Source: Acidovorax sp. 1608163
Lineage (GTDB): Bacteria > Pseudomonadota > Gammaproteobacteria > Burkholderiales > Burkholderiaceae_C
Direction: 5' to 3'
Length of the DNA stretch: 64,000 nucleotides
Assembly: GCF_003669015.1 (NCBI RefSeq)
Contig: NZ_CP033069.1
Span: 375,001 to 439,000, forward strand
Positions 1 through 64,000 of the stretch are shown here, piece by piece. Below the pieces are notes generated by a model that was given only the letters and a program-made list of their open reading frames with translations, was not told the origin of the DNA and ran no database searches. The translations under genes were made by a program, and so were the position numbers. How positions within the stretch are numbered: position 1 is the first letter of the stretch; the number at the start of each line of letters is the position of its first letter.

Positions 1-2208
<2,208 letters not shown>

Positions 2209-2359
2209 ATAACTTTGATAGCCAACGCTCAAGCAGTCATGCTTGTGTGAAAAGCTCAAAGATTGTTATGCCAAGTTGACGCAGTCAAAACACATAAAAT
2301 CTGATTCCAAACTCTATGAATTCGCCAGGCTGTTCCACGAACAGCCCAGCACCAAGTTA

Positions 2360-2474
2360 TGCCTGATGACCATAGCAAGTTGGTACCACTCCTTCCCATC
2401 CCGAACAGGACAGTGAAACGACTTTGCGCCGATGATAGTGCGGGTTCCCGTGTGAAAGTAGGTCATCGTCAGGC
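2360..2474 (+). rRNA. rrf: 5S ribosomal RNA
   Basis: A 5S rRNA of about 115 nt, from TGCCTGATGACC to GTCATCGTCAGGC, whose ends pair as helix I. The conserved CCCATCCCGAACAGGACAGT segment lies in the middle. It follows the 23S gene after a 150 nt spacer that contains no tRNA and belongs to the same transcript. Confidence 0.95.
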
Positions 2475-2480
2475 TCTTAT

Positions 2481-2532
2481 AGCCCCAATACCCCCCAGTC
2501 CCAACGGATTGGGGGGTTTTGCGTTTGGGGCT
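2481..2532 (+). terminator. rRNA operon terminator
   Basis: A two-level hairpin. The outer arms are AGCCCCAA and TTGGGGCT; the inner arms are CCCCCCA (2491-2497) and TGGGGGG (2510-2516), the latter followed by TTTT. It begins 6 nt after the 5S gene and ends the rrn transcript before the oppositely oriented gene at 2694-3458. The stretch 2533-2693 shows no gene. Confidence 0.85.
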
Positions 2533-2693
2533 ATCGAAATGAACACTATCCCCAACCGCTGATGGCCACACGCTAGCGTTGCTCTCGTGGCTGCTTCTCG
2601 GGTACCCAACACCCTCGCCTTTGGACGCCTGCACCAAGTAAGCCATATCGCTTGTTCTGTGTACTCGTTGTGTCGGGGCTGCGGACAGCTCAA

Positions 2694-3458
2694 TCAGCTT
2701 CGCCTCACCCCATCAGCAAAAACAGCCAATTCGCCAGCGTTGAAGGCGATCCAGCGCTCGTTGTTGGTCAGCGGCGCTGTGACGATGATGGCCACACGGT
2801 CTGTGGGTTGCGTTTCTTTGGCGAAGTCAATGCGTACATCTTCGTCAGACAGTTGCGCCTCGCTGAAGGGGTGCTGGCGCTCGATGTAATGAAGCTGGGT
2901 TGTGGCGTGGGCCCACAAGGCCTCACCATTGGAGAGCAAGCAATTGAACGTCCCATGGGGCGCAATGTAGCGTGTGAGCTCTTTGAGAGTCAGTGTGAGC
3001 TCGTCAATCGGTGGCAAGCAGGCATGTGACTTGGCCAACTCCTGCATCAGCCAACAAAAAACATGTTCGCTGTCGGTGTTGCCCACGGGATGGAAATGGG
3101 AGTGCAACCGGGGGCGGAAGTCTTTCAGATCGCCGTTGTGGGCAAACACCCAATAGCGCCCCCACAGCTCGCGCACGAAAGGGTGGCAGTTTTGCAGGGC
3201 GACCACGCCCTGGGTGGCCTTGCGGATGTGGGCAATGACGTTGCGGCTTTTGATGGGATAACGCCGAATCAGGTCTGCAATCGGCGAATCCACCGCAGGC
3301 AAATGGTCCACAAAGTGCCTGAGGCCCCGATCTTCAAAAAATGCGATGCCCCAGCCGTCGGAGTGGTCGGCGGTGTTGCCGCCCCGTTGGGCAAAGCCCT
3401 TGAAACTGAAAGTCACGTCCGTGGGCGTGTTGGAGTTCATTCCCAGCAGTTGGCACAT
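2694..3458 (-). CDS. yafJ: Class II glutamine amidotransferase, YafJ family
   Basis: An N-terminal-nucleophile glutaminase-type amidotransferase of 254 aa, the same length as E. coli YafJ (255 aa). The family's catalytic cysteine is residue 2 (MCQLLGMNSNTPTDV start). Further YafJ/GATase_4 signatures are QRGGNTADHSDGWGIAF (near 27-43), HIRKATQG, NCHPF and FAHNGDL. The acceptor substrate of this family is unknown. It is the last gene of a minus-strand run, 18 bp after the DHA2 exporter stop, and converges on the rrn operon. Glutaminase fold is secure; physiological role is not. Confidence 0.9.
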   Translation of the reverse strand: MCQLLGMNSNTPTDVTFSFKGFAQRGGNTADHSDGWGIAFFEDRGLRHFVDHLPAVDSPIADLIRRYPIKSRNVIAHIRKATQGVVALQNCHPFVRELWGRYWVFAHNGDLKDFRPRLHSHFHPVGNTDSEHVFCWLMQELAKSHACLPPIDELTLTLKELTRYIAPHGTFNCLLSNGEALWAHATTQLHYIERQHPFSEAQLSDEDVRIDFAKETQPTDRVAIIVTAPLTNNERWIAFNAGELAVFADGVRRS

Positions 3459-3476
3459 GATGAGCGCGATTAAATG

Positions 3477-4954
3477 TTAGTTTGCAGATTTTGGGTCGGC
3501 TGCGGGTTTTTCTCGCAATTGCCACGCGGCCACCATGGCGATCAGGCACAGCGCGGCCAGCATGAGGAAGGTCTCTCCGAAGGCTGCGACCCTTTGGGGA
3601 TTGCTGGGGCCTAGCGACAAGGATGCGCCATGGGCGGCGATGCGCCACTCCAGAACAATGCCGCACAGGCTCACGCCAGCTGCGCCACCGAGCATGCGCA
3701 CAAAGCCGATAGCGCTGGAACCTTGAGAAATCAGCGCCTTGTCCAGCGGGCGCATGGCTCCCAGGTTGAGCGAGGGAAGAATGAAGCCCAGGCCAATGCG
3801 CCCGAGGATGGCGAATGCGATAAGCATCCACAGCGTGGACTGCAAGCCGATCAGCAGCATGAGCGCGAACGAGGCGGCTAGCAGTGCCAGGCCCGCACTG
3901 ACCAGGACATGGGTGGGATGGCGGTCTGCCAGGCGGCCCACCCAGGCAATGGTGATGGCCAAAACAATGCCTGCCGGCAGCATCAACGTGCCCACGTGCG
4001 AGGGAGTGAGCTCCAGCCCCAGCTGCATGAACACCGGCAGCAGATAGGTGGAGCCAAACAGGGCGGTGCCGTAGATAAAGGCCACGATGCTGCCCATCGC
4101 AAATTGGCGAAATTGGAAGAGCCGTAAATCCATCAACGGCTTTTTTCCCAAGCTCGCCATGCGCTTTTGCCAGGCGATGAACCCGAAAAAGGCTCCCACC
4201 GCCACTAGCAGCAAGACGCCCGCTTCCGCGCCCGTGCCGCCATGCAGCGACACCAGCCCGTTGAGCAAGCACAAGGTCCCCACTGTGCCCAGTAGCAGGC
4301 CGCGCCAGTCCAGCCCTTCACCGGATCGATTGGCAGGAACTCCCCCGGGGCTGTCATGGGCACAAACCGGTAGGCCAGCCAGATGGAGGCCAGGCACAGC
4401 GGCACCACCATGAAGAAGATGGAGCGCCAGCCGAACCAGTCGACCAGCAGGCCGCCAATGCTGGGGCCAATCGCTGGTGCCAGCACCACCCCCATGCCAA
4501 AGATACCGCTGGCGCGGCCTTGTTCATGGGGCTGAAATGCATAAAGAATGATGACGGCAGGAATGGGCTGCACGACCCCGGCGGCCAGGCCTTCTGCCAC
4601 GCGGGCCAGCAAGACCAGGCCAAAATTCTGTGCCAACCCACCCCCTACGCCACCGAGCAGCAGGATGAGCATGGCGCCCACATACGTAGCCCGGTACCCA
4701 TAGCGAGCCAACAGCCACGGGGTGGTCAGCATGGACACGGTGGTGGCGACCATGAAGCCAGAGGTCACCCATTGGGCGCGCTCTTGTCCCAGCGTGAAGT
4801 AATGGCTCATGTCCGGGATGGCCACATTCACAATGGTGGACGACATGATGGAGGCCATGGTGCCCACCATCACCGAAAGCAGCAGCAACCACCGATAGCG
4901 TTGGCCGTAGCGTTCTTTCAATACGGCCAGCGAGCTGGATGGTTGCGTGTCCAT
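3477..4954 (-). pseudogene. DHA2 (EmrB/QacA) family MFS transporter, frameshifted
   Basis: A proton-driven multidrug-type exporter of the 14-helix DHA2 family. The N-terminal part (from ATG at 4954) has the typical TIVNVAIPDMS and QWVTSGFMVA motifs and helices to about residue 210. The C-terminal part continues in another frame from LDWRGLLLGTVGTLCLLNG to the stop at 3477. Joining the frames needs one extra base and gives about 492 aa, a normal family length. The switch falls at or next to the C run at 4342-4346 (TCCCCCGGGG on the plus strand), so a missing C there is the simplest explanation. Four other genes here show the same kind of defect, so a sequencing undercall is more likely than true loss. 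It lies 23 bp after the tautomerase gene. Confidence 0.85.
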
Positions 4955-4977
4955 GGAAATCCCGGTCAGGGTGGGGG

Positions 4978-5166
4978 TTAGCTGCGCTCAGTCCACAGCG
5001 TTCCGCCGGTGGCCCAGTTTTCCCGCTTCACATCGGTAATGAGAATGTCGACTGACTCGGGCGAGCCGCCCAGAATTTCGACCGAGACGCGGGTGATTTC
5101 TGCGACGAGCTTTTTTTTCTGCTCGATCGTGCGGCCTTCCATCATTTCGATGTGATAGGTGGGCAT
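4978..5166 (-). CDS. 4-oxalocrotonate tautomerase family protein
   Basis: A 62-residue tautomerase. The family's catalytic base Pro-1 follows the initiator (MPTYHIEMMEGRT), and KKKLVAEITR and the ESVDILITDV strand follow, as in 4-OT/DmpI-like proteins. The start at 5166 is fixed by the need for Pro-1 and by an AAAGGAC ribosome site just upstream; the open frame extends further 5' but that part is not protein-like. It keto-enol-isomerises small oxo acids; the substrate cannot be told from sequence. It is probably cotranscribed with the downstream DHA2 exporter (23 bp gap). Confidence 0.92.
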   Translation of the reverse strand: MPTYHIEMMEGRTIEQKKKLVAEITRVSVEILGGSPESVDILITDVKRENWATGGTLWTERS

Positions 5167-5224
5167 GGGGGAGTCCTTTCGGGTTGAAAACGCTAAAGGC
5201 CCATCATATCGGCGTGGTCCGTGC

Positions 5225-5467
5225 CTAGTGCCCACTCGGGTTTGTCTTGGCTGGCCCGCCACCCTGTGGCGGGTGGGCCCGGGTGGCGCAGGCGGGGCAC
5301 AGGCAGGCCCTACCTTGCGAAGCTTGGGGGATGGCCTGCAATGCCGTGGGCTCAATGGGGGTCGCGGTGCACCAGCACGCCTCAATGCCCAGCCCCGCTT
5401 CCATGGCGCACTGGTTGCTTTGGCCGCACAGGGGGCACGACGATGGGTCTGGGGTCACGGCGTTCAA
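5225..5467 (-). CDS. Cysteine-rich CWC-motif protein
   Basis: A small 80-residue protein with CPLCGQSNQC near residues 11-20, CWC at about 32-34 and CLCPAC near 56-61, matching the cysteine-rich CWC family of putative metal-binding proteins. The C-terminal tail is proline/glycine rich and lacks obvious structure. No function is known for the family. It lies 58 bp upstream of the tautomerase gene on the same strand and may share its transcript. Confidence 0.8.
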   Translation of the reverse strand: MNAVTPDPSSCPLCGQSNQCAMEAGLGIEACWCTATPIEPTALQAIPQASQGRACLCPACATRAHPPQGGGPAKTNPSGH

Positions 5468-5554
5468 TCGGGATGAGGGGGAGAGGGCTCGTGCAGTGTA
5501 GGGGGGCTGGCGTGCTTTTTTGCCAGCCCTCGGCCGAGGGGGCCGTGCCCGGTG

Positions 5555-7161
5555 TCAGGCCGCGATGGACAACGCAGCGCCGGGATGGCGCTGCAGCCGG
5601 CCGGTGTCTGCATTGCCCAAACTGAACACCGCCACGGCCTGCACCAGTTGAGTGGCCTGGGATTCCAGCGAACCTGTGGCGGCGGCGGCTTCTTCCACCA
5701 GGGCGGCATTTTGCTGGGTGACCTGGTCCATTTGGGCGATGGCCCGGTTCACCTGCTCCAGGCCGCCCGTCTGTTCCTGGCTGGCCGCGCTGATCTCGCC
5801 CACGATGTGGGTCACGCGCTGCACGCCGCTCACGACGTCGCGGATGACGGTCCCGGCTTCTTCCACCAGGCGGTTGCCCGCGTCCACTTGCTGCACCGAG
5901 TCGTCGATCAGCCCCTTGATCTCCTTGGCCGCCGCCGCACTGCGCTGGGCCAGGGTGCGGACCTCGCCAGCCACTACGGCAAAGCCTCGCCCCTGCTCGC
6001 CTGCGCGGGCGGCTTCCACGGCCGCGTTCAGGGCCAGGATGTTGGTTTGGAAGGCAATGCCATCGATGACCGAGATGATGTCCACGATTTTGCGGGAGGC
6101 GGTGTGGATGCCGCCCATCGTGCTCACCACATTGCCCACCACGGTGCCACCCCGTTGGGCCAGGCTGGAGGCGTCTTGTGCCAGTTGGTTGGCCTGCCGG
6201 GCGTTGTCCGCGTTTTGCCGCACGGTTGCGGTCATCTGCTCCATGGACGCAGCCGTCTCTTGCAGCGCACTGGCCTGCTCTTCCGTGCGGCTGGACAGGT
6301 CCAGATTGCCCCGCGCAATTTCGCTGGAGGCCAGCGCAATCGTCTCTGCCCCTGGCGCACTTGCCCGACGGTGGAGCGCAGTTGCTCGCTCATGGCGTCC
6401 AGTGCGCGCAGCAGTTGGCCGGTTTCGTCGCGGGCGCTGGCAGCGGCACCGGCCTGCGTGCTCAGGTCGCCACTGGCCACCGTCTGGGCCACCACCACGG
6501 CGCGGTGCAGGGGGCGGGTGATGCTGCGGGTGATGATGTACGCCAGAGCCGTAGCGGTGAGCAGTGCCAACGCGCCCAGGCTGATCATGAGCACGCGGCC
6601 CCGGGTGTAGCCGCTTTGCACGTTCGCTGCGGCGGTATTGATGCTGGCGCGCTGCTGGTCCAGCAGGGCTTGCAGGCTGTCCAGATAAGCCGCGCCTGCG
6701 GGGCGGAAATCGCTGTTGAAGCGTTTTTCTGCCTCCTCGGCCTGACCATCGGCTTTGGCTTTGTTCACCGCGTCGCGTGCTGCAATGTAGCGCTGGCGGG
6801 CTTGCGACAACGTGGCAAACAGAGCCTTTTCCTCGGGCGTCTCCAGCAGGGCCTCGATTTGCTTTTGCTGCTCTGTGGAGTTGCGCGAGGCCTCTGCGTT
6901 TTCAGGGGCGAAGAAGGTGGCCAGAGACGGATCGGAGCTCTTGGCCACTGCGGTGGTGCGGCGCACGCTGGTGTGGATGGTGCGGTACCAGTCGGAGACC
7001 AGGCGCTCCTTGGTCAGCGGCCGCTCCATCATGGCGTCGGTCTCGCTGGCAATGGCCTGCAGCTGCCAGATGCCGATGCCCAAAATGGCCGCCGTGAGGA
7101 AAATCACGGCAGAAAACGCCAGTGCCAAGCGGCTGCCGATGGAGAGGTGGTGGATGTGCAT
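5555..7161 (-). pseudogene. Methyl-accepting chemotaxis protein, frameshifted
   Basis: A transmembrane chemoreceptor. An N-terminal helix (about 10-30) is followed by a periplasmic four-helix-bundle domain, a second helix near 190-215 ([18 protein letters not shown]), HAMP, and the cytoplasmic signalling hairpin, including the kinase-contact segment [20 protein letters not shown]. It has a short TGRL-rich C-terminus and no NWETF pentapeptide. The first 280 codons (from ATG 7161) and the last 230 are in different frames. One extra base in the run CCCC at 6349-6352 restores [19 protein letters not shown] and a 535 aa protein. A single-base undercall is the likely cause. It responds to an unknown ligand and signals through CheA/CheW, which are not in this window. 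Confidence 0.88.
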
Positions 7162-7318
7162 GTCGAATCAAGGGTGGTTACTCACTTCTATTTTCGACAT
7201 CCTCCATTTCAAACTTGAGGTGCACCGCGCGTTTGCCAGAGTACTTGTCTTTTAAATGCCACGCAGGCCGCGTTGGCTGTGCGGGTGGATTGGGGCGATG
7301 GGCTGTATGCGCTATTCA

Positions 7319-7372
7319 TAAAAATAGCTGCTAGCGCTTTATTTATAAGCGCTAGCAGCTATTGTTTTTATA
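7319..7372. repeat. Palindromic element copy 1 (intergenic)
   Basis: The most perfect copy of the dispersed element: 17 bp arms (7323-7339 and 7347-7363) with a 7 nt AT loop, flanked by T-rich and A-rich runs on both sides. It lies 9 bp beyond the glcB stop. Because a U run follows the hairpin in both directions, it would work as an intrinsic terminator for glcB. Confidence 0.9.
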
Positions 7373-7380
7373 GTGGCCTC

Positions 7381-9588
7381 TTACTTTGCAGAGGCCTTCA
7401 CCTTCAGGCGCCAGGCATGCAGCAGCGGTTCGGTGTAGCCGCTGGGCTGCTCCTTGCCTTTGAAGACCAGATCGCACGCAGCCTGGTAGGCCATGCTGGT
7501 GTCGAAGTGGCCGGCCATGGGCTGGTAGAGCGCATCGCCAGCGTTTTGCTTGTCCACCTTGGCGGCCATGCGCTCGAAGGTTTCGCGCACTTGGGCCTCG
7601 GTCACCACGCCGTGGTGCAGCCAGTTGGCCATGTGTTGGCTGCTGATGCGCAGCGTGGCGCGGTCTTCCATCAGGCCCACGTCGTTGATGTCGGGCACCT
7701 TCGAGCAGCCCACGCCCTGGTCCACCCAGCGCACCACGTAGCCCAGAATGCCCTGGGCGTTGTTGTCCAGCTCTTGCTGCTTTTCGGCCTCCGTCCAGTT
7801 CGGGGTGCCAGTGACGGGGATGGTCAGCAGGCCGGTCAGCAGGTTGTCGCGCTCGGCGTTCACGTCGGTCTTTTCCAGCTCGATCTGGATGTCGCTCACC
7901 TTGACCTGGTGATAGTGCAGCGCGTGCAACGTGGCGCCCGTGGGGCTGGGCACCCAGGCGGTGTTGGCACCGGCCTTGGGGTGGCCAATCTTCTGCTTGA
8001 GCATCTCGGCCATCAGGTCGGGCATGGCCCACATGCCCTTGCCGATCTGCGCCTTGCCGCGCAGGCCACAGCTCAGGCCCACCAGCACGTTGTTCTTCTC
8101 GTACGACTGGATCCAGGCGCTGGTCTTCATGTCGCCCTTGCGGATCATCGGGCCGGCCAGCATGGCGGTGTGCATCTCGTCGCCGGTGCGGTCCAGGAAG
8201 CCGGTGTTGATGAAGGCCACGCGGCTCGATGCGGCGGCAATGCAGGCCTTGAGGTTGACGGAGGTGCGGCGCTCTTCGTCCATGATGCCCAGCTTGACGG
8301 TGCTGTCGGGCAGGCCCAGCAGCTTCTCGACGCGGCCGAAGAGTTCAGCGGCAAAGCCCACTTCGGCGGGGCCGTGCATCTTGGGCTTGACGATGTAGAC
8401 GCTGCCCTTGCGGGAGTTGCGGATGCCGTTTTGTCCATGGCCCTGCAGGTCGTGCAGTGCAATCGCCGTGGTCACCACGGCATCCATGATGCCTTCGGGG
8501 ATTTCGCGCACAGCACCTTGCGCGTCGGTCCAGAGGATGGCCGGGTTCGTCATCAGGTGGCCCACATTGCGCAGGAACATCAGCGAGCGGCCATGCAGGC
8601 GCACTTCTCCGCCTTGGGGGGCCGTGTAAACACGGTCAGGGTTCAGCCCGCGTGTGAAGGTCTTGCCGCCCTTGGCAACCTGCTCGGTCAGCGTGGCCTG
8701 GATGATGCCCAGCCAGTTGCTGTAGCCCAGCACCTTGTCCTCGGCGTCCACGGCGGCCACGGAATCTTCCAGGTCCAGGATGGTGGACAGGGCCGCTTCG
8801 AGCACCAGGTCGCTTACGCCCGCGGCGTCGGTCTGGCCGATGGGCGTTGCGCGGTCGATCTGGATGTCCAGGTGCAGGCCGTTGTGCTGCAGCAGCACCG
8901 ACGACGGCGTGGCGGCATCGCCCTGGTAGCCCTTGAACTGCGACGCGTCCTTGAGGCCTGTGGTGCTGCCGTTGGCCAGTGACACGACCAGATGGCCGTC
9001 TTCGACGCGGTAGCCGGTGGAGTCCTTGTGCGAGCCGCTGGCCAACGGCGCGGTGTCGTCCAACACCTGGCGTGCAAAGGCGATCACCTTGGCGCCGCGC
9101 ACGGGGTTGTAGCCCTTGCCCTTTTCCGCACCGCCTTCTTCGCTGATGGCATCCGTGCCATACAGCGCGTCATACAGGCTGCCCCAGCGGGCGTTGGCGG
9201 CATTCAGCGCATAGCGCGCGTTCAGGATGGGCACCACCAGCTGCGGACCGGCCTGGGTGGCCAGCTCGTCGTCCACGTTGGCGGTGGTCGCCTTCACCTC
9301 GACTGGCTGGGGCACCAGGTAGCCGATCTTTTCGAGAAAGCTGCGGTAAGCCACCATGTTCTGGATGGGGCCGGGGTTGGCCTTGTGCCAGGTGTCCAGC
9401 TCGGTCTGCAGGCGGTCGCGCTCGGCCAGCAGGGCGATGTTGCGGGGGGCCAGGTCGGCCACGATGGCATCAAAGCCCTTCCAGAAGGCGGCGGCATCGA
9501 CCCCCGTGCCGGGCAGCACCTTGTCTTCGACAAAGCGGAACAGGGAGTTGGCCACTTGCAGGCCGTGGACGGTGGTGCGATCGGTCAT
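7381..9588 (-). CDS. glcB: Malate synthase G
   Basis: Condenses glyoxylate with acetyl-CoA to malate (glyoxylate and glycolate metabolism, cytoplasm). The 735 aa length is typical of the monomeric G isoform. Diagnostic segments are the N-terminal [13 protein letters not shown], the TIM-barrel stretch [44 protein letters not shown] and [10 protein letters not shown]. The ATG at 9588 ([10 protein letters not shown]) was chosen over an upstream in-frame ATG because family alignment starts there and GAGG precedes it. It is divergent from a LysR gene, which probably controls it, with a 24 bp palindrome between them. Confidence 0.97.
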
Positions 9589-9689
9589 GGTGCTTGCCTC
9601 TAGCGATGGTTGCAATGGTTGAAAGGAGGATCTTTCCCAGTTGCCAGGGGGGCATGGGGAACAGCTTGTGGGCCACTGTATTGCAAATG

Positions 9690-9713
9690 TTTGACGATAT
9701 AAAGATCATCAAA
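9690..9713. promoter_or_regulatory. Candidate LysR operator between glcB and lysR
   Basis: An interrupted palindrome: TTTGACGAT, 6 nt, ATCATCAAA (8 of 9 positions pair). Its size and the T-N11-A pattern suit a LysR-type regulator site. It sits about 100 bp upstream of the glcB start and 37 bp upstream of the lysR start, where such a protein would control both. Inferred from sequence only. Confidence 0.5.
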
Positions 9714-9750
9714 ATCTCAAAACCAATGACTTTTATGCAAAAGTGAGGCC

Positions 9751-10671
9751 ATGGACAAACTCAAAGCGTTTGAATCGTTCGTGTCGGTGGCCACACGCGG
9801 CAGCCTCACCGCAGCGGCCAAGGCCGAGGGCGTGGCCCCGGCCATCATGGGCCGCCGCCTGGATGCGCTGGAGGCCCACCTGGGCGTGAAGCTGCTGGTG
9901 CGCACCACGCGGCGCATCAGCCTCACGCACGAGGGCAGTGCCTTCCTGGAGGACTGCCAGCGCATGCTGTCGGACGTGGCGAATGCCGAGGCCAGCGTCT
10001 CTGCGGGCGGGGTGAAAGCCACGGGGCAACTGCGCATCACCGCCCCGGCAGGTTTTGGCCGCCGCCATGTGGCTCCGCTGGTGCCGCGCTTTCGTGAGTT
10101 GCACCCGGATGTGACCATCTCCCTGAACCTCAGCGACCGCGTGGTGGACATGGCGGGCGAGGGCTACGACTGCGCCGTGCGCGTGGGGGACCTGCCCGAT
10201 TCGTCCCTGGTGAGCGTGCGCATTGCCGACAACCGCCGCCTGTGTGTGGCCACGCCCGCCTATTTGCAGCGCCACGGCACGCCCCGCCACCCGAGCGAGC
10301 TGGTGCAGTTTGACTGCCTCACGCTCTCCAGCGAAGCCTCGCAAGTGCGTGGCTGGGCGTTCCGCATCCCAGCTGAGGGCGGCCATGAGGTGCTGCACCT
10401 CAAGCCCGGCGGCCCGCTGGATTGCTCCGACGGCCAGGTGTTGCATGACTGGTGCCTGTCGGGCTACGGCATTGCCTGGCGCAGCACTTGGGAGGTGGAG
10501 TCCGAGATCGCAGCCGGGCGCCTGGTGGAGGTGCTGGGCGAGTTTGCTGCGCCGCCCAACGGCATTTACGTGGTGTTCCCGCAGCGCAAGCACTTGCCCC
10601 TGAGAGTGCGGCTGTGGATCGACTACCTCAAGCAGCAATACGCACGGCCCGCGTTCTGGGAGGGGCGGTGA
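9751..10671 (+). CDS. LysR family transcriptional regulator
   Basis: A 306 aa LysR-type regulator: winged HTH at residues 1-60 (FVSVATRGSLTAAAKAEG) and a type-2 periplasmic-binding-like effector domain from about 90 (TGQLRITAPAGFGRRHVAPL), with the CrgA/DsdC-like core DGQVLHDWCLSGYGIAWRS. Divergent transcription from glcB and the shared palindrome suggest it controls malate synthase, perhaps in response to glyoxylate or glycolate; that ligand is a guess. Its stop lies 72 bp before the NarL-type regulator gene. Confidence 0.93.
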   Translation: MDKLKAFESFVSVATRGSLTAAAKAEGVAPAIMGRRLDALEAHLGVKLLVRTTRRISLTHEGSAFLEDCQRMLSDVANAEASVSAGGVKATGQLRITAPAGFGRRHVAPLVPRFRELHPDVTISLNLSDRVVDMAGEGYDCAVRVGDLPDSSLVSVRIADNRRLCVATPAYLQRHGTPRHPSELVQFDCLTLSSEASQVRGWAFRIPAEGGHEVLHLKPGGPLDCSDGQVLHDWCLSGYGIAWRSTWEVESEIAAGRLVEVLGEFAAPPNGIYVVFPQRKHLPLRVRLWIDYLKQQYARPAFWEGR

Positions 10672-10743
10672 TGCCCCTTCGCGTTCCCCTCCACGCGCCC
10701 CATTTTCCCACCCAGGCCGCCCGCGCCGTGGCAGACTGAGCCC

Positions 10744-11388
10744 ATGTCCGAGCCCACGCTCCTCGTCGCTGACGACCACCCCCTGTTCCGCGCTGCCGTA
10801 CTGCATGTGCTGCGCGAGCGCCTGCCGCAGTTCCGCACACTGGAGGCGGCCAGCGCCGCCACCCTGGGCCAGGCGCTGCAAGAGCACCCCGAGGTGGAGT
10901 TGGTGCTGCTGGACCTGAGCATGCCCGGCACGCGCGGCTTCTCGGCCCTGCTGCATGTGCGCGGCGAATACCCCGAGCTGCCGGTGGTGATCATCTCGTC
11001 CAACGACCACCCGCGCGTCATCCGCCGCGCGCAGCAGTTTGGCGCGGCGGGCTTCATCCCCAAGTCGGCCCCCGCCGAGGCCATGGGCGAAGCGATTGCC
11101 GCCGTGCTCGACGGCGGCAGCTGGTTCCCGCCCATGGCGGCCGAGCGCTCCGAGGCCGACGCCGAGCTGGCCGCACGCCTGGCGCAGCTCACCCCCCAGC
11201 AGTTCCGCGTGCTGCTGTGTTTGGCGGATGGTTTGCTCAACAAACAGATCGCCGCCGAGCTGGGCCTGGCCGAGAACACCGTGAAGGTGCATGTCACCGC
11301 CATCCTGAAGAAGCTGGCTTGCTACAGCCGCACGCAGGCGGCGGTGCTGGTCAAGAGCCTGGAGGCGGAGGGGACGGAGCCCGTTTGA
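10744..11388 (+). CDS. NarL/LuxR family response regulator
   Basis: A 214 aa two-component response regulator. The receiver domain is at 5-120, with acidic pocket DD (10-11), phospho-acceptor Asp57 (VLLDLSMPG) and Lys107 (FIPKSAP). A LuxR-type HTH lies at about 148-206 (LTPQQFRVLLCLADG, NKQIAAELGLAENTVK). The cognate kinase is probably the DctB-like hybrid kinase at 13059-15745, from which it is separated by one gene, and dctA beyond it is a likely target. The family resembles the ErdR/AgmR class of carbon-source regulators. Confidence 0.92.
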   Translation: MSEPTLLVADDHPLFRAAVLHVLRERLPQFRTLEAASAATLGQALQEHPEVELVLLDLSMPGTRGFSALLHVRGEYPELPVVIISSNDHPRVIRRAQQFGAAGFIPKSAPAEAMGEAIAAVLDGGSWFPPMAAERSEADAELAARLAQLTPQQFRVLLCLADGLLNKQIAAELGLAENTVKVHVTAILKKLACYSRTQAAVLVKSLEAEGTEPV

Positions 11389-11398
11389 CGGGGCGGTT

Positions 11399-11453
11399 TT
11401 GATAAAAATAGGCTCTGGCGCACGTAAATTAAGCGCTGGCAGCTATGAAAATA
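11399..11453. repeat. Palindromic element copy 2 (intergenic)
   Basis: A degenerate copy: GGCTCTGGCGC, short AT loop, AAGCGCTGGCAGCTAT, followed by GAAAATAG. It fills the gap between the response-regulator stop (11388) and the GTG start at 11465 and could end the regulator transcript. A TTG inside it gives a spurious longer start for the next gene. Confidence 0.8.
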
Positions 11454-11464
11454 GGAGTGAGGGG

Positions 11465-13009
11465 GTGGATTTTCCAGCGCTACAAACCCGGCTGCGCAGT
11501 TTTGCTGCAGCCCGTGATTGGCAGTCTCGCCACGCGCCAAAGAACCTAGCCATGGCGCTGACGGTGGAGGCGGCGGGACTGCTGGAGCTGTTCCAGTGGA
11601 CGACGCTCAGCGAATCGCGGGGTGTGGCACGCGACCCCGTCCACAAAGAGCGCGTGGCCCATGGGATCGCCGACGTGCTGTTGTGTCTGGTGCAACTGGC
11701 AGACCAGGCTGGGGTTGATCTGCCAGAGGCCGTGGAGCAGACGCTGCGTGCCAAGGCGCTTGAACACCCACCTAAGCACCCGGAGTTGGAGCCTCCCACG
11801 CCCGCTGCCGCTGTGGCGGCAATGCCAGCACCGACAGCCCCCAGGGTGCACTTGCTCGTCGATTGGGAAAACGTGCAGCCCAAGGGCGATGAACTCCAGG
11901 CCCTGGTGCCGCAGGGCACGCATGTGTGGTTGTTCCATGGCCCGCGCCAGACGGTGGATGCATCGGGTCATCGGCAGGTCTACGGGGCAGAACAGGTGAC
12001 GCTCGTTCAGAGAACGGGCACGGGCAAAAACGCGCTGGATTTTCAGCTGACCTACTACGTCGGATACATCTCGGCCAACATTTCGGCCCGCCAGTCGGAG
12101 GGCACGTTTTTCGTCGTCTCCAACGACCAGGGGTATGAACCCATGCTCGCGCATGCGCGGGAGCTGGGGTTTGATGCGCAGCAGCGTGGGTTCCGCAGAG
12201 TGCAGGCACCACTCGCCGCACCCGCAGTATCCGAGGCGCCCGTGGTGCTGAAGTCAGCGCCAGTGCTGCAGCCAGAGCCTCCATCGGCGGTGAACCCTGC
12301 GGTGGAGGCGACGGTCAAGACCACAGCGAAAGCTGTGGCACCACTGCCTCCGCCTGCAAAAGCTGCTCCGGCCCGCACCCAGGCCACGCGGGCAGACATG
12401 CAGCAACTGCTGGCCCAACTGGATGGGCTGGCTCCACCTCACCGCCCCGTGCAGAAGGATGCGCTGTTGGTGCTGCTGCAAAGTTGGTTGGGCGAGCCCA
12501 GTGCCAGGTCTGCGCGCACATCGCACGCCCTGGCCCAATTGCAGGCGCGAAAGCGGGTGATGGTAAAGGGCGATGCGGTGTCCTATCCAACTGCTGCTGT
12601 GGCCCACCCTGCGGTCAAAAAAGCGGCTCCCAAGGCGGTGACTGCAAAGGCCGCCGCTGCAAAGAAAGCATCTGCACCCAAAGTGCCCGCACAGCCGCCG
12701 GTGCTGAAGAAGTCCGCTGCTTCGACCCCACCCAAGCCGCCCATCCCTGCCGTTGGCAAGACCTCGGCGAAGACGGCGCAATCCCCCACTGCAGCCCAGG
12801 TGGCGCGGGCGGTGCTGTCCAGCCTTCAAAAAATGACCACAAACAAGCCCCGGCAACGTGCAGGCTTGCTCAAGCACATCCAGACCCACGCCGCACGGGC
12901 GGAAGACCCGGTGGCCATGGCGCTGCGCGTGCTTGGCTTGCTGGAGGCTCGTAAGGACGTGGCCACCGCATCGGATGGCAAGAGGGTCACCTACTTCAAA
13001 GCGAAATAG
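11465..13009 (+). CDS. MazG-like / PIN-like domain fusion protein
   Basis: A 514 aa protein of unknown role. Residues 1-100 align with MazG-like (dCTPase-type) pyrophosphohydrolases (KNLAMALTVEAAGLLELFQW, IADVLLCLVQLADQAGVDL), but each metal-binding pair has lost one acid: the usual ExxE is E35-x-x-G38 and ExxD is G67-x-x-D70. Residues 127-243 are a PIN/NYN-like nuclease domain with D133 (LLVDWENVQ), D192 (NALDFQLTYYVG) and D221 (VVSNDQGYEPML). After a linker come two similar winged-helix-like units (about 312-376 and 446-513) separated by an Ala/Lys/Pro-rich histone-H1-like tract. The GTG at 11465 was chosen because GGAG lies 7 nt upstream and homology begins there. The stop codon TAG lies in the next palindromic repeat. 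An RNA- or DNA-cleaving role is plausible but unproven. Confidence 0.75.
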   Translation: MDFPALQTRLRSFAAARDWQSRHAPKNLAMALTVEAAGLLELFQWTTLSESRGVARDPVHKERVAHGIADVLLCLVQLADQAGVDLPEAVEQTLRAKALEHPPKHPELEPPTPAAAVAAMPAPTAPRVHLLVDWENVQPKGDELQALVPQGTHVWLFHGPRQTVDASGHRQVYGAEQVTLVQRTGTGKNALDFQLTYYVGYISANISARQSEGTFFVVSNDQGYEPMLAHARELGFDAQQRGFRRVQAPLAAPAVSEAPVVLKSAPVLQPEPPSAVNPAVEATVKTTAKAVAPLPPPAKAAPARTQATRADMQQLLAQLDGLAPPHRPVQKDALLVLLQSWLGEPSARSARTSHALAQLQARKRVMVKGDAVSYPTAAVAHPAVKKAAPKAVTAKAAAAKKASAPKVPAQPPVLKKSAASTPPKPPIPAVGKTSAKTAQSPTAAQVARAVLSSLQKMTTNKPRQRAGLLKHIQTHAARAEDPVAMALRVLGLLEARKDVATASDGKRVTYFKAK

Positions 13010-13046
13010 GCACCTAGCGCTTATAAATTAAGCGCTAGGTGCTATT
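13005..13046. repeat. Palindromic element copy 3 (intergenic, supplies a stop codon)
   Basis: Arms GCACCTAGCGCTTA (13010-13023) and TAAGCGCTAGGTGC (13029-13042) with a 5 nt loop. Both arms differ from copy 1 in a paired way (CTG/CAG has become CAC/GTG), so the stem is preserved. The TAG at 13007-13009 ends the upstream gene within the element. Its position between convergent genes suits a bidirectional terminator. Confidence 0.88.
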
Positions 13047-13058
13047 GAAGGCATAGCA

Positions 13059-15745
13059 TTAAAGCATGCCCTGCTGCAACCTCAGCAGCGTCTGGCTCAC
13101 CAGCGCACGCAGCGCTGGGGCTCGCACCGGCTTGGCCAGAAAGCCCCAGCCGCGTTCGGCGGCTTGGCGGCGCAGTGTTGCGTCGCGTTCAGCGGTGACC
13201 AGGATCACGGCGGGGCTTTGGCCCCAGCGTTGGCACAGTTCGGCATACACCTCTGGCCCCTGGTGGCCAGCACCCAAGTGCACGTCCAGCAACACGAGCT
13301 GGGGCGCCTGCCCTGGGCGAGCCTGCTCCAGTGCCTGTTGCGGGCCGCCTGCCAGTGGCACGTCGCAGCCCCAGCGTTGCAGCAAGGCGCGTGTGGCGGC
13401 GCAGGTGGGGCCGTCGTCTTCGATCACCCAGGCGCTGCTGCCTTGCAGCGGGGCGTCGTCCAACGCGGGCTGTGCGGTGGCGCGGGCTGGAGTGGGTTGC
13501 ACCGCAGCCGGGTCGCCCAGCGGCACGCACACCCAGAACACGCTGCCACGCCCTAGCTGCGATCGCAGGCCAATCTCGTGCCCGAGCAGGCGGCCCAGGC
13601 GCTCGACGATGGCCAGGCCCAGGCCTGTGCCCCGGTCGTCGGCGCGGCCCTCGTCCAGACGGCGGAATTCCTCAAAAATCTCGCGCTGCAGTGCCTCGGG
13701 GATGCCGGGGCCTTGGTCATGTACCTCAATGCGCAGGTGCTCGCCGTCCGCCCGCTTCACCCGCCGGCAGCCCACCACGATGCGCCCGCGCCGGCTGTAG
13801 CGGATGGCGTTGGAGACAAAGTTCTGCACGATGCGCCGCAGCAGGTTCTCGTCGGTGCGCACCACGGCGCGCGTGGGCACGCAGCTGAGCTTCAGCCCCT
13901 GGCTCTCGGCCAGCACACCAAAGTTGTGGGCCAGCACCTGCAGCAGTGGGCCCAGGGCTACGTCGTGGATGTGCACGTCGAGCTGGCCCGATTCCATGCG
14001 CGAGATGTCGAGCAGGCTGCCCAGGATGGCGTCTTGCGCGGCCAGTGCGCCTTCGATGCTGTCGGCGGCATGCTGGGCCGCATCCCCCTGCAGGTGGCTG
14101 CGCAGCAGCGAGGTGAACATGCGCGCGGCGTTCAGCGGTTGCAGCAGGTCGTGCACGGCGGCGGCCACAAAGCGGGTTTTGGAGCGGTTGGCCTGCTCGG
14201 CTTCGCGCCGCGCGGCGTCCAGGTCGCGGGTGCGGTCGGCCACGCGCTGCTCTAGCGCATCGGCCAGCGATCGCAGCTCGCGCGCGGCGTTCTTGTAGCT
14301 GGTGATGTCGGCGTAGCTGGTCACAAAACCGCCCTCGGGCAGCGGGTTGCCCCGGATCTCCAGCACGGTGCCGTCCTCCTTGGCGCTTTCGTGCAGGTGG
14401 GGCGTGCCGCTGCGCAGGTGCTCCAGCCGCCGCTCGATGGACTCCTCCACCCGGCCGTGCCCCAGCAGCCCGCGGCGTGCGTTGTGGCGCAGCAGGTCGG
14501 CAATGGGGCGGCCCACCTGCATCAGGTCGGCCGGGTAGCGAAACAGCTGCACGTAGCGCGAGTTCCAGGCGACCAGGTTCAGTTCCGCATCGATGATGAC
14601 CACGCCTTGCGGCAGGTGCTCCAGGCTTCGGCTCAAGCCCGTGTCTGTCTGCTGGGCGGCCTGCTGCGCGGCCTGCACGATGCCGTCCTGCGCGGTGCGC
14701 AGCTCTTGCGCATGCTGTTGCAGCACGGTTTCCAGCTCTTGACGGCTGCGCTGGCGCAGGCGGGCCAGGCGTTGGCGCTGGCGCACAAACAGCACCAGCA
14801 GCGACAAGGCCAGCCAGCCGCCCCCGCCAGCCGCAGCGGCCCAGCGGCTGTCGACCAGGCTGCTGTGGGTTTCATGCACCAGGTGCAATTGCCAGGGGGT
14901 GCCGGGCAGCGGCTGGGTTTGCCATAGCGCGCGGCCGGGCAGGGGGGCAGATCGGCAGAGAGCAGGCGCACCAGCCGGCCCCCGTTGTCCAGACGGTCGT
15001 CCACCCGCAACTCCAGCGGCCGCAGGGGTTGGTCGGAGTACTGCCGCGTGGCCATCAGCTCGCGGCGCTCCTCGTCGTCCAGCGGCTCCAGCAGGCGGTA
15101 GCGCCAGGCGTCCTGGCTGGCCAGAAAGACGACCCCGTGCGCGTCCGACGCGAGCACGATGTCGGGCGTCTGCAGCCACTCGCGCTCCAGCTCCTGCAGG
15201 GCAATCTTGATGGCCACCAGCCCCAGGATGTGGCCGGTTTCATCGCGGATGGCCTGCGACAGGAAGTAGCCCGCCTCGCCGGTGGTCACGCCAATGCCGT
15301 AGAAGCTGCCGCGCCCCTGGGCCAGCGCCTGCTGCACGTAGGGGCGAAAGCTGTAGTCCACGCCCACGTTGCTGGTGGCGGTGCGCCAGTTGCTGGCGGC
15401 CACGGCCAGGCCCTCGCGGTTGAGCAGGGTCAGGGTGGACGACTGGCTGGCGCCGTTGGCCTGCTCCAGCTTGAGGTTGAGCTGCTCGACCTCGGCCGGG
15501 CGCAGGGGGCGTTGCAGGGCGCTTTGCAACTGCGCGTCCAGCGCCAGCACCTCCGGCAGGGTGCGGTAGCGGTCGATGCGCTGGGCCAATGTCTGGCCAT
15601 ACAGGCCCAGCTGGCGCTGCACGCTGTCGCTTTCGTCGTGCAGCGACCGGTGCCACGCCCATTGCCCGGCCACCAACATGCAGCCCACCGTGCCGGCGAG
15701 CAGGATCAGCAGCGTCCAGAGTTGGCGAAGGCGGGGCGTAGACAT
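13059..15745 (-). pseudogene. Hybrid histidine kinase with DctB-like sensor domain, frameshifted
   Basis: A membrane sensor kinase. Order: TM helix (about 10-32), periplasmic double-Cache domain with a DctB-like core (VAASNWRTATSNVGVDYSFR, GRGSFYGIGVTTGEAGYFLS), second TM near 325-345, coiled coil, PAS, HisKA (AAVHDLLQPLNAARM), HATPase (NAIRYS, GPGIP, RGTGLGLAIVERL) and a C-terminal receiver (LVLLDVHLG). The Cache half and the kinase half are in different frames; one extra base at the G run 14942-14947 restores LLSADLPPLPGRALW and an 895 aa protein. Divergent from dctA, so C4-dicarboxylate sensing is the natural inference. The NarL-type regulator at 10744 is the likely partner. Probable sequencing undercall. 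Confidence 0.87.
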
Positions 15746-15821
15746 GTCTGAGGGGGCGTGGTGGAGAGGGCGCTGTGCAGTCTGGGGCGGGTGAGAGTGT
15801 GCCGCACCCTGTTGGGGACTA

Positions 15822-15831
15822 GGTAGTTACC
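15822..15831. promoter_or_regulatory. Perfect palindrome upstream of dctA
   Basis: GGTAGTTACC, a perfect 10 bp palindrome, lies about 150 bp upstream of the dctA start in the 238 bp space between the divergent kinase and dctA. It could be a half of a NarL-type regulator site controlling either gene. Short enough to arise by chance; no promoter elements could be assigned with confidence. Confidence 0.3.
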
Positions 15832-15983
15832 CTGATGGGGCGCGTGTGCTCTCCTATGGGGCGGCTTGGGACTAATACCAATAGGTTATCGGCTGAAACA
15901 AATTGCAGCGGTACAAACAGCACCCTTAACGCGCACCTGTCGCACCCCGGTGGTGCGCCCCGCGATTTTTGGAGACCCGCCCC

Positions 15984-17354
15984 ATGCACAACCATTCCGC
16001 TCCAGCCGCTTCGACCTTGAAGCTGCCCTTCTATCGGCAACTGTACTTCCAGGTGGTGTTGGCCATCGTCCTGGGCGTGCTGTTGGGCCACTTCGAGCCC
16101 TCTTATGGCGAGGCGCTCAAGCCGCTGGGCGATGCCTTCATCAAGCTGGTGAAGATGATCATCGCCCCGGTGATCTTCCTGACCATTGTGACCGGCATCG
16201 CAGGCATGTCCCAGCTCTCCACCGTGGGGCGCGTCTTTGGCAAGGCCATGGCGTACTTCCTGTTCTTCTCCACGCTGGCCCTGGTGGTGGGCCTGGTGGT
16301 GGCCAATGTGGTGCAGCCTGGCGCGGGCATGAACATCAACCCCGCTGACCTGGACCAGACGGCCGTCAAGGGCTACGTGGCCAAGTCGCACGAGATGACG
16401 CTCACCGGCTTTGCGTTGGACATCATCCCCAAGACCCTGGTCAGCCCCTTCGTGGGCGACAACATCCTGCAGGTGTTGCTGGTGGCCGTGCTGTTCGGCG
16501 TCGGCCTGGCCATGGTGGGTGAGCCTGGCCGTCCGGTGTTGAACTTCCTGGAAGCCCTCACCACCCCCGTGTTCAAGGTGGTGGGCATTGTCATGAAGGC
16601 AGCACCTTTGGGCGCCTTCGGGGCCATGGCGTTCACCATTGGCAAGTTTGGCCTGGGCTCGCTGGTCAACCTGGCGTGGCTGGTGGGCTCGTTCTACATC
16701 ACCTCGCTGCTGTTCGTGCTGGTGATCTTGGGCTTTGTCTGCCGCCTGTGCGGCTTCTCGGTGCTCAAGCTGTGCCGCTACCTCAAGGCCGAGCTGATGC
16801 TGGTGCTGGGCACCTCGTCGTCCGAATCCGCCCTGCCATCACTGATGGAAAAGATGGAAAAGGCCGGCTGCAGCAAGTCGGTGGTGGGCCTTGTGGTGCC
16901 CACGGGCTACTCCTTCAACCTGGACGGCACCAACATCTACATGACGCTGGCTGCGCTGTTCATCGCCCAGGCCACCAACACCGAACTGACGCTGGGCCAC
17001 CAGGTGGCGCTGCTGCTGGTGGCGATGCTCAGCTCCAAGGGCGCGGCCGGCGTGACCGGCGCGGGCTTCATCACCCTGGCCGCCACCTTGGCCGTGGTGC
17101 CCGAAGTGCCTGTGGCCGGCATGGCGCTGATCCTGGGCGTGGACCGCTTCATGAGCGAATGCCGCTCGCTGACCAACTTCATCGGCAACGCCGTGGCCAC
17201 CGTGGTCGTCTCGCGCTGGGAAAACGCGCTGGACCACGAACGCCTGGACGCCGCACTCAACGGCCACGCACTGCCTGCCCCCACCATAGCGGCCACCGCA
17301 CCGGTGATGACTGCCGACGTACCTGCGGGGGCTGCGGCACGCACGGTGGCTTGA
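15984..17354 (+). CDS. dctA: C4-dicarboxylate:cation symporter DctA
   Basis: An inner-membrane DAACS symporter importing succinate, fumarate and malate with protons or sodium. It is 456 aa with the family signatures [20 protein letters not shown] (near 50), [20 protein letters not shown] (hairpin HP1), [20 protein letters not shown] (TM7) and [20 protein letters not shown] (HP2). The ATG at 15984 follows GGAG by 9 nt; an in-frame TTG five codons earlier is less likely. It is divergent from the DctB-like kinase gene and followed by a strong terminator, so it is monocistronic. Confidence 0.96.
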
Positions 17355-17377
17355 TCCGCCTCCCCTGGGGTTCGACC

Positions 17378-17416
17378 AACGCGGCGCAGGCTTCAGGGCC
17401 TGCGCCGCGTTTTTTC
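17378..17416 (+). terminator. dctA intrinsic terminator
   Basis: A hairpin with 14 bp arms AACGCGGCGCAGGC and GCCTGCGCCGCGTT followed by TTTTTT, 24 bp after the dctA stop. Confidence 0.93.
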
Positions 17417-17481
17417 TGGGGCCGTGTGGGATTTGCCTCAAGCACAATGGCGGTCTCACCGGGGCATACCAAGGAAACTCC

Positions 17482-17928
17482 ATGACTCTCGAAGCCGTTT
17501 TGGCCGCATTGCACTTGCTGGCCATCCTCACGCTGGTGGTTTTTTTGACCAGCGAAGCCGCACTTTGCCGCTCGGAATGGATGAGCTCCGCCGTGGTCAA
17601 GCGCCTGGCGCGGCTGGACCTGATCTACGGCATCACGGCCGTGGTGCTTTTGGCAACGGGTCTGGCGCGCCTGTATCTGGGGGTGAAAGGGCTGTCCTGG
17701 TATGTGTCACAGCCGCTGTTCCACATCAAGATCACCTTGTTCGTGTTGATGGGGTTGATCTCCATCAAGCCCACGCTGACCTTTCGCCGCTGGCTCAAAG
17801 TGCTGAACAGCACGGGTGCATTGCCCGGCGAGGCCGAAGTGCGCAGCACCCGCCGCTGGGTCATGGTGCAGTCCCACATCCTGCCCGTGGTTGCGGTGAT
17901 TGCCGTGTTCTGGGCGCGTGGGTGGTAA
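17482..17928 (+). CDS. DUF2214 family membrane protein
   Basis: A 148 aa predicted inner-membrane protein with four hydrophobic helices (about 2-22, 45-67, 78-96 and 127-145). The segments FLTSEAALCRSEW and DLIYGITAVVLLATGLARL match DUF2214 (COG5615), a family without known function. It is flanked by terminators on both sides and so is probably transcribed alone. Confidence 0.85.
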   Translation: MTLEAVLAALHLLAILTLVVFLTSEAALCRSEWMSSAVVKRLARLDLIYGITAVVLLATGLARLYLGVKGLSWYVSQPLFHIKITLFVLMGLISIKPTLTFRRWLKVLNSTGALPGEAEVRSTRRWVMVQSHILPVVAVIAVFWARGW

Positions 17929-17960
17929 CGGGCACTGAGCGCAGTACATAGCCCCAATGA

Positions 17961-17994
17961 AAAAGCCCGCCAGACGTGAGTCTGGCGGGCTTTT
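17961..17994. terminator. Bidirectional terminator
   Basis: A stem GCCCGCCAGAC / GTCTGGCGGGC with loop GTGA, with AAAA on the left and TTTT on the right. It separates the convergent DUF2214 and psiF genes and can end both transcripts. Confidence 0.92.
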
Positions 17995-18033
17995 CCGTGT
18001 GGGGTGGGCGGATAGTGGGAACCGCCCAGTCCC

Positions 18034-18438
18034 TCACTTCTTGAGGCACTCGCTCATGAATGCCTTGCGTTCGTCGCCCTTGAGTGTCTTGGCCTTGGCG
18101 TCTGCATTGCAGGTCTTCATCTTGTCTTGCTGCGTCGCAGGCTTGTTGCTCAGGCAAGTCTTCATGAACGCCTTGCGGTCATCGCCCTTCTTGTCCGCCG
18201 CTTCTGTGTTGCAGGTGGCCATTTTGGATTGTTGCTTGGTGTGCGCTGCTGCTGGAGCGGAGGCAGGCGCCGCAGGGGCGGCTGCCACGGGCGCTGCTGC
18301 TGCCGGTGCGGCGGCGGGGGCTGGAGCGGTCTTGGCTGCAGGTGCTGCGGCCCCAGCGGCGGCGGGTGCATCGGCAGCATGGGCTGCGCTGATCGAAAGG
18401 GCCAGGCTCAGGGCGGTCAGGGAGAGAAGCTTTTTCAT
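18034..18438 (-). CDS. PsiF repeat family protein
   Basis: A secreted or periplasmic small protein of 134 aa. A signal peptide (MKKLLSLTALSLALSISAAH, cleaved near AHA) is followed by an Ala/Pro-rich linker and two PsiF repeats (MATCNTEAADKKGDDRKAFM and MKTCNADAKAK with GDERKAFMSECLKK). The family is named for E. coli phosphate-starvation-inducible PsiF; its molecular role is unknown. The ATG at 18438 has GGAG upstream and starts the signal peptide, so the longer open frame was not used. No pho box was recognised in the 284 bp before argS. Confidence 0.9.
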   Translation of the reverse strand: MKKLLSLTALSLALSISAAHAADAPAAAGAAAPAAKTAPAPAAAPAAAAPVAAAPAAPASAPAAAHTKQQSKMATCNTEAADKKGDDRKAFMKTCLSNKPATQQDKMKTCNADAKAKTLKGDERKAFMSECLKK

Positions 18439-18722
18439 AGGGGCTCCAGAATGTTTTAGGAACATCGATAACCAATCCGGTATGGATGGTAGGGTTTCAA
18501 CGCGCCAGATTCTGGCGGCGCTGACAGTTCCGCATCATGGGGCCTGTTTCTTACGATCTGTTGCGCTTCACGCCAATCGGTGACTTATCGATCATGGCCC
18601 GGCTCACTTTGAGGCCGTGGCGGGTGTTGATCGGTGCTTTCGGGCCGCTGTGGCCCCTGGTCTGTGGTGTGCTTGGTCACTGCGTTTACAGCGCCACAGG
18701 TGGCGCCCCGTAAAATCCTCCG

Positions 18723-20432
18723 ATGCTCTCTGTCAAAAACGAACTTCTGGCCACATTGGCTACCGCGCTGGATGCCATTTCGCCCGGCGCAGGCGCCAAG
18801 GCGGCCTTTGAATCCCCCAAGGTTGCTGCCCATGGCGACTTTGCCTGCACTGCAGCCATGCAATTGGCCAAGCCGCTGAAGCTCAACCCCCGTGCGCTGG
18901 GCGAGCAACTCAAGGCCGCACTGGAGGCCACGCCCGCTTTTGCCCGCTGGGTGGCGGGCATTGAAATCGCCGGGCCAGGCTTTCTGAACATCCGCCTGCA
19001 GCCCGCCGCCAAGCAAGAAATTGTGCGCGAGGTGTTGGCCGCTGGCGAGCGTTTTGGTTATCAGCCTGACAACGGTCAGCGTGTGCTGGTCGAGTTTGTG
19101 TCGGCCAACCCCACGGGCCCACTGCACGTGGGCCATGGCCGCCAAGCTGCGCTGGGCGATGCCATCTGCAACCTGTTCAGCACCCAGGGCTGGAACGTGC
19201 ACCGCGAGTTCTATTACAACGACGCGGGCGTGCAGATCGACACCCTGACCAAGAGCACGCAACTGCGCGCCAAGGGCTTCAAGCCCGGCGACGACTGCTG
19301 GCCCACGGACAGCGACAACCCGCTGGCCAAGAACTTCTACAACGGCGACTACATCGCCGACATTGCAGAGGCCTTCAAGGCCAAAGCCACCGTCAAGGCC
19401 GATGACCGCGAATTCACCGCCAATGGCGATGTCGAGGACTACGACAACATCCGCCAGTTTGCGGTGGCCTACCTGCGCAATGAGCAGGACAAGGACTTGC
19501 AGGCGTTCAACCTGCACTTTGACGAGTACTACCTTGAATCCAGCCTGTACACCAGCGGCCGCGTCGAGGCCACGGTGAACAAGCTCGTGGCCAACGGCAA
19601 GACCTACGAGCAAGACGGCGCGTTGTGGCTCAAGAGCACCGACTATGGTGATGACAAGGACCGCGTCATGCGCAAGCAGGACGGCACCTTCACCTACTTC
19701 GTGCCTGATGTGGCGTACCACATTGCCAAGTGGGAGCGCGGCTTCACCAAGGTCGTCAACATCCAGGGCACCGACCACCACGGCACCATCGCACGGGTGC
19801 GCGCTGGCCTGCAGGCGGCCGATGTGGGCATTCCACAAGGCTACCCAGACTACGTGCTGCACACCATGGTGCGCGTGGTGCGCGGTGGCGAAGAGGTCAA
19901 GATCAGCAAGCGTGCGGGCAGCTACGTCACGCTGCGCGATTTGATCGAGTGGACGAGCAAGGACGCCGTGCGCTTCTTCCTTTTGAGCCGCAAGCCCGAT
20001 ACCGAGTACACCTTCGACGTGGACCTGGCTGTGGCCCAGAACAACGACAACCCCGTGTACTACGTGCAGTACGCGCATGCCCGTATCCAATCGGTGCTGC
20101 GTGCGTGGCAAGAGGCGGGCGGTGGGGATGTCGCTGCGCTCAAGGATGTGGATCTGTCGGCTCTGGAAGGCCCGCAGGCCCAGGCCCTGATGCTGCAGCT
20201 GGCCAAGTACCCCGAGATGCTCACGGCCGCAGCCGACGGCGAAGCCCCGCACGACGTCACTTTCTATCTGCGCGACTTGGCATCGGCCTACCACAGCTAC
20301 TACGATGCCGAGCGCATTTTGGTGGACGACGAAGCGATCAAGAAAGCCCGCCTGGCGCTGGTTGCCGCGACGGCGCAGGTGTTGCACAACGGCCTGGCCG
20401 TGCTGGGTGTGTCGGCTCCGGCCAGAATGTAA
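18723..20432 (+). CDS. argS: Arginine--tRNA ligase
   Basis: Class I aminoacyl-tRNA synthetase charging tRNA-Arg, cytoplasmic. The 569 aa length is typical. It shows the N-terminal Add-1 domain, the HIGH motif in [13 protein letters not shown] (about 130-142), [13 protein letters not shown], the class Ia KMSKS equivalent [15 protein letters not shown], and a C-terminal anticodon-binding DALR domain ([34 protein letters not shown]). It is followed after 12 bp by the SPOR protein gene, so the two are probably cotranscribed. Confidence 0.98.
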
Positions 20433-20444
20433 GCAGGAACTACC

Positions 20445-21128
20445 ATGAAGAAAAAGCAGTTGGGCGGAACCATCCTGGGTTTCATTCTGGGCGTTATCGT
20501 GGGGCTGGGTTCTGCCCTGGCCGTGGCCGTGTATGTGACCAAGGTGCCCGTGCCGTTCTTGAACAAAGGCAGTGCACGCGGGGTGGACCAAGACGCCGCC
20601 GAGGCCCAAAAGAACAAGGACTGGGACCCCAACTCGCCGTTGCGCAGCAAGTCTGCGGCCAAGGCCGCTGCGCAGGCGGCGGCTGCCGCATCGGCCCCCG
20701 CCGCCAGTGGCCCGGTGACGCCAGCCCAGACGGCTGCCGCCACGCCAGACCCCAAGGCGACGGCCGCATCGGCCCCTAAAGCGGCTGCCAGCAAGCCGGA
20801 AAAAACCGACACGGCCAAGCCCGCCGCCACCAGTGCCGACCCGCTGGGCGACCTGGCCAAAGCCAAGGCCGCAGAATCCGGCGGGGCCGACCCCTACGAT
20901 TACTTTGTGCAGGCCGGGGCCTTCCGCACCCAGGCCGATGCCGACGCCCAGCGCGCCAAACTGGCCATGATGGGCTGGGAAGCCCGGGTGAGCGAGCGCG
21001 AGCAAAATGGCCGCCCGGTCTTCCGCGTGCGGGTGGGCCCGTTCGCCAAACGGGATGACGCTGCCGCCCTGAAGGACAAACTGGACGACACCGGCGTGGA
21101 GTCCGCGCTGGTGCGCGTGCAGCGCTGA
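20445..21128 (+). CDS. SPOR domain protein (FtsN/DedD-like)
   Basis: A bitopic inner-membrane protein of 227 aa. A short cytoplasmic N-terminus (MKKKQLGG), one TM helix (about 10-30), an Ala/Pro-rich periplasmic linker and a C-terminal SPOR domain (about 148-226: YDYFVQAGAFRTQADADAQR, FRVRVGPFAKRDDA). SPOR domains bind denuded septal peptidoglycan, so a role at the division site is likely. The position after argS is common for FtsN-like proteins in betaproteobacteria. Whether it is true FtsN cannot be settled. Confidence 0.9.
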   Translation: MKKKQLGGTILGFILGVIVGLGSALAVAVYVTKVPVPFLNKGSARGVDQDAAEAQKNKDWDPNSPLRSKSAAKAAAQAAAAASAPAASGPVTPAQTAAATPDPKATAASAPKAAASKPEKTDTAKPAATSADPLGDLAKAKAAESGGADPYDYFVQAGAFRTQADADAQRAKLAMMGWEARVSEREQNGRPVFRVRVGPFAKRDDAAALKDKLDDTGVESALVRVQR

Positions 21129-21210
21129 CGTTTTTGCGCCCGGCCGCTGCTGAACTTTTTCCAGGTATGCCGCTCACATCCCCAAGACCAGATCAAGGAG
21201 TGTTCTTTTC

Positions 21211-21867
21211 ATGAAACGTCGCGAGTTTTCCCTGTCCGCCGCTACGGCGGTTGCTGCCTCTGCCGTCACGCTGCCCATGGCCACCCCCGCTATGGCGCAA
21301 GTGCGCCAGTTCAAGGAGGGCAAGGACTTCCAAAAGCTCTCCAAGCCCGTCGCGACCGAAGCGGCTGCCGGCAAGATCGAAGTCATCGAGTTCTTCTGGT
21401 ACAGCTGCCCCCACTGCAACGCCTTTGAGCCGGTGCTGGACGCCTGGATCAAGGCGGCATCCAAGGACCTGGTCATTCGCCGCGTGCCCGTGGCGTTCAA
21501 CGCCAGCTTTTTGTCGCAGCAAAAGCTGTACTACGCCCTGGAAGGCATGGGCAAGCTCGACGCTGTGCACGCCAAGGTGTTCCGCGCCATCCACGTGGAA
21601 AAGCTCAAGCTGACCAAGGACGAAGATATTTTTGCCTGGGTGGGCAACCAGGGGGTGGACGTCGCCAAGTTCAAGGAGATCTACAACTCCTTCAACGTGG
21701 CCAACCAGGCCCGCCGTGCGGCCCAGTTGCAAGCCGACTATGGCGTCGAAGGCGTGCCCTCCATGGGCGTGGCAGGCCGTTATTACACCGATGGCACCAT
21801 GGCTGGCAGCATGCAAACCGTGCTGCAAGTGGTGGACTATCTGGTGAGCTCGGTCCGCAAGGGCTGA
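21211..21867 (+). CDS. dsbA: Thiol:disulfide interchange protein DsbA
   Basis: Periplasmic oxidase that introduces disulfides into secreted proteins. 218 aa; signal peptide with twin arginine-like start (MKRREFSLSAATAVAASAV), cleavage near AMAQ at residue 30. Active site C66-P-H-C69 in FFWYSCPHCNAF, and the cis-proline loop in GVEGVPSMGVAG. The reoxidising partner DsbB is not in this window. It stands 82 bp after the SPOR gene and is followed by an intrinsic terminator. Confidence 0.95.
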   Translation: MKRREFSLSAATAVAASAVTLPMATPAMAQVRQFKEGKDFQKLSKPVATEAAAGKIEVIEFFWYSCPHCNAFEPVLDAWIKAASKDLVIRRVPVAFNASFLSQQKLYYALEGMGKLDAVHAKVFRAIHVEKLKLTKDEDIFAWVGNQGVDVAKFKEIYNSFNVANQARRAAQLQADYGVEGVPSMGVAGRYYTDGTMAGSMQTVLQVVDYLVSSVRKG

Positions 21868-21902
21868 TGCGCCTGCGGCATACGCCGTGCCACCTCGCTA
21901 CC

Positions 21903-21929
21903 AAAAGCCCGCGCAAGCGGGCTTTTTTT
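21903..21929 (+). terminator. dsbA intrinsic terminator
   Basis: AAAAGCCCGC, loop GCAA, GCGGGCTTTTTTT, 35 bp beyond the dsbA stop. It separates dsbA from the lptA operon. Confidence 0.9.
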
Positions 21930-21978
21930 GTTCTGGGGTGCAATGCATGGCTACAATGATTGCAAGATTCGTGCCCTC

Positions 21979-22653
21979 ATGAAACATCGCATTACCCCCC
22001 TCCTTGTGCTTGCAGCCTTGACCTGCGCCTTTGGCGTGGCGCAAGCTGAAAAGGCCGACCGCAGCAAGCCCATGAACATCGAGGCCGATGCGCTGCGCCA
22101 CGATGAAGTCAAGCAAACCAGCGTGTTCTCTGGCCGCGTGGTCATGACCAAAGGCTCCATCGTGCTGCGCGGTGCGCGGCTGGATGTGCGCCAGGATGCC
22201 GAGGGCTACCAGTCCGGCATCGTCACGGCCGAAGCGGGCAAACGCGCGTTCTTCCGCCAAAAGCGTGACACCCTGCCGGGTGCGCCCGAAGAGTTCATCG
22301 AAGGCGAAGGCGAAGTTATCGAGTACGACGGCCGTACCGACAACGTGCGCTTCATCACCCGTGCCGAGCTGCGGCGCTACCGTGGCGGGGCCTTGAGCGA
22401 CGAGATCACCGGCGCGGTTGTCGTCTACAACAACCTGACCGATGTCTTCACGGTTGATGGCCAAAAGAAGGCCCTGCCGGCCAGTGGCTCTGAAGGCCAG
22501 GCCAGCAGCGGCGGCCGCGTGCGGGCCGTGCTGGCCCCCAAAGACCCCAAGACGCCAGCTTCGGCACCGGGCTCCAGCGCGACCAGCCCGGCCCCTGCAG
22601 CCTCGGCGCCCGTGCTGCGGCCCAGCACCTCTTTGGGCGGTGCCACCCAGTGA
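21979..22653 (+). CDS. lptA: LPS transport periplasmic protein LptA
   Basis: Periplasmic bridge protein of the Lpt machine that carries lipopolysaccharide to the outer membrane. 224 aa with a signal peptide ([20 protein letters not shown], cleaved near AQA) and the OstA-like beta-jellyroll ([24 protein letters not shown]-type segment [20 protein letters not shown]). The C-terminus is an Ala/Pro/Ser-rich tail. The start was set at the signal peptide rather than an upstream ATG. Its stop overlaps the lptB start by 4 bp. lptC and kdsC, usual partners in other bacteria, are not upstream. Confidence 0.93.
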
Positions 22654-23432
22654 GCGATCGTTCCGTGCAAGCCTCGGTAGCGGGGCCGTCTTCCAGTCGC
22701 CTTGAGGTCGCCCACCTGGCCAAGTCATACGGCAGCCGCAAGGTGGTCAAGGACGTGTCCCTGGTGGTGCAAAAAGGCGAGGTCGTCGGTTTGCTGGGCC
22801 CCAATGGGGCGGGCAAGACCACTTCGTTTTACATGATCGTGGGGCTGGTGCGCAGCGATGCGGGGGATATCCGCATCGACGGCCAATCGGTGGCGCACAT
22901 GCCCATCCACAGCCGTTCGCGGCTGGGCCTGTCGTATTTGCCGCAAGAAGCCTCCATCTTCCGCAAGCTGACGGTGGAAGAGAACGTGCGCGCGGTGCTG
23001 GAATTGCAGCGCGATGAACACAACGCCCCTCTGTCGCGGGCGGCGATTGAAGAGCAACTCACCTCGCTGCTGCAAGAGCTGCGGGTGGACCACCTGCGCG
23101 CTTCGCCCGCGCTGGCTTTGTCGGGTGGCGAGCGCCGCCGCGTCGAAATCGCCCGCGCCCTGGCCACGCAGCCCCGCTTCATCCTGCTGGACGAGCCCTT
23201 TGCGGGCATTGACCCTATCGCGGTGATCGAGATCCAGCGCATCATCGGTTTTCTGAAGGCCCGCGGCATTGGTGTGCTCATCACCGACCACAACGTGCGC
23301 GAGACCCTGGGCATTTGCGACCACGCCTTCATCATCAGCGATGGCCGTGTGCTGGCGCAGGGCACGCCGGCTGAGATCGTGGACAACGCCGAGGTGCGCC
23401 GTGTGTACCTGGGCGAACACTTCCGCATGTGA
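22650..23432 (+). CDS. lptB: LPS export ABC transporter ATP-binding protein LptB
   Basis: ATPase of the LptB2FGC complex that extracts LPS from the inner membrane. 260 aa, with Walker [11 protein letters not shown]-loop in [17 protein letters not shown], signature [15 protein letters not shown], Walker [14 protein letters not shown] and switch His in [13 protein letters not shown] start overlapping the lptA stop (GTGA), so translation is coupled. It lies 64 bp before rpoN, the standard order lptA-lptB-rpoN. Confidence 0.96.
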
Positions 23433-23496
23433 TGGCTTGGCGCGGTGTGGCTATGCGGTGTGTGACGGATCGTGCGGTGTTGCAGGGGGCTGAGGC

Positions 23497-25124
23497 ATGA
23501 AGCCCGGCCTGTCCCTGCGGGTCTCGCAGCACCTGGCCCTCACGCCGCAGTTGCAGCAGTCCATCCGGCTGCTGCAGTTGTCGACCCTGGAGTTGGGGCA
23601 AGAGGTTGAGCAGATGCTCGACGAAAACCCCTTCCTGGAGCGCAACGCCGATGAAGCCGTGCGCGAAGAGTTTGGCTTGGAGCACGCTGACACCCCCGTG
23701 CAGGCCGACGAGTACAGCGCAGATGATGCTATCTATTCAGGAGCTACCAGCGCTTCATCCACAAGCGCTGAGACCACTTCTGATGCGCAAAGTGACGCCT
23801 CGGGTGATGCCGACTACACCAGCAGCACTGCCTCTGACGAGCCCGATTGGGGCGGGGACGGCACGGTGGAGATGGCGCCCAATGAGAGCGAGTGGGGTGG
23901 CGACGCCCCCCGCGCACCCGCAACGACATGGAGGGCGACGAGGCCGATGCCACGGAGCTGGCACGCTCGCAAGAGTCCCTCACCGCCTTTTTGCACCGCC
24001 AGGCCCTGGCGCTGCGCTTGTCCGAGGTGGACCGCGCTGCCTTGCGCTTCCTCATCGAATCGCTGAACGACGATGGCTACCTGGAAGAGCCGCTGCAAGA
24101 GCTGGCCGTTAGCCTCGCGGGCCCGGATGACCTGGAGCAAATTGACGAGCTGGTGCACCGCTTTACGGTGGCCCAGCGCCTGCTGCAAACCCTGGAGCCT
24201 GTGGGCGTGGGCGCCCGCAACCTCGCCGAATGCCTGACCCTGCAACTCAGCGCCCTGGCGGCCGACCCTGACAGCGAGGCCCCTGCGGCCGTGGTGCAGA
24301 CCGCCTTGCTGATCTGCCAGCAGCCGCTGGAGATGCTGGCCCGCCGCGACGTGCGCCGCCTCACCCAGGCCTGCACCGAAGGCGGCGCTGCGGGTGAAGA
24401 ACGCACCCGCGCCGCCATGGCCCTGATTGCCCGGCTGGAGCCGCGTCCCGGGCGCCGCTTTGCCGACGTGGAGCGCAACATCATCATCCCCGATGTGATC
24501 GTGCGCAAAGCCGGGCGCGCCAATGGCAACAGCGGGCAGCAGAACTTCATCGTGGCGCTGAACCCCGACGTGATGCCGCGCCTGCGCGTGCACGACATCT
24601 ACGCCGGCGCCCTGCGCGGCCACAAGGGCGGCGAGGGCCACCAGGGCATGCAGCAGCGCCTGCAAGAGGCGCGTTGGTTCATCAAGAACATCCAGCAGCG
24701 CTTTGACACCATCTTGCGTGTCTCGCGCGCCATCGTGGAGCGGCAAAAGAGCTTCTTCACCCACGGCGAGCTGGCCATGCGCCCGCTGGTGCTGCGCGAC
24801 ATTGCCGACGAGCTGGGCCTGCACGAGTCCACCATCAGCCGCGTGACCACGGCCAAATACATGGCCACGCCCATCGGCACCTACGAGCTGAAGTACTTCT
24901 TCGGCTCCGGCCTGGGCACCGAAACCGGGGGCAACGCCTCCAGCACCGCGGTGCGTGCCCTCATCAAGCAGTTTGTGGCCGCTGAAAGCCCCACCAAGCC
25001 CTTGTCAGACAGCCAACTGGCCGAAATGCTCAAGGAGCAGGGCATCGAATGCGCCCGCCGCACGGTGGCCAAGTACCGCGAATCGCTCAAGATTGCGCCA
25101 GCCAATTTGCGCAAGTCGCTCTGA
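23497..25124 (+). pseudogene. rpoN: RNA polymerase sigma-54 factor RpoN, frameshifted
   Basis: Alternative sigma factor for enhancer-dependent promoters. Region I is intact ([30 protein letters not shown]), followed by an acidic region II, the core-binding domain, the HTH ([20 protein letters not shown]) and the RpoN box [14 protein letters not shown] at the C-terminus. The first 137 codons and the rest are in different frames; one extra C in the run at 23906-23911 restores [20 protein letters not shown] and a 542 aa protein. Loss of sigma-54 with every other part intact is unlikely, so an undercalled C is the better explanation. Region II also carries a palindromic-element insertion. No hpf gene follows, unlike in many bacteria. 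Confidence 0.93.
23728..23785. repeat. Palindromic element copy 4 (in frame within rpoN)
   Basis: GCTAT at the left edge, core CCAGCGCTT, 7 nt loop, AAGCGCTGA and a degenerate right arm ending TTCTGATG. It encodes [15 protein letters not shown] and following residues, about codons 78-97 of rpoN, in the poorly conserved acidic linker. It is read through without a stop. Confidence 0.65.
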
Positions 25125-25154
25125 GAGCCTGCCACCGGCAGGTTCCAGAGCTCT

Positions 25155-25173
25155 CGGGCTTGAGCCCGGGTTT
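25155..25173. terminator. Possible rpoN terminator
   Basis: CGGGCT, loop TG, AGCCCG followed by GGTTTAC, just after the rpoN stop and at the end of the convergent gene. A weak U tract makes it a poor terminator; a second hairpin (CCTGCC / GGCAGG) precedes it. Confidence 0.35.
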
Positions 25174-25711
25174 ACTTGGCGGCAGGGGCGCGCCGCAAAG
25201 ACCGCAGCATTTCCAGCGCCAGTGCCGTGGGCTCTTCGGCCTGGCCGTTGGCCAGTACCGTGAAGGTCACCTGCAGTTCATTCATGCCCAGGGCGCCTTG
25301 GGTCAGGTGCTTGAAGCCGCCTGCATCCGGGGCCCGGTCCGTGGCCGAGAAGTAATACCCCACCTTGCCCGAGGCCCCGAGGTCTTTGAGCGGCAGCTCG
25401 GCCTCCACGGCTTTGGGCTTGGCCCGCGTGGCTGCGCCTTGCACCTGTGCCCGCAGCTCGCTGGGGGTGGCGGGCTGTGCGCCATTCACAGGCCAGATGG
25501 GGGTGACCACCATTTGCAGTGCGCTCGCGTCGGGGCCGCTGATGGCCACCGAGGGCGGCAGCTCGGCCCGGGGGCGGCGGACTTGGGCGTGCCATTGGGC
25601 GGGGAGGTCGATGACCAGATCGTCATGGCCGGGCAAAGCCACCCGCAGTTCTTCGGCATGGACGGGCAGGGCGCAGGCCAGGGCCAGCAGGGTGATGAGT
25701 CGGCGGAGCAT
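25172..25711 (-). CDS. Hypothetical periplasmic protein
   Basis: A 179 aa protein with a clear signal peptide (MLRRLITLLALACALPVHAE), so probably exported. The mature part has beta-rich segments (LRVALPGHDDLVIDLPAQWH, LQMVVTPIWPVNG, GKVGYYFSATDR, LQVTFTVLANG) and no cysteine pair or lipobox. No family was recognised. The ATG at 25711 starts the signal peptide; upstream sequence in frame is not protein-like. Convergent with rpoN. Confidence 0.7.
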   Translation of the reverse strand: MLRRLITLLALACALPVHAEELRVALPGHDDLVIDLPAQWHAQVRRPRAELPPSVAISGPDASALQMVVTPIWPVNGAQPATPSELRAQVQGAATRAKPKAVEAELPLKDLGASGKVGYYFSATDRAPDAGGFKHLTQGALGMNELQVTFTVLANGQAEEPTALALEMLRSLRRAPAAK

Positions 25712-26096
25712 GGGGCGAAACAGGGTGGGAGTCAGAGGTACAGCACTGTAACCACCTGCGTGGCGAGGAGCGGCTGACCAAACTTCCCTGGCGTCGTTGT
25801 CCCGCCTTGTCGTACTCCTTGTACTGCCTGCGGCTAAACGCCTAGCCAGGGCCATGGCGCGGGGCAGCCGCTAAAATCGCCACTGTTGCATAGGGCGGGT
25901 AGCAGGTGCAGGTGCTGGGGCCGCCTTGCCAAAGCGCGTTGCCACCCGCCAGAGCCCCGCCTGGATGTGGCGAAGCCCCACTGAACCTGCCGAACCTGCC
26001 ACTGGGCCTGCCACCGCCGGGCCACTTGTTGCCCCCCGGCCCGGCATACCCCAAGGGCGCTGCCCACCAGCCACCACCATTCACTCCCTTCGCGCG

Positions 26097-26558
26097 ATGT
26101 CCCGCATTGTTTTCGACCTTCCAGAGCAGCTTGGCTTTGCCACCGAGATGCAGATCTACATCAGCCACGTGAACCAGGGCGGGCACCTGGACAACGCGCA
26201 GCTGCTGAGCCTGGTGTCCGAGGCGCGGGTGCGCTTTTTCAAGTCGCTGGGCTATCCGGAGGCCGATGTCGGCGGCCTCTCCACCGTGGTGGGCGACATC
26301 GTGGCGCAGTACCAGTCTGAGGGCTTTCACGGCGAAACCATGCGGGTGGAGATGGCGCCGACCGACTTCAACCGCTATGGGTTCGACCTGCTGTTTCGCA
26401 TGACCGAAAAAACCAGCGGCCGGGCTGTGGCCCGTGGCAAAGTGGGCATCGTGTTTGTCCACCGCAGTGACCGCAAGGTAGCGCCCATCCCTGACTCCAT
26501 TCGCCAACTGCTGCTGGCGCGTGCGCCAAGCGCTGCGGGGGCTTCCACACCGCTTTAA
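26097..26558 (+). CDS. Acyl-CoA thioesterase, 4HBT family
   Basis: A hotdog-fold thioesterase of 153 aa. The segments IYISHVNQGGHLDNAQLLSL, SEARVRFFKSLGYPEADVGG and a conserved DFNRYGFDLLFRM strand resemble 4-hydroxybenzoyl-CoA thioesterase-type enzymes, where an Asp or Glu in the N-terminal region acts. The HVNQGGHLDN segment corresponds to the usual D-x-x-GHVNN motif. Substrate not predictable. The ATG at 26097 was chosen by family alignment. It is 42 bp upstream of the methyltransferase gene. Confidence 0.82.
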   Translation: MSRIVFDLPEQLGFATEMQIYISHVNQGGHLDNAQLLSLVSEARVRFFKSLGYPEADVGGLSTVVGDIVAQYQSEGFHGETMRVEMAPTDFNRYGFDLLFRMTEKTSGRAVARGKVGIVFVHRSDRKVAPIPDSIRQLLLARAPSAAGASTPL

Positions 26559-26600
26559 ACGCCAGGGCGCGCCCTGACCGCGTATCCTGACGCCCAATTT

Positions 26601-27905
26601 ATGAACCAACTCCAACTCTTTCTTCCCTGCGCCGCTGGCGTAGAGGGCTTCCTTGCCGATGAGGTGCACGGCATCACCGGCCTCACGGGGCAAGACCTGC
26701 TGGTCGGGCGGGGCGGCGTGCTGCTGCGCAGCTCGTGGCGCCATGCGCTGCAGCTGAACCTGCACAGCCGCCTGACCCAGCGGGTGCTGGTGCAATTGGC
26801 CCACCGGCCTTATCGCTCAGAAAACGACCTGTACGCCATGGCCAGCGAGGTGGCCTGGGAGATCTGGTTCACCACGCGCCAGAGCTTCAAGATCGAAGTC
26901 ACGGCCCAGCACAGCCCGCTGCAGAGCCTGAATTTCGCCGCCCTCAAGGTGAAAGACGCGGTGGCCGACCGCTTCCGTGCCAAGTCCGGTGTGCGCCCCG
27001 ATGTGAACACCCAGTGGCCCGATGTGCGCATCCACCTGCACCTGACCACTGACGAAGCCACGATCTACATCGACACCTCGGGCGAGCCGCTGTTCAAGCG
27101 CGGCTGGCGCGAGGACAAGGGCGACGCGCCCCTGAAGGAAACCCTGGCCGCCGCCATGATCGCCGCCAGCGGCTGGGACCCGCACGGCGACAACCCCCAG
27201 CCCCTGTACGACCCCTGCTGCGGCAGCGGCACCATTGCCGTCGAAGCCGCGCAAATCGCCTGCCGCATCCCCGCGGGCATGCTGCGCCGCTTTGCTTTTG
27301 AAAAGCTGCTGCCCTTCCAGGCGCACGTCTGGACTGCTATCAAAAACGAAGCTGACAGCGCTATCTGCAAGAGCCCTGTGCCCATTTTTGGCAGCGATGT
27401 AGCCCACCGCATGGTGGACTTTGCCCAACGCAACGCCGAGCGTGCGGGCGTGGCCGACGCCGTGCAACTGCGCGGTGGCGATGCCCTGCAGCGCATGCCG
27501 CCTTGCGAGCAGCCCGGCGTGATGCTGCTCAACCCGCCCTACGGCGAGCGCATTGCTGCCGCAGGTAGCGCGGGCCGCAACGCCAGCGAGCGCGCCGCTG
27601 ACCGTGCCCAGGGCATGGTCGTGGGCCGCGAAGAGGCGCACACCGACGATGGTGGCGAGTTCTTCAGCCAACTGGCCACGCACTGGAAGAAGAACTACAG
27701 CGGCTGGACGGCCTGGATGCTGACGCCTGACCTCAAGCTGCCCGGCAAGATGCGCCTGAAGGAATCGCGCCGCGTGCCCATGTGGAACGGCCCCATCGAA
27801 TGCCGCATGTTCCGCTTCGACCTCATCAAGGGCTCGGTGCGCGCACCCCGTGCAGGGTCTGCGGGCGAGGGCGGGGCCCAACCCCCGGCAAGCCATGGCC
27901 AGTAA
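26601..27905 (+). CDS. THUMP-domain class I rRNA methyltransferase (RlmL-like)
   Basis: SAM-dependent RNA N2-guanine methyltransferase of the RlmL/YcbY N-terminal family (m2G2445-type activity on 23S rRNA is the best guess). 434 aa: THUMP domain about 45-160, SAM motif DPCCGSGTIAVEAAQ near 208-222 and catalytic LLNPPYGERI near 311-320. It lacks the C-terminal RlmK half that is fused in E. coli RlmL. A decayed palindromic element is read through at codons 246-264 between these motifs. It overlaps the PIN gene by 11 bp. Confidence 0.9.
   Translation: MNQLQLFLPCAAGVEGFLADEVHGITGLTGQDLLVGRGGVLLRSSWRHALQLNLHSRLTQRVLVQLAHRPYRSENDLYAMASEVAWEIWFTTRQSFKIEVTAQHSPLQSLNFAALKVKDAVADRFRAKSGVRPDVNTQWPDVRIHLHLTTDEATIYIDTSGEPLFKRGWREDKGDAPLKETLAAAMIAASGWDPHGDNPQPLYDPCCGSGTIAVEAAQIACRIPAGMLRRFAFEKLLPFQAHVWTAIKNEADSAICKSPVPIFGSDVAHRMVDFAQRNAERAGVADAVQLRGGDALQRMPPCEQPGVMLLNPPYGERIAAAGSAGRNASERAADRAQGMVVGREEAHTDDGGEFFSQLATHWKKNYSGWTAWMLTPDLKLPGKMRLKESRRVPMWNGPIECRMFRFDLIKGSVRAPRAGSAGEGGAQPPASHGQ
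27336..27392. repeat. Palindromic element copy 5 (in frame within rlmL-like gene)
   Basis: GCTATCAAAAAC, GAAGCTGACAGCGCT, short loop, AAGAGC and an ATTTTTG right edge. It encodes AIKNEADSAICKSPVPIFG in the methyltransferase domain, between the SAM motif and NPPY. The right arm is eroded. Confidence 0.6.
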
Positions 27906-28410
27906 ACCCCTGCGCGCCTTGCTGGCGCTGCCTGCCCAGGCGCAGGGCGAAGAGGCCGTGCGTGCCCTGGTGCTGGACACCAACATCGTGCTCGACCTGC
28001 TGGTGTTTGCCGACGAGGCCGTGGCCCCGGTGCGCGCGCTGCTGGCCGCAGGCCGCCTGCAATGGGTGGCCACGCAGGCCATGCGCACCGAGCTGGCCCG
28101 CGTGCTGGCCTACCCGCAAATCGTGCCGCGCCTGGCCTACTACCAGCTCACCGCCGCCGATGTGCTGGCCCGCTACGACGCGCAGGTGCGCTGGGTGGAC
28201 GTGGCCCCGCGCGTATCGGCCGTGTGCAAGGACGCCGACGACCAGCAGTTCATCGACCTGGCCGTGGCGCACCGCGCCATCTTGCTCAGCAAGGACAAGG
28301 CCGTCATTTGCATGCAAAAACGGCTGCTAGCGCTGGATACGCAAGCGGCAACAGCTATTGTTTTGGTAGCGAATGATGCCGCCATGGCCGCAGAGGTCGC
28401 TGCAGCGTAA
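27895..28410 (+). CDS. PIN-domain protein, putative toxin-antitoxin type
   Basis: A 171 aa COG1569-type PIN protein. Acidic positions expected for metal binding are in ALVLDTNIVLDLL, MRTELARVL and KDADDQQFIDLAV, with LLSKDKAV at the end of the core, so the ribonuclease site looks complete. The start at 27895 overlaps the preceding gene by 11 bp. No antitoxin gene adjoins it, so a toxin role is doubtful and it may act as a stand-alone nuclease. The last 30 residues contain an in-frame palindromic element. Confidence 0.8.
   Translation: MASKPLRALLALPAQAQGEEAVRALVLDTNIVLDLLVFADEAVAPVRALLAAGRLQWVATQAMRTELARVLAYPQIVPRLAYYQLTAADVLARYDAQVRWVDVAPRVSAVCKDADDQQFIDLAVAHRAILLSKDKAVICMQKRLLALDTQAATAIVLVANDAAMAAEVAAA
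28315..28370. repeat. Palindromic element copy 6 (in frame within PIN gene)
   Basis: AAAACGGCTGCTAGCGCT, short loop, CAAGCGGCAACAGCTATTG, TTTTGGTAGC. It encodes KRLLALDTQAATAIVL at codons 141-159, directly after the last conserved PIN motif. Confidence 0.75.
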
Positions 28411-28451
28411 CCCTACGTGTGGGTGGTGTGGTGGTGGTTTTGTCGGGGGGC

Positions 28452-28598
28452 TGTCGGGTTACGCCTTCGGCTAACCCGACCTACGCCGTTGAACCCTTGC
28501 TGGGCCTTGCTGCGCCCCGTAGGTCGGGTTAGCGCAGCGTAACCCGACGTTCTTTGGCTTGGGCACGGCCTGTCGGGTGATGCCTGCGACTCGCCCGA
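28452..28598. repeat. REP-like inverted hairpin cluster
   Basis: Two inverted hairpins: TGTCGGGTTACGCC TTCG GCTAACCCGACCTACG at 28452-28485 and its near mirror CGTAGGTCGGGTTAGCGCAG with CGTAACCCGACG at 28518-28549. A third, decayed unit (TGTCGGGTGATG, ACTCGCCCGAT) lies at 28570-28598. This is the arrangement of bacterial interspersed mosaic (REP/BIME) elements. It occupies the space between the convergent PIN and kinase-like genes. No transposase (TnpA-REP) is in the window. Confidence 0.85.
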
Positions 28599-28649
28599 TC
28601 TGCATCTGCCTGCATCTGAACCGCAGCTGGGCCTTGCTGAATCCGCCTC

Positions 28650-29486
28650 TCAGGCCATCAAGTCATACGCCGCGCGCACGCGCTGCGCATCGCGCCCCAG
28701 CTTGCGGCTTTGGGGCAGGTGGTGGGCCAGGCGCAGGCGGCGCACGCTTTGCGCCATCACCGCTTGCAGGGCCGGGCCCCGGGCCGCAATCCACTGCGCC
28801 CACAGGGGCCGTGCGTCTTCCAGTGCGCCGCACTGGCGCAGGTAAATGGCGGTGGAATGCGCGTAGCACAGCGCATCGCGCCCATGGCACAGCGGCAGCG
28901 GCAGCACGGCCATGGGGTCGTCTTCAAAGTCCACGTAGCCCACCACGCCATCGGGGCAGCGCACCAGGTTGCGGGCAAAGGCCTGGCTCAGGCAGGCGCC
29001 CTGGTTGTGCACCAGCTCAATGGCGCGCAGCCCCTGCACCCACAGGCGGAGTACGGCCTCGGGGCCTGCGGGCACGGCCGCCTCGATCTCGTTGCCCAGC
29101 GAGGGCGTTTGCTCGGCCGGGCGCCCCAGGTGGCGCATCAAAAAACCGTTGTCCTGCGCGGCCAGCACGGTGGGCACGCGCAGGCCGCGTGCGGCCAGGT
29201 CGCGCAGGCGCTGCACCTCGGTGGCAATGGCAATGTTGCCGCCCAGGTTGGGCACAGGCTGCAGCACGGGCAGGCCAAACAGCAGCGCCAGCGCGCCCAG
29301 CACGCGGTAGCGCGCCATGCCGTGCGGCGTGTTGGCTTTTTTCACCCACACCTGCTCGTCGCCCAGGCGGTAGCAGGCGGCATTGAATTGCTGGGTTTGC
29401 AGCTGGCGGGCCAGGAAGGCGGCGTAGTCCACCGCCGGGGCGGGGGTGGGCACCTGCAGGTGCTCTGAAATAGCGGGCAAATTCAT
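28650..29486 (-). CDS. Kinase-like protein, Kdo/RIO-type fold
   Basis: A 278 aa protein with a protein-kinase-like layout: nucleotide-binding lysine in EQVWVKKANTPHG (about 45-57), HRD-like segment LSQAFARNLVRC and a metal-binding FVDFEDDP-like motif (GYVDFEDDP). It resembles the lipopolysaccharide/aminoglycoside-type small kinases of betaproteobacteria. No TM segments. It follows the FMN glutamate-synthase-like gene by 45 bp on the same strand and is probably cotranscribed. Substrate unknown. Confidence 0.6.
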   Translation of the reverse strand: MNLPAISEHLQVPTPAPAVDYAAFLARQLQTQQFNAACYRLGDEQVWVKKANTPHGMARYRVLGALALLFGLPVLQPVPNLGGNIAIATEVQRLRDLAARGLRVPTVLAAQDNGFLMRHLGRPAEQTPSLGNEIEAAVPAGPEAVLRLWVQGLRAIELVHNQGACLSQAFARNLVRCPDGVVGYVDFEDDPMAVLPLPLCHGRDALCYAHSTAIYLRQCGALEDARPLWAQWIAARGPALQAVMAQSVRRLRLAHHLPQSRKLGRDAQRVRAAYDLMA

Positions 29487-29531
29487 GAAGGCGGACAGCG
29501 GGAAGCGAAAGCGGAAGGCGCAGGCGGCAGG

Positions 29532-31196
29532 CTACACCGCAGTGTGGGCCTGAAAACTGTAGGGGTTGGCCAGGGGCCAGTATTGGCGGAACACATTGTG
29601 CTGCGCCTCCAGCGGCCCCAGCAGCGCGCCAGGCTCCACGCGGGCGATCAGGTTGGAGAGCAGGCGCACCTCGGTGTCGCTGATGCGGCGCACGATGTGG
29701 TGGGCGGTGATATCGCTCGGGTGCATGAGGCCCGCCGCCTGCACCAGCTCCTGCAGCGCATGCAGCGTGCTGCGATGGAACTGCGCCACGCGCGTGGCCT
29801 TGTCGGGCACCACCAGGGCTTGCTGGCGCTGCGGGTCTTGCGTGGCCACGCCTGTGGGGCAGTGGCCGGTGTGGCAGTTTTGCGCCTGGATGCAGCCCAG
29901 CGCCATCATGAAGCCGCGCCCGGCGTTGCACCAGTCGGCCCCCAGCGCCATCATGCGGGCAATGTCGAAGGCGCTGATCACCTTGCCTGCGCAGCCAATG
30001 CGCACCCGCTCGCGCAGGTTCACACCCACCAGTGTGTTGTGCACCAGCAGCAGGCCCTCTTGCAGCGGGGCTCCGACGTGGTCGGTGAATTCGACCGGCG
30101 CAGCACCCGTGCCGCCCTCGGCCCCATCGACCACGATGAAGTCGGGGGTGATGCCGGTCTCCAGCATGGCCTTGACGATGGCAAACCACTCCCACGGGTG
30201 GCCCAGGCAGAACTTGAAGCCCGTGGGCTTGCCGCCCGAGAGCTGCCGCAGCCTGGCGACGAAATGCATCATCTCCACCGGTGTGCTGAAAGCACTGTGC
30301 CGTGCGGGCGAGATGCAGGCGTGGCCCTCGGGCACGCCCCGGGCGGCGGCGATCTCGGCCGTCACCTTGGCGCCGGGCAGCACACCGCCGTGGCCGGGCT
30401 TGGCGCCCTGGCTCAGTTTCAGCTCGATCATCTTCACCTGCGGGTCTTGCGCGTTGGCCGCAAAGCGCTCGGGGCTGAAGCTGCCATCGTCGTTGCGGCA
30501 GCCAAAGTAGCCCGATCCAATCTCCCAGATCAAATCGCCGCCATGCACGCGGTGGTGCTGGCTGATGCTGCCCTCGCCCGTGTCGTGCGCAAAGCCGCCG
30601 TTCTTGGCGCCCAGGTTCAGCGCCTTGATGGCCTGCGCCGACAGCGCGCCAAAGCTCATGGCCGAGATGTTGAACACGCTGGCCTGGTAAGGCTGGGTGC
30701 ACGGCGCCGCCGAGGCCGATGCCGCATCCGGGCTGCCGCCAATCCACACCCGAAAGTCGTGCGAGGCCAGTTGCGTGGGCGCCATCGAGTGGTTGACCCA
30801 CTCATAGCCCTGCGCCCCCACATCCAGGTGCGTGCCAAAGGGGCGGTTGTCCGGGTCGCCCTTGGCGCGCTGGTACACCAGCGAGCGCTGTGCGCGCGAG
30901 AAGGGCGCGGCCTCGCTGTCGCTTTCAATGAAGTACTGGCGCACCTCGGGCCGCACGTATTCGAGCATGAAGCGGATGTGCCCGATGACCGGGTAATTGC
31001 GCAAGATGGCGTGGCGCTGCTGGCGCACGTCGTAAATGCCCAGGGCCACCAAGGCCGCCACCACCGCCAGCGTGGCTAGCCACACCAGGGCAGGCCCCCA
31101 GACCACCAGGGCCGCCGCATTGAAGAGCAGGGCGGCAATGCACAGCGCAAAGGCTGTGTAGCGCACCGGGTAGAGCTGGTTGAGTTGGTGGATCAT
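29532..31196 (-). CDS. FMN-binding glutamate synthase family protein
   Basis: A 554 aa stand-alone homologue of the GltB FMN domain. Two N-terminal TM helices (about 15-60) anchor it to the membrane; the rest is a TIM barrel with FMN-site segments (GHGGVLPGAKVTAEIA, DGAEGGTGAAPVEF) and a C-x5-C-x4-C iron-sulfur motif in CIQAQNCHTGHCPTGVA. There is no glutaminase domain, so it cannot be a complete glutamate synthase. The reaction is unknown. Upstream of the kinase-like gene; its promoter must lie in 31197-31372. Confidence 0.88.
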   Translation of the reverse strand: MIHQLNQLYPVRYTAFALCIAALLFNAAALVVWGPALVWLATLAVVAALVALGIYDVRQQRHAILRNYPVIGHIRFMLEYVRPEVRQYFIESDSEAAPFSRAQRSLVYQRAKGDPDNRPFGTHLDVGAQGYEWVNHSMAPTQLASHDFRVWIGGSPDAASASAAPCTQPYQASVFNISAMSFGALSAQAIKALNLGAKNGGFAHDTGEGSISQHHRVHGGDLIWEIGSGYFGCRNDDGSFSPERFAANAQDPQVKMIELKLSQGAKPGHGGVLPGAKVTAEIAAARGVPEGHACISPARHSAFSTPVEMMHFVARLRQLSGGKPTGFKFCLGHPWEWFAIVKAMLETGITPDFIVVDGAEGGTGAAPVEFTDHVGAPLQEGLLLVHNTLVGVNLRERVRIGCAGKVISAFDIARMMALGADWCNAGRGFMMALGCIQAQNCHTGHCPTGVATQDPQRQQALVVPDKATRVAQFHRSTLHALQELVQAAGLMHPSDITAHHIVRRISDTEVRLLSNLIARVEPGALLGPLEAQHNVFRQYWPLANPYSFQAHTAV

Positions 31197-31372
31197 GGCG
31201 GTCGCTAGAGGGGTTCGGGATGCGGCGGGCTACACTCGCCGCCTTGGCGCGGCGCGCACCCGCCGATTTTGGGGCCGCTTTGCGCCCCGGCCGGGCGGGC
31301 CGGTGCGAGGCATCATAAGAGCTTTGCCACCTGCGCGCCCCGGCTGCCTTCCCCCTATCGGAGCCCTCATCC

Positions 31373-32238
<866 letters not shown>

Positions 32239-32266
32239 GTACAACCCCCTGAGGCGCTACGCGCCT

Positions 32267-32306
32267 TCCCCCTTCTCTCGAATCGCTATGCGATTCGGGA
32301 AGGGGT
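32267..32306. terminator. Inverted repeat after yecA
   Basis: CCCCTTC, spacer, CGAATCGC, TAT, GCGATTCG, spacer, GAAGGGG. A long hairpin without a U run, about 30 bp past the yecA stop. It may stall or end the transcript but lacks a classic terminator tail. The stretch up to 32450 shows nothing else. Confidence 0.45.
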
Positions 32307-32450
32307 GCGCCACCAGCGCTTGCAAGCAAAGCGCCGCCCGCGCAGGTTGGCGGCCCTTGCGCGGTGGCCGCTGGTAGGGCTGCGCGCACCGACGAGATCG
32401 GGATTGATGCGAACTTGTGACCCCCTATCCTCGGTGAGATGTAATGTGTT

Positions 32451-32513
32451 TTTGCTATTTAATTTATAGCTGCTTGCGCTTTGTAGGTAAGCGCTATAGC
32501 CTTTTTTGTTTGA
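32451..32513. repeat. Palindromic element copy 7 (intergenic)
   Basis: ATAGCTGCTTGCGCTT, 7 nt loop, AAGCGCTATAGCC, TTTTTTG. It sits in the 5' region of the SulP gene, just ahead of a further hairpin. Confidence 0.85.
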
Positions 32514-32523
32514 TATGTCTCGC

Positions 32524-32550
32524 AGCGCGCCTTCGGGCGCGCTTTGCTTT
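32524..32550 (+). terminator. Terminator-like hairpin in sulP leader
   Basis: AGCGCGCC, TTCG, GGCGCGCT then TTGCTTT, ending 10 bp before the chosen SulP start. It may attenuate the transporter or end a short upstream transcript. An ATG at 32515 would place it inside the gene instead. Confidence 0.45.
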
Positions 32551-32559
32551 GCAGCTTCC

Positions 32560-34041
32560 ATGAATCCATCTTTCCTCAACCGCCTGCGCGCCGAATGGGC
32601 GCCCAGCATTCCCCGCGAGCTGCTGGCCGGGGCCGTGGCCACCTTTGCGCTCATCCCCGAAGTCATCGCGTTCTCCTTTGTGGCGGGCGTGGACCCTTCG
32701 GTGGGGCTCTTTGCCTCGTTCGTCATCAGCCTGGTCATCGCCTTCACGGGCGGGCGGCCCGCCATGGTGTCGGCCGCGGCGGGCTCGGTGGCGCTGGTGG
32801 CCGCGCCGCTGGTGCAGTCGCACGGGCTGGGCTATTTGCTGGCGGCGGGGCTGCTGGCAGGCGCGGTGCAGGTGGCGTTTGGGCTGATGAAGCTGGGCGT
32901 GCTGATGCGTTTTGTGTCCAGCTCGGTGCGCACGGGTTTCGTGAATGCGCTGGCCCTCCTCATCTTCGCCGCGCAGCTGCCGCACCTGCACGGCGCCGGG
33001 CTGGCCACCTGGGGTGCTCTGGCGCTGGGGCTGGCGCTCATCTACGGCCTGCCGTGGCTGGGCCAGCGGCTGGCGTGGCCTGCGCTGTCCGTGATCCCGT
33101 CACCGCTGATCTGCGTGGTGGTGCTCACGGTGCTGGCCTCGGCGCTGGGGCTGCACCTGCCCACCGTGGGTGACCTGGGCCAACTGCCCGATGCGCTGCC
33201 TGTGTTTGCGCTGCCGCAGGTGCCCGCGTCGCTCGACACGCTGCGCATCATCCTGCTGCCCGCACTGGCGATTGCCATGGTGGGTTTGCTCGAATCCGTG
33301 CTCACCGCCGCCGTGGTCGATGAGCTGACCGACACCCCCAGCGACAAGAACCGCGAATGCGCCGGGCTGGGCATGGCCAATATCGCAGCCAGCCTGTTTG
33401 GCGGCATCGCAGGCTGCGGAATGATCGGCCAGGCCGTGGGCAACGTGAAATACGGCGGGCGCGGGCGCCTGTCCACGCTGTTTGCCGGGGTGTTCCTGCT
33501 CATCCTCATGGTGGCGCTCAAGCCCTGGGTGTCGCAGGTGCCGGTGGTTGCGCTGGTGGCCATCATGGTCATGGTGTCGGCCGAAACGTTTGACTGGAAA
33601 TCGCTGGGCGCCCTGGTGCGCCACCCGCGCCTGTCCAGCGCCGCCATGCTGGCCACTGTGGCCGTCACCATCGCCACGCACAACCTGGCCGCTGGGGTGG
33701 CCGTGGGTGTGGTGCTCAGCGGGGTGTTCTTTGCGTTCAAGGTCTCGCGCATGCTCGATGTGCGCATGCACGACGATGCCCAGACCGCCCAACGCACTTG
33801 GCACGTGTCCGGCCAGGTGTTCTTTGCCTCGGCCGATGCGTTCATCGAGGCGTTTGACGTGCTGGGCGCCGAAGGCCGCGCGGTGTGCATCGACGTGACG
33901 CACGCACACTTCTGGGACATCACCGCTGTGGCTGCACTCGACAAGGTGGTGCAGCGCTTGCGCCACCACGGCTGCACGGTGCAGGTGCTGGGGCTCAATG
34001 AGGCCAGCGCGGTGCTGGTTGACCGCATTGGGGTGACGTGA
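32560..34041 (+). CDS. SulP family anion transporter
   Basis: An inner-membrane SLC26/SulP transporter of 493 aa. About 12 hydrophobic helices run from residue 20 to 410 (ELLAGAVATFALIPEVIAFS, LLESVLTAAVVDELTDT), with a C-terminal STAS domain (about 415-493: SGQVFFASADAFIEAF, CIDVTHAHFWDIT). Substrate could be sulfate, bicarbonate or a dicarboxylate. ATG 32560 was preferred because upstream residues are encoded by the repeat and hairpin, although no good ribosome site is visible. Stand-alone gene. Confidence 0.9.
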   Translation: MNPSFLNRLRAEWAPSIPRELLAGAVATFALIPEVIAFSFVAGVDPSVGLFASFVISLVIAFTGGRPAMVSAAAGSVALVAAPLVQSHGLGYLLAAGLLAGAVQVAFGLMKLGVLMRFVSSSVRTGFVNALALLIFAAQLPHLHGAGLATWGALALGLALIYGLPWLGQRLAWPALSVIPSPLICVVVLTVLASALGLHLPTVGDLGQLPDALPVFALPQVPASLDTLRIILLPALAIAMVGLLESVLTAAVVDELTDTPSDKNRECAGLGMANIAASLFGGIAGCGMIGQAVGNVKYGGRGRLSTLFAGVFLLILMVALKPWVSQVPVVALVAIMVMVSAETFDWKSLGALVRHPRLSSAAMLATVAVTIATHNLAAGVAVGVVLSGVFFAFKVSRMLDVRMHDDAQTAQRTWHVSGQVFFASADAFIEAFDVLGAEGRAVCIDVTHAHFWDITAVAALDKVVQRLRHHGCTVQVLGLNEASAVLVDRIGVT

Positions 34042-34121
34042 CACCTGCCGTGGCGCCGCAGGGCGAGACAGGCGTTTCAACGATGCGGTGTTCCCTTTCA
34101 CGCTTTGCTTGACTGCCTACT

Positions 34122-34454
34122 GTGTCAGCACCCTCCCGGCGCTTGCCACCAACCGGCCAGCAGGCAAAAAATTGGTTAGCCGATCTAACTGCACAACTGC
34201 GCTTTGGACGATACGAGCTAAGCGTGTGGTCAATAATTCGCCGACTTATCAGGCTAACCTGGGGCGACCGCCTACCCTTCCATCCGCCGGATGTGTAAGT
34301 GCTTGCCCGTCGGCGTCGGCTGCGTTTATTTAGCGAACCGCTGGCAGACCCACCCTCTGTGGTTCGGGTACCACGAGACAACGTCAGCAGGAGGGAGTTA
34401 TATATCGCTCGGCGTATGATTTTCAGTCAGTGGTCTGACGCTACGCCCAGGTAG
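34122..34454 (+). pseudogene. Possible degraded coding region with internal stop
   Basis: One plus-strand frame reads protein-like for 111 codons from a GTG at 34122 to TAG at 34452-34454, broken by a single TAA at 34296-34298. The parts read GQQAKNWLADLTAQLRFGRY and RLIRLTWGDRLPFHPPDV before the stop, then RRRRLRLFSEPLADPPSVVR and DNVSRRELYIARR after it. The absence of other stops and a residue mix typical of basic bacterial proteins suggest a real gene that has decayed. No family was recognised. It lies between SulP and the DUF3592-like gene in lower-GC DNA. Confidence 0.35.
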
Positions 34455-34505
34455 CAGTACGGCTGCTTTTGAATTATCAAAATTAGATGAGCGGGAGGAT
34501 GGATC

Positions 34506-34943
34506 GTGTTGGCTCGTGTTGTTTGTTTTTTGGCTGCCATCGGTATGTTTGGCCTATCTTGGGGATGCTATGTCGAGAACAAAGCTTTTCGGCTGTATGG
34601 GCTGAAAGCCCAATTAGCCCCCATCGATAGTTATATTGATAAAACCACAACATTCAAGCGAAAAAGAGACAGCCCCTTCTTCGATAACACGCCCAGGGAA
34701 TACAAAAGTAAGGGTATCTCGACCTATTTCATGACGGCAAATAAAGAGCGTATTGAGGTTTCAGCTGGTGTCCCCAGTTGGGTCGTTGACAGAATGATCA
34801 GTGGCCAAGATGTCCTGGTTACTTACGTCTCGAACAATCCCAAATTGGTTCGATACGATGACCACACGGCCAACACAACCGGTGCCGCCATTACCGGTCT
34901 CATTCTCCTTCTTGCTTCTTTTATCCGCTGGCGCAGAAGTTAG
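34506..34943 (+). CDS. DUF3592-like membrane protein
   Basis: A 145 aa protein with a TM helix at each end (about 2-21 and 123-140) around an extracytoplasmic domain (ISTYFMTANKERIEVSAGVP, DVLVTYVSNNPKLVRYDD), the layout of DUF3592 proteins. GTG start with GGGAGGA 6 nt upstream. GC content is clearly lower than in flanking genes, suggesting recent acquisition. Function unknown. Confidence 0.65.
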   Translation: MLARVVCFLAAIGMFGLSWGCYVENKAFRLYGLKAQLAPIDSYIDKTTTFKRKRDSPFFDNTPREYKSKGISTYFMTANKERIEVSAGVPSWVVDRMISGQDVLVTYVSNNPKLVRYDDHTANTTGAAITGLILLLASFIRWRRS

Positions 34944-35080
34944 TTTTTGCGGTGGTTTGAGCGTCGCATGCCCGAGGGCTGTGTGAATCACTCCGGCGCG
35001 GGAGGTGTCCGGTGCCCCCTGAGCTTGCCGCTGGGCAGCAGAAACAAAAATATCTGCGTTCACGCCAACATGCTGGGCTA

Positions 35081-35338
35081 TTACCCCTGCGTCAAAAACT
35101 TCTTCAAGTTCCTGCCGTCGTGCTCCGCACCTTGTGCTTGAGCGAGGGTGACCAGCCCAGCCGCACGCCCGGCATGCCCAGAGCCTAGCTTGACCAGCGC
35201 CAGAAGCTGAAGTGGTCACGGTACGTTGCGATCAGGTCGTTGGGTGTGAAGGTGATGGTGCCGTCGATGATGTTGTGCACCTTGCGCCCGGTGGCGCTGA
35301 AGAGATAGTGCGTCTCCCAGTGCGCTCGGCCGCCCCGG
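35081..35338 (-). pseudogene. Truncated duplicate of NTF2-like gene
   Basis: On the minus strand this encodes GGRAHWETHYLFSATGRKVH, NIIDGTITFTPNDLIATYRD and HFSFWRWS, then a premature TAG at 35185-35187 and a decayed tail. It closely matches the C-terminal half of the intact NTF2-like gene at 38494-38982, tail included. The N-terminal half is missing and is replaced by an unrelated desaturase fragment. It is a remnant of a partial duplication. Confidence 0.75.
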
Positions 35339-35340
35339 TC

Positions 35341-35565
35341 GGCCTGTTTCTGCACAGCGACCTGCGAGCGCCCCAGTGGCGGGGTTACTTCGTACAGCGC
35401 CCTGAAATGCATACCGTGCACCACGAAATAGACCACCACGCCCAGAACTATGGGCTGCCTTTGTGGGATCTGCTGTTCGGCACGTGGACTAACCCCAAAG
35501 AGCGCTACACCGCTTTGGGGGCGACGACGCGAGGTCCGAACGCTCGCCGAAATGCTCATTTTTAG
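35341..35565 (+). pseudogene. Sterol desaturase / fatty acid hydroxylase fragment
   Basis: On the plus strand an open stretch encodes FLHSDLRAPQWRGYFVQRPE, MHTVHHEIDHHAQNYGLPLW and DLLFGTWTNPKE, the C-terminal histidine-box region of the membrane-bound sterol desaturase family. The N-terminal helices and first two histidine boxes are absent, so it cannot be functional. It directly abuts the reversed NTF2-like remnant, marking a recombination scar. 34944-35080 and 35566-35699 show no gene. Confidence 0.7.
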
Positions 35566-35699
35566 AGACGTGCACAAGTCATAGCTAGACCGAGGCACAG
35601 AGCGTCGTGCATACCTGAGAGCGGTGTGGGCCGGCCTCGCCACTGGACCAGATATTCACTTCAGCGATGGCCTGGGCGCAAAGACCGGGGAGCCGCGCA

Positions 35700-37307
35700 T
35701 TACATCAGCAGCGTCAGCAGGTGCTGCTGGTCCGGCGTCTCGCGCCGGTCCACCACGCGGTGCTTCACCACCGTTTCATGGGTTTCCAGCTGCTGCCGGT
35801 CGGTGCTGCGCACGGCACTGGTGAGCTTGTTATCGGCTGCGCTGATCAGGGTGCTCATGGTGCGGTGGTCCTGGATGGCATACCGGTCAAAATTGCCTGA
35901 GAGGATGTCGAGTGCGCCGTCATAGCGTGCCTTGGCGTAGTTCGATTGCAGCTGCTCGCTTTGCGTCTGAATGATGCCTGCCGTCTTTTCCTTGCGGTCC
36001 GCATCGACGGTGGTCTTCTGGCTGATGGCGTATTGGGCCTTGCCCTGCTCGTTGACATTGCCCCAGCGGTTGTCACGGCTGAAGTCGCCGCTGAAGCTGG
36101 CCTCAAAGTCCACCAGGCCGCTGAGCAGGGGCTGCACCTTCTCGACCAGGGCCGCGTCCACCGCGCTGGTCTCGCCCACGGGGGTGTCGCCCGCCGTGGT
36201 GGGCGCTGCACCGTGCAATTGCGAAAAGCTGCTTTTGAACAAGGCCACCAGCTTTTCATCGGCGTGGCTGCGGTCTGCCGCGGCATCGATGAGCTGCAGC
36301 TGCTGCGCAATGGCCGCCTGGCGCTGCTGCGCGCTGCCCGTTTGAAAGGGTGGCGTGGCGTCCAGCCGCAGGTCCATCTTGCCCGCAGCGCCCTGGTACG
36401 ACAGCGAACTGCCACCGTCGCCCAGGTGCAAGGCAAATGACCCCAGGGCCGCCGAAGCCGTAGGGTTCTGGATGTCCAGATTCAGCTGCGAAAACGCGCT
36501 GCGGTCATAGGCCAGCAGGCCCGAGAGGTCGATCTCCGGCGCATCGGCATCGCCCAGCCCGGCTAGCGTGTCCTCCAGCCCCTGCGACAGTGCGGCCAGT
36601 GCCCGGCGCTCGGTCTCGCTCAGCGGCCCGGTGCTGCTGACGGACACCTGCAAGCCCTGGCTGCTGCCCTCGCCCAATGTCCCTGGCTGCCGGTTGACCG
36701 CAATCTGCAAGTCCACCGTCTGCCCCGACCGTGTTTTGATCTGCAGCGTGACGGTGGTGGCACCTTTCTGAAGGCGGTCAAACTGCTCTTTCAGGGGCTG
36801 CGTTGGGTCTGCCGCCGACAGCAAGGTCTGCTGGTAATTGAGCGGCGATGTGGACGGGGCGGAGGCCAGCGACAACAGCGCACTGCCCAGGCCGTTCCAT
36901 TGGCTGGCCAGGGTGCCCTCGGTGCTGCGAAACTCGTTGCGCGCCATCTGGCGGCTGATGGCATCGCCAGCGGGCGCGGTGGCCCAGGCTTGCACACGCT
37001 GGGGCTCTGTCGCCGGGCTGTCGGGCAGTTCAGCCTTGGACCCCGATCCCCAGGCGACCGACACCAGCGGCCCGTAGGTGTTGTCGGGCGGCACCACCCG
37101 GTCTTGCGGCAGGGGGCTCCAGATCAGCGACGCCGTGGGGGCCGCATCGTCAGCGGCCAAGGTCAGCGCCGCGGCCGCCACAGACACCGAGGCCTGCGCG
37201 CTGCCGCCCGCCTCTTGCACCCGCTGGCGCAGCGCCTCGCGATCAATGGAAGGCGTTGGCACAGCCCCGCGCACGGCAGACAACGGCGATAGGGACGTCA
37301 AGGGCAT
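35700..37307 (-). CDS. Hypothetical protein, 535 aa
   Basis: A long, soluble protein without signal peptide or TM helices. It is Ala/Ser/Thr/Gln rich, with a basic-acidic coiled-coil-like C-terminus (DADRKEKTAGIIQTQSEQLQ, YDGALDILSGNFDRYAIQDH). The central part (TTVTLQIKTRSGQTVDLQIA, SSTGPLSETERRALAALSQG) looks beta then helical. No domain was recognised. Codon use and GC match the chromosome, so it is probably real. No neighbour suggests a role. Confidence 0.65.
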   Translation of the reverse strand: MPLTSLSPLSAVRGAVPTPSIDREALRQRVQEAGGSAQASVSVAAAALTLAADDAAPTASLIWSPLPQDRVVPPDNTYGPLVSVAWGSGSKAELPDSPATEPQRVQAWATAPAGDAISRQMARNEFRSTEGTLASQWNGLGSALLSLASAPSTSPLNYQQTLLSAADPTQPLKEQFDRLQKGATTVTLQIKTRSGQTVDLQIAVNRQPGTLGEGSSQGLQVSVSSTGPLSETERRALAALSQGLEDTLAGLGDADAPEIDLSGLLAYDRSAFSQLNLDIQNPTASAALGSFALHLGDGGSSLSYQGAAGKMDLRLDATPPFQTGSAQQRQAAIAQQLQLIDAAADRSHADEKLVALFKSSFSQLHGAAPTTAGDTPVGETSAVDAALVEKVQPLLSGLVDFEASFSGDFSRDNRWGNVNEQGKAQYAISQKTTVDADRKEKTAGIIQTQSEQLQSNYAKARYDGALDILSGNFDRYAIQDHRTMSTLISAADNKLTSAVRSTDRQQLETHETVVKHRVVDRRETPDQQHLLTLLM

Positions 37308-37721
37308 TCCCTCCCGGGGTGTTGGGTTGACAAATAGTTATCTATTTATCGGCGCGTTGGGGAGAATCTGTAGGGTGGGTTGGCGCCAGGGGCGACACAT
37401 GCAGGCTGGTGGCCCCGCCAATGCGGTAGCCAGGCGTGCTACCCCGCTGCATGGTGAAATTGCTATGTATTTGATAGCTTCTTGCGCTTGATTAGAAAGC
37501 GCTAGAGGCCTGTTTGGTTTGCATTCGGGCCACTGCGTGCCGCAGGTGTGATGCGACTGCTTGGTGGACAGTTTTGCGATAGAGTGCTTTGAGCCCTTTA
37601 CAGTCCAACTCAAAACAGTGGCGAGGCCGTCAGTTGATGGGGTCAACCCTTTACTTACGGGCCTGCTTGTCGCGCAGACTCTGTTGCTCGCACAACTGCG
37701 ATTGATCGAAAGACCCGCTCT
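37308..37721. other. Intergenic region, 414 bp
   Basis: Between the divergent 535 aa and membrane protein genes. It holds palindromic element copy 8 (37462-37520) and AT-richer sequence that could carry promoters for both genes; no clear -10/-35 pair, small gene or RNA was identified. Confidence 0.5.
37462..37520. repeat. Palindromic element copy 8 (intergenic)
   Basis: GCTATGTATTTGATAGC, TTCTTGCGCTT, 6-7 nt loop, AAGCGCTAGAGGCC, TGTTTGGTTT. A good match to the family with the GGCC-type right arm. Confidence 0.85.
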
Positions 37722-38138
37722 ATGCGTGTAACGCTTGTCGCCAAAAATTTAGCAATTGCCGCGTTCATCGCATCACCGGTGGCGCTTTCTCTGGGGTCGG
37801 TGTGCTTCGCTTTGATTGCCCCTAACGACATTCGAGAGCCTGCAACAGCTTGGGTGCTCATTGCCCTGGCATCAATGGCGATGGCAATGAATCTTCACCT
37901 TTCGTTTTTACGTTCTGCGCTGTACGCCATGCGCCATGGCAAATCAATGAACGGCTACAAGCATGTTTCTGGGATTCCCGTGGTTGGGTCAATCCTTGTC
38001 GCGATTGCGGTTTTAGTCGCCTGGGGAAATCTGTCAGTAGCTGCCACCAGTCTGCTGATACTTGTCGCCGATACCGGGGGCGTTGTTTGGTTGTTTGCAG
38101 TCCTTGTTCGTGACAGGTCATTTTGGCGCGAACCGTAA
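37722..38138 (+). CDS. Hypothetical membrane protein
   Basis: A 138 aa protein with four predicted helices (about 10-30, 40-62, 82-100, 105-125) and a charged loop with RHGKSMNGYKHVSG. No family recognised. Lower GC than the chromosome average. ATG 37722 follows AAAGACCCGCTCT, a weak ribosome site. Confidence 0.6.
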   Translation: MRVTLVAKNLAIAAFIASPVALSLGSVCFALIAPNDIREPATAWVLIALASMAMAMNLHLSFLRSALYAMRHGKSMNGYKHVSGIPVVGSILVAIAVLVAWGNLSVAATSLLILVADTGGVVWLFAVLVRDRSFWREP

Positions 38139-38188
38139 GGTGCTTGACTCTTTACGCGAACCCCTGGTTTTTTGTCGCGGTGAAAAAA

Positions 38189-38404
38189 TCATTCAGAGAG
38201 AGGCGGCACTTGCGTGCCGACAGGGCCAACCCATTCAAGCCGCAGTCCCAGCTCGTGCTCCTTGCGTACCTGTTCAAGGGACGAGACCCAGCCGCCGTCG
38301 GCTTCAATCTCGTCGATGCAACCCCAGCAGTCACCGCCGCAATCTTGAGACAGCAGGTCTTCGCGCCTGTCTAGCTCGCGCCCACAAATTTGACACCTTG
38401 CCAT
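38189..38404 (-). CDS. Small zinc-ribbon-like protein
   Basis: A 71 aa protein with two cysteine pairs, CQIC (about 4-7) and CGGDCWGC (about 22-29), suited to zinc binding, followed by an acidic helix (EADGGWVSSLEQVRKEHE). The ATG at 38404 starts directly before the first Cys pair. No function recognised. Confidence 0.55.
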   Translation of the reverse strand: MARCQICGRELDRREDLLSQDCGGDCWGCIDEIEADGGWVSSLEQVRKEHELGLRLEWVGPVGTQVPPLSE

Positions 38405-38493
38405 TGGTCTTGAGTATTCAGTGTGAACTGCCGGTTGTAGCCGATAGCCACCGACCCTGCGCATCAACCCTCTGCCGCATCACGCAACCCCCA

Positions 38494-38982
38494 TCACCCC
38501 TGCGCCAAAAACTTCTTCAAGTTCCCCGCCGCCGTACTCCGCACCTTGCGCTTGAGCGAAGGCGACCAGCCCAGCAGCACGCCCGGCAGGCCCAGGGCTT
38601 GGCGTGACCAGCGCCAGAAGCTGAAGCGGTCGCGGTGCGTGGCGATGAGCCCGTCGGGCGTGAAGGTGAAGGTGCCGTCGATGATGTTGTGCACCTTGCG
38701 CCCGGTGGCGCTGAAGAGGTAGTGCGCCTCCCAGTGCGCGCGGCCGCCGTTGGCGTCGGCTTCGATGCCGTTGAACTCCAGCTTCCAGTGCTCGGCCGCG
38801 CCGGGCTTTTGGGTGGCGCTGCACAGCATGCGCCACATGCCGCCCACCTGCTCGCGGCCCTTGAGCGAGAAGGCCTCGTCGTCAAACGTGGCGTTGGGCG
38901 CGTAGCAGGCGGCCATGGTGGCGTGGTCGAGCTGGCTGAAGGCGGTGTAAAAGCGCTGCAGGGTCTGGGCGTTGGGGTGCAT
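38494..38982 (-). CDS. NTF2-like (SnoaL-type) family protein
   Basis: A 162 aa cone-fold protein of the nuclear transport factor 2 superfamily: LQRFYTAFSQLDHATMAACY, APNATFDDEAFSLKGREQV and HYLFSATGRKVHNIIDGTFT are characteristic. The fold covers isomerases and many proteins of unknown role. It has an extra basic tail (SPSLKRKVRSTAAGNLKKFL). ATG 38982 has a strong GGAGGAG site. A decayed partial copy is at 35081-35338. Confidence 0.85.
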   Translation of the reverse strand: MHPNAQTLQRFYTAFSQLDHATMAACYAPNATFDDEAFSLKGREQVGGMWRMLCSATQKPGAAEHWKLEFNGIEADANGGRAHWEAHYLFSATGRKVHNIIDGTFTFTPDGLIATHRDRFSFWRWSRQALGLPGVLLGWSPSLKRKVRSTAAGNLKKFLAQG

Positions 38983-39086
38983 GGGTCTCCTCCTGAATGT
39001 GGGCGCCCATGCTACCCGCTGGGCGGTGGCCGCACTGCCGCCTGGGTGACGCTGGCCGCAGTTCAGCATGCCGCCCGGCCGCCGTA

Positions 39087-40235
39087 TCAGCTCTGCGCGA
39101 CCTTGAGCCGGGGCACGGCGCCATCGGCAATGGCTTCGCCAAACGGGCTCAGCAGCGTGGCGCCCACCTTCTCTTGCACCGCCACGGGCAGCAGGGGGAA
39201 CACCAGCTCGGCAAAGCGGTAGGCCTCTTCCAGGTGCGGATAGCCCGAGAGCACAAACGTGTCAGCCCCCAGTGCCGCGTATTCCTTCAGGCGGTCTGCC
39301 ACCTGCTGCGGGTTGCCCACCAGGGCCGTGCCCGCGCCGCCGCGCACCAGGCCCACGCCGGCCCACAGGTTGGGGCTGATCTCCAGCTTGTCGCGCTGGC
39401 CGCCGTGCAGTGCGCTCATGCGCTGCTGGCCTTCCGAGTCCAGGCGCGCCAGTGCCGCCTGTGCGCGGGCCACCGTTTCGTCGTCCAGCTCGCTGATCAG
39501 TCGGTCGGCGGCGGCCCAGGCTTCTGGCTCGGTCTCGCGCACGATCACGTGCAGGCGCACGCCAAAGCGCACGGTGCGGCCCTTGGCGGCGGCGCGGGCG
39601 CGGAGGTCGGCAAACTTGGCCGCCACATCTTCGGGGCGCTCGCCCCACGAGATGTACAGCTCCACCTGCTCGGCCGCTAGGTCGTGCGCAGCGGGGGACG
39701 AGCCGCCAAAGTACAGCGGCGGGTGCGGCTGCTGCAGCGGTGGAAAGAGCTGGCGCGCGCCTTTGACTTTGATGTGCTCGCCATCAAAGTCCACCGTCTC
39801 GCCCGCCAGCAGGCCCTTCCACACGGTGAGGAATTCGCGCGCATGTTCGTAGCGCGCATCGTGCGAGAGAAAGGTGCCATCGGCCTCCAGGTCGCCCGCA
39901 TCGCCCCCGGCCACCACGTTGATGAGCAGGCGCCCAGCCGAGAGGCGGTCCAGCGTGGCGGCCATGCGCGCATTGGCCGTGACGGAGAACGTGGTGGGCC
40001 GCAGCGCCACCAAAAACTTGAGCGTGCGCGTGACGGCCGCCAGGTTGGAGGCGATGACCCACGAGTCCTCGCACGAGCGCCCTGTGGGCACCAGCACGCC
40101 GCCGTAGCCCAGGCGCTCAGCCGCCTGTGCAATCTGCTGCAAATAGGTTTGGTCTACCGCCCGCGCTTGCTGCGTGCTGCCAAGGTAACGGCCATCGCCG
40201 TGGGTGGGAAGGAACCAGAAAACGTGGAGGCTCAT
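39087..40235 (-). CDS. ssuD: FMNH2-dependent alkanesulfonate monooxygenase
   Basis: Releases sulfite from alkanesulfonates using FMNH2 and O2. 382 aa, luciferase-like TIM barrel, with SsuD-specific segments [52 protein letters not shown] and [19 protein letters not shown]. The SsuE reductase and SsuABC transporter genes are not adjacent, so this is a lone copy. 187 bp upstream (40236-40422) holds no gene. Confidence 0.94.
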
Positions 40236-40422
40236 GAGGGACTTTCAGCATCAGGAATGAAGGAAAGCCCCATTGTTCGAATGCGCCTGCACCAGCGTTT
40301 GATCTGCCGCAAACCCGCATGGGCACTGGGTTTTCTTGCATTGGTGGGCGCATATGTATGCTCGGTTTTGGCATAAGCGAGGTGTGCGCCGCCCCCCTGA
40401 AAAACGCAGCGCCTGGAGCGAA

Positions 40423-40989
40423 TCAGCTGCTTGCTTGCAGCAGCGCGTTCAACCGCTCGCAGGCCCAGTGCAGTGTTTGCTGGCGCACGGCGGCGCGGTC
40501 GCCGTCGAAGCGGCGGGTGGCGGTGGTCACGGTGCCGTTCACGTTCCAGCCAAACCAGACGGTGCCCACGGGTTTGTCGGCGCTGCCGCCGGTGGGGCCG
40601 GCAATGCCGGTGACGGCCACGGCCACCTGGGCGCGGGAGTGGGCTACGGCGCCCTGGGCCATGGCGCGGGCCACGGGCTCGCTCACGGCGCCGTGCTCGG
40701 CGATCAGCGTGGCGGGCACGCCCAGCAGCTCGGTCTTGGCTTCGTTGGAATAGGTGACGAAGCCGCGCTCAAACCACTGGCTCGAACCTGCCAGGTCGGT
40801 GCAGGCGGCGGCGATCATGCCGCCGGTGCAGCTCTCGGCGGTGGCCAGAATCCAGCCGCGTGTAAGCAGGGTGGCAGATATTTGAATCAAATGGGCCTCT
40901 AGCGCTTGATTGGTAAGCGCTGGCGGCTCACTTTTTGATAGTAATTGGGGTGTCGGTGCGGACAGGTCGGTGGGGTCTGCGGGGCTCAT
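40423..40989 (-). CDS. CinA-family nicotinamide-nucleotide amidohydrolase
   Basis: Stand-alone C-terminal CinA (PncC-type) domain that deamidates nicotinamide mononucleotide. 188 aa. Conserved ATAESCTGGMIAA, SSQWFERGFVTYSNEAK, AVTGIAGPTGGSADKPVGTV. The start overlaps the pgpA stop (ATGA). Residues about 16-36 come from an in-frame palindromic element, an N-terminal extension absent from typical family members. Confidence 0.92.
   Translation of the reverse strand: MSPADPTDLSAPTPQLLSKSEPPALTNQALEAHLIQISATLLTRGWILATAESCTGGMIAAACTDLAGSSQWFERGFVTYSNEAKTELLGVPATLIAEHGAVSEPVARAMAQGAVAHSRAQVAVAVTGIAGPTGGSADKPVGTVWFGWNVNGTVTTATRRFDGDRAAVRQQTLHWACERLNALLQASS
40881..40943. repeat. Palindromic element copy 9 (in frame within cinA)
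   Basis: AAATGGGCCTCTAGCGCTT, 7 nt loop, AAGCGCTGGCGGCTC, ACTTTTTGATAG. Read on the minus strand it encodes LLSKSEPPALTNQALEAHLI near the CinA N-terminus. Confidence 0.82.
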
Positions 40990-41543
40990 GCCAAGAACCT
41001 CCACAGCGCAATCACCAGCAGCGTGCAGAAGGCGGCCACAAAGTCGTCAAACAAAATGCCCCAGCCACCGCGCCAGCCAAAGCCTTTGAACAGGCTGTCG
41101 GCCCAGCCCACGGGGCCGGGCTTGGCGGCGTCAAAAAAGCGGAACAGGGCGAAGGCCAAGATTTGGCCCGTGAGGCCCATGGGCATGGCCAGCCACAGCA
41201 CGAGCCAGAAGGCCACGATTTCGTCCCACACGATGGCGCCAGGGTCGGCCACGCGCAGGTGGCGGGCGGCGGTGGTGCAGGCCCACCAGCCCACCAGGGC
41301 GCCACCCAGGATCAGCGCGCCCATTTGCCAGGCATTGAGCCAAGGCTTGAGCACCGAAAACGACATCCAGCCCCACAGCGTGCCCACAGTGCCGGGCGCG
41401 ATGGGCGAGAGGCCCGAGCCAAAGCCCAGCGCAATGGCGTGGGCCGGGTGCGCCAGCATGAAGGCGGCGCTGGCGCGGCGCGGTGCGCCCATGCCGGGGG
41501 CTGCGGGCGTTGGCGTGGCAGGCGTTTGGGCGTCAAAGGTCAT
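40986..41543 (-). CDS. pgpA: Phosphatidylglycerophosphatase A
   Basis: Membrane phosphatase making phosphatidylglycerol from its phosphate. 185 aa. Family motifs GFGSGLSPIAPGTVGTLWGW (about 42-61), VWDEIVAFW, LFRFFDAAKPGPVGWAD and GWGILFDDFVAAF; several TM helices. The start at 41543 overlaps the muiA stop by 4 bp and its stop overlaps the cinA start, giving the operon muiA-pgpA-cinA. thiL, the usual pgpA partner, is 6.5 kb away. Confidence 0.93.
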   Translation of the reverse strand: MTFDAQTPATPTPAAPGMGAPRRASAAFMLAHPAHAIALGFGSGLSPIAPGTVGTLWGWMSFSVLKPWLNAWQMGALILGGALVGWWACTTAARHLRVADPGAIVWDEIVAFWLVLWLAMPMGLTGQILAFALFRFFDAAKPGPVGWADSLFKGFGWRGGWGILFDDFVAAFCTLLVIALWRFLA

Positions 41544-43192
41544 TGGCGTTCCTGCACGTCCAGGTCTTTGGCGTAGCGGATGGTGTGCTCGGCGCTGAAC
41601 TGCGCGGTGGCGCCTGCGGCCAGGGGCTGCTGCCAGGCCACGGTGCCGGGGTTGCGGTTCCAGGCCAGGTCGGTGGGCTGGGGCTGGTAGCGCGATTCGA
41701 TCTCGATCTTCTCGTTGCGCGACTGGGGTGCGGCGTGCAGCACCTGCAGCGTCACGGGGGTCTTGTGGCGGTTCTCTACCGTGTAGGCGCGGCGGGTGCG
41801 GCGCTCGATGCGCGAGCCGGTGAAGCCGGTGCTGCCCGTCAGGTCTTGCACGGGCTCGGCGCGCACGGTGACCAGCTCGTCGCGCCCAAAGGCCAGGCTG
41901 CTGGTGCCGTTGGTGCTGGTCGCGGTGGCAAAGTCGATGCGGCCTGTGCCCACAAAGGCGCCATCGCGGTACAGGTTGGCTGTGCCCACGGGCCACACGC
42001 CGGGGGGCGGTGCCAGCTCGGCCACGAGGTAGGCGGCTTCTTCCACCGCTGGGGCCGCGCGGGTCAGAAGCGTGGCGGGTGCGGTGTAGTTGCCCAGGGC
42101 CAGCGTCACACGCTGGCCGTTGGAGGGCACGGTGATGCGCTGCGGCACTGCAAATTCGGTGGCAAAGGCCTTGTCGGTGCTGCTCACTTCAAAGCTGGGC
42201 AGGGCGTCTTCGGCACTGGCGCGGCGTGCCACGGGCATGGCGGCTGGGGCAGGGGCCGACAGTGCCATTGCCGCCATCGGCGGGCCCTTGGGCATGGGCG
42301 GTGCAATGTCCAGCGTCCAGGGCCGGGGCAGGCGGCCCTGGGTGGCGCGCCCGGGCTGGCCGGTGGAGAGGGTGAGCTGCACATTGCTCCAGTCCTCGCC
42401 ACTGTTTTGCGCCACCAGGGCCTGGCGCTCCAGCAGCACGCTGGGTTTGGCGGCGTCCAGCGTGGCGCGGTAGGTGGGCTGCCAGCCGGTGCCGCGCACC
42501 TGGTAGGACAGGCGCAGCTCGGCCTCGCGGTCGGTGGCCAGCGTGACGGTGACGGAGACCACCTGCGCACGCTGGCTGGCGGTGCGCTCGCGCTCGGCGG
42601 CCAGGGGTTTGAGGGCCAGCTCCAGCGCCTCTTGCTTGCGCTGCAGTTGGTGGGCGCGGGTTTGCGACTCTTGCGCCGATTTGCGCAGTGCGTCGGCGGT
42701 GGCTGCGATCTGTGCGGGTGTGGTGGCTTGCAGGCGGCCTGCGGGTGTTTCGGTGCCGGCTCCCCCGGTCGCTACGTTCTTCAGGTAGCCATCGACCAGT
42801 TGCAGCGAGGCGGCTTCGGCCTTGATGGCGGCAATCTGGTCTTCCAGCTCGCGGATGCGGCCATCGAGCGGGCTGGCGCAGGCGGCCACCACGTCGCGGT
42901 CTTCGGTGCGCACATTGAATTCGCCCACGCGCACGGCGGGGTCGGCGTTGATCTGCAGGCTTTGCGCATCGAGCGACGCGGGCAGGCAGCCCAGCGTGAT
43001 GCTGCGCGCGCCTGCGGGCACCTTGGCCACGCGCTCGACCGTGGCGCTGCCGGGGTACACGGTGACGCGGGCAATCCGCGAGGCGGTGTCTTGTGCCAGC
43101 GCCGGGCTGGCGGCGGCCCACAGGGCGGCCAGTGTGGCCAGGGTGGTCATGGCGGCAGGGGGCAAGGGGCGGGCAGGGGTGGTGTGCTTCAC
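41540..43192 (-). CDS. MuiA family (DUF4139) protein
   Basis: A 550 aa exported protein: signal peptide (ending ASPALAQ), N-terminal DUF4140 region (RVTVYPGSATVERVAKVPAG), coiled coil with EDQIAAIKAEAASLQL, and C-terminal DUF4139 (GEDWSNVQLTLSTGQPGRAT, NRNPGTVAWQQPLAAG). The family is named for a mucoidy inhibitor; molecular role unknown. First gene of the muiA-pgpA-cinA operon. 198 bp separates it from the divergent ferric-reductase gene. Confidence 0.88.
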   Translation of the reverse strand: MKHTTPARPLPPAAMTTLATLAALWAAASPALAQDTASRIARVTVYPGSATVERVAKVPAGARSITLGCLPASLDAQSLQINADPAVRVGEFNVRTEDRDVVAACASPLDGRIRELEDQIAAIKAEAASLQLVDGYLKNVATGGAGTETPAGRLQATTPAQIAATADALRKSAQESQTRAHQLQRKQEALELALKPLAAERERTASQRAQVVSVTVTLATDREAELRLSYQVRGTGWQPTYRATLDAAKPSVLLERQALVAQNSGEDWSNVQLTLSTGQPGRATQGRLPRPWTLDIAPPMPKGPPMAAMALSAPAPAAMPVARRASAEDALPSFEVSSTDKAFATEFAVPQRITVPSNGQRVTLALGNYTAPATLLTRAAPAVEEAAYLVAELAPPPGVWPVGTANLYRDGAFVGTGRIDFATATSTNGTSSLAFGRDELVTVRAEPVQDLTGSTGFTGSRIERRTRRAYTVENRHKTPVTLQVLHAAPQSRNEKIEIESRYQPQPTDLAWNRNPGTVAWQQPLAAGATAQFSAEHTIRYAKDLDVQERQ

Positions 43193-43390
43193 GGCGGGGC
43201 TCCTGGGGGCAGAGGGGCAAAACGGCGCAGGCGCTGCGGTGCGCGCTTTGCGGTGGGTGGAATGCTAGCAGCGTGGGGCCGCTTGCCAACGCGGAGGGCG
43301 CAACGCTTTACGGCTTGTTTATGTTGGGTTAAGGCGCCCTTCATCCCCTGGGACTATGGTGGCAAGACCGACAAAACAAGGACAGGGTCG

Positions 43391-44698
43391 ATGATGAAAA
43401 AGGTTTTGGGAAGCACGCTGGCATTGGCGGTGCTGTTGTGGGCGATGGCCGTGCCGTGGCAAAACCCGGTGACGCCGGTGATGAACGTCTGGTGGTGGCG
43501 CAACCAAGTGCTGTTGCTGACCGGGCTGGGCGCCTGGGCGCTGATGTCGCTGATCATGGTGCTGTCGCTGCGGCCCACGTGGCTGGAGCGGCCGCTGGGC
43601 GGCATGGACAAGGTCTACCGCCTGCACAAGTGGGCGGGCATTGGGGCCATCGTGCTGTCGCTTTTGCACTATGGAACGCAGCTGTCCAAGAGCCTGCTGG
43701 TGGCCTGGGTGGGGCGCCCTGTGAAGGCCCCGCGTGCTGACTGGTGGCTCAACACCTTCCGCCACCTGGCGGAAGACATGGGCGAGTGGGCGGTGTGGTT
43801 CCTGGCGGCCATGCTGGTCATCACGCTGTGGCAGCGGTTTCCGTACCACGTGTGGCGCTACCTGCACAAACTGCTGGCGGTGGTGTACCTGGTGCTGGCC
43901 TTCCATGCCGTGGTGCTGGTGCCGCCCGAATGGTGGGTGCAGCCTGCGGGCGCGTTCGTGGCCGTGGCCACGCTGGCGGGCGTGTTGTGCGCCGTGCGTT
44001 CGCTGGCCGGGCGCATTGGCGGCAGCCGCCGCCATGCGGCGCAGGTGGTAGCGGTGCAGGCCCACCCCGGCGGCGTGGTGGAGCTGGAGTGCCAGGTGCA
44101 GGGCGCCTGGAAGCACCAGGCCGGGCAGTTTGCCTTCTTGACCCTGCAGGCGGGCGAGGGGCACCACCCCTTCACGCTGGTCAACGCCGATGCAGGCGAT
44201 GGCCGAGTGCGCTTTGCCATCAAGGCGCTGGGCGACTACACCGCGCAGCTTGCCCAGCGCGTGGCCGTGGGCCAGTCGGTGTGGGTGGAGGGGCCTTACG
44301 GCCGGTTTGACTTTCGCCAAGACCGCACACCCGAGCAGGTGTGGGTGGCGGCAGGCATTGGCGCCACGCCGTTTGTGGCATGGCTGGAATCGCTGGTGGC
44401 TGACCCGGCCCAGGCCCCCGTGGTGCAACTGCACTACTGCGTGCGCCATGCGGGCGAGGCCGTGTTTGCCCAGCGCATGCAGCAGCTGTGTGCGCAGTTG
44501 CCCAGCGTGACGCTGCACGTGCACCACAGCGACGCTGCGGGCCCGGTGGCCGCCGAGGCGCTGCTGGCCAGCGCCGGGCCGCAGGCCAGCGTGTGGTTTT
44601 GCGGGCCACAGGGCTTTGGGCAAGCGCTGCGCGGCGCCATGCAGCGCCTGGGGCGCAGGCCGCGCAGCTTTCACCAAGAGCTGTTCCAGATGCGCTGA
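43391..44698 (+). CDS. Ferric reductase-like transmembrane flavocytochrome
   Basis: A 435 aa FRE/NOX-type membrane oxidoreductase. The N-terminal ferric-reductase domain has six helices and two heme-binding histidine pairs (HKWAGIGAIVLSLLH and HKLLAVVYLVLAFH). The C-terminal half binds FAD (HPFTLVNADAG, GPYGRFDF) and NAD(P)H (AAGIGATPFVAWLESL, FCGPQGFGQAL). It moves electrons across the inner membrane, perhaps to ferric iron. AAGGACA lies 9 nt upstream of ATG 43391. Confidence 0.9.
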   Translation: MMKKVLGSTLALAVLLWAMAVPWQNPVTPVMNVWWWRNQVLLLTGLGAWALMSLIMVLSLRPTWLERPLGGMDKVYRLHKWAGIGAIVLSLLHYGTQLSKSLLVAWVGRPVKAPRADWWLNTFRHLAEDMGEWAVWFLAAMLVITLWQRFPYHVWRYLHKLLAVVYLVLAFHAVVLVPPEWWVQPAGAFVAVATLAGVLCAVRSLAGRIGGSRRHAAQVVAVQAHPGGVVELECQVQGAWKHQAGQFAFLTLQAGEGHHPFTLVNADAGDGRVRFAIKALGDYTAQLAQRVAVGQSVWVEGPYGRFDFRQDRTPEQVWVAAGIGATPFVAWLESLVADPAQAPVVQLHYCVRHAGEAVFAQRMQQLCAQLPSVTLHVHHSDAAGPVAAEALLASAGPQASVWFCGPQGFGQALRGAMQRLGRRPRSFHQELFQMR

Positions 44699-44705
44699 GC
44701 GCGAG

Positions 44706-44723
44706 CCGGGCCGCACGGCCCGG
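44706..44723. terminator. Hairpin between convergent genes
   Basis: CCGGGCCG, CA, CGGCCCGG between the ferric reductase and pectate-lyase genes. It is very GC-rich and lacks a U tract; a possible bidirectional transcription block. Confidence 0.45.
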
Positions 44724-44743
44724 TACGGATCAGGCCGCTGGTG

Positions 44744-46528
44744 TCAGGCCACGGGCGTCAGGTAGGCGATCAGGCGGCCCATGCGGCGGATCCACTCTGA
44801 GGTGACGATGAACTGCGGCTTCTCACGCTTCACGTAGGGCTCGATCTCGGGTGGGTTGTCGGCCGGGTAGGGCGAGGTGTCGTACACATCGCCCACATGC
44901 TTGCTGCGGTAGGCCGTGCCCGTGTAGGCGGTGCTGGGGCCGTCTGCCTTGTAGGGGTTGACGATCTCGGGCACGGGCGAGGTCCAGTAGTTCTTGGTGC
45001 CCAGCTCGGTGAGCAGCGTCTGCACCTCGGTGTCTGGCACTGTGGGCGTGGTCATCACGGCGCCAGCGAACAGATCGGGGAAGTCCACCTCGCGGATCGA
45101 GAAGTACTTGGGCAGCGCGCGGGTGCCGGTGGTCTTGAGCGGTGACTTGGCAACCATGGCCGCGATCTCGGCGCTCGTCATCGCGTTAAGCTTGTTGTAG
45201 GTGGCCTCCAGCGTGGCGATGTTGATGGTGCGGCCTGCCGAGTAGTGGCTGATGGTGTTGGTGTAGTCCTTGTCGGCGTAGTAGGCGCCGTTGTGGATGT
45301 TGGAGCCGTAGCGGTGCATGTACAGCCCGTCGTTGGTGCCCAGCTCGATGAAGGTGGGGTGCGTGCGGCCCCCGGCGAGCAGCGGGTTTTTGGTGGCCGC
45401 ATCGGCAGGCAGCGGGCAGCTCTTGAGCCAGGCAATCGCCTCGGGGATGCGGGCCAGGTACTTCTTGTCGCCCGTGAGCTGGAAGTAGTTGAACAGCTGG
45501 TTGATGTTGGTCTGCGTGGTGTGCGTGGCCAGCGAGCGGGGCTCGTAGCTGCGCGCACCGGCGGGCGCGCCTGCAGGGCGGCCGCCTGTGGGGCGCGAGA
45601 GGTGCTGCAGGCTCCAGCCCGCCTGGGGGCCGGGCTGCTGCATCAGGCGCATGCATTCCATGGCGCGCTCGATGTTGCTGATCAGGCGCGTCTCGCCCAG
45701 CGCAATCACGCACAGGGTCAGGAACTTGATGTTCTCGCCCATCACGTCGTCGTTGAAGGTGACGTGCAGGGTGTAGTCGCCATCGCCCATGCCCGCAATG
45801 CCGCCGGGCGGAATCTGCCCTGCATTGGGCTGCGGCATGCTGCTGACCGAGCCGGGGAAGTGGGGGAAGCGCTGCGGCCAGCCACCATTGGCAATGCCGT
45901 ATTCGGGCCCGAATTGCGACTTGACCATGAAGTCGATGGCCTTTTGCAGCGGCGCCAGAAAGCGAGCGTCGCGCTTTTCGAGGTACATGCGCAGCATGAG
46001 CTGCGAGGCCACGGCGGTGCCTGCGTCGTCAAACGTGGCGTTGCCGTAGTAGTGCTGAAACTCTTCGAGCCGCCAGCCGTTCTTGCCAATGGTGTCGTAC
46101 CACTTCTTGAGCGACTCTTCGCCCGCAAAATCGTGGATGTAGTTCCACCCGCCCGAGCTGTGCTGCGCGGCCGCAATGGCCAGGGCGGTGCGCTCGGCGG
46201 CCTGGTAGTAGCGCTCGTCGCTGGTGGCGTGGTAGGCGTCCAGGTACACGTGGCCCACCGAGGGCGTGCCGGGCGGCTGGATCCAGCACATGGTGCGGTA
46301 GGCCTCCATCTCGCCAAAGGTCTGCTTCAGGTCGGGCGAGTACGACCACACGTAGCCGCCCTGGTAGGACACCACTTCGTCCATGTACTGCGCTGCGCGC
46401 TTGAGGCCTGCGGCCGCTTCGGCCTTGGCGCCGCTGAATTCCACGCCCCCATTGCTGCCCCCGCCGCCGCAGGCGGTCATCAGCAGCGGTGAAAGGGCTG
46501 CGGTCAGGGCAAAGTCTCTGCGCTTCAT
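44744..46528 (-). CDS. Putative PL10-family pectate lyase lipoprotein
   Basis: A 594 aa exported protein. Lipobox LMTAC after residues 16-20 suggests a lipid-anchored protein. The helical toroid fold of PL10 enzymes is indicated by YHATSDERYYQAAERTALAI, HSSGGWNYI, GNATFDDAGTAVASQLM, IANGGWPQRFPHFPGS, LHVTFNDDVMGENI, PTFIELGTNDGLYMHRYG. The enzyme would cleave polygalacturonate by beta-elimination. It is longer than typical PL10 (about 330 aa) because of the C-terminal half. Divergent from a TRAP substrate-binding gene that could import the products. Confidence 0.78.
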   Translation of the reverse strand: MKRRDFALTAALSPLLMTACGGGGSNGGVEFSGAKAEAAAGLKRAAQYMDEVVSYQGGYVWSYSPDLKQTFGEMEAYRTMCWIQPPGTPSVGHVYLDAYHATSDERYYQAAERTALAIAAAQHSSGGWNYIHDFAGEESLKKWYDTIGKNGWRLEEFQHYYGNATFDDAGTAVASQLMLRMYLEKRDARFLAPLQKAIDFMVKSQFGPEYGIANGGWPQRFPHFPGSVSSMPQPNAGQIPPGGIAGMGDGDYTLHVTFNDDVMGENIKFLTLCVIALGETRLISNIERAMECMRLMQQPGPQAGWSLQHLSRPTGGRPAGAPAGARSYEPRSLATHTTQTNINQLFNYFQLTGDKKYLARIPEAIAWLKSCPLPADAATKNPLLAGGRTHPTFIELGTNDGLYMHRYGSNIHNGAYYADKDYTNTISHYSAGRTINIATLEATYNKLNAMTSAEIAAMVAKSPLKTTGTRALPKYFSIREVDFPDLFAGAVMTTPTVPDTEVQTLLTELGTKNYWTSPVPEIVNPYKADGPSTAYTGTAYRSKHVGDVYDTSPYPADNPPEIEPYVKREKPQFIVTSEWIRRMGRLIAYLTPVA

Positions 46529-46633
46529 GTGTCTGTCTCCTCATTGAATGGATGTGTGCCTGGGGCGGCCCGCAAGGAGGGGCGCCACAGGTCCGGTCTG
46601 GATGCCGATGCTGTGTGGACATTACTTAGAGAA

Positions 46634-46649
46634 ATGATGTCGTACAACA
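46634..46649. promoter_or_regulatory. Candidate operator 1, pectate lyase side
   Basis: ATGATGTCGTACAACA, about 105 bp upstream of the lyase ATG. On the opposite strand it matches site 2 at 11 of 16 positions. The form resembles GntR-type operators. Inferred. Confidence 0.4.
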
Positions 46650-46885
46650 AGCGGCGATTCTCTGGAGTTTGATTTGCCACATGAATGGCGTTTACCCGTA
46701 TGGCTGGTTAGCAAATGTTGCTGAAAAATGGGATGCATTCGCAGATGAAATGCTTGTCGTCACTCTGAAGAATGAAACGAAGCGGTATGCGCTGAAAAAG
46801 TGTCAAAGGCGAATTGCAAACTGAAAAGCCGGTGGCGTGGGTGCCTTCCATCCCGCAATCGGTATCCAGTGATGTGCAAATTGAT

Positions 46886-46901
46886 ATGACATCGTACTAA
46901 T
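46886..46901. promoter_or_regulatory. Candidate operator 2, TRAP side
   Basis: ATGACATCGTACTAAT, 60 bp upstream of the TRAP ATG, sharing the TCGTAC core with site 1. A common regulator is implied, but none is encoded in the window. Inferred. Confidence 0.4.
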
Positions 46902-46961
46902 AAGTAATAACCGAAGATGGTCCGCCCAAGGGGGTCGAGCCCACAAAAAAGGAGTGAGGAG

Positions 46962-47957
46962 ATGACACACCAACTGCTGCGGCAGGCCCGCCAATGGGCG
47001 GCCCCGCTGGCGCTGGGCCTGGCCTGCGTCGTGGCGCCTGCCAGCGCGCAAACCAAGCTGCGGGCCTGGAATATTCACCCCGACGGCTACCCCGTGACCG
47101 AGGCGATGAAGAGCTTTGCCGACCAGGTGAACAAGGGCACGCAGGGGCGCTACCAGATCGAGGTGTTCTCCAACGCCACGCTGGGCGACCAGCCCAAGGC
47201 CGTGCAGATGCTCAAGAGCGGCGAGATCGATCTGGCCGAGTTCAGCTCGGGCCCACTGTCCGACGCGGTGCCGGGCATCAAGGTGCTGAACCTGCCGTTT
47301 CTGTTCACCGACTCGGCCCACATGTTCCGCCACCTGGACGGCAAGCTGGGCGAGCGCTTTGCCTCCAACCTCAAAGGCGCTGGCTTTGTGGTGCTGGGCT
47401 GGTACGACGGCGGGGCGCGCTCGTTTTACTGCGCTGGCCGCAGCCCGAACAATCTGCGCGATCTGGCGGGGGCTTCCATCCGGGTGCAGCAGTCGGAGAT
47501 TTACATTGAAATGGTCAAGCTGCTGGACGCCAAGCCCGTGCCGCTGCCCTTCAAAGAGGTGATGGCCGGATTTGAAAAGGGCACCATCGACTGCGCCGAG
47601 AACAACATGCCGTCGTACGAGGCGACGGGCCATTACAAGGTCGCCAAAAACGTGTACGTGACCAACCACGTGGTCTCGCCCGAGGCGCTGGTGGTGTCGG
47701 CCGCGCTGTGGGGCAAGCTGTCAGAGGCCGACCGCAAGGTCTTTCAAGACGCCGGTGGCAAATCAGCCCTGCTGATGCGCGAGCTGTGGAACAAGCGCGT
47801 GGCCCAGGCGCAGGAGACCACGGCCAAGCAGGGTGCGCAGTTTGTGCGGGTCAAGGACGTATCGCCCTTCGTGCGCCGCATGTCGCCGCTGTACGGCAAG
47901 TACATGAACGATCCCACCACGCGCGAAGAGCTGCTCAGCATCATCGCCAACAAGTGA
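46962..47957 (+). CDS. TRAP transporter substrate-binding protein, DctP family
   Basis: Periplasmic binding protein of a TRAP transporter, 331 aa. Signal peptide to about residue 28 (ending ASAQ), then TKLRAWNIHPDGYPVTEAM, a conserved carboxylate-binding Arg in ASIRVQQSEIYIEM and IDCAENNMPSYEATGHYKVA. These features resemble DctP proteins for uronates or related acids. Strong GGAGTGAGGAG site. No DctQ or DctM gene follows, so its membrane partner is elsewhere. Confidence 0.88.
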   Translation: MTHQLLRQARQWAAPLALGLACVVAPASAQTKLRAWNIHPDGYPVTEAMKSFADQVNKGTQGRYQIEVFSNATLGDQPKAVQMLKSGEIDLAEFSSGPLSDAVPGIKVLNLPFLFTDSAHMFRHLDGKLGERFASNLKGAGFVVLGWYDGGARSFYCAGRSPNNLRDLAGASIRVQQSEIYIEMVKLLDAKPVPLPFKEVMAGFEKGTIDCAENNMPSYEATGHYKVAKNVYVTNHVVSPEALVVSAALWGKLSEADRKVFQDAGGKSALLMRELWNKRVAQAQETTAKQGAQFVRVKDVSPFVRRMSPLYGKYMNDPTTREELLSIIANK

Positions 47958-48036
47958 GGGCGCGGGGGGCCGCGCTGCCCGCTGCGCACGGATGCGCGTG
48001 CCGATCAGCGCACCCACCTGCACGCTGATGGGTGCG

Positions 48037-49023
48037 TCAGGCGAAGTGATCGAACGAGGCGAAGCGGTGCTCCACTGGCTGGCCCTGTGCATCCACCAGC
48101 CGCAGCCCGGGCTCGGCCTGCACCTGGCCAATGCGTGCCACGGGCGTCTGGCTTTGGGCTGCAGCGGCGGCCACGGCGGCGCGGTGCGCTGGCGGGGCGG
48201 TGAACACCAGCTCGTAGTCGTCCCCGCCTGCCAGCGTGCACTGGTGCAGCAGTGGTGCGCTGGATTGAGTGTCAAATAGGCCTGTAGCGCTTGATAAATA
48301 AGCGCTGGCAGCTATCAATTTGATAGTTTCATGGGCGTGAATGCACGCCCCCATGCCCGAGGCCTTGAGGATGTGGGCAAAGTCGCCCAGCAGGCCGTCG
48401 CTCACGTCCATGGCGCTGCTGGCAATGCCGCGCAGCGCCAGGCCCAGCGCCACGCGGGGCGTGGGCCGCTCCAGCCGCAGGCGGGCCTGGGCCAGCAGGT
48501 CGTTGGGCAGGTGGATGTGGCCGAGCAGCGCTTCCAGTGCCAGGCGTGCATCGCCCAGCGTGCCGCTCACGTAAATGTCGTCGCCCGCCCGCGCGCCGCT
48601 GCGCAGCAGGGCCTGGCCCGCGGGCACCTCGCCAAACACGGTGATGCAGATATTGAGCGGGCCCTGCGTGGTGTCGCCACCCACCAGCTCACAGCCGTGC
48701 GCATCGGCCAGCGCCAGCAGCCCGCGCGAAAAGCCTGCCAGCCACGCTTCGTCTACCCGTGGCAGTGCCAAAGCCAGCGTGAAGGCCATCGGCTTGGCAC
48801 CGCAAGCCGCCAGGTCCGACAGGTTCACGGCCAGGGCCTTGTGGCCCAGGGCCTCGGGGTCCACATCGGCAAAAAAGTGGCGGCCCTCCACCAGCATGTC
48901 GCTGCTGACGGCCAGCTGCATGCCGGGGCGCGGGGCCAGCAAGGCGCAGTCGTCGCCCACGCCTAAAGCGGCGTGGCGCACGGGGCGCGTGAAGTAGCGC
49001 GCGATCAAGTCAAATTCACCCAT
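48037..49023 (-). CDS. thiL: Thiamine-monophosphate kinase
   Basis: Makes thiamine diphosphate from thiamine monophosphate with ATP. 328 aa. Motifs GEFDLIARYF at the N-terminus, GVGDDCALLAP, DMLVEGRHF, VNLSDLAACGAKP, GGDTTQGP, DVSDGLLGDFAHIL and LAGGDDYELVFT. About 19 residues (233-251) come from an in-frame palindromic element in the loop before GGDDYEL. Convergent with the TRAP gene; usual partners pgpA and cinA are 6.5 kb away. Confidence 0.95.
   Translation of the reverse strand: MGEFDLIARYFTRPVRHAALGVGDDCALLAPRPGMQLAVSSDMLVEGRHFFADVDPEALGHKALAVNLSDLAACGAKPMAFTLALALPRVDEAWLAGFSRGLLALADAHGCELVGGDTTQGPLNICITVFGEVPAGQALLRSGARAGDDIYVSGTLGDARLALEALLGHIHLPNDLLAQARLRLERPTPRVALGLALRGIASSAMDVSDGLLGDFAHILKASGMGACIHAHETIKLIAASAYLSSATGLFDTQSSAPLLHQCTLAGGDDYELVFTAPPAHRAAVAAAAAQSQTPVARIGQVQAEPGLRLVDAQGQPVEHRFASFDHFA
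48271..48327. repeat. Palindromic element copy 10 (in frame within thiL)
   Basis: GTCAAATAGGCCTGTAGCGC, TT, 6-7 nt loop, AAGCGCTGGCAGCTATC, AATTTGATAG. On the minus strand it encodes TIKLIAASAYLSSATGLFD. Confidence 0.85.
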
Positions 49024-49073
49024 GCTCCGATTGTCGGTGGGTTGGGGGCTGCAACAGTCGATCCGTCGGGGGC

Positions 49074-50198
49074 TCAGACCGGCACGCCGCGAAAGCGCTG
49101 CGCTGCCTGGCGGCTGACCTCGGCCAGCAACTGCTCTTCGCGCTGGCGCTCGCGCAGCCAGCGGGCATCGTTCTGGCCGGCTTCGGTCTCGGTGCGCAGC
49201 AGGTGCAGCGCGTTGGCGGCGCCTTGCACGGCGGCGTGGCCTGCAATCTGGTTCATCGTCTGCAGGATGTGTTCGCGCAGCGGCATGTGTTCACCCGTGG
49301 CCGGGTCCACATACACCGCGTCCAGCCCAAAGCGGCAGGCCTGGAAGCGGTTGTAGGTGTAGACGAGGTAGTCGTCCTCCTGCGGCATGAAGGGCTGGTC
49401 GGCCAGGAACCATGAGCCCAGGGCCTGCACGTAGCCTGCCAACGCGGCAGCGCGCTCGATGGTTAGGGGGGTGTCGAACACGCGGATTTCGATGGTGCCG
49501 AACTCGGGCTTAGGGCGGATGTCCCAGTAAAAATCCTTCATGCTTTTCACGACCCCGGTGCGGGTCATCTTGTCGAAGTACTGGCCAAACGCTTCCCAGG
49601 TCAGCACAAACGGTGCGCGGCCCGACAGCGGAAACGCGAACACCGAGTTCAGCCGCGCTGAGTCAAACGCCGTGTCTTGCCCCTGCACATAGGGGCTCGA
49701 CGCGGACAGCGCGATGAAGTGCGGGATGTAGCGCGACATGCGGTGCAGCATGAGCAGCGCGGCGTTCGCATCGGGGCAGCCAATGTGCACGTGCTGGCCG
49801 AAGATGGTGAACTGCTTGGACAGGTAGCCATACAGCTCCGACAGTTCGCGAAAGCGCGGCTTGTCGTAAATGCGGCGCTCGTGCCACTGCTGGAACGGGT
49901 GCGTGCCGCCGCCCACCACGGCGATGTTGAGCTTGTCGGCGCTTTTGACCAGCGCATCGCGGATCGGCGTGAGCTGGCCCACCACTTCGCTGGCCGAGTG
50001 GCAGATGCCCGTGGAGATTTCGATCATGCTGTTCGTCATCTCGGGCACCACGCTGCCGGGCAGCGGGGTTTTCTTCATCAGGCGCAGCATGTCCTCGGCA
50101 TAGGGGGCCAGGTCGTAGTCGTTGGTGTTGACGAGCTGCAGCTCCAGTTCAACGCCCAGCGTCAGCGGTTCGGAGTGGTGAAAGGCTTCAAGACTCAT
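49074..50198 (-). CDS. YbdK family carboxylate-amine ligase
   Basis: A GCS2-fold ATP-dependent ligase of 374 aa. Conserved [86 protein letters not shown]. Relatives have weak glutamate-cysteine ligase activity. ATG 50198 has GGAGAG upstream. Its start overlaps the end of the Kef-like antiporter gene by 11 bp, so the two are cotranscribed. Confidence 0.9.
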
Positions 50199-51447
50199 GG
50201 GACTCTCCGTTGCGGCCACCGCGCAGCAGCGGTGCCCAGGGTTTCGAGCTTTCGCCCGCACGGTAAATGGCCACGGTGGCAATCACGGCGCCCAGCACCT
50301 CCATCAGCAAGATGGCGGGCAGCGCCACGCTGGCAATTTGGTAGCCGGTGGAGGGTGAGGCGACCACGAACTGCGAGGCAATCAGCAGAGCAATGGACGA
50401 CATGGGCGTCATCGCGCAACCCACCCACAGCGCCTGGCGCCAGCTAGCACCGCTGCCCACATTGCCCACCGCCACGCCCAGCGCCTTGGCCAGCAGGCGC
50501 ACGGCAATCAGGGCCAGCACCACGCCTGCGACGGGGCCGCTCCAGTCGGCCTGCGCGGCCACGGTGGAGACCAGCACAAACATCAGCATGGTGAGCAGCG
50601 AGGACGCATTGCCCAGCTGCCGTGGCCAAGCCCAGGGCCGGGGGTTGAGCTGCTTGAGCAAAATGCCCGCCAGCAGCGCCGCCAGCGGGGCCGAGCCGCC
50701 CATGTGGGCCGCCACTGCCGTGCCTGCGGCAATGAGGGCCAGCAGCAGCATGGAGGTGTTCTCGCTCGTGGGGCTCATGAAGCGCAGCGCCGTGCGCAGC
50801 ACCAGCGCCAGCACGGCGGCCACGATGATCGATACGCCCAGCACCACCACAATGGGGTACACGGTGCTCATCAGCGTGGCGCTGTGGCGGTTCATCTGCT
50901 CAGACCAGGCTGAGCCGAGCGTGAGGGCGTACAGCGTGGAGAGCGTGGCCAGCACCACCGCGCGTTCGGTCACCGGGCCGGCCGCGCGGGTGTCGGCCAC
51001 CACGCGGGTCAGCACCGCAGGCGACGCAGCCAGCGCCACCAGGGCCAGGGGGCCGGCCACTTGCGCGGGCTGGTCCAGCCACAGCAACATCCCATACACC
51101 GCGAAGTACGTCAGCGTGGATTCGGCAATGCTCTGCACCAGCACCATGGGGTTGTGCCGGAACCAGCGCAGCGAGATGCGCCCACCGCACTCAAACAGCA
51201 CGATGGCAATGCCCAGCTCCAGCAAAAACAGGCCAATGCCCTGCAGCGGCCACACCGCCCCACTGAAGCCCGCCAGGCCGGCTGCCGTGCCGACCAGCGA
51301 GTAGCCGAGCACTTTGGGCAGGCCCGAGTGCCGATGTACCAGATAGCCCACCATGGCCGCCACGGCCAGCAACAGCGACCACTGCACGGTGGGCAGCCCC
51401 GCCGAGGGCCTGAGCCACTGGGCCCAGAAGCTGAAAAGTTCGTTCAT
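50188..51447 (-). CDS. Monovalent cation:proton antiporter-2 (Kef-like)
   Basis: CPA2 antiporter, 419 aa, with about 13 helices, including [20 protein letters not shown] and [18 protein letters not shown]. It is the transport domain only; the RCK/TrkA-N domain of KefB/KefC is absent. ATG 51447 was chosen from homology ([12 protein letters not shown]). First gene of a pair with ybdK. Confidence 0.88.
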
Positions 51448-51792
51448 TGCATGCGCCCTTTGTGCGACTCGGGACAGGCCCGGAGGTGGATGAAAGGCCC
51501 TGTTGTGCCCGGTGGGCGCAGACAGCGGCGCGGCTTGGGGGCGGCCGATGGTGAATGGTCGGCCTGGGGTGGCCGCCCATGCCATGGTGACAAAGGCCTG
51601 TGACTTGGGTAGAACCCCCGGGTAGTGCACCCGGCCAGCGGCCCGGTACGCGGGGGTCTTACAGTGCGCGCAGGCACTGCCCAAGTGCCGGTGAATTTAC
51701 CGCTTGAAGCAGTTGTATCGTGTAGGACGGATACGCAGATCGCGCGCCGCACCCTGCGGGACGGTGGTGGGCGATCTGCGTGTTAAGGCGCG
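51448..51792. other. Intergenic region with a long hairpin
   Basis: 345 bp between the antiporter start and the gcr stop. It includes an inverted repeat ACGCAGATCGC / GCGATCTGCGT (51733-51781), likely a gcr transcript end, and GC-rich ACCCGG-type repeats near 51610-51650. No gene seen. Confidence 0.55.
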
Positions 51793-53766
51793 TCAGCGTG
51801 CGCGCTCGGGCCGGAAGAAGCTCAGCGGTGCGATGCGCAGGCGCGCACGAATCGCCGCGTAAATGCGCGAGCGGTCTACCCCGCTCACGCTGCGCGCGCG
51901 CATGGCCAGGTTGAAGGCCAGGTAGAAGCTCACGCCCACGTTGAGTGCGCCCAAGAGCGGCAGTGTGGCGACGGCCCACCAGAAGGAGGGCTGGTGCAGC
52001 ACATCCAGCCCCAGGGTGGCGCTGGCGGCGGCAATCTGCCCGGCCGACAGCGTGACGTGCCGCACGTCCAGCCCCAGGCCAAAGAAGGTGGCAATCACCG
52101 GCACCAGGCCCAGCATGAAGCCCAGCGAGATGTTGGCCGCAAAGCCAGAGATGTTGTCGCGCAGGAAGTGCGCCCAGCGCGCGGCCCGAGGTGCTCCCAA
52201 AAAGCGGGTGATGCGTGGGTTGTACTGGATGGCCGAGTCCAGCCGCGCCAGCACAAACCAGTTCTCGGCCCAGCCCGCAATGATGCTGGAGGCAAACAGC
52301 AGCACCCCGGTGAAGGCCGCAAACAGCACCGAAGGGCCGAGCAGGTGCAAGGACTCCAGCACATGTTCGGCCTGCTTGGTGTTGATGGGTGGCTGGCCCA
52401 GGGTGTGGAGCATCAGCAGCGCAATGCCCAGCACCACCGGGTACACCACCAGCACGTTGCCTAGCACGGCGGCCACTTGCGAGCGCACCAGGTGGGTGAT
52501 CTCGTCCACAAACGATTCAATGGCGTCGCCTGTGCCCAGTTCCTTGAGCTTGGCGGCCATGGCGGGGGCCGTCATGGCGGGCTGCTTGGTGGCCACGGTG
52601 AAGTGCAGCAGCTGCACCAGCACAAAGCTCACGGCGTAATTGAATCCCGCCCAAAAGCCCGCCCAGAAGGCGGACAAGGCCAGGGCATACAGCGCAAACT
52701 TGGCCAGGGTGGTGAAGGCAATCACCAGCCCGCCGCCCGCCGCCTTTTTGACCATGGAGCGGTATTCGGCCGCCGTGCGGGTGATGTAGTGCTCGCCTGT
52801 CTCGGCGCTGCGCTCGGCCACCTTGGCGGCCACCAGCGATGAGTTGGACGCATACAGCGCCCGCAGGCTGCGCCGCTCTTGCCCCACCTGCACCAGCGAG
52901 GCCATGAGCTTGGCGGCCGCAGCGGCGGGCTTGGGCGAGAGCAGGCAGTCCAGCAGCAAGCGCACGCGCAAAATGCGCTCGCGCAACTGGCGCAGGCGAA
53001 ACACCAGCCCCACCGAAATCCCGTTGTCTTCAAAGTGGGTGTACACCGTGGCTGCGGCGGCGCGGCAGGCCTCCAGCCGCTCGCGCAGGCGCTGCGCGGC
53101 TTCGTTGAGGCGGTCGGGTGTGCGCAGGGCGTGTTGCACTTCCACGCGCAGGCTCTCCACATCGCTGATGAGGGCATGAAACGGCTGCGCATCGCGCGCG
53201 GCTTCGCTCATGCGCAGCCGCAGCTCAGGGGCAAAGCCGGTCGAGAGAATCTGGCCCGCGCAGTACGTCATGGCGTTGAGCAGGGCCCTGTGCCAAGGCG
53301 AGATGCCTGTGCCCTCTGCGGGCGCCAGCAGCGCTGCCAGGCGGTTCAGCTGGGTTTCGTCCAGTGCAGACACCCATTGGGCATCGAATTCGTGCGGCAG
53401 GGCCAGTACGAACAACTCCGAGGCATCGATGGTCTCTGGCGTGCCGGGCAGCCATTTGGTGCGCAGGCGCACCGCCAGCTCGCTGACCAGTGCGGTGCGC
53501 GGGGCAAAGCCAAAGTCGGCCAGCAAGGTGGTGATGTCAACGGTGTCGATCAGCCTGGCCCACCAGGCCTGCAGGCGGGCCTGCAGCTCAGGGCGCGCCT
53601 GCACGGCGTCCAGAAACAGCTGAAATCGGGCCACCGCACCGGGCACCGAGTCGCGCTGGCCGCGCACCCAGTCCAGCAGGTGGATGAGCCAGAGGTGGCG
53701 GTGGGCCAGGTCGGCCTGGGGCTGCAGTGCGGCCAGGATGCCGGCCAGGTCGTCGGGGCGGCTCAA
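51793..53766 (-). CDS. Gcr (site-specific recombinase) family membrane protein
   Basis: Matches the COG4389 family labelled site-specific recombinase, but the protein is helical and membrane-associated with at least four TM segments (for example VLGNVLVVYPVVLGIALLML, LGFMLGLVPVIATFFGLG). Recombinase activity is doubtful; no tyrosine- or serine-recombinase motif is visible. About 657 aa from a TTG at 53766 that overlaps the apaG stop (TTGA). The TTG is a moderate-confidence choice. Operon with apaG. Confidence 0.8.
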   Translation of the reverse strand: MSRPDDLAGILAALQPQADLAHRHLWLIHLLDWVRGQRDSVPGAVARFQLFLDAVQARPELQARLQAWWARLIDTVDITTLLADFGFAPRTALVSELAVRLRTKWLPGTPETIDASELFVLALPHEFDAQWVSALDETQLNRLAALLAPAEGTGISPWHRALLNAMTYCAGQILSTGFAPELRLRMSEAARDAQPFHALISDVESLRVEVQHALRTPDRLNEAAQRLRERLEACRAAAATVYTHFEDNGISVGLVFRLRQLRERILRVRLLLDCLLSPKPAAAAAKLMASLVQVGQERRSLRALYASNSSLVAAKVAERSAETGEHYITRTAAEYRSMVKKAAGGGLVIAFTTLAKFALYALALSAFWAGFWAGFNYAVSFVLVQLLHFTVATKQPAMTAPAMAAKLKELGTGDAIESFVDEITHLVRSQVAAVLGNVLVVYPVVLGIALLMLHTLGQPPINTKQAEHVLESLHLLGPSVLFAAFTGVLLFASSIIAGWAENWFVLARLDSAIQYNPRITRFLGAPRAARWAHFLRDNISGFAANISLGFMLGLVPVIATFFGLGLDVRHVTLSAGQIAAASATLGLDVLHQPSFWWAVATLPLLGALNVGVSFYLAFNLAMRARSVSGVDRSRIYAAIRARLRIAPLSFFRPERAR

Positions 53767-54170
53767 TGCAGCACCCTGGTGCCCAAGGGCTGGCCCGAGG
53801 GTCCGTGCTGGATGGCCTCCAGCACAAACAGGGGCACGGGCGTGTCGAAGGGCTCGCCGTCTTCCGCCACGCAGTGAAAGGTGCCGTGCATGGTGCCGCT
53901 GGAGGTGCGCAGGCGGCAACCGCTGGTGTACTGAAAGGCTTCACCGGGCTTGAGCAGGGGTTGCTGGCCCACCACGCCCAGGCCTTTGACTTCTTCGGTG
54001 TGGCCACGGGCATCGCTGATGATCCAGTGGCGCGAGATCAGCTGTCCGGGCGCATCCCCCGTGTTGGTGATGGTGATGGTGTAGGCGAAGCTGAACACCT
54101 CGCTGTCTGGCTCCGATTGCTCGGGCAGATACTCGGGCAGGACTTCCACCGCAAACTGGTACTTTGACAT
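53763..54170 (-). CDS. apaG: ApaG protein
   Basis: A 135 aa fibronectin-III-like beta protein. Conserved FAYTITITNTGDAPGQLISR, HWIISDARG, VVGQQPLLKPGEAFQYTSG and MHGTFHCVAEDGEPFD. Linked to Co2+ tolerance and nucleotide metabolism; mechanism unknown. Divergent from rpe by 86 bp; its stop is coupled to gcr. Confidence 0.95.
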   Translation of the reverse strand: MSKYQFAVEVLPEYLPEQSEPDSEVFSFAYTITITNTGDAPGQLISRHWIISDARGHTEEVKGLGVVGQQPLLKPGEAFQYTSGCRLRTSSGTMHGTFHCVAEDGEPFDTPVPLFVLEAIQHGPSGQPLGTRVLH

Positions 54171-54256
54171 GGGCCGGATGGTAACCGTGGCGGCCCATTT
54201 GCGGGGGCTTGCACCCCTGTAAAACCCCAGGGATCGAGCTTTGCGACAATCGGGGG

Positions 54257-54940
54257 ATGAGCCGCACCTTCCAAATCGCCCCTTCGATCCTCTCTGCCGA
54301 CTTTGCCCGCCTGGGCGAAGAAGTGCGCAACGTCATTGCCGCTGGCGCGGACTGGATCCACTTCGACGTGATGGACAACCATTACGTGCCCAACCTCACT
54401 TTCGGCCCCATGGTGTGCCAGGCCCTCAAGCCGCATGCCAAAACGCCTGCGGGCGTGGCCGTGCCGATCGACGTGCACCTGATGATTCAGCCGGTGGACG
54501 CCCTGGCCGCCGCGTTTGCCGACGCGGGTGCGGACTACATCAGTTTCCACCCCGATGCCTCGGGCCATGTGCACCGCAGCATCCAGGCCATCCGCTCCAA
54601 GGGCGTCAAGCCTGGCCTGGTGTTCAACCCGGCCGCGCCGCTGGATGTGCTGGACTGGGTGATCGACGACATCGACCTCATCCTGATCATGAGCGTGAAC
54701 CCTGGCTTTGGCGGCCAGAGCTTCATTGACTCGGCCCTGCGCAAGATCGAAGCCGTGCGCAAGCGCATCGACGCCTCGGGCAAGGACATTCGCCTGGAGG
54801 TGGACGGCGGCATCAAGGCTGACAACATCCGCCGTGTGGCCGATGCGGGCGCCGACACCTTCGTGGCGGGCAGCGCGATTTTTGGCAAGCCTGACTACAA
54901 GGGCGTGATCGACGCCATGCGCGTGCAGCTGGCTGCTTGA
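54257..54940 (+). CDS. rpe: Ribulose-phosphate 3-epimerase
   Basis: Interconverts ribulose 5-phosphate and xylulose 5-phosphate. 227 aa TIM barrel. [56 protein letters not shown] and [11 protein letters not shown] carry the metal-binding His and Asp residues. ATG 54257 follows GGGGG. Monocistronic and convergent with the histidine kinase gene. Commonly sits beside gph; here gph is 8.5 kb away. Confidence 0.97.
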
Positions 54941-54986
54941 GGGCCGCTTGATGGTGGATGGGGTGTCGCACCGTCCCCGGTGCGTG

Positions 54987-57176
54987 CTACCCCAGCCGTT
55001 GAAAGGTGAGCACAAACGCCACGCCACCCTCGGTGTTGCGTGCATTGATGGTGCCGCCCATCTTGGCCATGTAGGTTTTGGCCACAAACAGGCCCTGGCC
55101 CCGGTGTTCGCCTTCGCCCAGCGGGGTGGGGCTCTCGGGGTCTGATACACCCAATTCAAAAATCCGCTCCAGCAGGTCTTCGGCAATGGTCGAGCCCTGG
55201 TTGTGCAGCGTGGCGCTGGCCGTGGATTCCGACGCGGTGAGCGTTAGCCTGATGGGGCTGCCTGTGGGGCGGTAGCGGTCGGCATTGCGCAAGATGTGGG
55301 TCACCACGTCTTCGAGCGCAAACTCGTCGGCCCGCACGATGACCGGGCCAGGGTGGCCTGGGCCCAGGTCGTACACCACATCCAGAATGCCCGCAAAGTG
55401 CGCGTTGTCGGCCACGTTGCGCAAAAAAGCATCCAGGTCCAGCCGCCCCTCGGGCACATTGGCGGCCTGCAGTGCCTCGGCGGGCGATGCTGTGCCATAC
55501 AACACATGGATGGCCTGCTGCATGCGCTGCACATAGCGGTGGCCGGGGTCTTGTGGGCCGTTCAGCGCCATCAGCGACTGCAGGGGCGACATGATCTCGT
55601 GCCCCACAGCGTGCCACATGTCGCGCTCTTGTTGGGCGCGCAGCTGCTCGCGCTGCAGGTCGTCTTTCACGCGCTGCAGCAGGTCGGCCAAGCCACCGGC
55701 CAGAATGCCCAGCTCGTCCGAGCCGCGCAGGTCCGACACGTCCAGATCGCCCAGCCGGGGTCCGGTGTGGCCGGGCTGCACGTTGTACGACACCGCAGCG
55801 GCGCGGCGGGTCAGGGCGGTCACGCGGCGGATCAGGCCCACCTCGACCACCAGCCAGGCCAGCGCAATGGCGCCCAGCATGGCGCCCAGGTACCACGACA
55901 GGCGCGTGGCCACAGCGGCCAGGCCTTGCTCCACGCCGCGCAGGTGACCGGTGAAATTCACCACGTAGTTGCCGGTGGGTGTGTCCAGAATGTCCAGGGC
56001 CGTGGGGGCGGCGGGCGTGGCTGCCGCCGGGCCCACGCCTGCGGCCTCCAGCGGCAGCCAGCGGATCAGGCGCAGCAGCCAGGGGGCAGATGGATCGGCC
56101 TGCACTTCGACGCCCTTGAGGGTGATGGCGCTGGCCTCGTCACTGCCCAGCTTGCGGATCTGCACACGTTCGCCCGGCAATAGGCTGCGCGAGAGGTCGC
56201 CCAGCGATGCAGCCAGCTGCGCGCCGGGTGCGTCGCTGTCGAACAGCGGTTTGGTGTCCTCGCCCGGCGCCAGCATCTCCACCCGCACGCGCATCTGCCC
56301 CAGGTCTTCCGGCGGCCAGACCAGGCGCTCGTCCTTGCGGAACAGCGCTTCGCGGAACAGTTCGACCGGCAGGCGGATGGAGTAGTGGGTGCGGCGCAGG
56401 CAGTCGGAGGTGATGGCGGCCCCGCCAGAAGGTTGTTGGGCTGATGGGGGCGGCAGGTCACGGCACTGGCCGTTTTGCCACAGCCAGCCGCGAAAGTCGC
56501 GCACCGGCCGCGCGCGGGCGTCGAGCTGCGGCGTGCCGTTGTCCACAAACCCCGTCAGGCGCCCGCGCACGGCCGCGCTGCCCTGTGGAGGCATGGCCTC
56601 ATACGGCGCAATCCAGCGGTAGGTGGCACCCCGCATGTCCAGGGTGATGCGCGCACGGTGTGCCTCGGCGGGCACCAAGGCGCCGCGTTCGCGGGGTATC
56701 AGCTCGCCTGCATAAAAACTGCCCACCAGGTAAATGAAGCCGCCCGCATAGGGGTTGTTGCCAATCGCCGCGCACACTGAGGCGCCATCGGGGTACTGCA
56801 CGGAGCAGCCCGCCATCTCCACCGCCTGCTGTGATTTTTGCGGGTCGTCAAAGTCGATGGCCGCGTAGGGCAGCAGCAGCGGCGCCAGCGGCGTCACGCC
56901 CTGGCCGAGGTGGCTGGCGTTGAGCAGCGCCAACTGGCCCGAGGGGTGGCGCAGCCGTGCCATGGCCTCGGCCTGGCTGCGCACAAAGCCATGCTGGTAG
57001 GCCTGCCAGGCGCGCTCTTTTTCGTCCTTGAGCACCACCACGCTCAGCGCCACCGTGGCCAGTGCCAGCAGCACGAACACCCCGCGCACGAGGATGCGCA
57101 GGCGGAACGCGGGCAGGCCCAGGCGGGGCATTTCCAGACGCGATATTTCAAGTGCGGGGTGCAGTAGGCGTTTCAC
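54987..57176 (-). CDS. Membrane sensor histidine kinase
   Basis: A 729 aa sensor kinase. TM1 at about 27-50, a large extracytoplasmic region of roughly 380 aa (no known sensor domain recognised), TM2 near 430-455 (WYLGAMLGAIALAWLVVEVG), HAMP-like linker, dimerisation helix with phospho-His in AVGHEIMSPLQSL, and an ATPase domain (HILRNADRYR, RGQGLFVAKTYMAKMGG). Follows its response regulator by 166 bp in the same direction. The ligand is unknown. Confidence 0.92.
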   Translation of the reverse strand: MKRLLHPALEISRLEMPRLGLPAFRLRILVRGVFVLLALATVALSVVVLKDEKERAWQAYQHGFVRSQAEAMARLRHPSGQLALLNASHLGQGVTPLAPLLLPYAAIDFDDPQKSQQAVEMAGCSVQYPDGASVCAAIGNNPYAGGFIYLVGSFYAGELIPRERGALVPAEAHRARITLDMRGATYRWIAPYEAMPPQGSAAVRGRLTGFVDNGTPQLDARARPVRDFRGWLWQNGQCRDLPPPSAQQPSGGAAITSDCLRRTHYSIRLPVELFREALFRKDERLVWPPEDLGQMRVRVEMLAPGEDTKPLFDSDAPGAQLAASLGDLSRSLLPGERVQIRKLGSDEASAITLKGVEVQADPSAPWLLRLIRWLPLEAAGVGPAAATPAAPTALDILDTPTGNYVVNFTGHLRGVEQGLAAVATRLSWYLGAMLGAIALAWLVVEVGLIRRVTALTRRAAAVSYNVQPGHTGPRLGDLDVSDLRGSDELGILAGGLADLLQRVKDDLQREQLRAQQERDMWHAVGHEIMSPLQSLMALNGPQDPGHRYVQRMQQAIHVLYGTASPAEALQAANVPEGRLDLDAFLRNVADNAHFAGILDVVYDLGPGHPGPVIVRADEFALEDVVTHILRNADRYRPTGSPIRLTLTASESTASATLHNQGSTIAEDLLERIFELGVSDPESPTPLGEGEHRGQGLFVAKTYMAKMGGTINARNTEGGVAFVLTFQRLG

Positions 57177-57342
57177 TCCATTCCTCTCGCGTGAAAGTAC
57201 CGTGCAGGGCGGTCAAAACTGGCATGGCCCAGGCCAGGGCCGCCGCGCAAGGGCCGCCCCGCCGCGCTGGCGGCGTCCCCCTGCCCGCATTGCGCAGCCA
57301 TGCGAGAGCGGGGGGAAGGCCCGCAGGGCCTCAGGGGGGTGT

Positions 57343-58041
57343 TCACCTTCCCGTCCAGCGGAACCCGCGCATCGGCACGTTCTCAATGCCTTCAAATCCG
57401 GGGTCCACTTCGCGCAGCGCCTCGCGGATGGTGCTCACATGCTTGCGCACGTTGTCGCGGTTGCGGCCGCTTTTCACCACCTCGAACAGTTCGTCGTACG
57501 ACACCACCTCGCCACTGCGCTGGTGCAGCGTGGCCAGGATGCGCTGGGCTGTCAGTGGCAGGTTGATGCGCTCGCCGCGCCAGGTGGGAGTACGCTGCCA
57601 CAGCGGGTCCAGCACCAGCGCATCGCCCACCGGGGCGGGGGCTGCGCTGGCTGGGGTCTGTGCCTGCGTGGTGCGCAGGATGTCGAGAAAGGTCTCGATG
57701 AAATCGGCCTCTTCGAACGTGGTTTTCTGCAGGTAGTCCCACGCGTCCAACGCCTTCATGATGCTGCGGTAGATGGCCGCAGGCATGGCCGACACCACCA
57801 GCACCGGCGTGCCCTGGCGCAGCTTGTTGATGGCATTGATGAGGGCCACGCCCGCATGGCGCTCGCGGCCCAGTTCGATGTCGAGCACCACGGCGTCGTA
57901 GTGCTCGCGGGCCAGCGCAGCCTCGGCCTCGTCGCGGGTAAACCACTGATCGATGACGATGCCGCTCTTCGCACTGCGTATCCACCCGGCCAATTGGTTG
58001 CTGGTGGGCAGGTCGTCTTCGATCACGGCAATGCGGGTCAT
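57343..58041 (-). CDS. OmpR-type response regulator
   Basis: A 232 aa regulator. Receiver domain with ED (8-10), phosphorylated Asp54 (VVLDIELG) and LQKTTFEEADF; winged-helix DNA-binding domain at about 155-230 (INLPLTAQRILATLHQRSGE, NVRKHVSTIREALREVDPGF). Partner of the kinase at 54987. Divergent from the SPFH gene at 58270, a likely target. Confidence 0.9.
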   Translation of the reverse strand: MTRIAVIEDDLPTSNQLAGWIRSAKSGIVIDQWFTRDEAEAALAREHYDAVVLDIELGRERHAGVALINAINKLRQGTPVLVVSAMPAAIYRSIMKALDAWDYLQKTTFEEADFIETFLDILRTTQAQTPASAAPAPVGDALVLDPLWQRTPTWRGERINLPLTAQRILATLHQRSGEVVSYDELFEVVKSGRNRDNVRKHVSTIREALREVDPGFEGIENVPMRGFRWTGR

Positions 58042-58269
58042 GGGCAGGGCGGGCAGTAGAGGGTGGGCAGATTATCCCGGTGGCCGGTTCTGGCCGGTGT
58101 GAGTTTTTCTTCCGGGGCCGGAAGGTTCATGCGGGCGGTGTGAGCGCATTGGGGGCTGCGCTGCATTGTTGCTTCCGGGGTGGATCCGAACAATCGGTCC
58201 TCAATGAGTCAGCCACGGCGGCGGCTCAGAACCGACAACAACACCAAACCAACCCGAGAGAGAAACACC

Positions 58270-59619
58270 ATGAAAGCCACCTGGAACCGCATCGTGCAGA
58301 CCCTGAAGGGCCGTCGCTCTACCCCGTTGTCCGAAGCCGGCACGGAGCCCGTGCTGGACGCTGAATCGCAAAGCCCTGTGGCAGCCGATGCACGCGGTGC
58401 CGATGCCCCTCGCCTGAATTGGGCTTACCTGCTGCCCACCGCCCGCACCGTGCGCTGGCTGACCGCTGGCACGGTGGTGGCCGCCGCAGGCTTGATGGTG
58501 TACCGCAACCCGCCGGTGCAACACCTGGCGCAAGGCGACCTGGGTGTGCGCCTGAACCAGTTCACCGGTGCCGTGAGCCTCTGGCGCGATGGCAGCGTGT
58601 GGGTGGTGCCCGGCCTGCACACAGTGCGGGTGTTCTCCCTGCGTGACCAGAGCTACCGCCCTGAAGCCATGCGCCAGGCCACGGGCAGCGCGCCGCTGCA
58701 GTCGGTGGAAGGCCTGTCGTTGGGCCTGGACCTGAGCGTGCGCTACGCACTGGACCCCAACTCGCCCGCCGTCAAGGCCGGCAATCTGCCCGACAACGTG
58801 GGTGTCGACATCGTGGAGCCCGCGGTGCAGGGCCTGGTCTACAAGGTGTTTGCCCGCTACACCGTGCGCGAAATCTTCTCGTCCAAGCGCGCCGAGATTT
58901 CGCAAATCATCGAAACCGAACTGCGCGCCCGCCTGGCTGCCGATGGCGTGACGCTGCGCAGCCTGCAGATCGGCAAGGTGGACCTGCCCGCCGAGTACCG
59001 CCGGGGCATGGACAGCCTGCTGGCCGAGGAGCTGGCCTCCGAAAAAATGCGCTACACGCTGGAGCTGAAAGACAAGCGTGTACGTGAAACCGAGCTGGAC
59101 GCCAACGCCGACAAGGTGCGTCGCGAAGTGGCCGCCGAAGCCGCCGCGCGCGAGCAGGTCATTGCCGCCAAGGCCCAGGAAGAGGCGATGAAGCACGTGC
59201 TGCCCTTCAAGCAGCGCCAGATCGAGCAGCGCCAGCTCGAAGCTGAAGCTGAACGCGTGGCCCGCGTCAAAGCCGCTGAAGGCAACGCCCAGGCCCGCCG
59301 CATCGAAGCCAACGGCGAAGCCGACGCCCGCCAGAAGCTGGCAGAGGCCGAGGCCTACCGCATGGACCGCGTGGGCAAGGTCAATGCCGAGCAAATGGCC
59401 CGCGAAGGCGCACTGGTGACCAAACACCCGCTGCTCATCCAGAAGACGCTGGCCGACAAGCTCTCGGACAAGATCCAGGTCATCATCGCGCCCCCGCCCA
59501 CCAATGGCGACTTCATCGGTGCCGCGCTGCTGGGCGGCAACCGCAACGCCCAGGCTGGGGCCGCGCAGGCAGCTGCCGTGGCTGAAGACGCCGCTACCAC
59601 CCAAGCCGTGGAGCAGTGA
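58270..59619 (+). CDS. SPFH/Band 7 domain membrane protein
   Basis: A 449 aa prohibitin-like protein. One TM helix near 61-77 ([16 protein letters not shown]), an SPFH domain at about 90-270 ([38 protein letters not shown]) and a long coiled coil rich in Ala, Glu and Arg. Such proteins form membrane microdomain rings. ATG 58270 was set by homology. Its stop lies 2 bp before the next gene. Confidence 0.88.
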
Positions 59620-59621
59620 AC

Positions 59622-61157
59622 ATGAACGCCACCTTCGCAACTTTGTTCGCAGCAGTGGCCAGCGCTGCAGTGACCGTGGCGGCCGAGGCCGCCCCTGTAC
59701 CCGCACCAGTACCCGCAACCAATGCCCAGGGCAGCGCCATCGTGGTGCAGGACCAGGCCAGTCTGCGCGCCGCACCCCGTGACGGTGCCCAGCAGCAGGC
59801 CAGCCTGTGGCAGGGCGAAGTGCTCGAAGTGCGCGGCGAGCGCCTCGACTATTTGCAGGTGTGGGACCACAAGCGTGAGCGCGGTGGCTTCATCCGCGCC
59901 AGCGATGTGCGCCGCGTGGCCCTGACCGAGGCCGAAGGCCCCGCGCTGCTGGCCGTGACGCGCTTTGTGCAGGACACCCCGGGTGCCGAGGCGCTGGGCA
60001 TTGGCCTGACTGCCGCCTACCTGCAGGCCGCGCCCGCAAAGGCGCTGGCGGGGGTGGAGGGGGCCCAGGCTTTCGATGCCCTGGGCACCTTTGCCGACCG
60101 CCTGGCCCGCCGTGCCTCGGTGGCCGTGCCGGGCAAGGCCTCGGGTGCCGCGCTGTCGGCCCATCTGGATGTTGCCAACGGCTACGGCGTGCGCTTTGCC
60201 ACCTACGAGGTCGAAGGCCGCATGCAGGTTTGCTACGAGGGCGAGGCCTTTCGCCGCCTGCTGGCCATGCCTGTGGCCGATGCCGAGCAGCGCGCCCGTG
60301 CCGTCCTGGCGCTGACCCGCCCCGAATGCATCAACCCCGATCTGCCCGCACACGAGCGTGCCAAGGTCACCACCTGGCAGGCGGAGGTACTGGAGCGCGT
60401 GGACGTGGCGGGCCTGCCCGGCTACCTGCGTAACCGGGTGCAGATGCGCCGCGCCAGCGTGTGGGGTGCTGCAGCCTTCCAGCAGGCGCGCAGGAACGCG
60501 GCCGACCCGGCTGTGGCCGCCGCCGCTGCCCGTGCATTGACCGAATTCACCGGCGTGAGCAAGGCTGAGCTGCCTGACGAGGACCAGAGCGCCTACAACG
60601 ACGCTGCCATGCGCGTGAGCGCCGTACGCTGGGCGCTGGTGCCTGCTGCGGCGCCTGTCGCTACCGCCGCCGGAGCCCGCCCCACACTGTTGACCGAGCC
60701 CGGCGCCCCCGGCGAAACCTGCGTGCTGCTGGTGGACGCGCAGCACAGCGCCAAGGCCCCGCTGCTGCGCCGCTGCACCTACGGCGTGGTGTGGACTGCA
60801 TCGGCCAGCACCAACCGCGAAGGCACAGCCTTGGCCCTGGCCGTGCAGCCCATGGAAGGCTGGCGCGAGCTGTGGGTGCTGCGCAAAACGGAAGGCGGCT
60901 GGCTGGCCGATGTGCTGCCGCCCGCCGCCGCCACGCCCGAGACCGGCGTAGCCGAATGGGCGGGCTGGGTGCCCGGCGGCCAGCAGATGCTGGTGGCACG
61001 CGAAGCCCGGGGCCAGGGCCGCTACCGCAAGAGTTTTGAGGTGGTGCGGCTGGAGGGCTTGACCACCGAGCGCGTGACGGGCGATGTGGCAGCGCTGCCC
61101 TTGTTCCAGCGTTGGCAAGACCCAGCGTGGAAGCGGCAGACGCTGAGCTTGAGGTGA
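59622..61157 (+). CDS. Secreted SH3-like domain protein
   Basis: A 511 aa exported protein: signal peptide (about 1-24), then a bacterial SH3-like domain ([40 protein letters not shown]), a helical middle and a C-terminal beta-propeller-like part ([19 protein letters not shown]). No enzyme motif recognised. GGAG lies 8 nt before ATG 59622; a GTG two codons earlier is possible. Cotranscribed with the SPFH protein and likely acts with it at the envelope. Confidence 0.75.
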
Positions 61158-61263
61158 ACACCTCCTGAGTCGGTGGGGGTTGGTGCCACGGTGGTCAACC
61201 TGGCATACGCGCCAACAATCGAAGGCTTGGCGCCCACCTTGGGTCCATTGCGCGGGAATGGGC

Positions 61264-61653
61264 TCAAGGCAGACGCCGAAGCACGGCGCCGAAGTAGGTG
61301 GAGGCCAGAAGCGGCCATCCGAAGAAGCACAGGCGAAAAACCATCGTCCCACCAGAAGCCACGATCAATGCGACAGAAACAAGGCTTCCGCACACCAGGC
61401 CAGCCCAAGCAGCGCGGCGGTTGAACGACAGATCTCCGCGAAGCAGGCTGTAGTACAGGCTCCAGAGTGTGGTGAGGCCGAACCACCCAAGGGCCATGGC
61501 GATTGCCAGCGTAAAAGCGAAAGAGGTGCCGGTAGCCCTTGACCATGCGTCCACCACGTATCCGATGCCTTGCAGTGTCCAGAAGCCAGCGCCCAGGGTG
61601 CTGGGCAGAAGAACAAAGAACCCGATAAGACGGAGTGCGATCGTGCTTGGCAT
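61264..61653 (-). CDS. Hypothetical membrane protein
   Basis: A 129 aa protein with four hydrophobic helices (MPSTIALRLIGFFVLLPSTL, FTLAIAMALGWFGLTTLWSL, and two near the C-terminus). No family recognised. ATG 61653 starts the first helix. 98 bp downstream of the SDR gene on the same strand. Confidence 0.55.
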   Translation of the reverse strand: MPSTIALRLIGFFVLLPSTLGAGFWTLQGIGYVVDAWSRATGTSFAFTLAIAMALGWFGLTTLWSLYYSLLRGDLSFNRRAAWAGLVCGSLVSVALIVASGGTMVFRLCFFGWPLLASTYFGAVLRRLP

Positions 61654-61751
61654 GTGATTCAGTAAAAAGGCTCGACCGGCACCCGTGGCTTTCCGTGGAA
61701 GAAGCGAAGCATCCCTGATTCCAGTCTGGCAGACGTAAAACCCGACTTGCT

Positions 61752-62456
61752 TCATGCGGATCGCGTCAATCCGCCATCGACCCGCAAGCTCTGCCCGGTG
61801 ATGTAGGCCGCACCCTCCGAGGCCAAGAAAGCGATGGTCGCCGCCACCTCATCGACCTTCCCGTACCGCTGCAGGGGCACGGACGCGCGGCGCTCCTCCC
61901 ACTCTGGCAGGCTGTCGATCCAGCCCGGCAAGACATTGTTCATGCGGATGTTGTCGTGAGAGAAGCTGTCCACAAAGATGCGTGTGAACGAGGCAAGGGC
62001 GGCTCGAACTACCGAAGATGCCGGGAACAGCGCGCTAGGCTCCAGCGCCCAGGCCGAAGAGATATTGATGATCGCGCCGCTGCGTTGCTGCTGCATCAGC
62101 GGTGCCACCAAGCGGGTCGGTCTAATCACATTCAGAAGATAGGTGTTCATGCCGTCGAGCCATTGCTCGTCCGACAGTTCCAGCAACGGAGCGCGTGGCC
62201 CATGGCCCGCACTGTTGACGAGCACGTCGATGCGCCCCCAGCGCTCCCTCACTCGGTCCACCAGACGCGTGAGGTCTTCTATCGACTGGTTGGAGCCCGT
62301 CACGCCAATTCCGCCCAGTGCCCCTGCCAGCGCCTCCCCCTTGCCGGAAGACGAAATGATGCCGATGTGAAAGCCATCCGCCGCCAGTCGGCGCGCTGCG
62401 GCTGCCCCGATCCCCGTTCCACCAGCGGTAATCAATGCTACTTTTTCTACTGCCAT
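61752..62456 (-). CDS. Atypical SDR family protein
   Basis: Rossmann-fold protein of the SDR superfamily, 234 aa. Cofactor motif TAGGTGIGAAAARR (TGxxxGIG-like) and NSAGHG. Catalytic Ser is kept (INISSAW) but the Tyr-x3-Lys pair is replaced by Phe and Ser (ALFPASSVVRAAL), so classical oxidoreductase chemistry is unlikely. The NMNNVLPGWIDSLPEWEERR stretch marks a divergent SDR clade. Divergent from a LysR gene that probably regulates it. Confidence 0.85.
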   Translation of the reverse strand: MAVEKVALITAGGTGIGAAAARRLAADGFHIGIISSSGKGEALAGALGGIGVTGSNQSIEDLTRLVDRVRERWGRIDVLVNSAGHGPRAPLLELSDEQWLDGMNTYLLNVIRPTRLVAPLMQQQRSGAIINISSAWALEPSALFPASSVVRAALASFTRIFVDSFSHDNIRMNNVLPGWIDSLPEWEERRASVPLQRYGKVDEVAATIAFLASEGAAYITGQSLRVDGGLTRSA

Positions 62457-62486
62457 AGCCACCCTTAAATGCTTTGAAGATGCGTT

Positions 62487-62507
62487 CGGAAATTGTTGAA
62501 TATTTCG
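62487..62507. promoter_or_regulatory. Candidate LysR operator between SDR and lysR
   Basis: GAAAT, 8 nt, ATTTC within the 114 bp divergent region. It has the layout of a LysR-type site. Weak evidence. Confidence 0.35.
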
Positions 62508-62570
62508 TCCTATGGTGGTTTGGAGATTGGGGCAGGGCAGCTGTTTCAATCCAGTAGAAAATCTACACCC

Positions 62571-63443
62571 ATGATTAATCCTCTGGGCCGCACGCCCTCA
62601 CTCAATGCCTTGCGGGCCTTCGAAGTGGCGAGCCGCCATCTCAACTTCCGCCTTGCGGGTCTGGAACTGGGCGTGACGCAAGGCGCGGTGGCGCAGCAGA
62701 TTCGAGCACTGGAGGCTGAACTGGGCCTGAAGTTGTTCGAGCGCCATCCGCGCACGCTGGCGCTCACGCAGAACGGGCAGCGCTATGTGATAGGCGTGCG
62801 CCGTGCGTTTGAGACCTTGGCGCAGGCCACCCAAGGCCTATGCCCCGAGCCGCAGCACCTGACCATCAGCGTGACGCCCACCTTCGCCACCAAATGGCTC
62901 ATGCCCCGGCTGGGCGACTACACCCGGGCTTATCCTGGTATGGATTTTCGCATTCTTGCGACGGAGCGCTTGTCTCACTTCCACACCGAAGCGGTAGACC
63001 TTGCTGTGCGTTATGGTCGCCCGCCCTTCGGGCCCGGGCTTCAGGCCGACTTGCTGTTTGACGAGTGCTTGGTGGCGGTGGGGCACCCCCACACAGCGGG
63101 TGAGAATGCCCCGCATGTGCTGGTGCATGACTCCCAGTCTTCGTGGGATCAGTACTTTGAGCAATGCAGGCCCCAGGCGCGTGAGGCAGCAGCGCAAGGC
63201 ATCTGGTTCAACCAGACGACCTTGGCCATCGATGCCGCGCTGATCGGGCAAGGCATAGCGCTTGTCCAAAGAGATTTCGTGGCGCAGGATTTGGCCGCTG
63301 GACGATTGGTCCAGGTGTTCCCGCAGGAAATGCGCACAGATGCAGGCTACTACCTGGTATGCCCACGCAAGCAACGGCAGCCAGAGGCCGTGGCGGATGT
63401 CAGGAGGTGGCTTGGGGCCGTGGGCCGACAGGCGAGTGCCTGA
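62571..63443 (+). CDS. LysR family regulator, GcvA-like
   Basis: A 290 aa LysR regulator: winged HTH (SLNALRAFEVASRHLNFRLA, LGVTQGAVAQQIRALEAELG) and an effector domain (TISVTPTFATKWLMPRLGDY, AVDLAVRYGRPPFGPGLQAD). The KWLMPRL stretch is typical of GcvA-like members. Divergent from the SDR gene, its likely target. ATG 62571 set by homology. Confidence 0.92.
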   Translation: MINPLGRTPSLNALRAFEVASRHLNFRLAGLELGVTQGAVAQQIRALEAELGLKLFERHPRTLALTQNGQRYVIGVRRAFETLAQATQGLCPEPQHLTISVTPTFATKWLMPRLGDYTRAYPGMDFRILATERLSHFHTEAVDLAVRYGRPPFGPGLQADLLFDECLVAVGHPHTAGENAPHVLVHDSQSSWDQYFEQCRPQAREAAAQGIWFNQTTLAIDAALIGQGIALVQRDFVAQDLAAGRLVQVFPQEMRTDAGYYLVCPRKQRQPEAVADVRRWLGAVGRQASA

Positions 63444-63491
63444 GGTCGGTGGCTTTAGCATCCTCCACGCTACCAACTCTATTGCGCTGTT

Positions 63492-64000
63492 GTGAACTTT
63501 ATTCCCTTGCTTCCGTCCCGTGTGGACGCCGTCATCGTCGACTTGGACGGGACCATGGTGGACACCATGGGCGATTTCAACGAGGCGCTGAACCGCATGC
63601 TGCGCGAGCTCGGGTTGCCTGCCATCGAGGCCGAGCGCATCGAGAGCATGGTGGGCAAAGGGTCGGAGCATTTGCTGCGATCCGTGCTAAATCATGTGCT
63701 AGCGCCTATAGATAAAGCGCAAGCAGCTATCAAAACAGAAGCATTATTTCCCCAGGCCTGGGCCAGCTACCAGCGCCATTACCTGGAAATCAACGGCAGC
63801 TATTCAGCGGTGTACCCCGGTGTGGTGGAGGGGCTGACAGCCCTGCAAAGCGCGGGCCTGCGCATGGCTTGCCTGACGAACAAGCCTTTGTCATTTGCGC
63901 GGCCTTTGTTGCAGGCCAAGGGGCTGGCGGGGTTTTTCGGCCAGGTGTTTGGGGGCGACAGCTTTGAGCGCAAGAAGCCCGATCCGCTGCCCCTGCTAAA
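63492..64000 (+). CDS. gph: Phosphoglycolate phosphatase, 3' end outside window
   Basis: HAD-superfamily phosphatase removing phosphate from 2-phosphoglycolate. N-terminal nucleophile motif DAVIVDLDGTMVDTM, cap domain EALNRMLRELGL, GKGSEHLLRSVL, CLTNKP (motif II) and KKPDP (motif III) are visible; the C-terminus is cut off by the window. GTG 63492 is the best start. A palindromic element is read through at codons 66-84 in the cap domain. Confidence 0.93.
   Translation, partial: MNFIPLLPSRVDAVIVDLDGTMVDTMGDFNEALNRMLRELGLPAIEAERIESMVGKGSEHLLRSVLNHVLAPIDKAQAAIKTEALFPQAWASYQRHYLEINGSYSAVYPGVVEGLTALQSAGLRMACLTNKPLSFARPLLQAKGLAGFFGQVFGGDSFERKKPDPLPLL
63688..63742. repeat. Palindromic element copy 11 (in frame within gph)
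   Basis: AAATCATGTGCTAGCGCC, short loop, AAAGCGCAAGCAGCTATC, AAAACAG. It encodes HVLAPIDKAQAAIKTEA and lies in the cap domain, where relatives have a variable loop. Confidence 0.8.

Follow-up and report, generated by a model that had tools for sequence, protein, structure and literature searches.

The window (the whole 64,000-nucleotide stretch of Acidovorax DNA analysed here) contains ten sites of a repeat of about 56 nucleotides, the core of which reads AGCGC-N9-AAGCGC-N4-AGCTAT-N2-WWW-N2-ATAGC. Five of the sites are the rpoN, PIN, cinA, thiL and gph copies. They are listed below together with the other five and with the RlmL-like site proposed in the initial annotation.

7319..7374, + strand: motif copy, no gene of a known family assigned
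11403..11458, + strand: motif copy at the 5' end of ORF 11399-13009 (+)
13002..13057, + strand: motif copy at the 3' end of ORF 11399-13009, the stop codon coming from the motif's AAATAG
23728..23783, - strand: motif copy read in frame within the rpoN linker that follows the AID (gene on +, from 23497)
27330..27375, + strand, place approximate: proposed RlmL-like 'copy', not a copy by model or length
28315..28370, + strand: motif copy in the C-terminal tail of the PIN_3 protein (ORF 27760-28410, +)
32454..32509, - strand: motif copy, no gene of a known family assigned
37462..37517, - strand: motif copy, no gene of a known family assigned
40887..40942, + strand: motif copy forming the N-terminal segment of a CinA/PncC-like protein (gene on -, 40423-40989)
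48272..48327, + strand: in-frame motif copy in thiL (gene on -, 48037-49023), at a site common to several genera
63687..63742, + strand: in-frame motif copy in gph (gene on +), net +10 residues versus canonical-length orthologues

Orthologues of ORF 11453-13006 are too divergent for intergenic sites to be compared. An Rfam scan of the window matched rRNA alone at gathering scores, and a terminator scan of positions 37000-49500 found 8 terminators versus 10.1 in shuffled sequences.

A model search (E<=0.01) of an 864-kb sample of the Acidovorax genome reveals 122 non-overlapping copies, a density of about 140 per Mb, and the same sample reversed as a control gave zero copies at E<=1. The motif consists of conserved blocks and a variable loop. 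All but one of the copies (121/122) align locally to the model without a gap, 83/122 of them over at least 53 nt, and such strict spacing and conservation at high copy number is a property of DNA uptake sequences. The information content of the motif is about 57 bits, where about 14 bits would suffice to pick 710 sites, and this excess suggests that the motif spread by copying at some time. Nearest-copy identity is 0.774 versus 0.745 (sd 0.003) for column-shuffled copies; the copies are slightly more alike than expected, and therefore some ancestry or local coupling remains. A comparison of core and variable identity is partly circular, and the pair at 315770 (an open in-gene copy) was left out of it.

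Six copies in the window had initially been described as translated within genes. Five of these do read through: under a stop-blind coding model, the frame shared by both flanks runs through the rpoN, thiL and gph copies with no stop, and the ORF likewise continues through the PIN and cinA copies, which are located at gene ends. At the RlmL-like site the model finds no copy; 22 same-genus orthologues are of equal length there, and seven orthologues from other families are of equal length or differ by a few residues, being mostly longer. The 864-kb sample holds 18 open in-gene copies, 6 of which are weak (E above 1e-5). Their core is read as AGC GCT in 10, as GCG CT in 7 and in the third frame in one, so that 17/18 fit the proposal that two core frames are usable. 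The suspected in-frame bias is also borne out in this sample, with 18 open in-gene copies versus 14 copies between same-strand flanks in which a stop or the wrong frame prevents read-through. The flanks belong to different Pfam families in 11 of these 14, one flank is unmatched in 2, and a single flank was scanned in the last (L033); the Pfam scan of flanks demonstrated no gene split by a motif copy among the 14. In-frame reading of in-gene copies, as observed in the 18, is a property of Rickettsia palindromic elements (RPEs) and miniature inverted-repeat elements (MITEs).

Within the repeat there is indeed no frame change, but the rpoN gene as assembled shifts frame some 130 bp further downstream, at about 23915. 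Its open frame is 190 aa long, versus 542-777 aa in 23 same-genus genomes; the motif model matches in just 8/24 same-genus rpoN loci.

The gain of about 20 residues per copy, as initially estimated, is too high. The PIN protein gains 0 residues versus 21 same-genus orthologues, tails apart, and the motif model has no match in the colinear PIN sequence of these 21 relatives. A comEC copy in the 864-kb sample adds 5 residues versus 7/9 other-family sequences. The gph copy adds 10 versus the 11/29 orthologues of canonical length, and the model matches gph of other genera in 3/29. In thiL the segment of the window copy is 38 residues long, versus 34 in 58/81 sequences and 22-30 in 9/81, which corresponds to a gain of +8 to +16 for the window form and of +4 to +8, if not more, for the common one. 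The gains in thiL, gph and comEC show that DNA was added there. Their variability rules out insertion of a unit of fixed length; fixed-length insertion relative to empty orthologues, another RPE/MITE property, is not found here.

Placement of the inserts in loops, linkers or termini is not confirmed as a whole. Neither the rpoN copy nor the PIN copy overlaps the Pfam match of its protein (Sigma54_AID and PIN_3, respectively), and the cinA copy precedes the segment aligned to solved structures. The predicted structure of ThiL has a mean pLDDT of 67.9, with values below 50 at residues 238-256, which include most of the motif residues 233-250; for gph, the comparison with solved structures was at the sequence level.

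In thiL, the motif Ile is encoded by ATA in 52/55 sequences versus 1.6 expected, and 463 consensus codons are observed versus 124.5 expected, in statistics that count related species as independent. This codon footprint extends over about 22 codons, and GC3 dips like that of thiL are present at the rpoN, cinA and comEC copies. In all four genes the motif codons are AT-rich across species, against normal codon usage. Inside genes the motif seems to be preserved nucleotide by nucleotide as DNA and not as protein sequence, suggesting that the cell recognises it. A DNA signal that spans the genome apparently sets the codons of this stretch in conserved protein genes, and in thiL it does so in several genera.

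For 14/19 mapped copies, A. temperans carries a copy at the corresponding position, and in the reverse mapping 17/17 mapped A. temperans copies lie at shared sites. The five copies scored as absent at the threshold used include those in rpoN and PIN; the comparison revealed no clean empty site of 56 bp. The thiL site is common to several genera. The sequence of the motif differs by genus, and thiL copies match the form of their genus at 8/8 diagnostic positions; the Polaromonas form is non-palindromic, and Variovorax showed no copy in 7 loci (120 kb). For this dialect test we excluded thiL rows that had a score <=5 or lay on the + strand, leaving 12/17 Polaromonas and 17/18 Acidovorax sequences. 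The grouping is that of the record titles, except that L119 (titled as a Moraxellaceae MAG) is counted as Polaromonas and L084 (titled as Burkholderiales) as Acidovorax. Our claim of dialects rests on the diagnostic positions because degenerate sequences (L107, L110, L084) receive inflated raw Polaromonas-minus-Acidovorax scores. The dialect shift may reflect few lineage events. Genus dialects and permissive in-gene frames are both properties of DNA uptake sequences.

We consider it probable that the repeat is an old, dispersed and strictly spaced DNA recognition motif that is retained via a trans-acting factor, and not an inserted palindromic selfish element. A putative trans-acting DNA-binding machinery would recognise the motif and select or drive its retention, and the proteins would accommodate it in loops, linkers or termini. 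The excess information content, the DNA added in thiL, gph and comEC and the few model matches in rpoN and gph weigh against this view. In-frame repeats inside genes are thus not necessarily insertions of selfish DNA.

The leading candidate for the identity of the motif, put forward tentatively, is a self-DNA uptake signal for type IV pilus-mediated natural transformation. With the same reserve, it could represent an independently evolved family of DNA uptake signals in Comamonadaceae, of about 56 bp, in several blocks, with genus dialects and with copies in conserved proteins including ComEC. ComEC is present in this genome, as it is in 10/14 control genomes. The motif resembles the uptake sequences of Neisseriaceae (DUS) and Pasteurellaceae (USS) in being dispersed in many copies, also within genes, and in its genus dialects, to which the title of PMC3630211 refers. 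Relatives of the host are naturally competent according to the relevant part of PMC4212676, where natural transformation is reported for A. temperans, A. facilis and Verminephrobacter and selective DNA uptake for V. eiseniae, no motif being named in that part. However, DUS and USS are given there as 9-11 bp, in contrast to the 56 bp in several blocks of the present motif, whose role in uptake is putative. The same part reports that DNA of other Acidovorax species failed to transform A. temperans, which counts against an uptake signal. If the uptake reading is true, self-DNA recognition is directly testable in Acidovorax and Verminephrobacter.

The main alternative, which we rank next and regard as somewhat doubtful, is a site bound by a nucleoid-associated or chromosome-segregation protein. 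Strict multi-block spacing, retention in genes and genus dialects are consistent with such a site, as are copies spread along the chromosome without significant replichore polarity (35/22 versus 29/36, Fisher p 0.07). Support for an even distribution is weak (p 0.025; over 197 kb the gap CV gives P 0.26). Gaps holding copies are convergent in 28 cases and divergent in 6, versus 78 and 96 in the background, but avoidance of divergent gaps is expected of any bulky motif, and 120 kb of Variovorax without a copy also argues against a chromosome-protein site. If it is one, it is unusually long.

A domesticated or relic miniature mobile element (MITE, REP or RPE type), in which ancestral transposition left in-frame survivors and the likeness of the copies is ancestry, is unlikely. 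The palindromic Acidovorax consensus, the high information content, the length gains in thiL, gph and comEC, the slight excess in similarity and the published RPE precedent (PMC10969869, in part) speak for a relic, as may, given that REP/REPIN elements flank a RAYT gene, two Y1_Tnp genes in the genome, of which one (L152) has a copy about 1.2 kb away and the other (L151, 3.3 kb) has none. However, no near-identical copies exist, the top pairwise identity being 0.893. The arms hardly covary: in 103 copies 21/22 candidate pairs were at or below shuffled values and 1/22 above, several pairs with one nearly invariant side being uninformative, so a maintained palindrome, as in RPEs and MITEs, is not seen. 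Sites are common to different species, AT-rich codons are retained at the cross-genus thiL site, the gain is not constant and the Polaromonas form has no palindrome. The parallel to Rickettsia palindromic elements drawn initially fails as a mechanism on these grounds (14/19 shared sites among them). What stands is the likeness of a repeat translated in frame within genes; RPEs are insertions of about 150 bp in the portion of PMC10969869 that describes them, whereas the Acidovorax sites are old and vary in gain.

Functionless homogenisation by continuing gene conversion between copies is very improbable. It would account for the thiL copy following the genus dialect, but a 56-nt tract is short for gene conversion, thiL loop residues differ between species by apparent single point changes (judged by eye), and little beyond the consensus is common to the copies. 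Least probable of all is an RNA hairpin (a terminator, an mRNA 3' end stabiliser or a REP-like structure): copies adjoin gene 3' ends more often and the Acidovorax consensus could fold, but copies between co-directional genes have no orientation bias (26 same, 34 opposite), copies are kept inside translated genes, the palindrome is lost in Polaromonas, and the near absence of arm covariation disfavours RNA and cruciform structures alike.

Returning to the recognition motif, it shares with REP/BIME and REPIN elements a short, dispersed nature, a 3' end preference and, in Acidovorax, a palindrome, but differs in its little structural covariation, its in-gene copies and its non-palindromic Polaromonas form. 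Two unnamed motif pairs appear in Table 7 of PMC5217627: GCTTAT(N)5AAGCG in Acidovorax ebreus (114 copies; 44 convergent versus 4 divergent gaps) and ATAGCT(N)22CAAAAG in Polaromonas naphthalenivorans (125 copies), both reported there as mostly intergenic, with 5 and 18 copies in genes, respectively, and with no role assigned. The former fits our Acidovorax core, and the latter possibly belongs to the same family. In contrast to our analysis, neither in-gene conservation nor dialects are discussed in the section around that table. Among the literature matches listed, none reports in-gene copies or uptake for the present motif, and a term search of the text obtained from PMC3733652 and PMC12306157 found no mention of Acidovorax, Polaromonas, Delftia or Comamonas.

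DNA uptake sequences would be depleted in recently acquired DNA; here, regions without an A. temperans match hold 8 copies versus 10.0 expected and are not clearly poorer, and one low-GC defence-type stretch has 0 copies. A pattern search of the motif in viral contigs matched 5 contigs.

Our analysis of the genome sample (864 kb, made up of the window, G000:C1:375001-439000, and 40 spaced stretches of 20 kb; the contig has 5.05 Mb) reveals that the motif AGCGC-N9-AAGCGC-N4-AGCTAT-N2-WWW-N2-ATAGC is an abundant, strictly spaced element. Ten copies of the window align without gaps across 56 columns, and the iterated profile (E<=0.01) finds 122 non-overlapping copies in the sample and none in the same sample reversed. 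This corresponds to about 140 copies per Mb, or about 700 per genome by extrapolation, and a model search of the whole genome returned at least 150 matches. Local alignments are free of gaps in 121 of the 122 copies, although 39 of the 122 are shorter than 53 nt. One low-GC, defence-type stretch of the genome (L049, G000:C1:2300001-2320000; GC 0.558), with genes for trypsin-PLD, HerA, SIR2-like and B-family polymerase proteins, holds zero copies.

Flanking frames were assigned with a stop-blind coding model. By this measure, 18 of the 122 copies are open within a single gene frame (six of them weak, E above 1e-5), while 14 are interrupted, seven by a stop in the same frame and seven by a change to another frame of the same strand. 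The rest comprise nine copies between convergent flanks, 55 with one coding flank and 26 with none. A Pfam scan of the flanks demonstrated a split gene in none of the 14 interrupted copies: the flanks belong to different families in 11, one flank is family-less in two and a single flank was scanned in the last. The initial annotation had held that only two core frames are usable, as predicted from the stop codons in the consensus, and this holds in the wider sample, where 17 of the 18 open copies read AGC GCT (10) or GCG CT (7) and one uses the third frame. In a further 103 copies, the numbers open in each of the six orientation-frames are 61, 44, 38, 26, 3 and 3. The six genes first named as carriers are reduced to five, since the model supports the copies in rpoN, thiL, gph, cinA and PIN and rejects that in the RlmL-like gene. 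An ORF at 11399-13009 (window 11403-13057) has a motif copy at each end and takes its stop codon from the 3' copy.

A uniform gain of about 20 residues, as proposed earlier, is not borne out by alignment of gph, thiL and PIN with their orthologues. The gph product is 10 residues longer than the shortest orthologues (11 of 29), and the model matches in 3 of 29 loci from other genera. The ThiL segment has 38 residues in the window, 34 in 58 of 81 sequences and 22-30 in nine, and the solved ThiL 3mcq has 11 residues fewer than the window protein. For PIN the gain is zero against 21 same-genus relatives, which encode similar residues with the model match absent. The model matches rpoN (23497-25124) in 8 same-genus loci out of 24, its own among them. 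As assembled here, the gene shifts frame near 23915, which leaves an open frame of 190 aa; in 23 same-genus genomes the frame is unbroken and spans 542-777 aa. The shift may stem from a run of C that was misread during sequencing.

Constraint is visible at the nucleotide level. GC3 of the thiL insert is 0.40 against 0.84 elsewhere (71 of 81 sequences, those with all 18 codons), and consensus codons in all 81 sequences number 463 where local usage predicts 124.5, a statistic whose errors are understated because the species are related. The low-GC3 footprint is about 22 codons wide, whereas three copy-less orthologues (L086, L106 and L107) have a GC3 of 0.89-1.00 at the site. Comparable dips occur in rpoN (24 sequences), in comEC (21) and in cinA (up to 53), where variation at the 5' end blurs the boundary of the dip. 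Selection at the protein level alone does not explain the retention of ATA for Ile. In five pairs shared with A. temperans and assigned to no gene, identity is 93% at conserved and 55% at variable positions, a partly circular measure.

Dialect models, built from copies outside thiL, separate a non-palindromic Polaromonas form (AGCCC...NGCGC) from the Acidovorax form (AGCGC...AAGCGC), the two differing at 8 of 56 positions (p<0.01, uncorrected). The thiL copies (12 Polaromonas and 17 Acidovorax sequences) parallel this difference at each of the eight (r>0.5; r>=0.87 at six). That thiL follows the genus dialect is support, short of proof, because lineage events may be few. No copy was found within 120 kb of Variovorax. 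Among 60 genomes, one per genus of the GTDB family, 19 including our own have matches (13 with at least 10, six with 1 to 5; the filters were strict and the highest counts per genome are at least about 94). At order level only the window's own genome matched out of 41, with 0 of 40 in other families. The exact extended motif is also present once in each of five IMG/VR contigs (L285-L289), where it may belong to the edge of a provirus or be carried by a phage.

Many sites are shared between species. In thiL, an in-gene match in one orientation throughout is found in 36 of 80 named loci, with records from Acidovorax, Simplicispira, Polaromonas, Rhodoferax and Comamonas, among others; the nearest named ThiL is that of A. 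temperans (90-91% identity), on which the placement of the window in Acidovorax rests. The 5' part of cinA has same-orientation matches in 22 loci out of a set of 80, in which many sequences stop short of this part. When 197 kb of continuous sequence spanning the window was compared with 220 kb of A. temperans, in a mapping with some coarse spans, 14 of 31 own copies were shared (orientation agreeing in 13), five were absent, including those of rpoN and PIN, and 12 were unmapped; conversely, 17 of 25 A. temperans copies were shared and eight unmapped. The motif carries about 57 bits where about 14 would suffice, and it has added DNA in some genes; both observations argue that the copies spread by copying at some past time. 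The genome contains two Y1_Tnp (RAYT-like) genes (L151 and L152), and two 224-nt direct repeats, 89% identical, lie at 35111-35334 and 38525-38748 of the window.

A structured RNA finds little support among 103 copies outside open frames: of the 22 candidate pairs, 21 show no more Watson-Crick pairing than shuffled partners do. The sole exception is pair 11-37 (z 3.0), and two outer pairs of stem 2 score under the shuffled level; where one side of a pair is invariant, the comparison carries no information. Relative to co-directional genes, 26 copies have the same and 34 the opposite orientation, and copies occupy 28 convergent and 6 divergent gaps against a background of 78 and 96. Placement, orientation and conservation fit a site on DNA that avoids promoters. 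Strict multi-block spacing, permissive frames, dialects and independence of RNA structure would be expected of a putative DNA motif read by a protein.

The motif core has been published before: Table 7 of PMC5217627 gives it as a pair of motifs for A. ebreus, where 5 of 114 copies lie in genes, together with what may be a form of it for P. naphthalenivorans (18 of 125 copies in genes), both without a role. Among the literature matches listed, we found none on its in-gene nucleotide conservation or dialects. Natural transformation has been reported for A. temperans, A. facilis and Verminephrobacter, with selective uptake in the last, and we saw no motif named alongside these reports (PMC4212676). 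A. temperans reportedly did not take up DNA from other Acidovorax species (PMC4212676), so a signal shared across the genus is not favoured. A strong in-frame copy lies within comEC, the gene of the DNA-uptake channel, at positions 354-409 of locus L040 (G000:C1:1175354-1175409), with model matches in 13 of 21 same-genus loci; this is either a coincidence or a hint.
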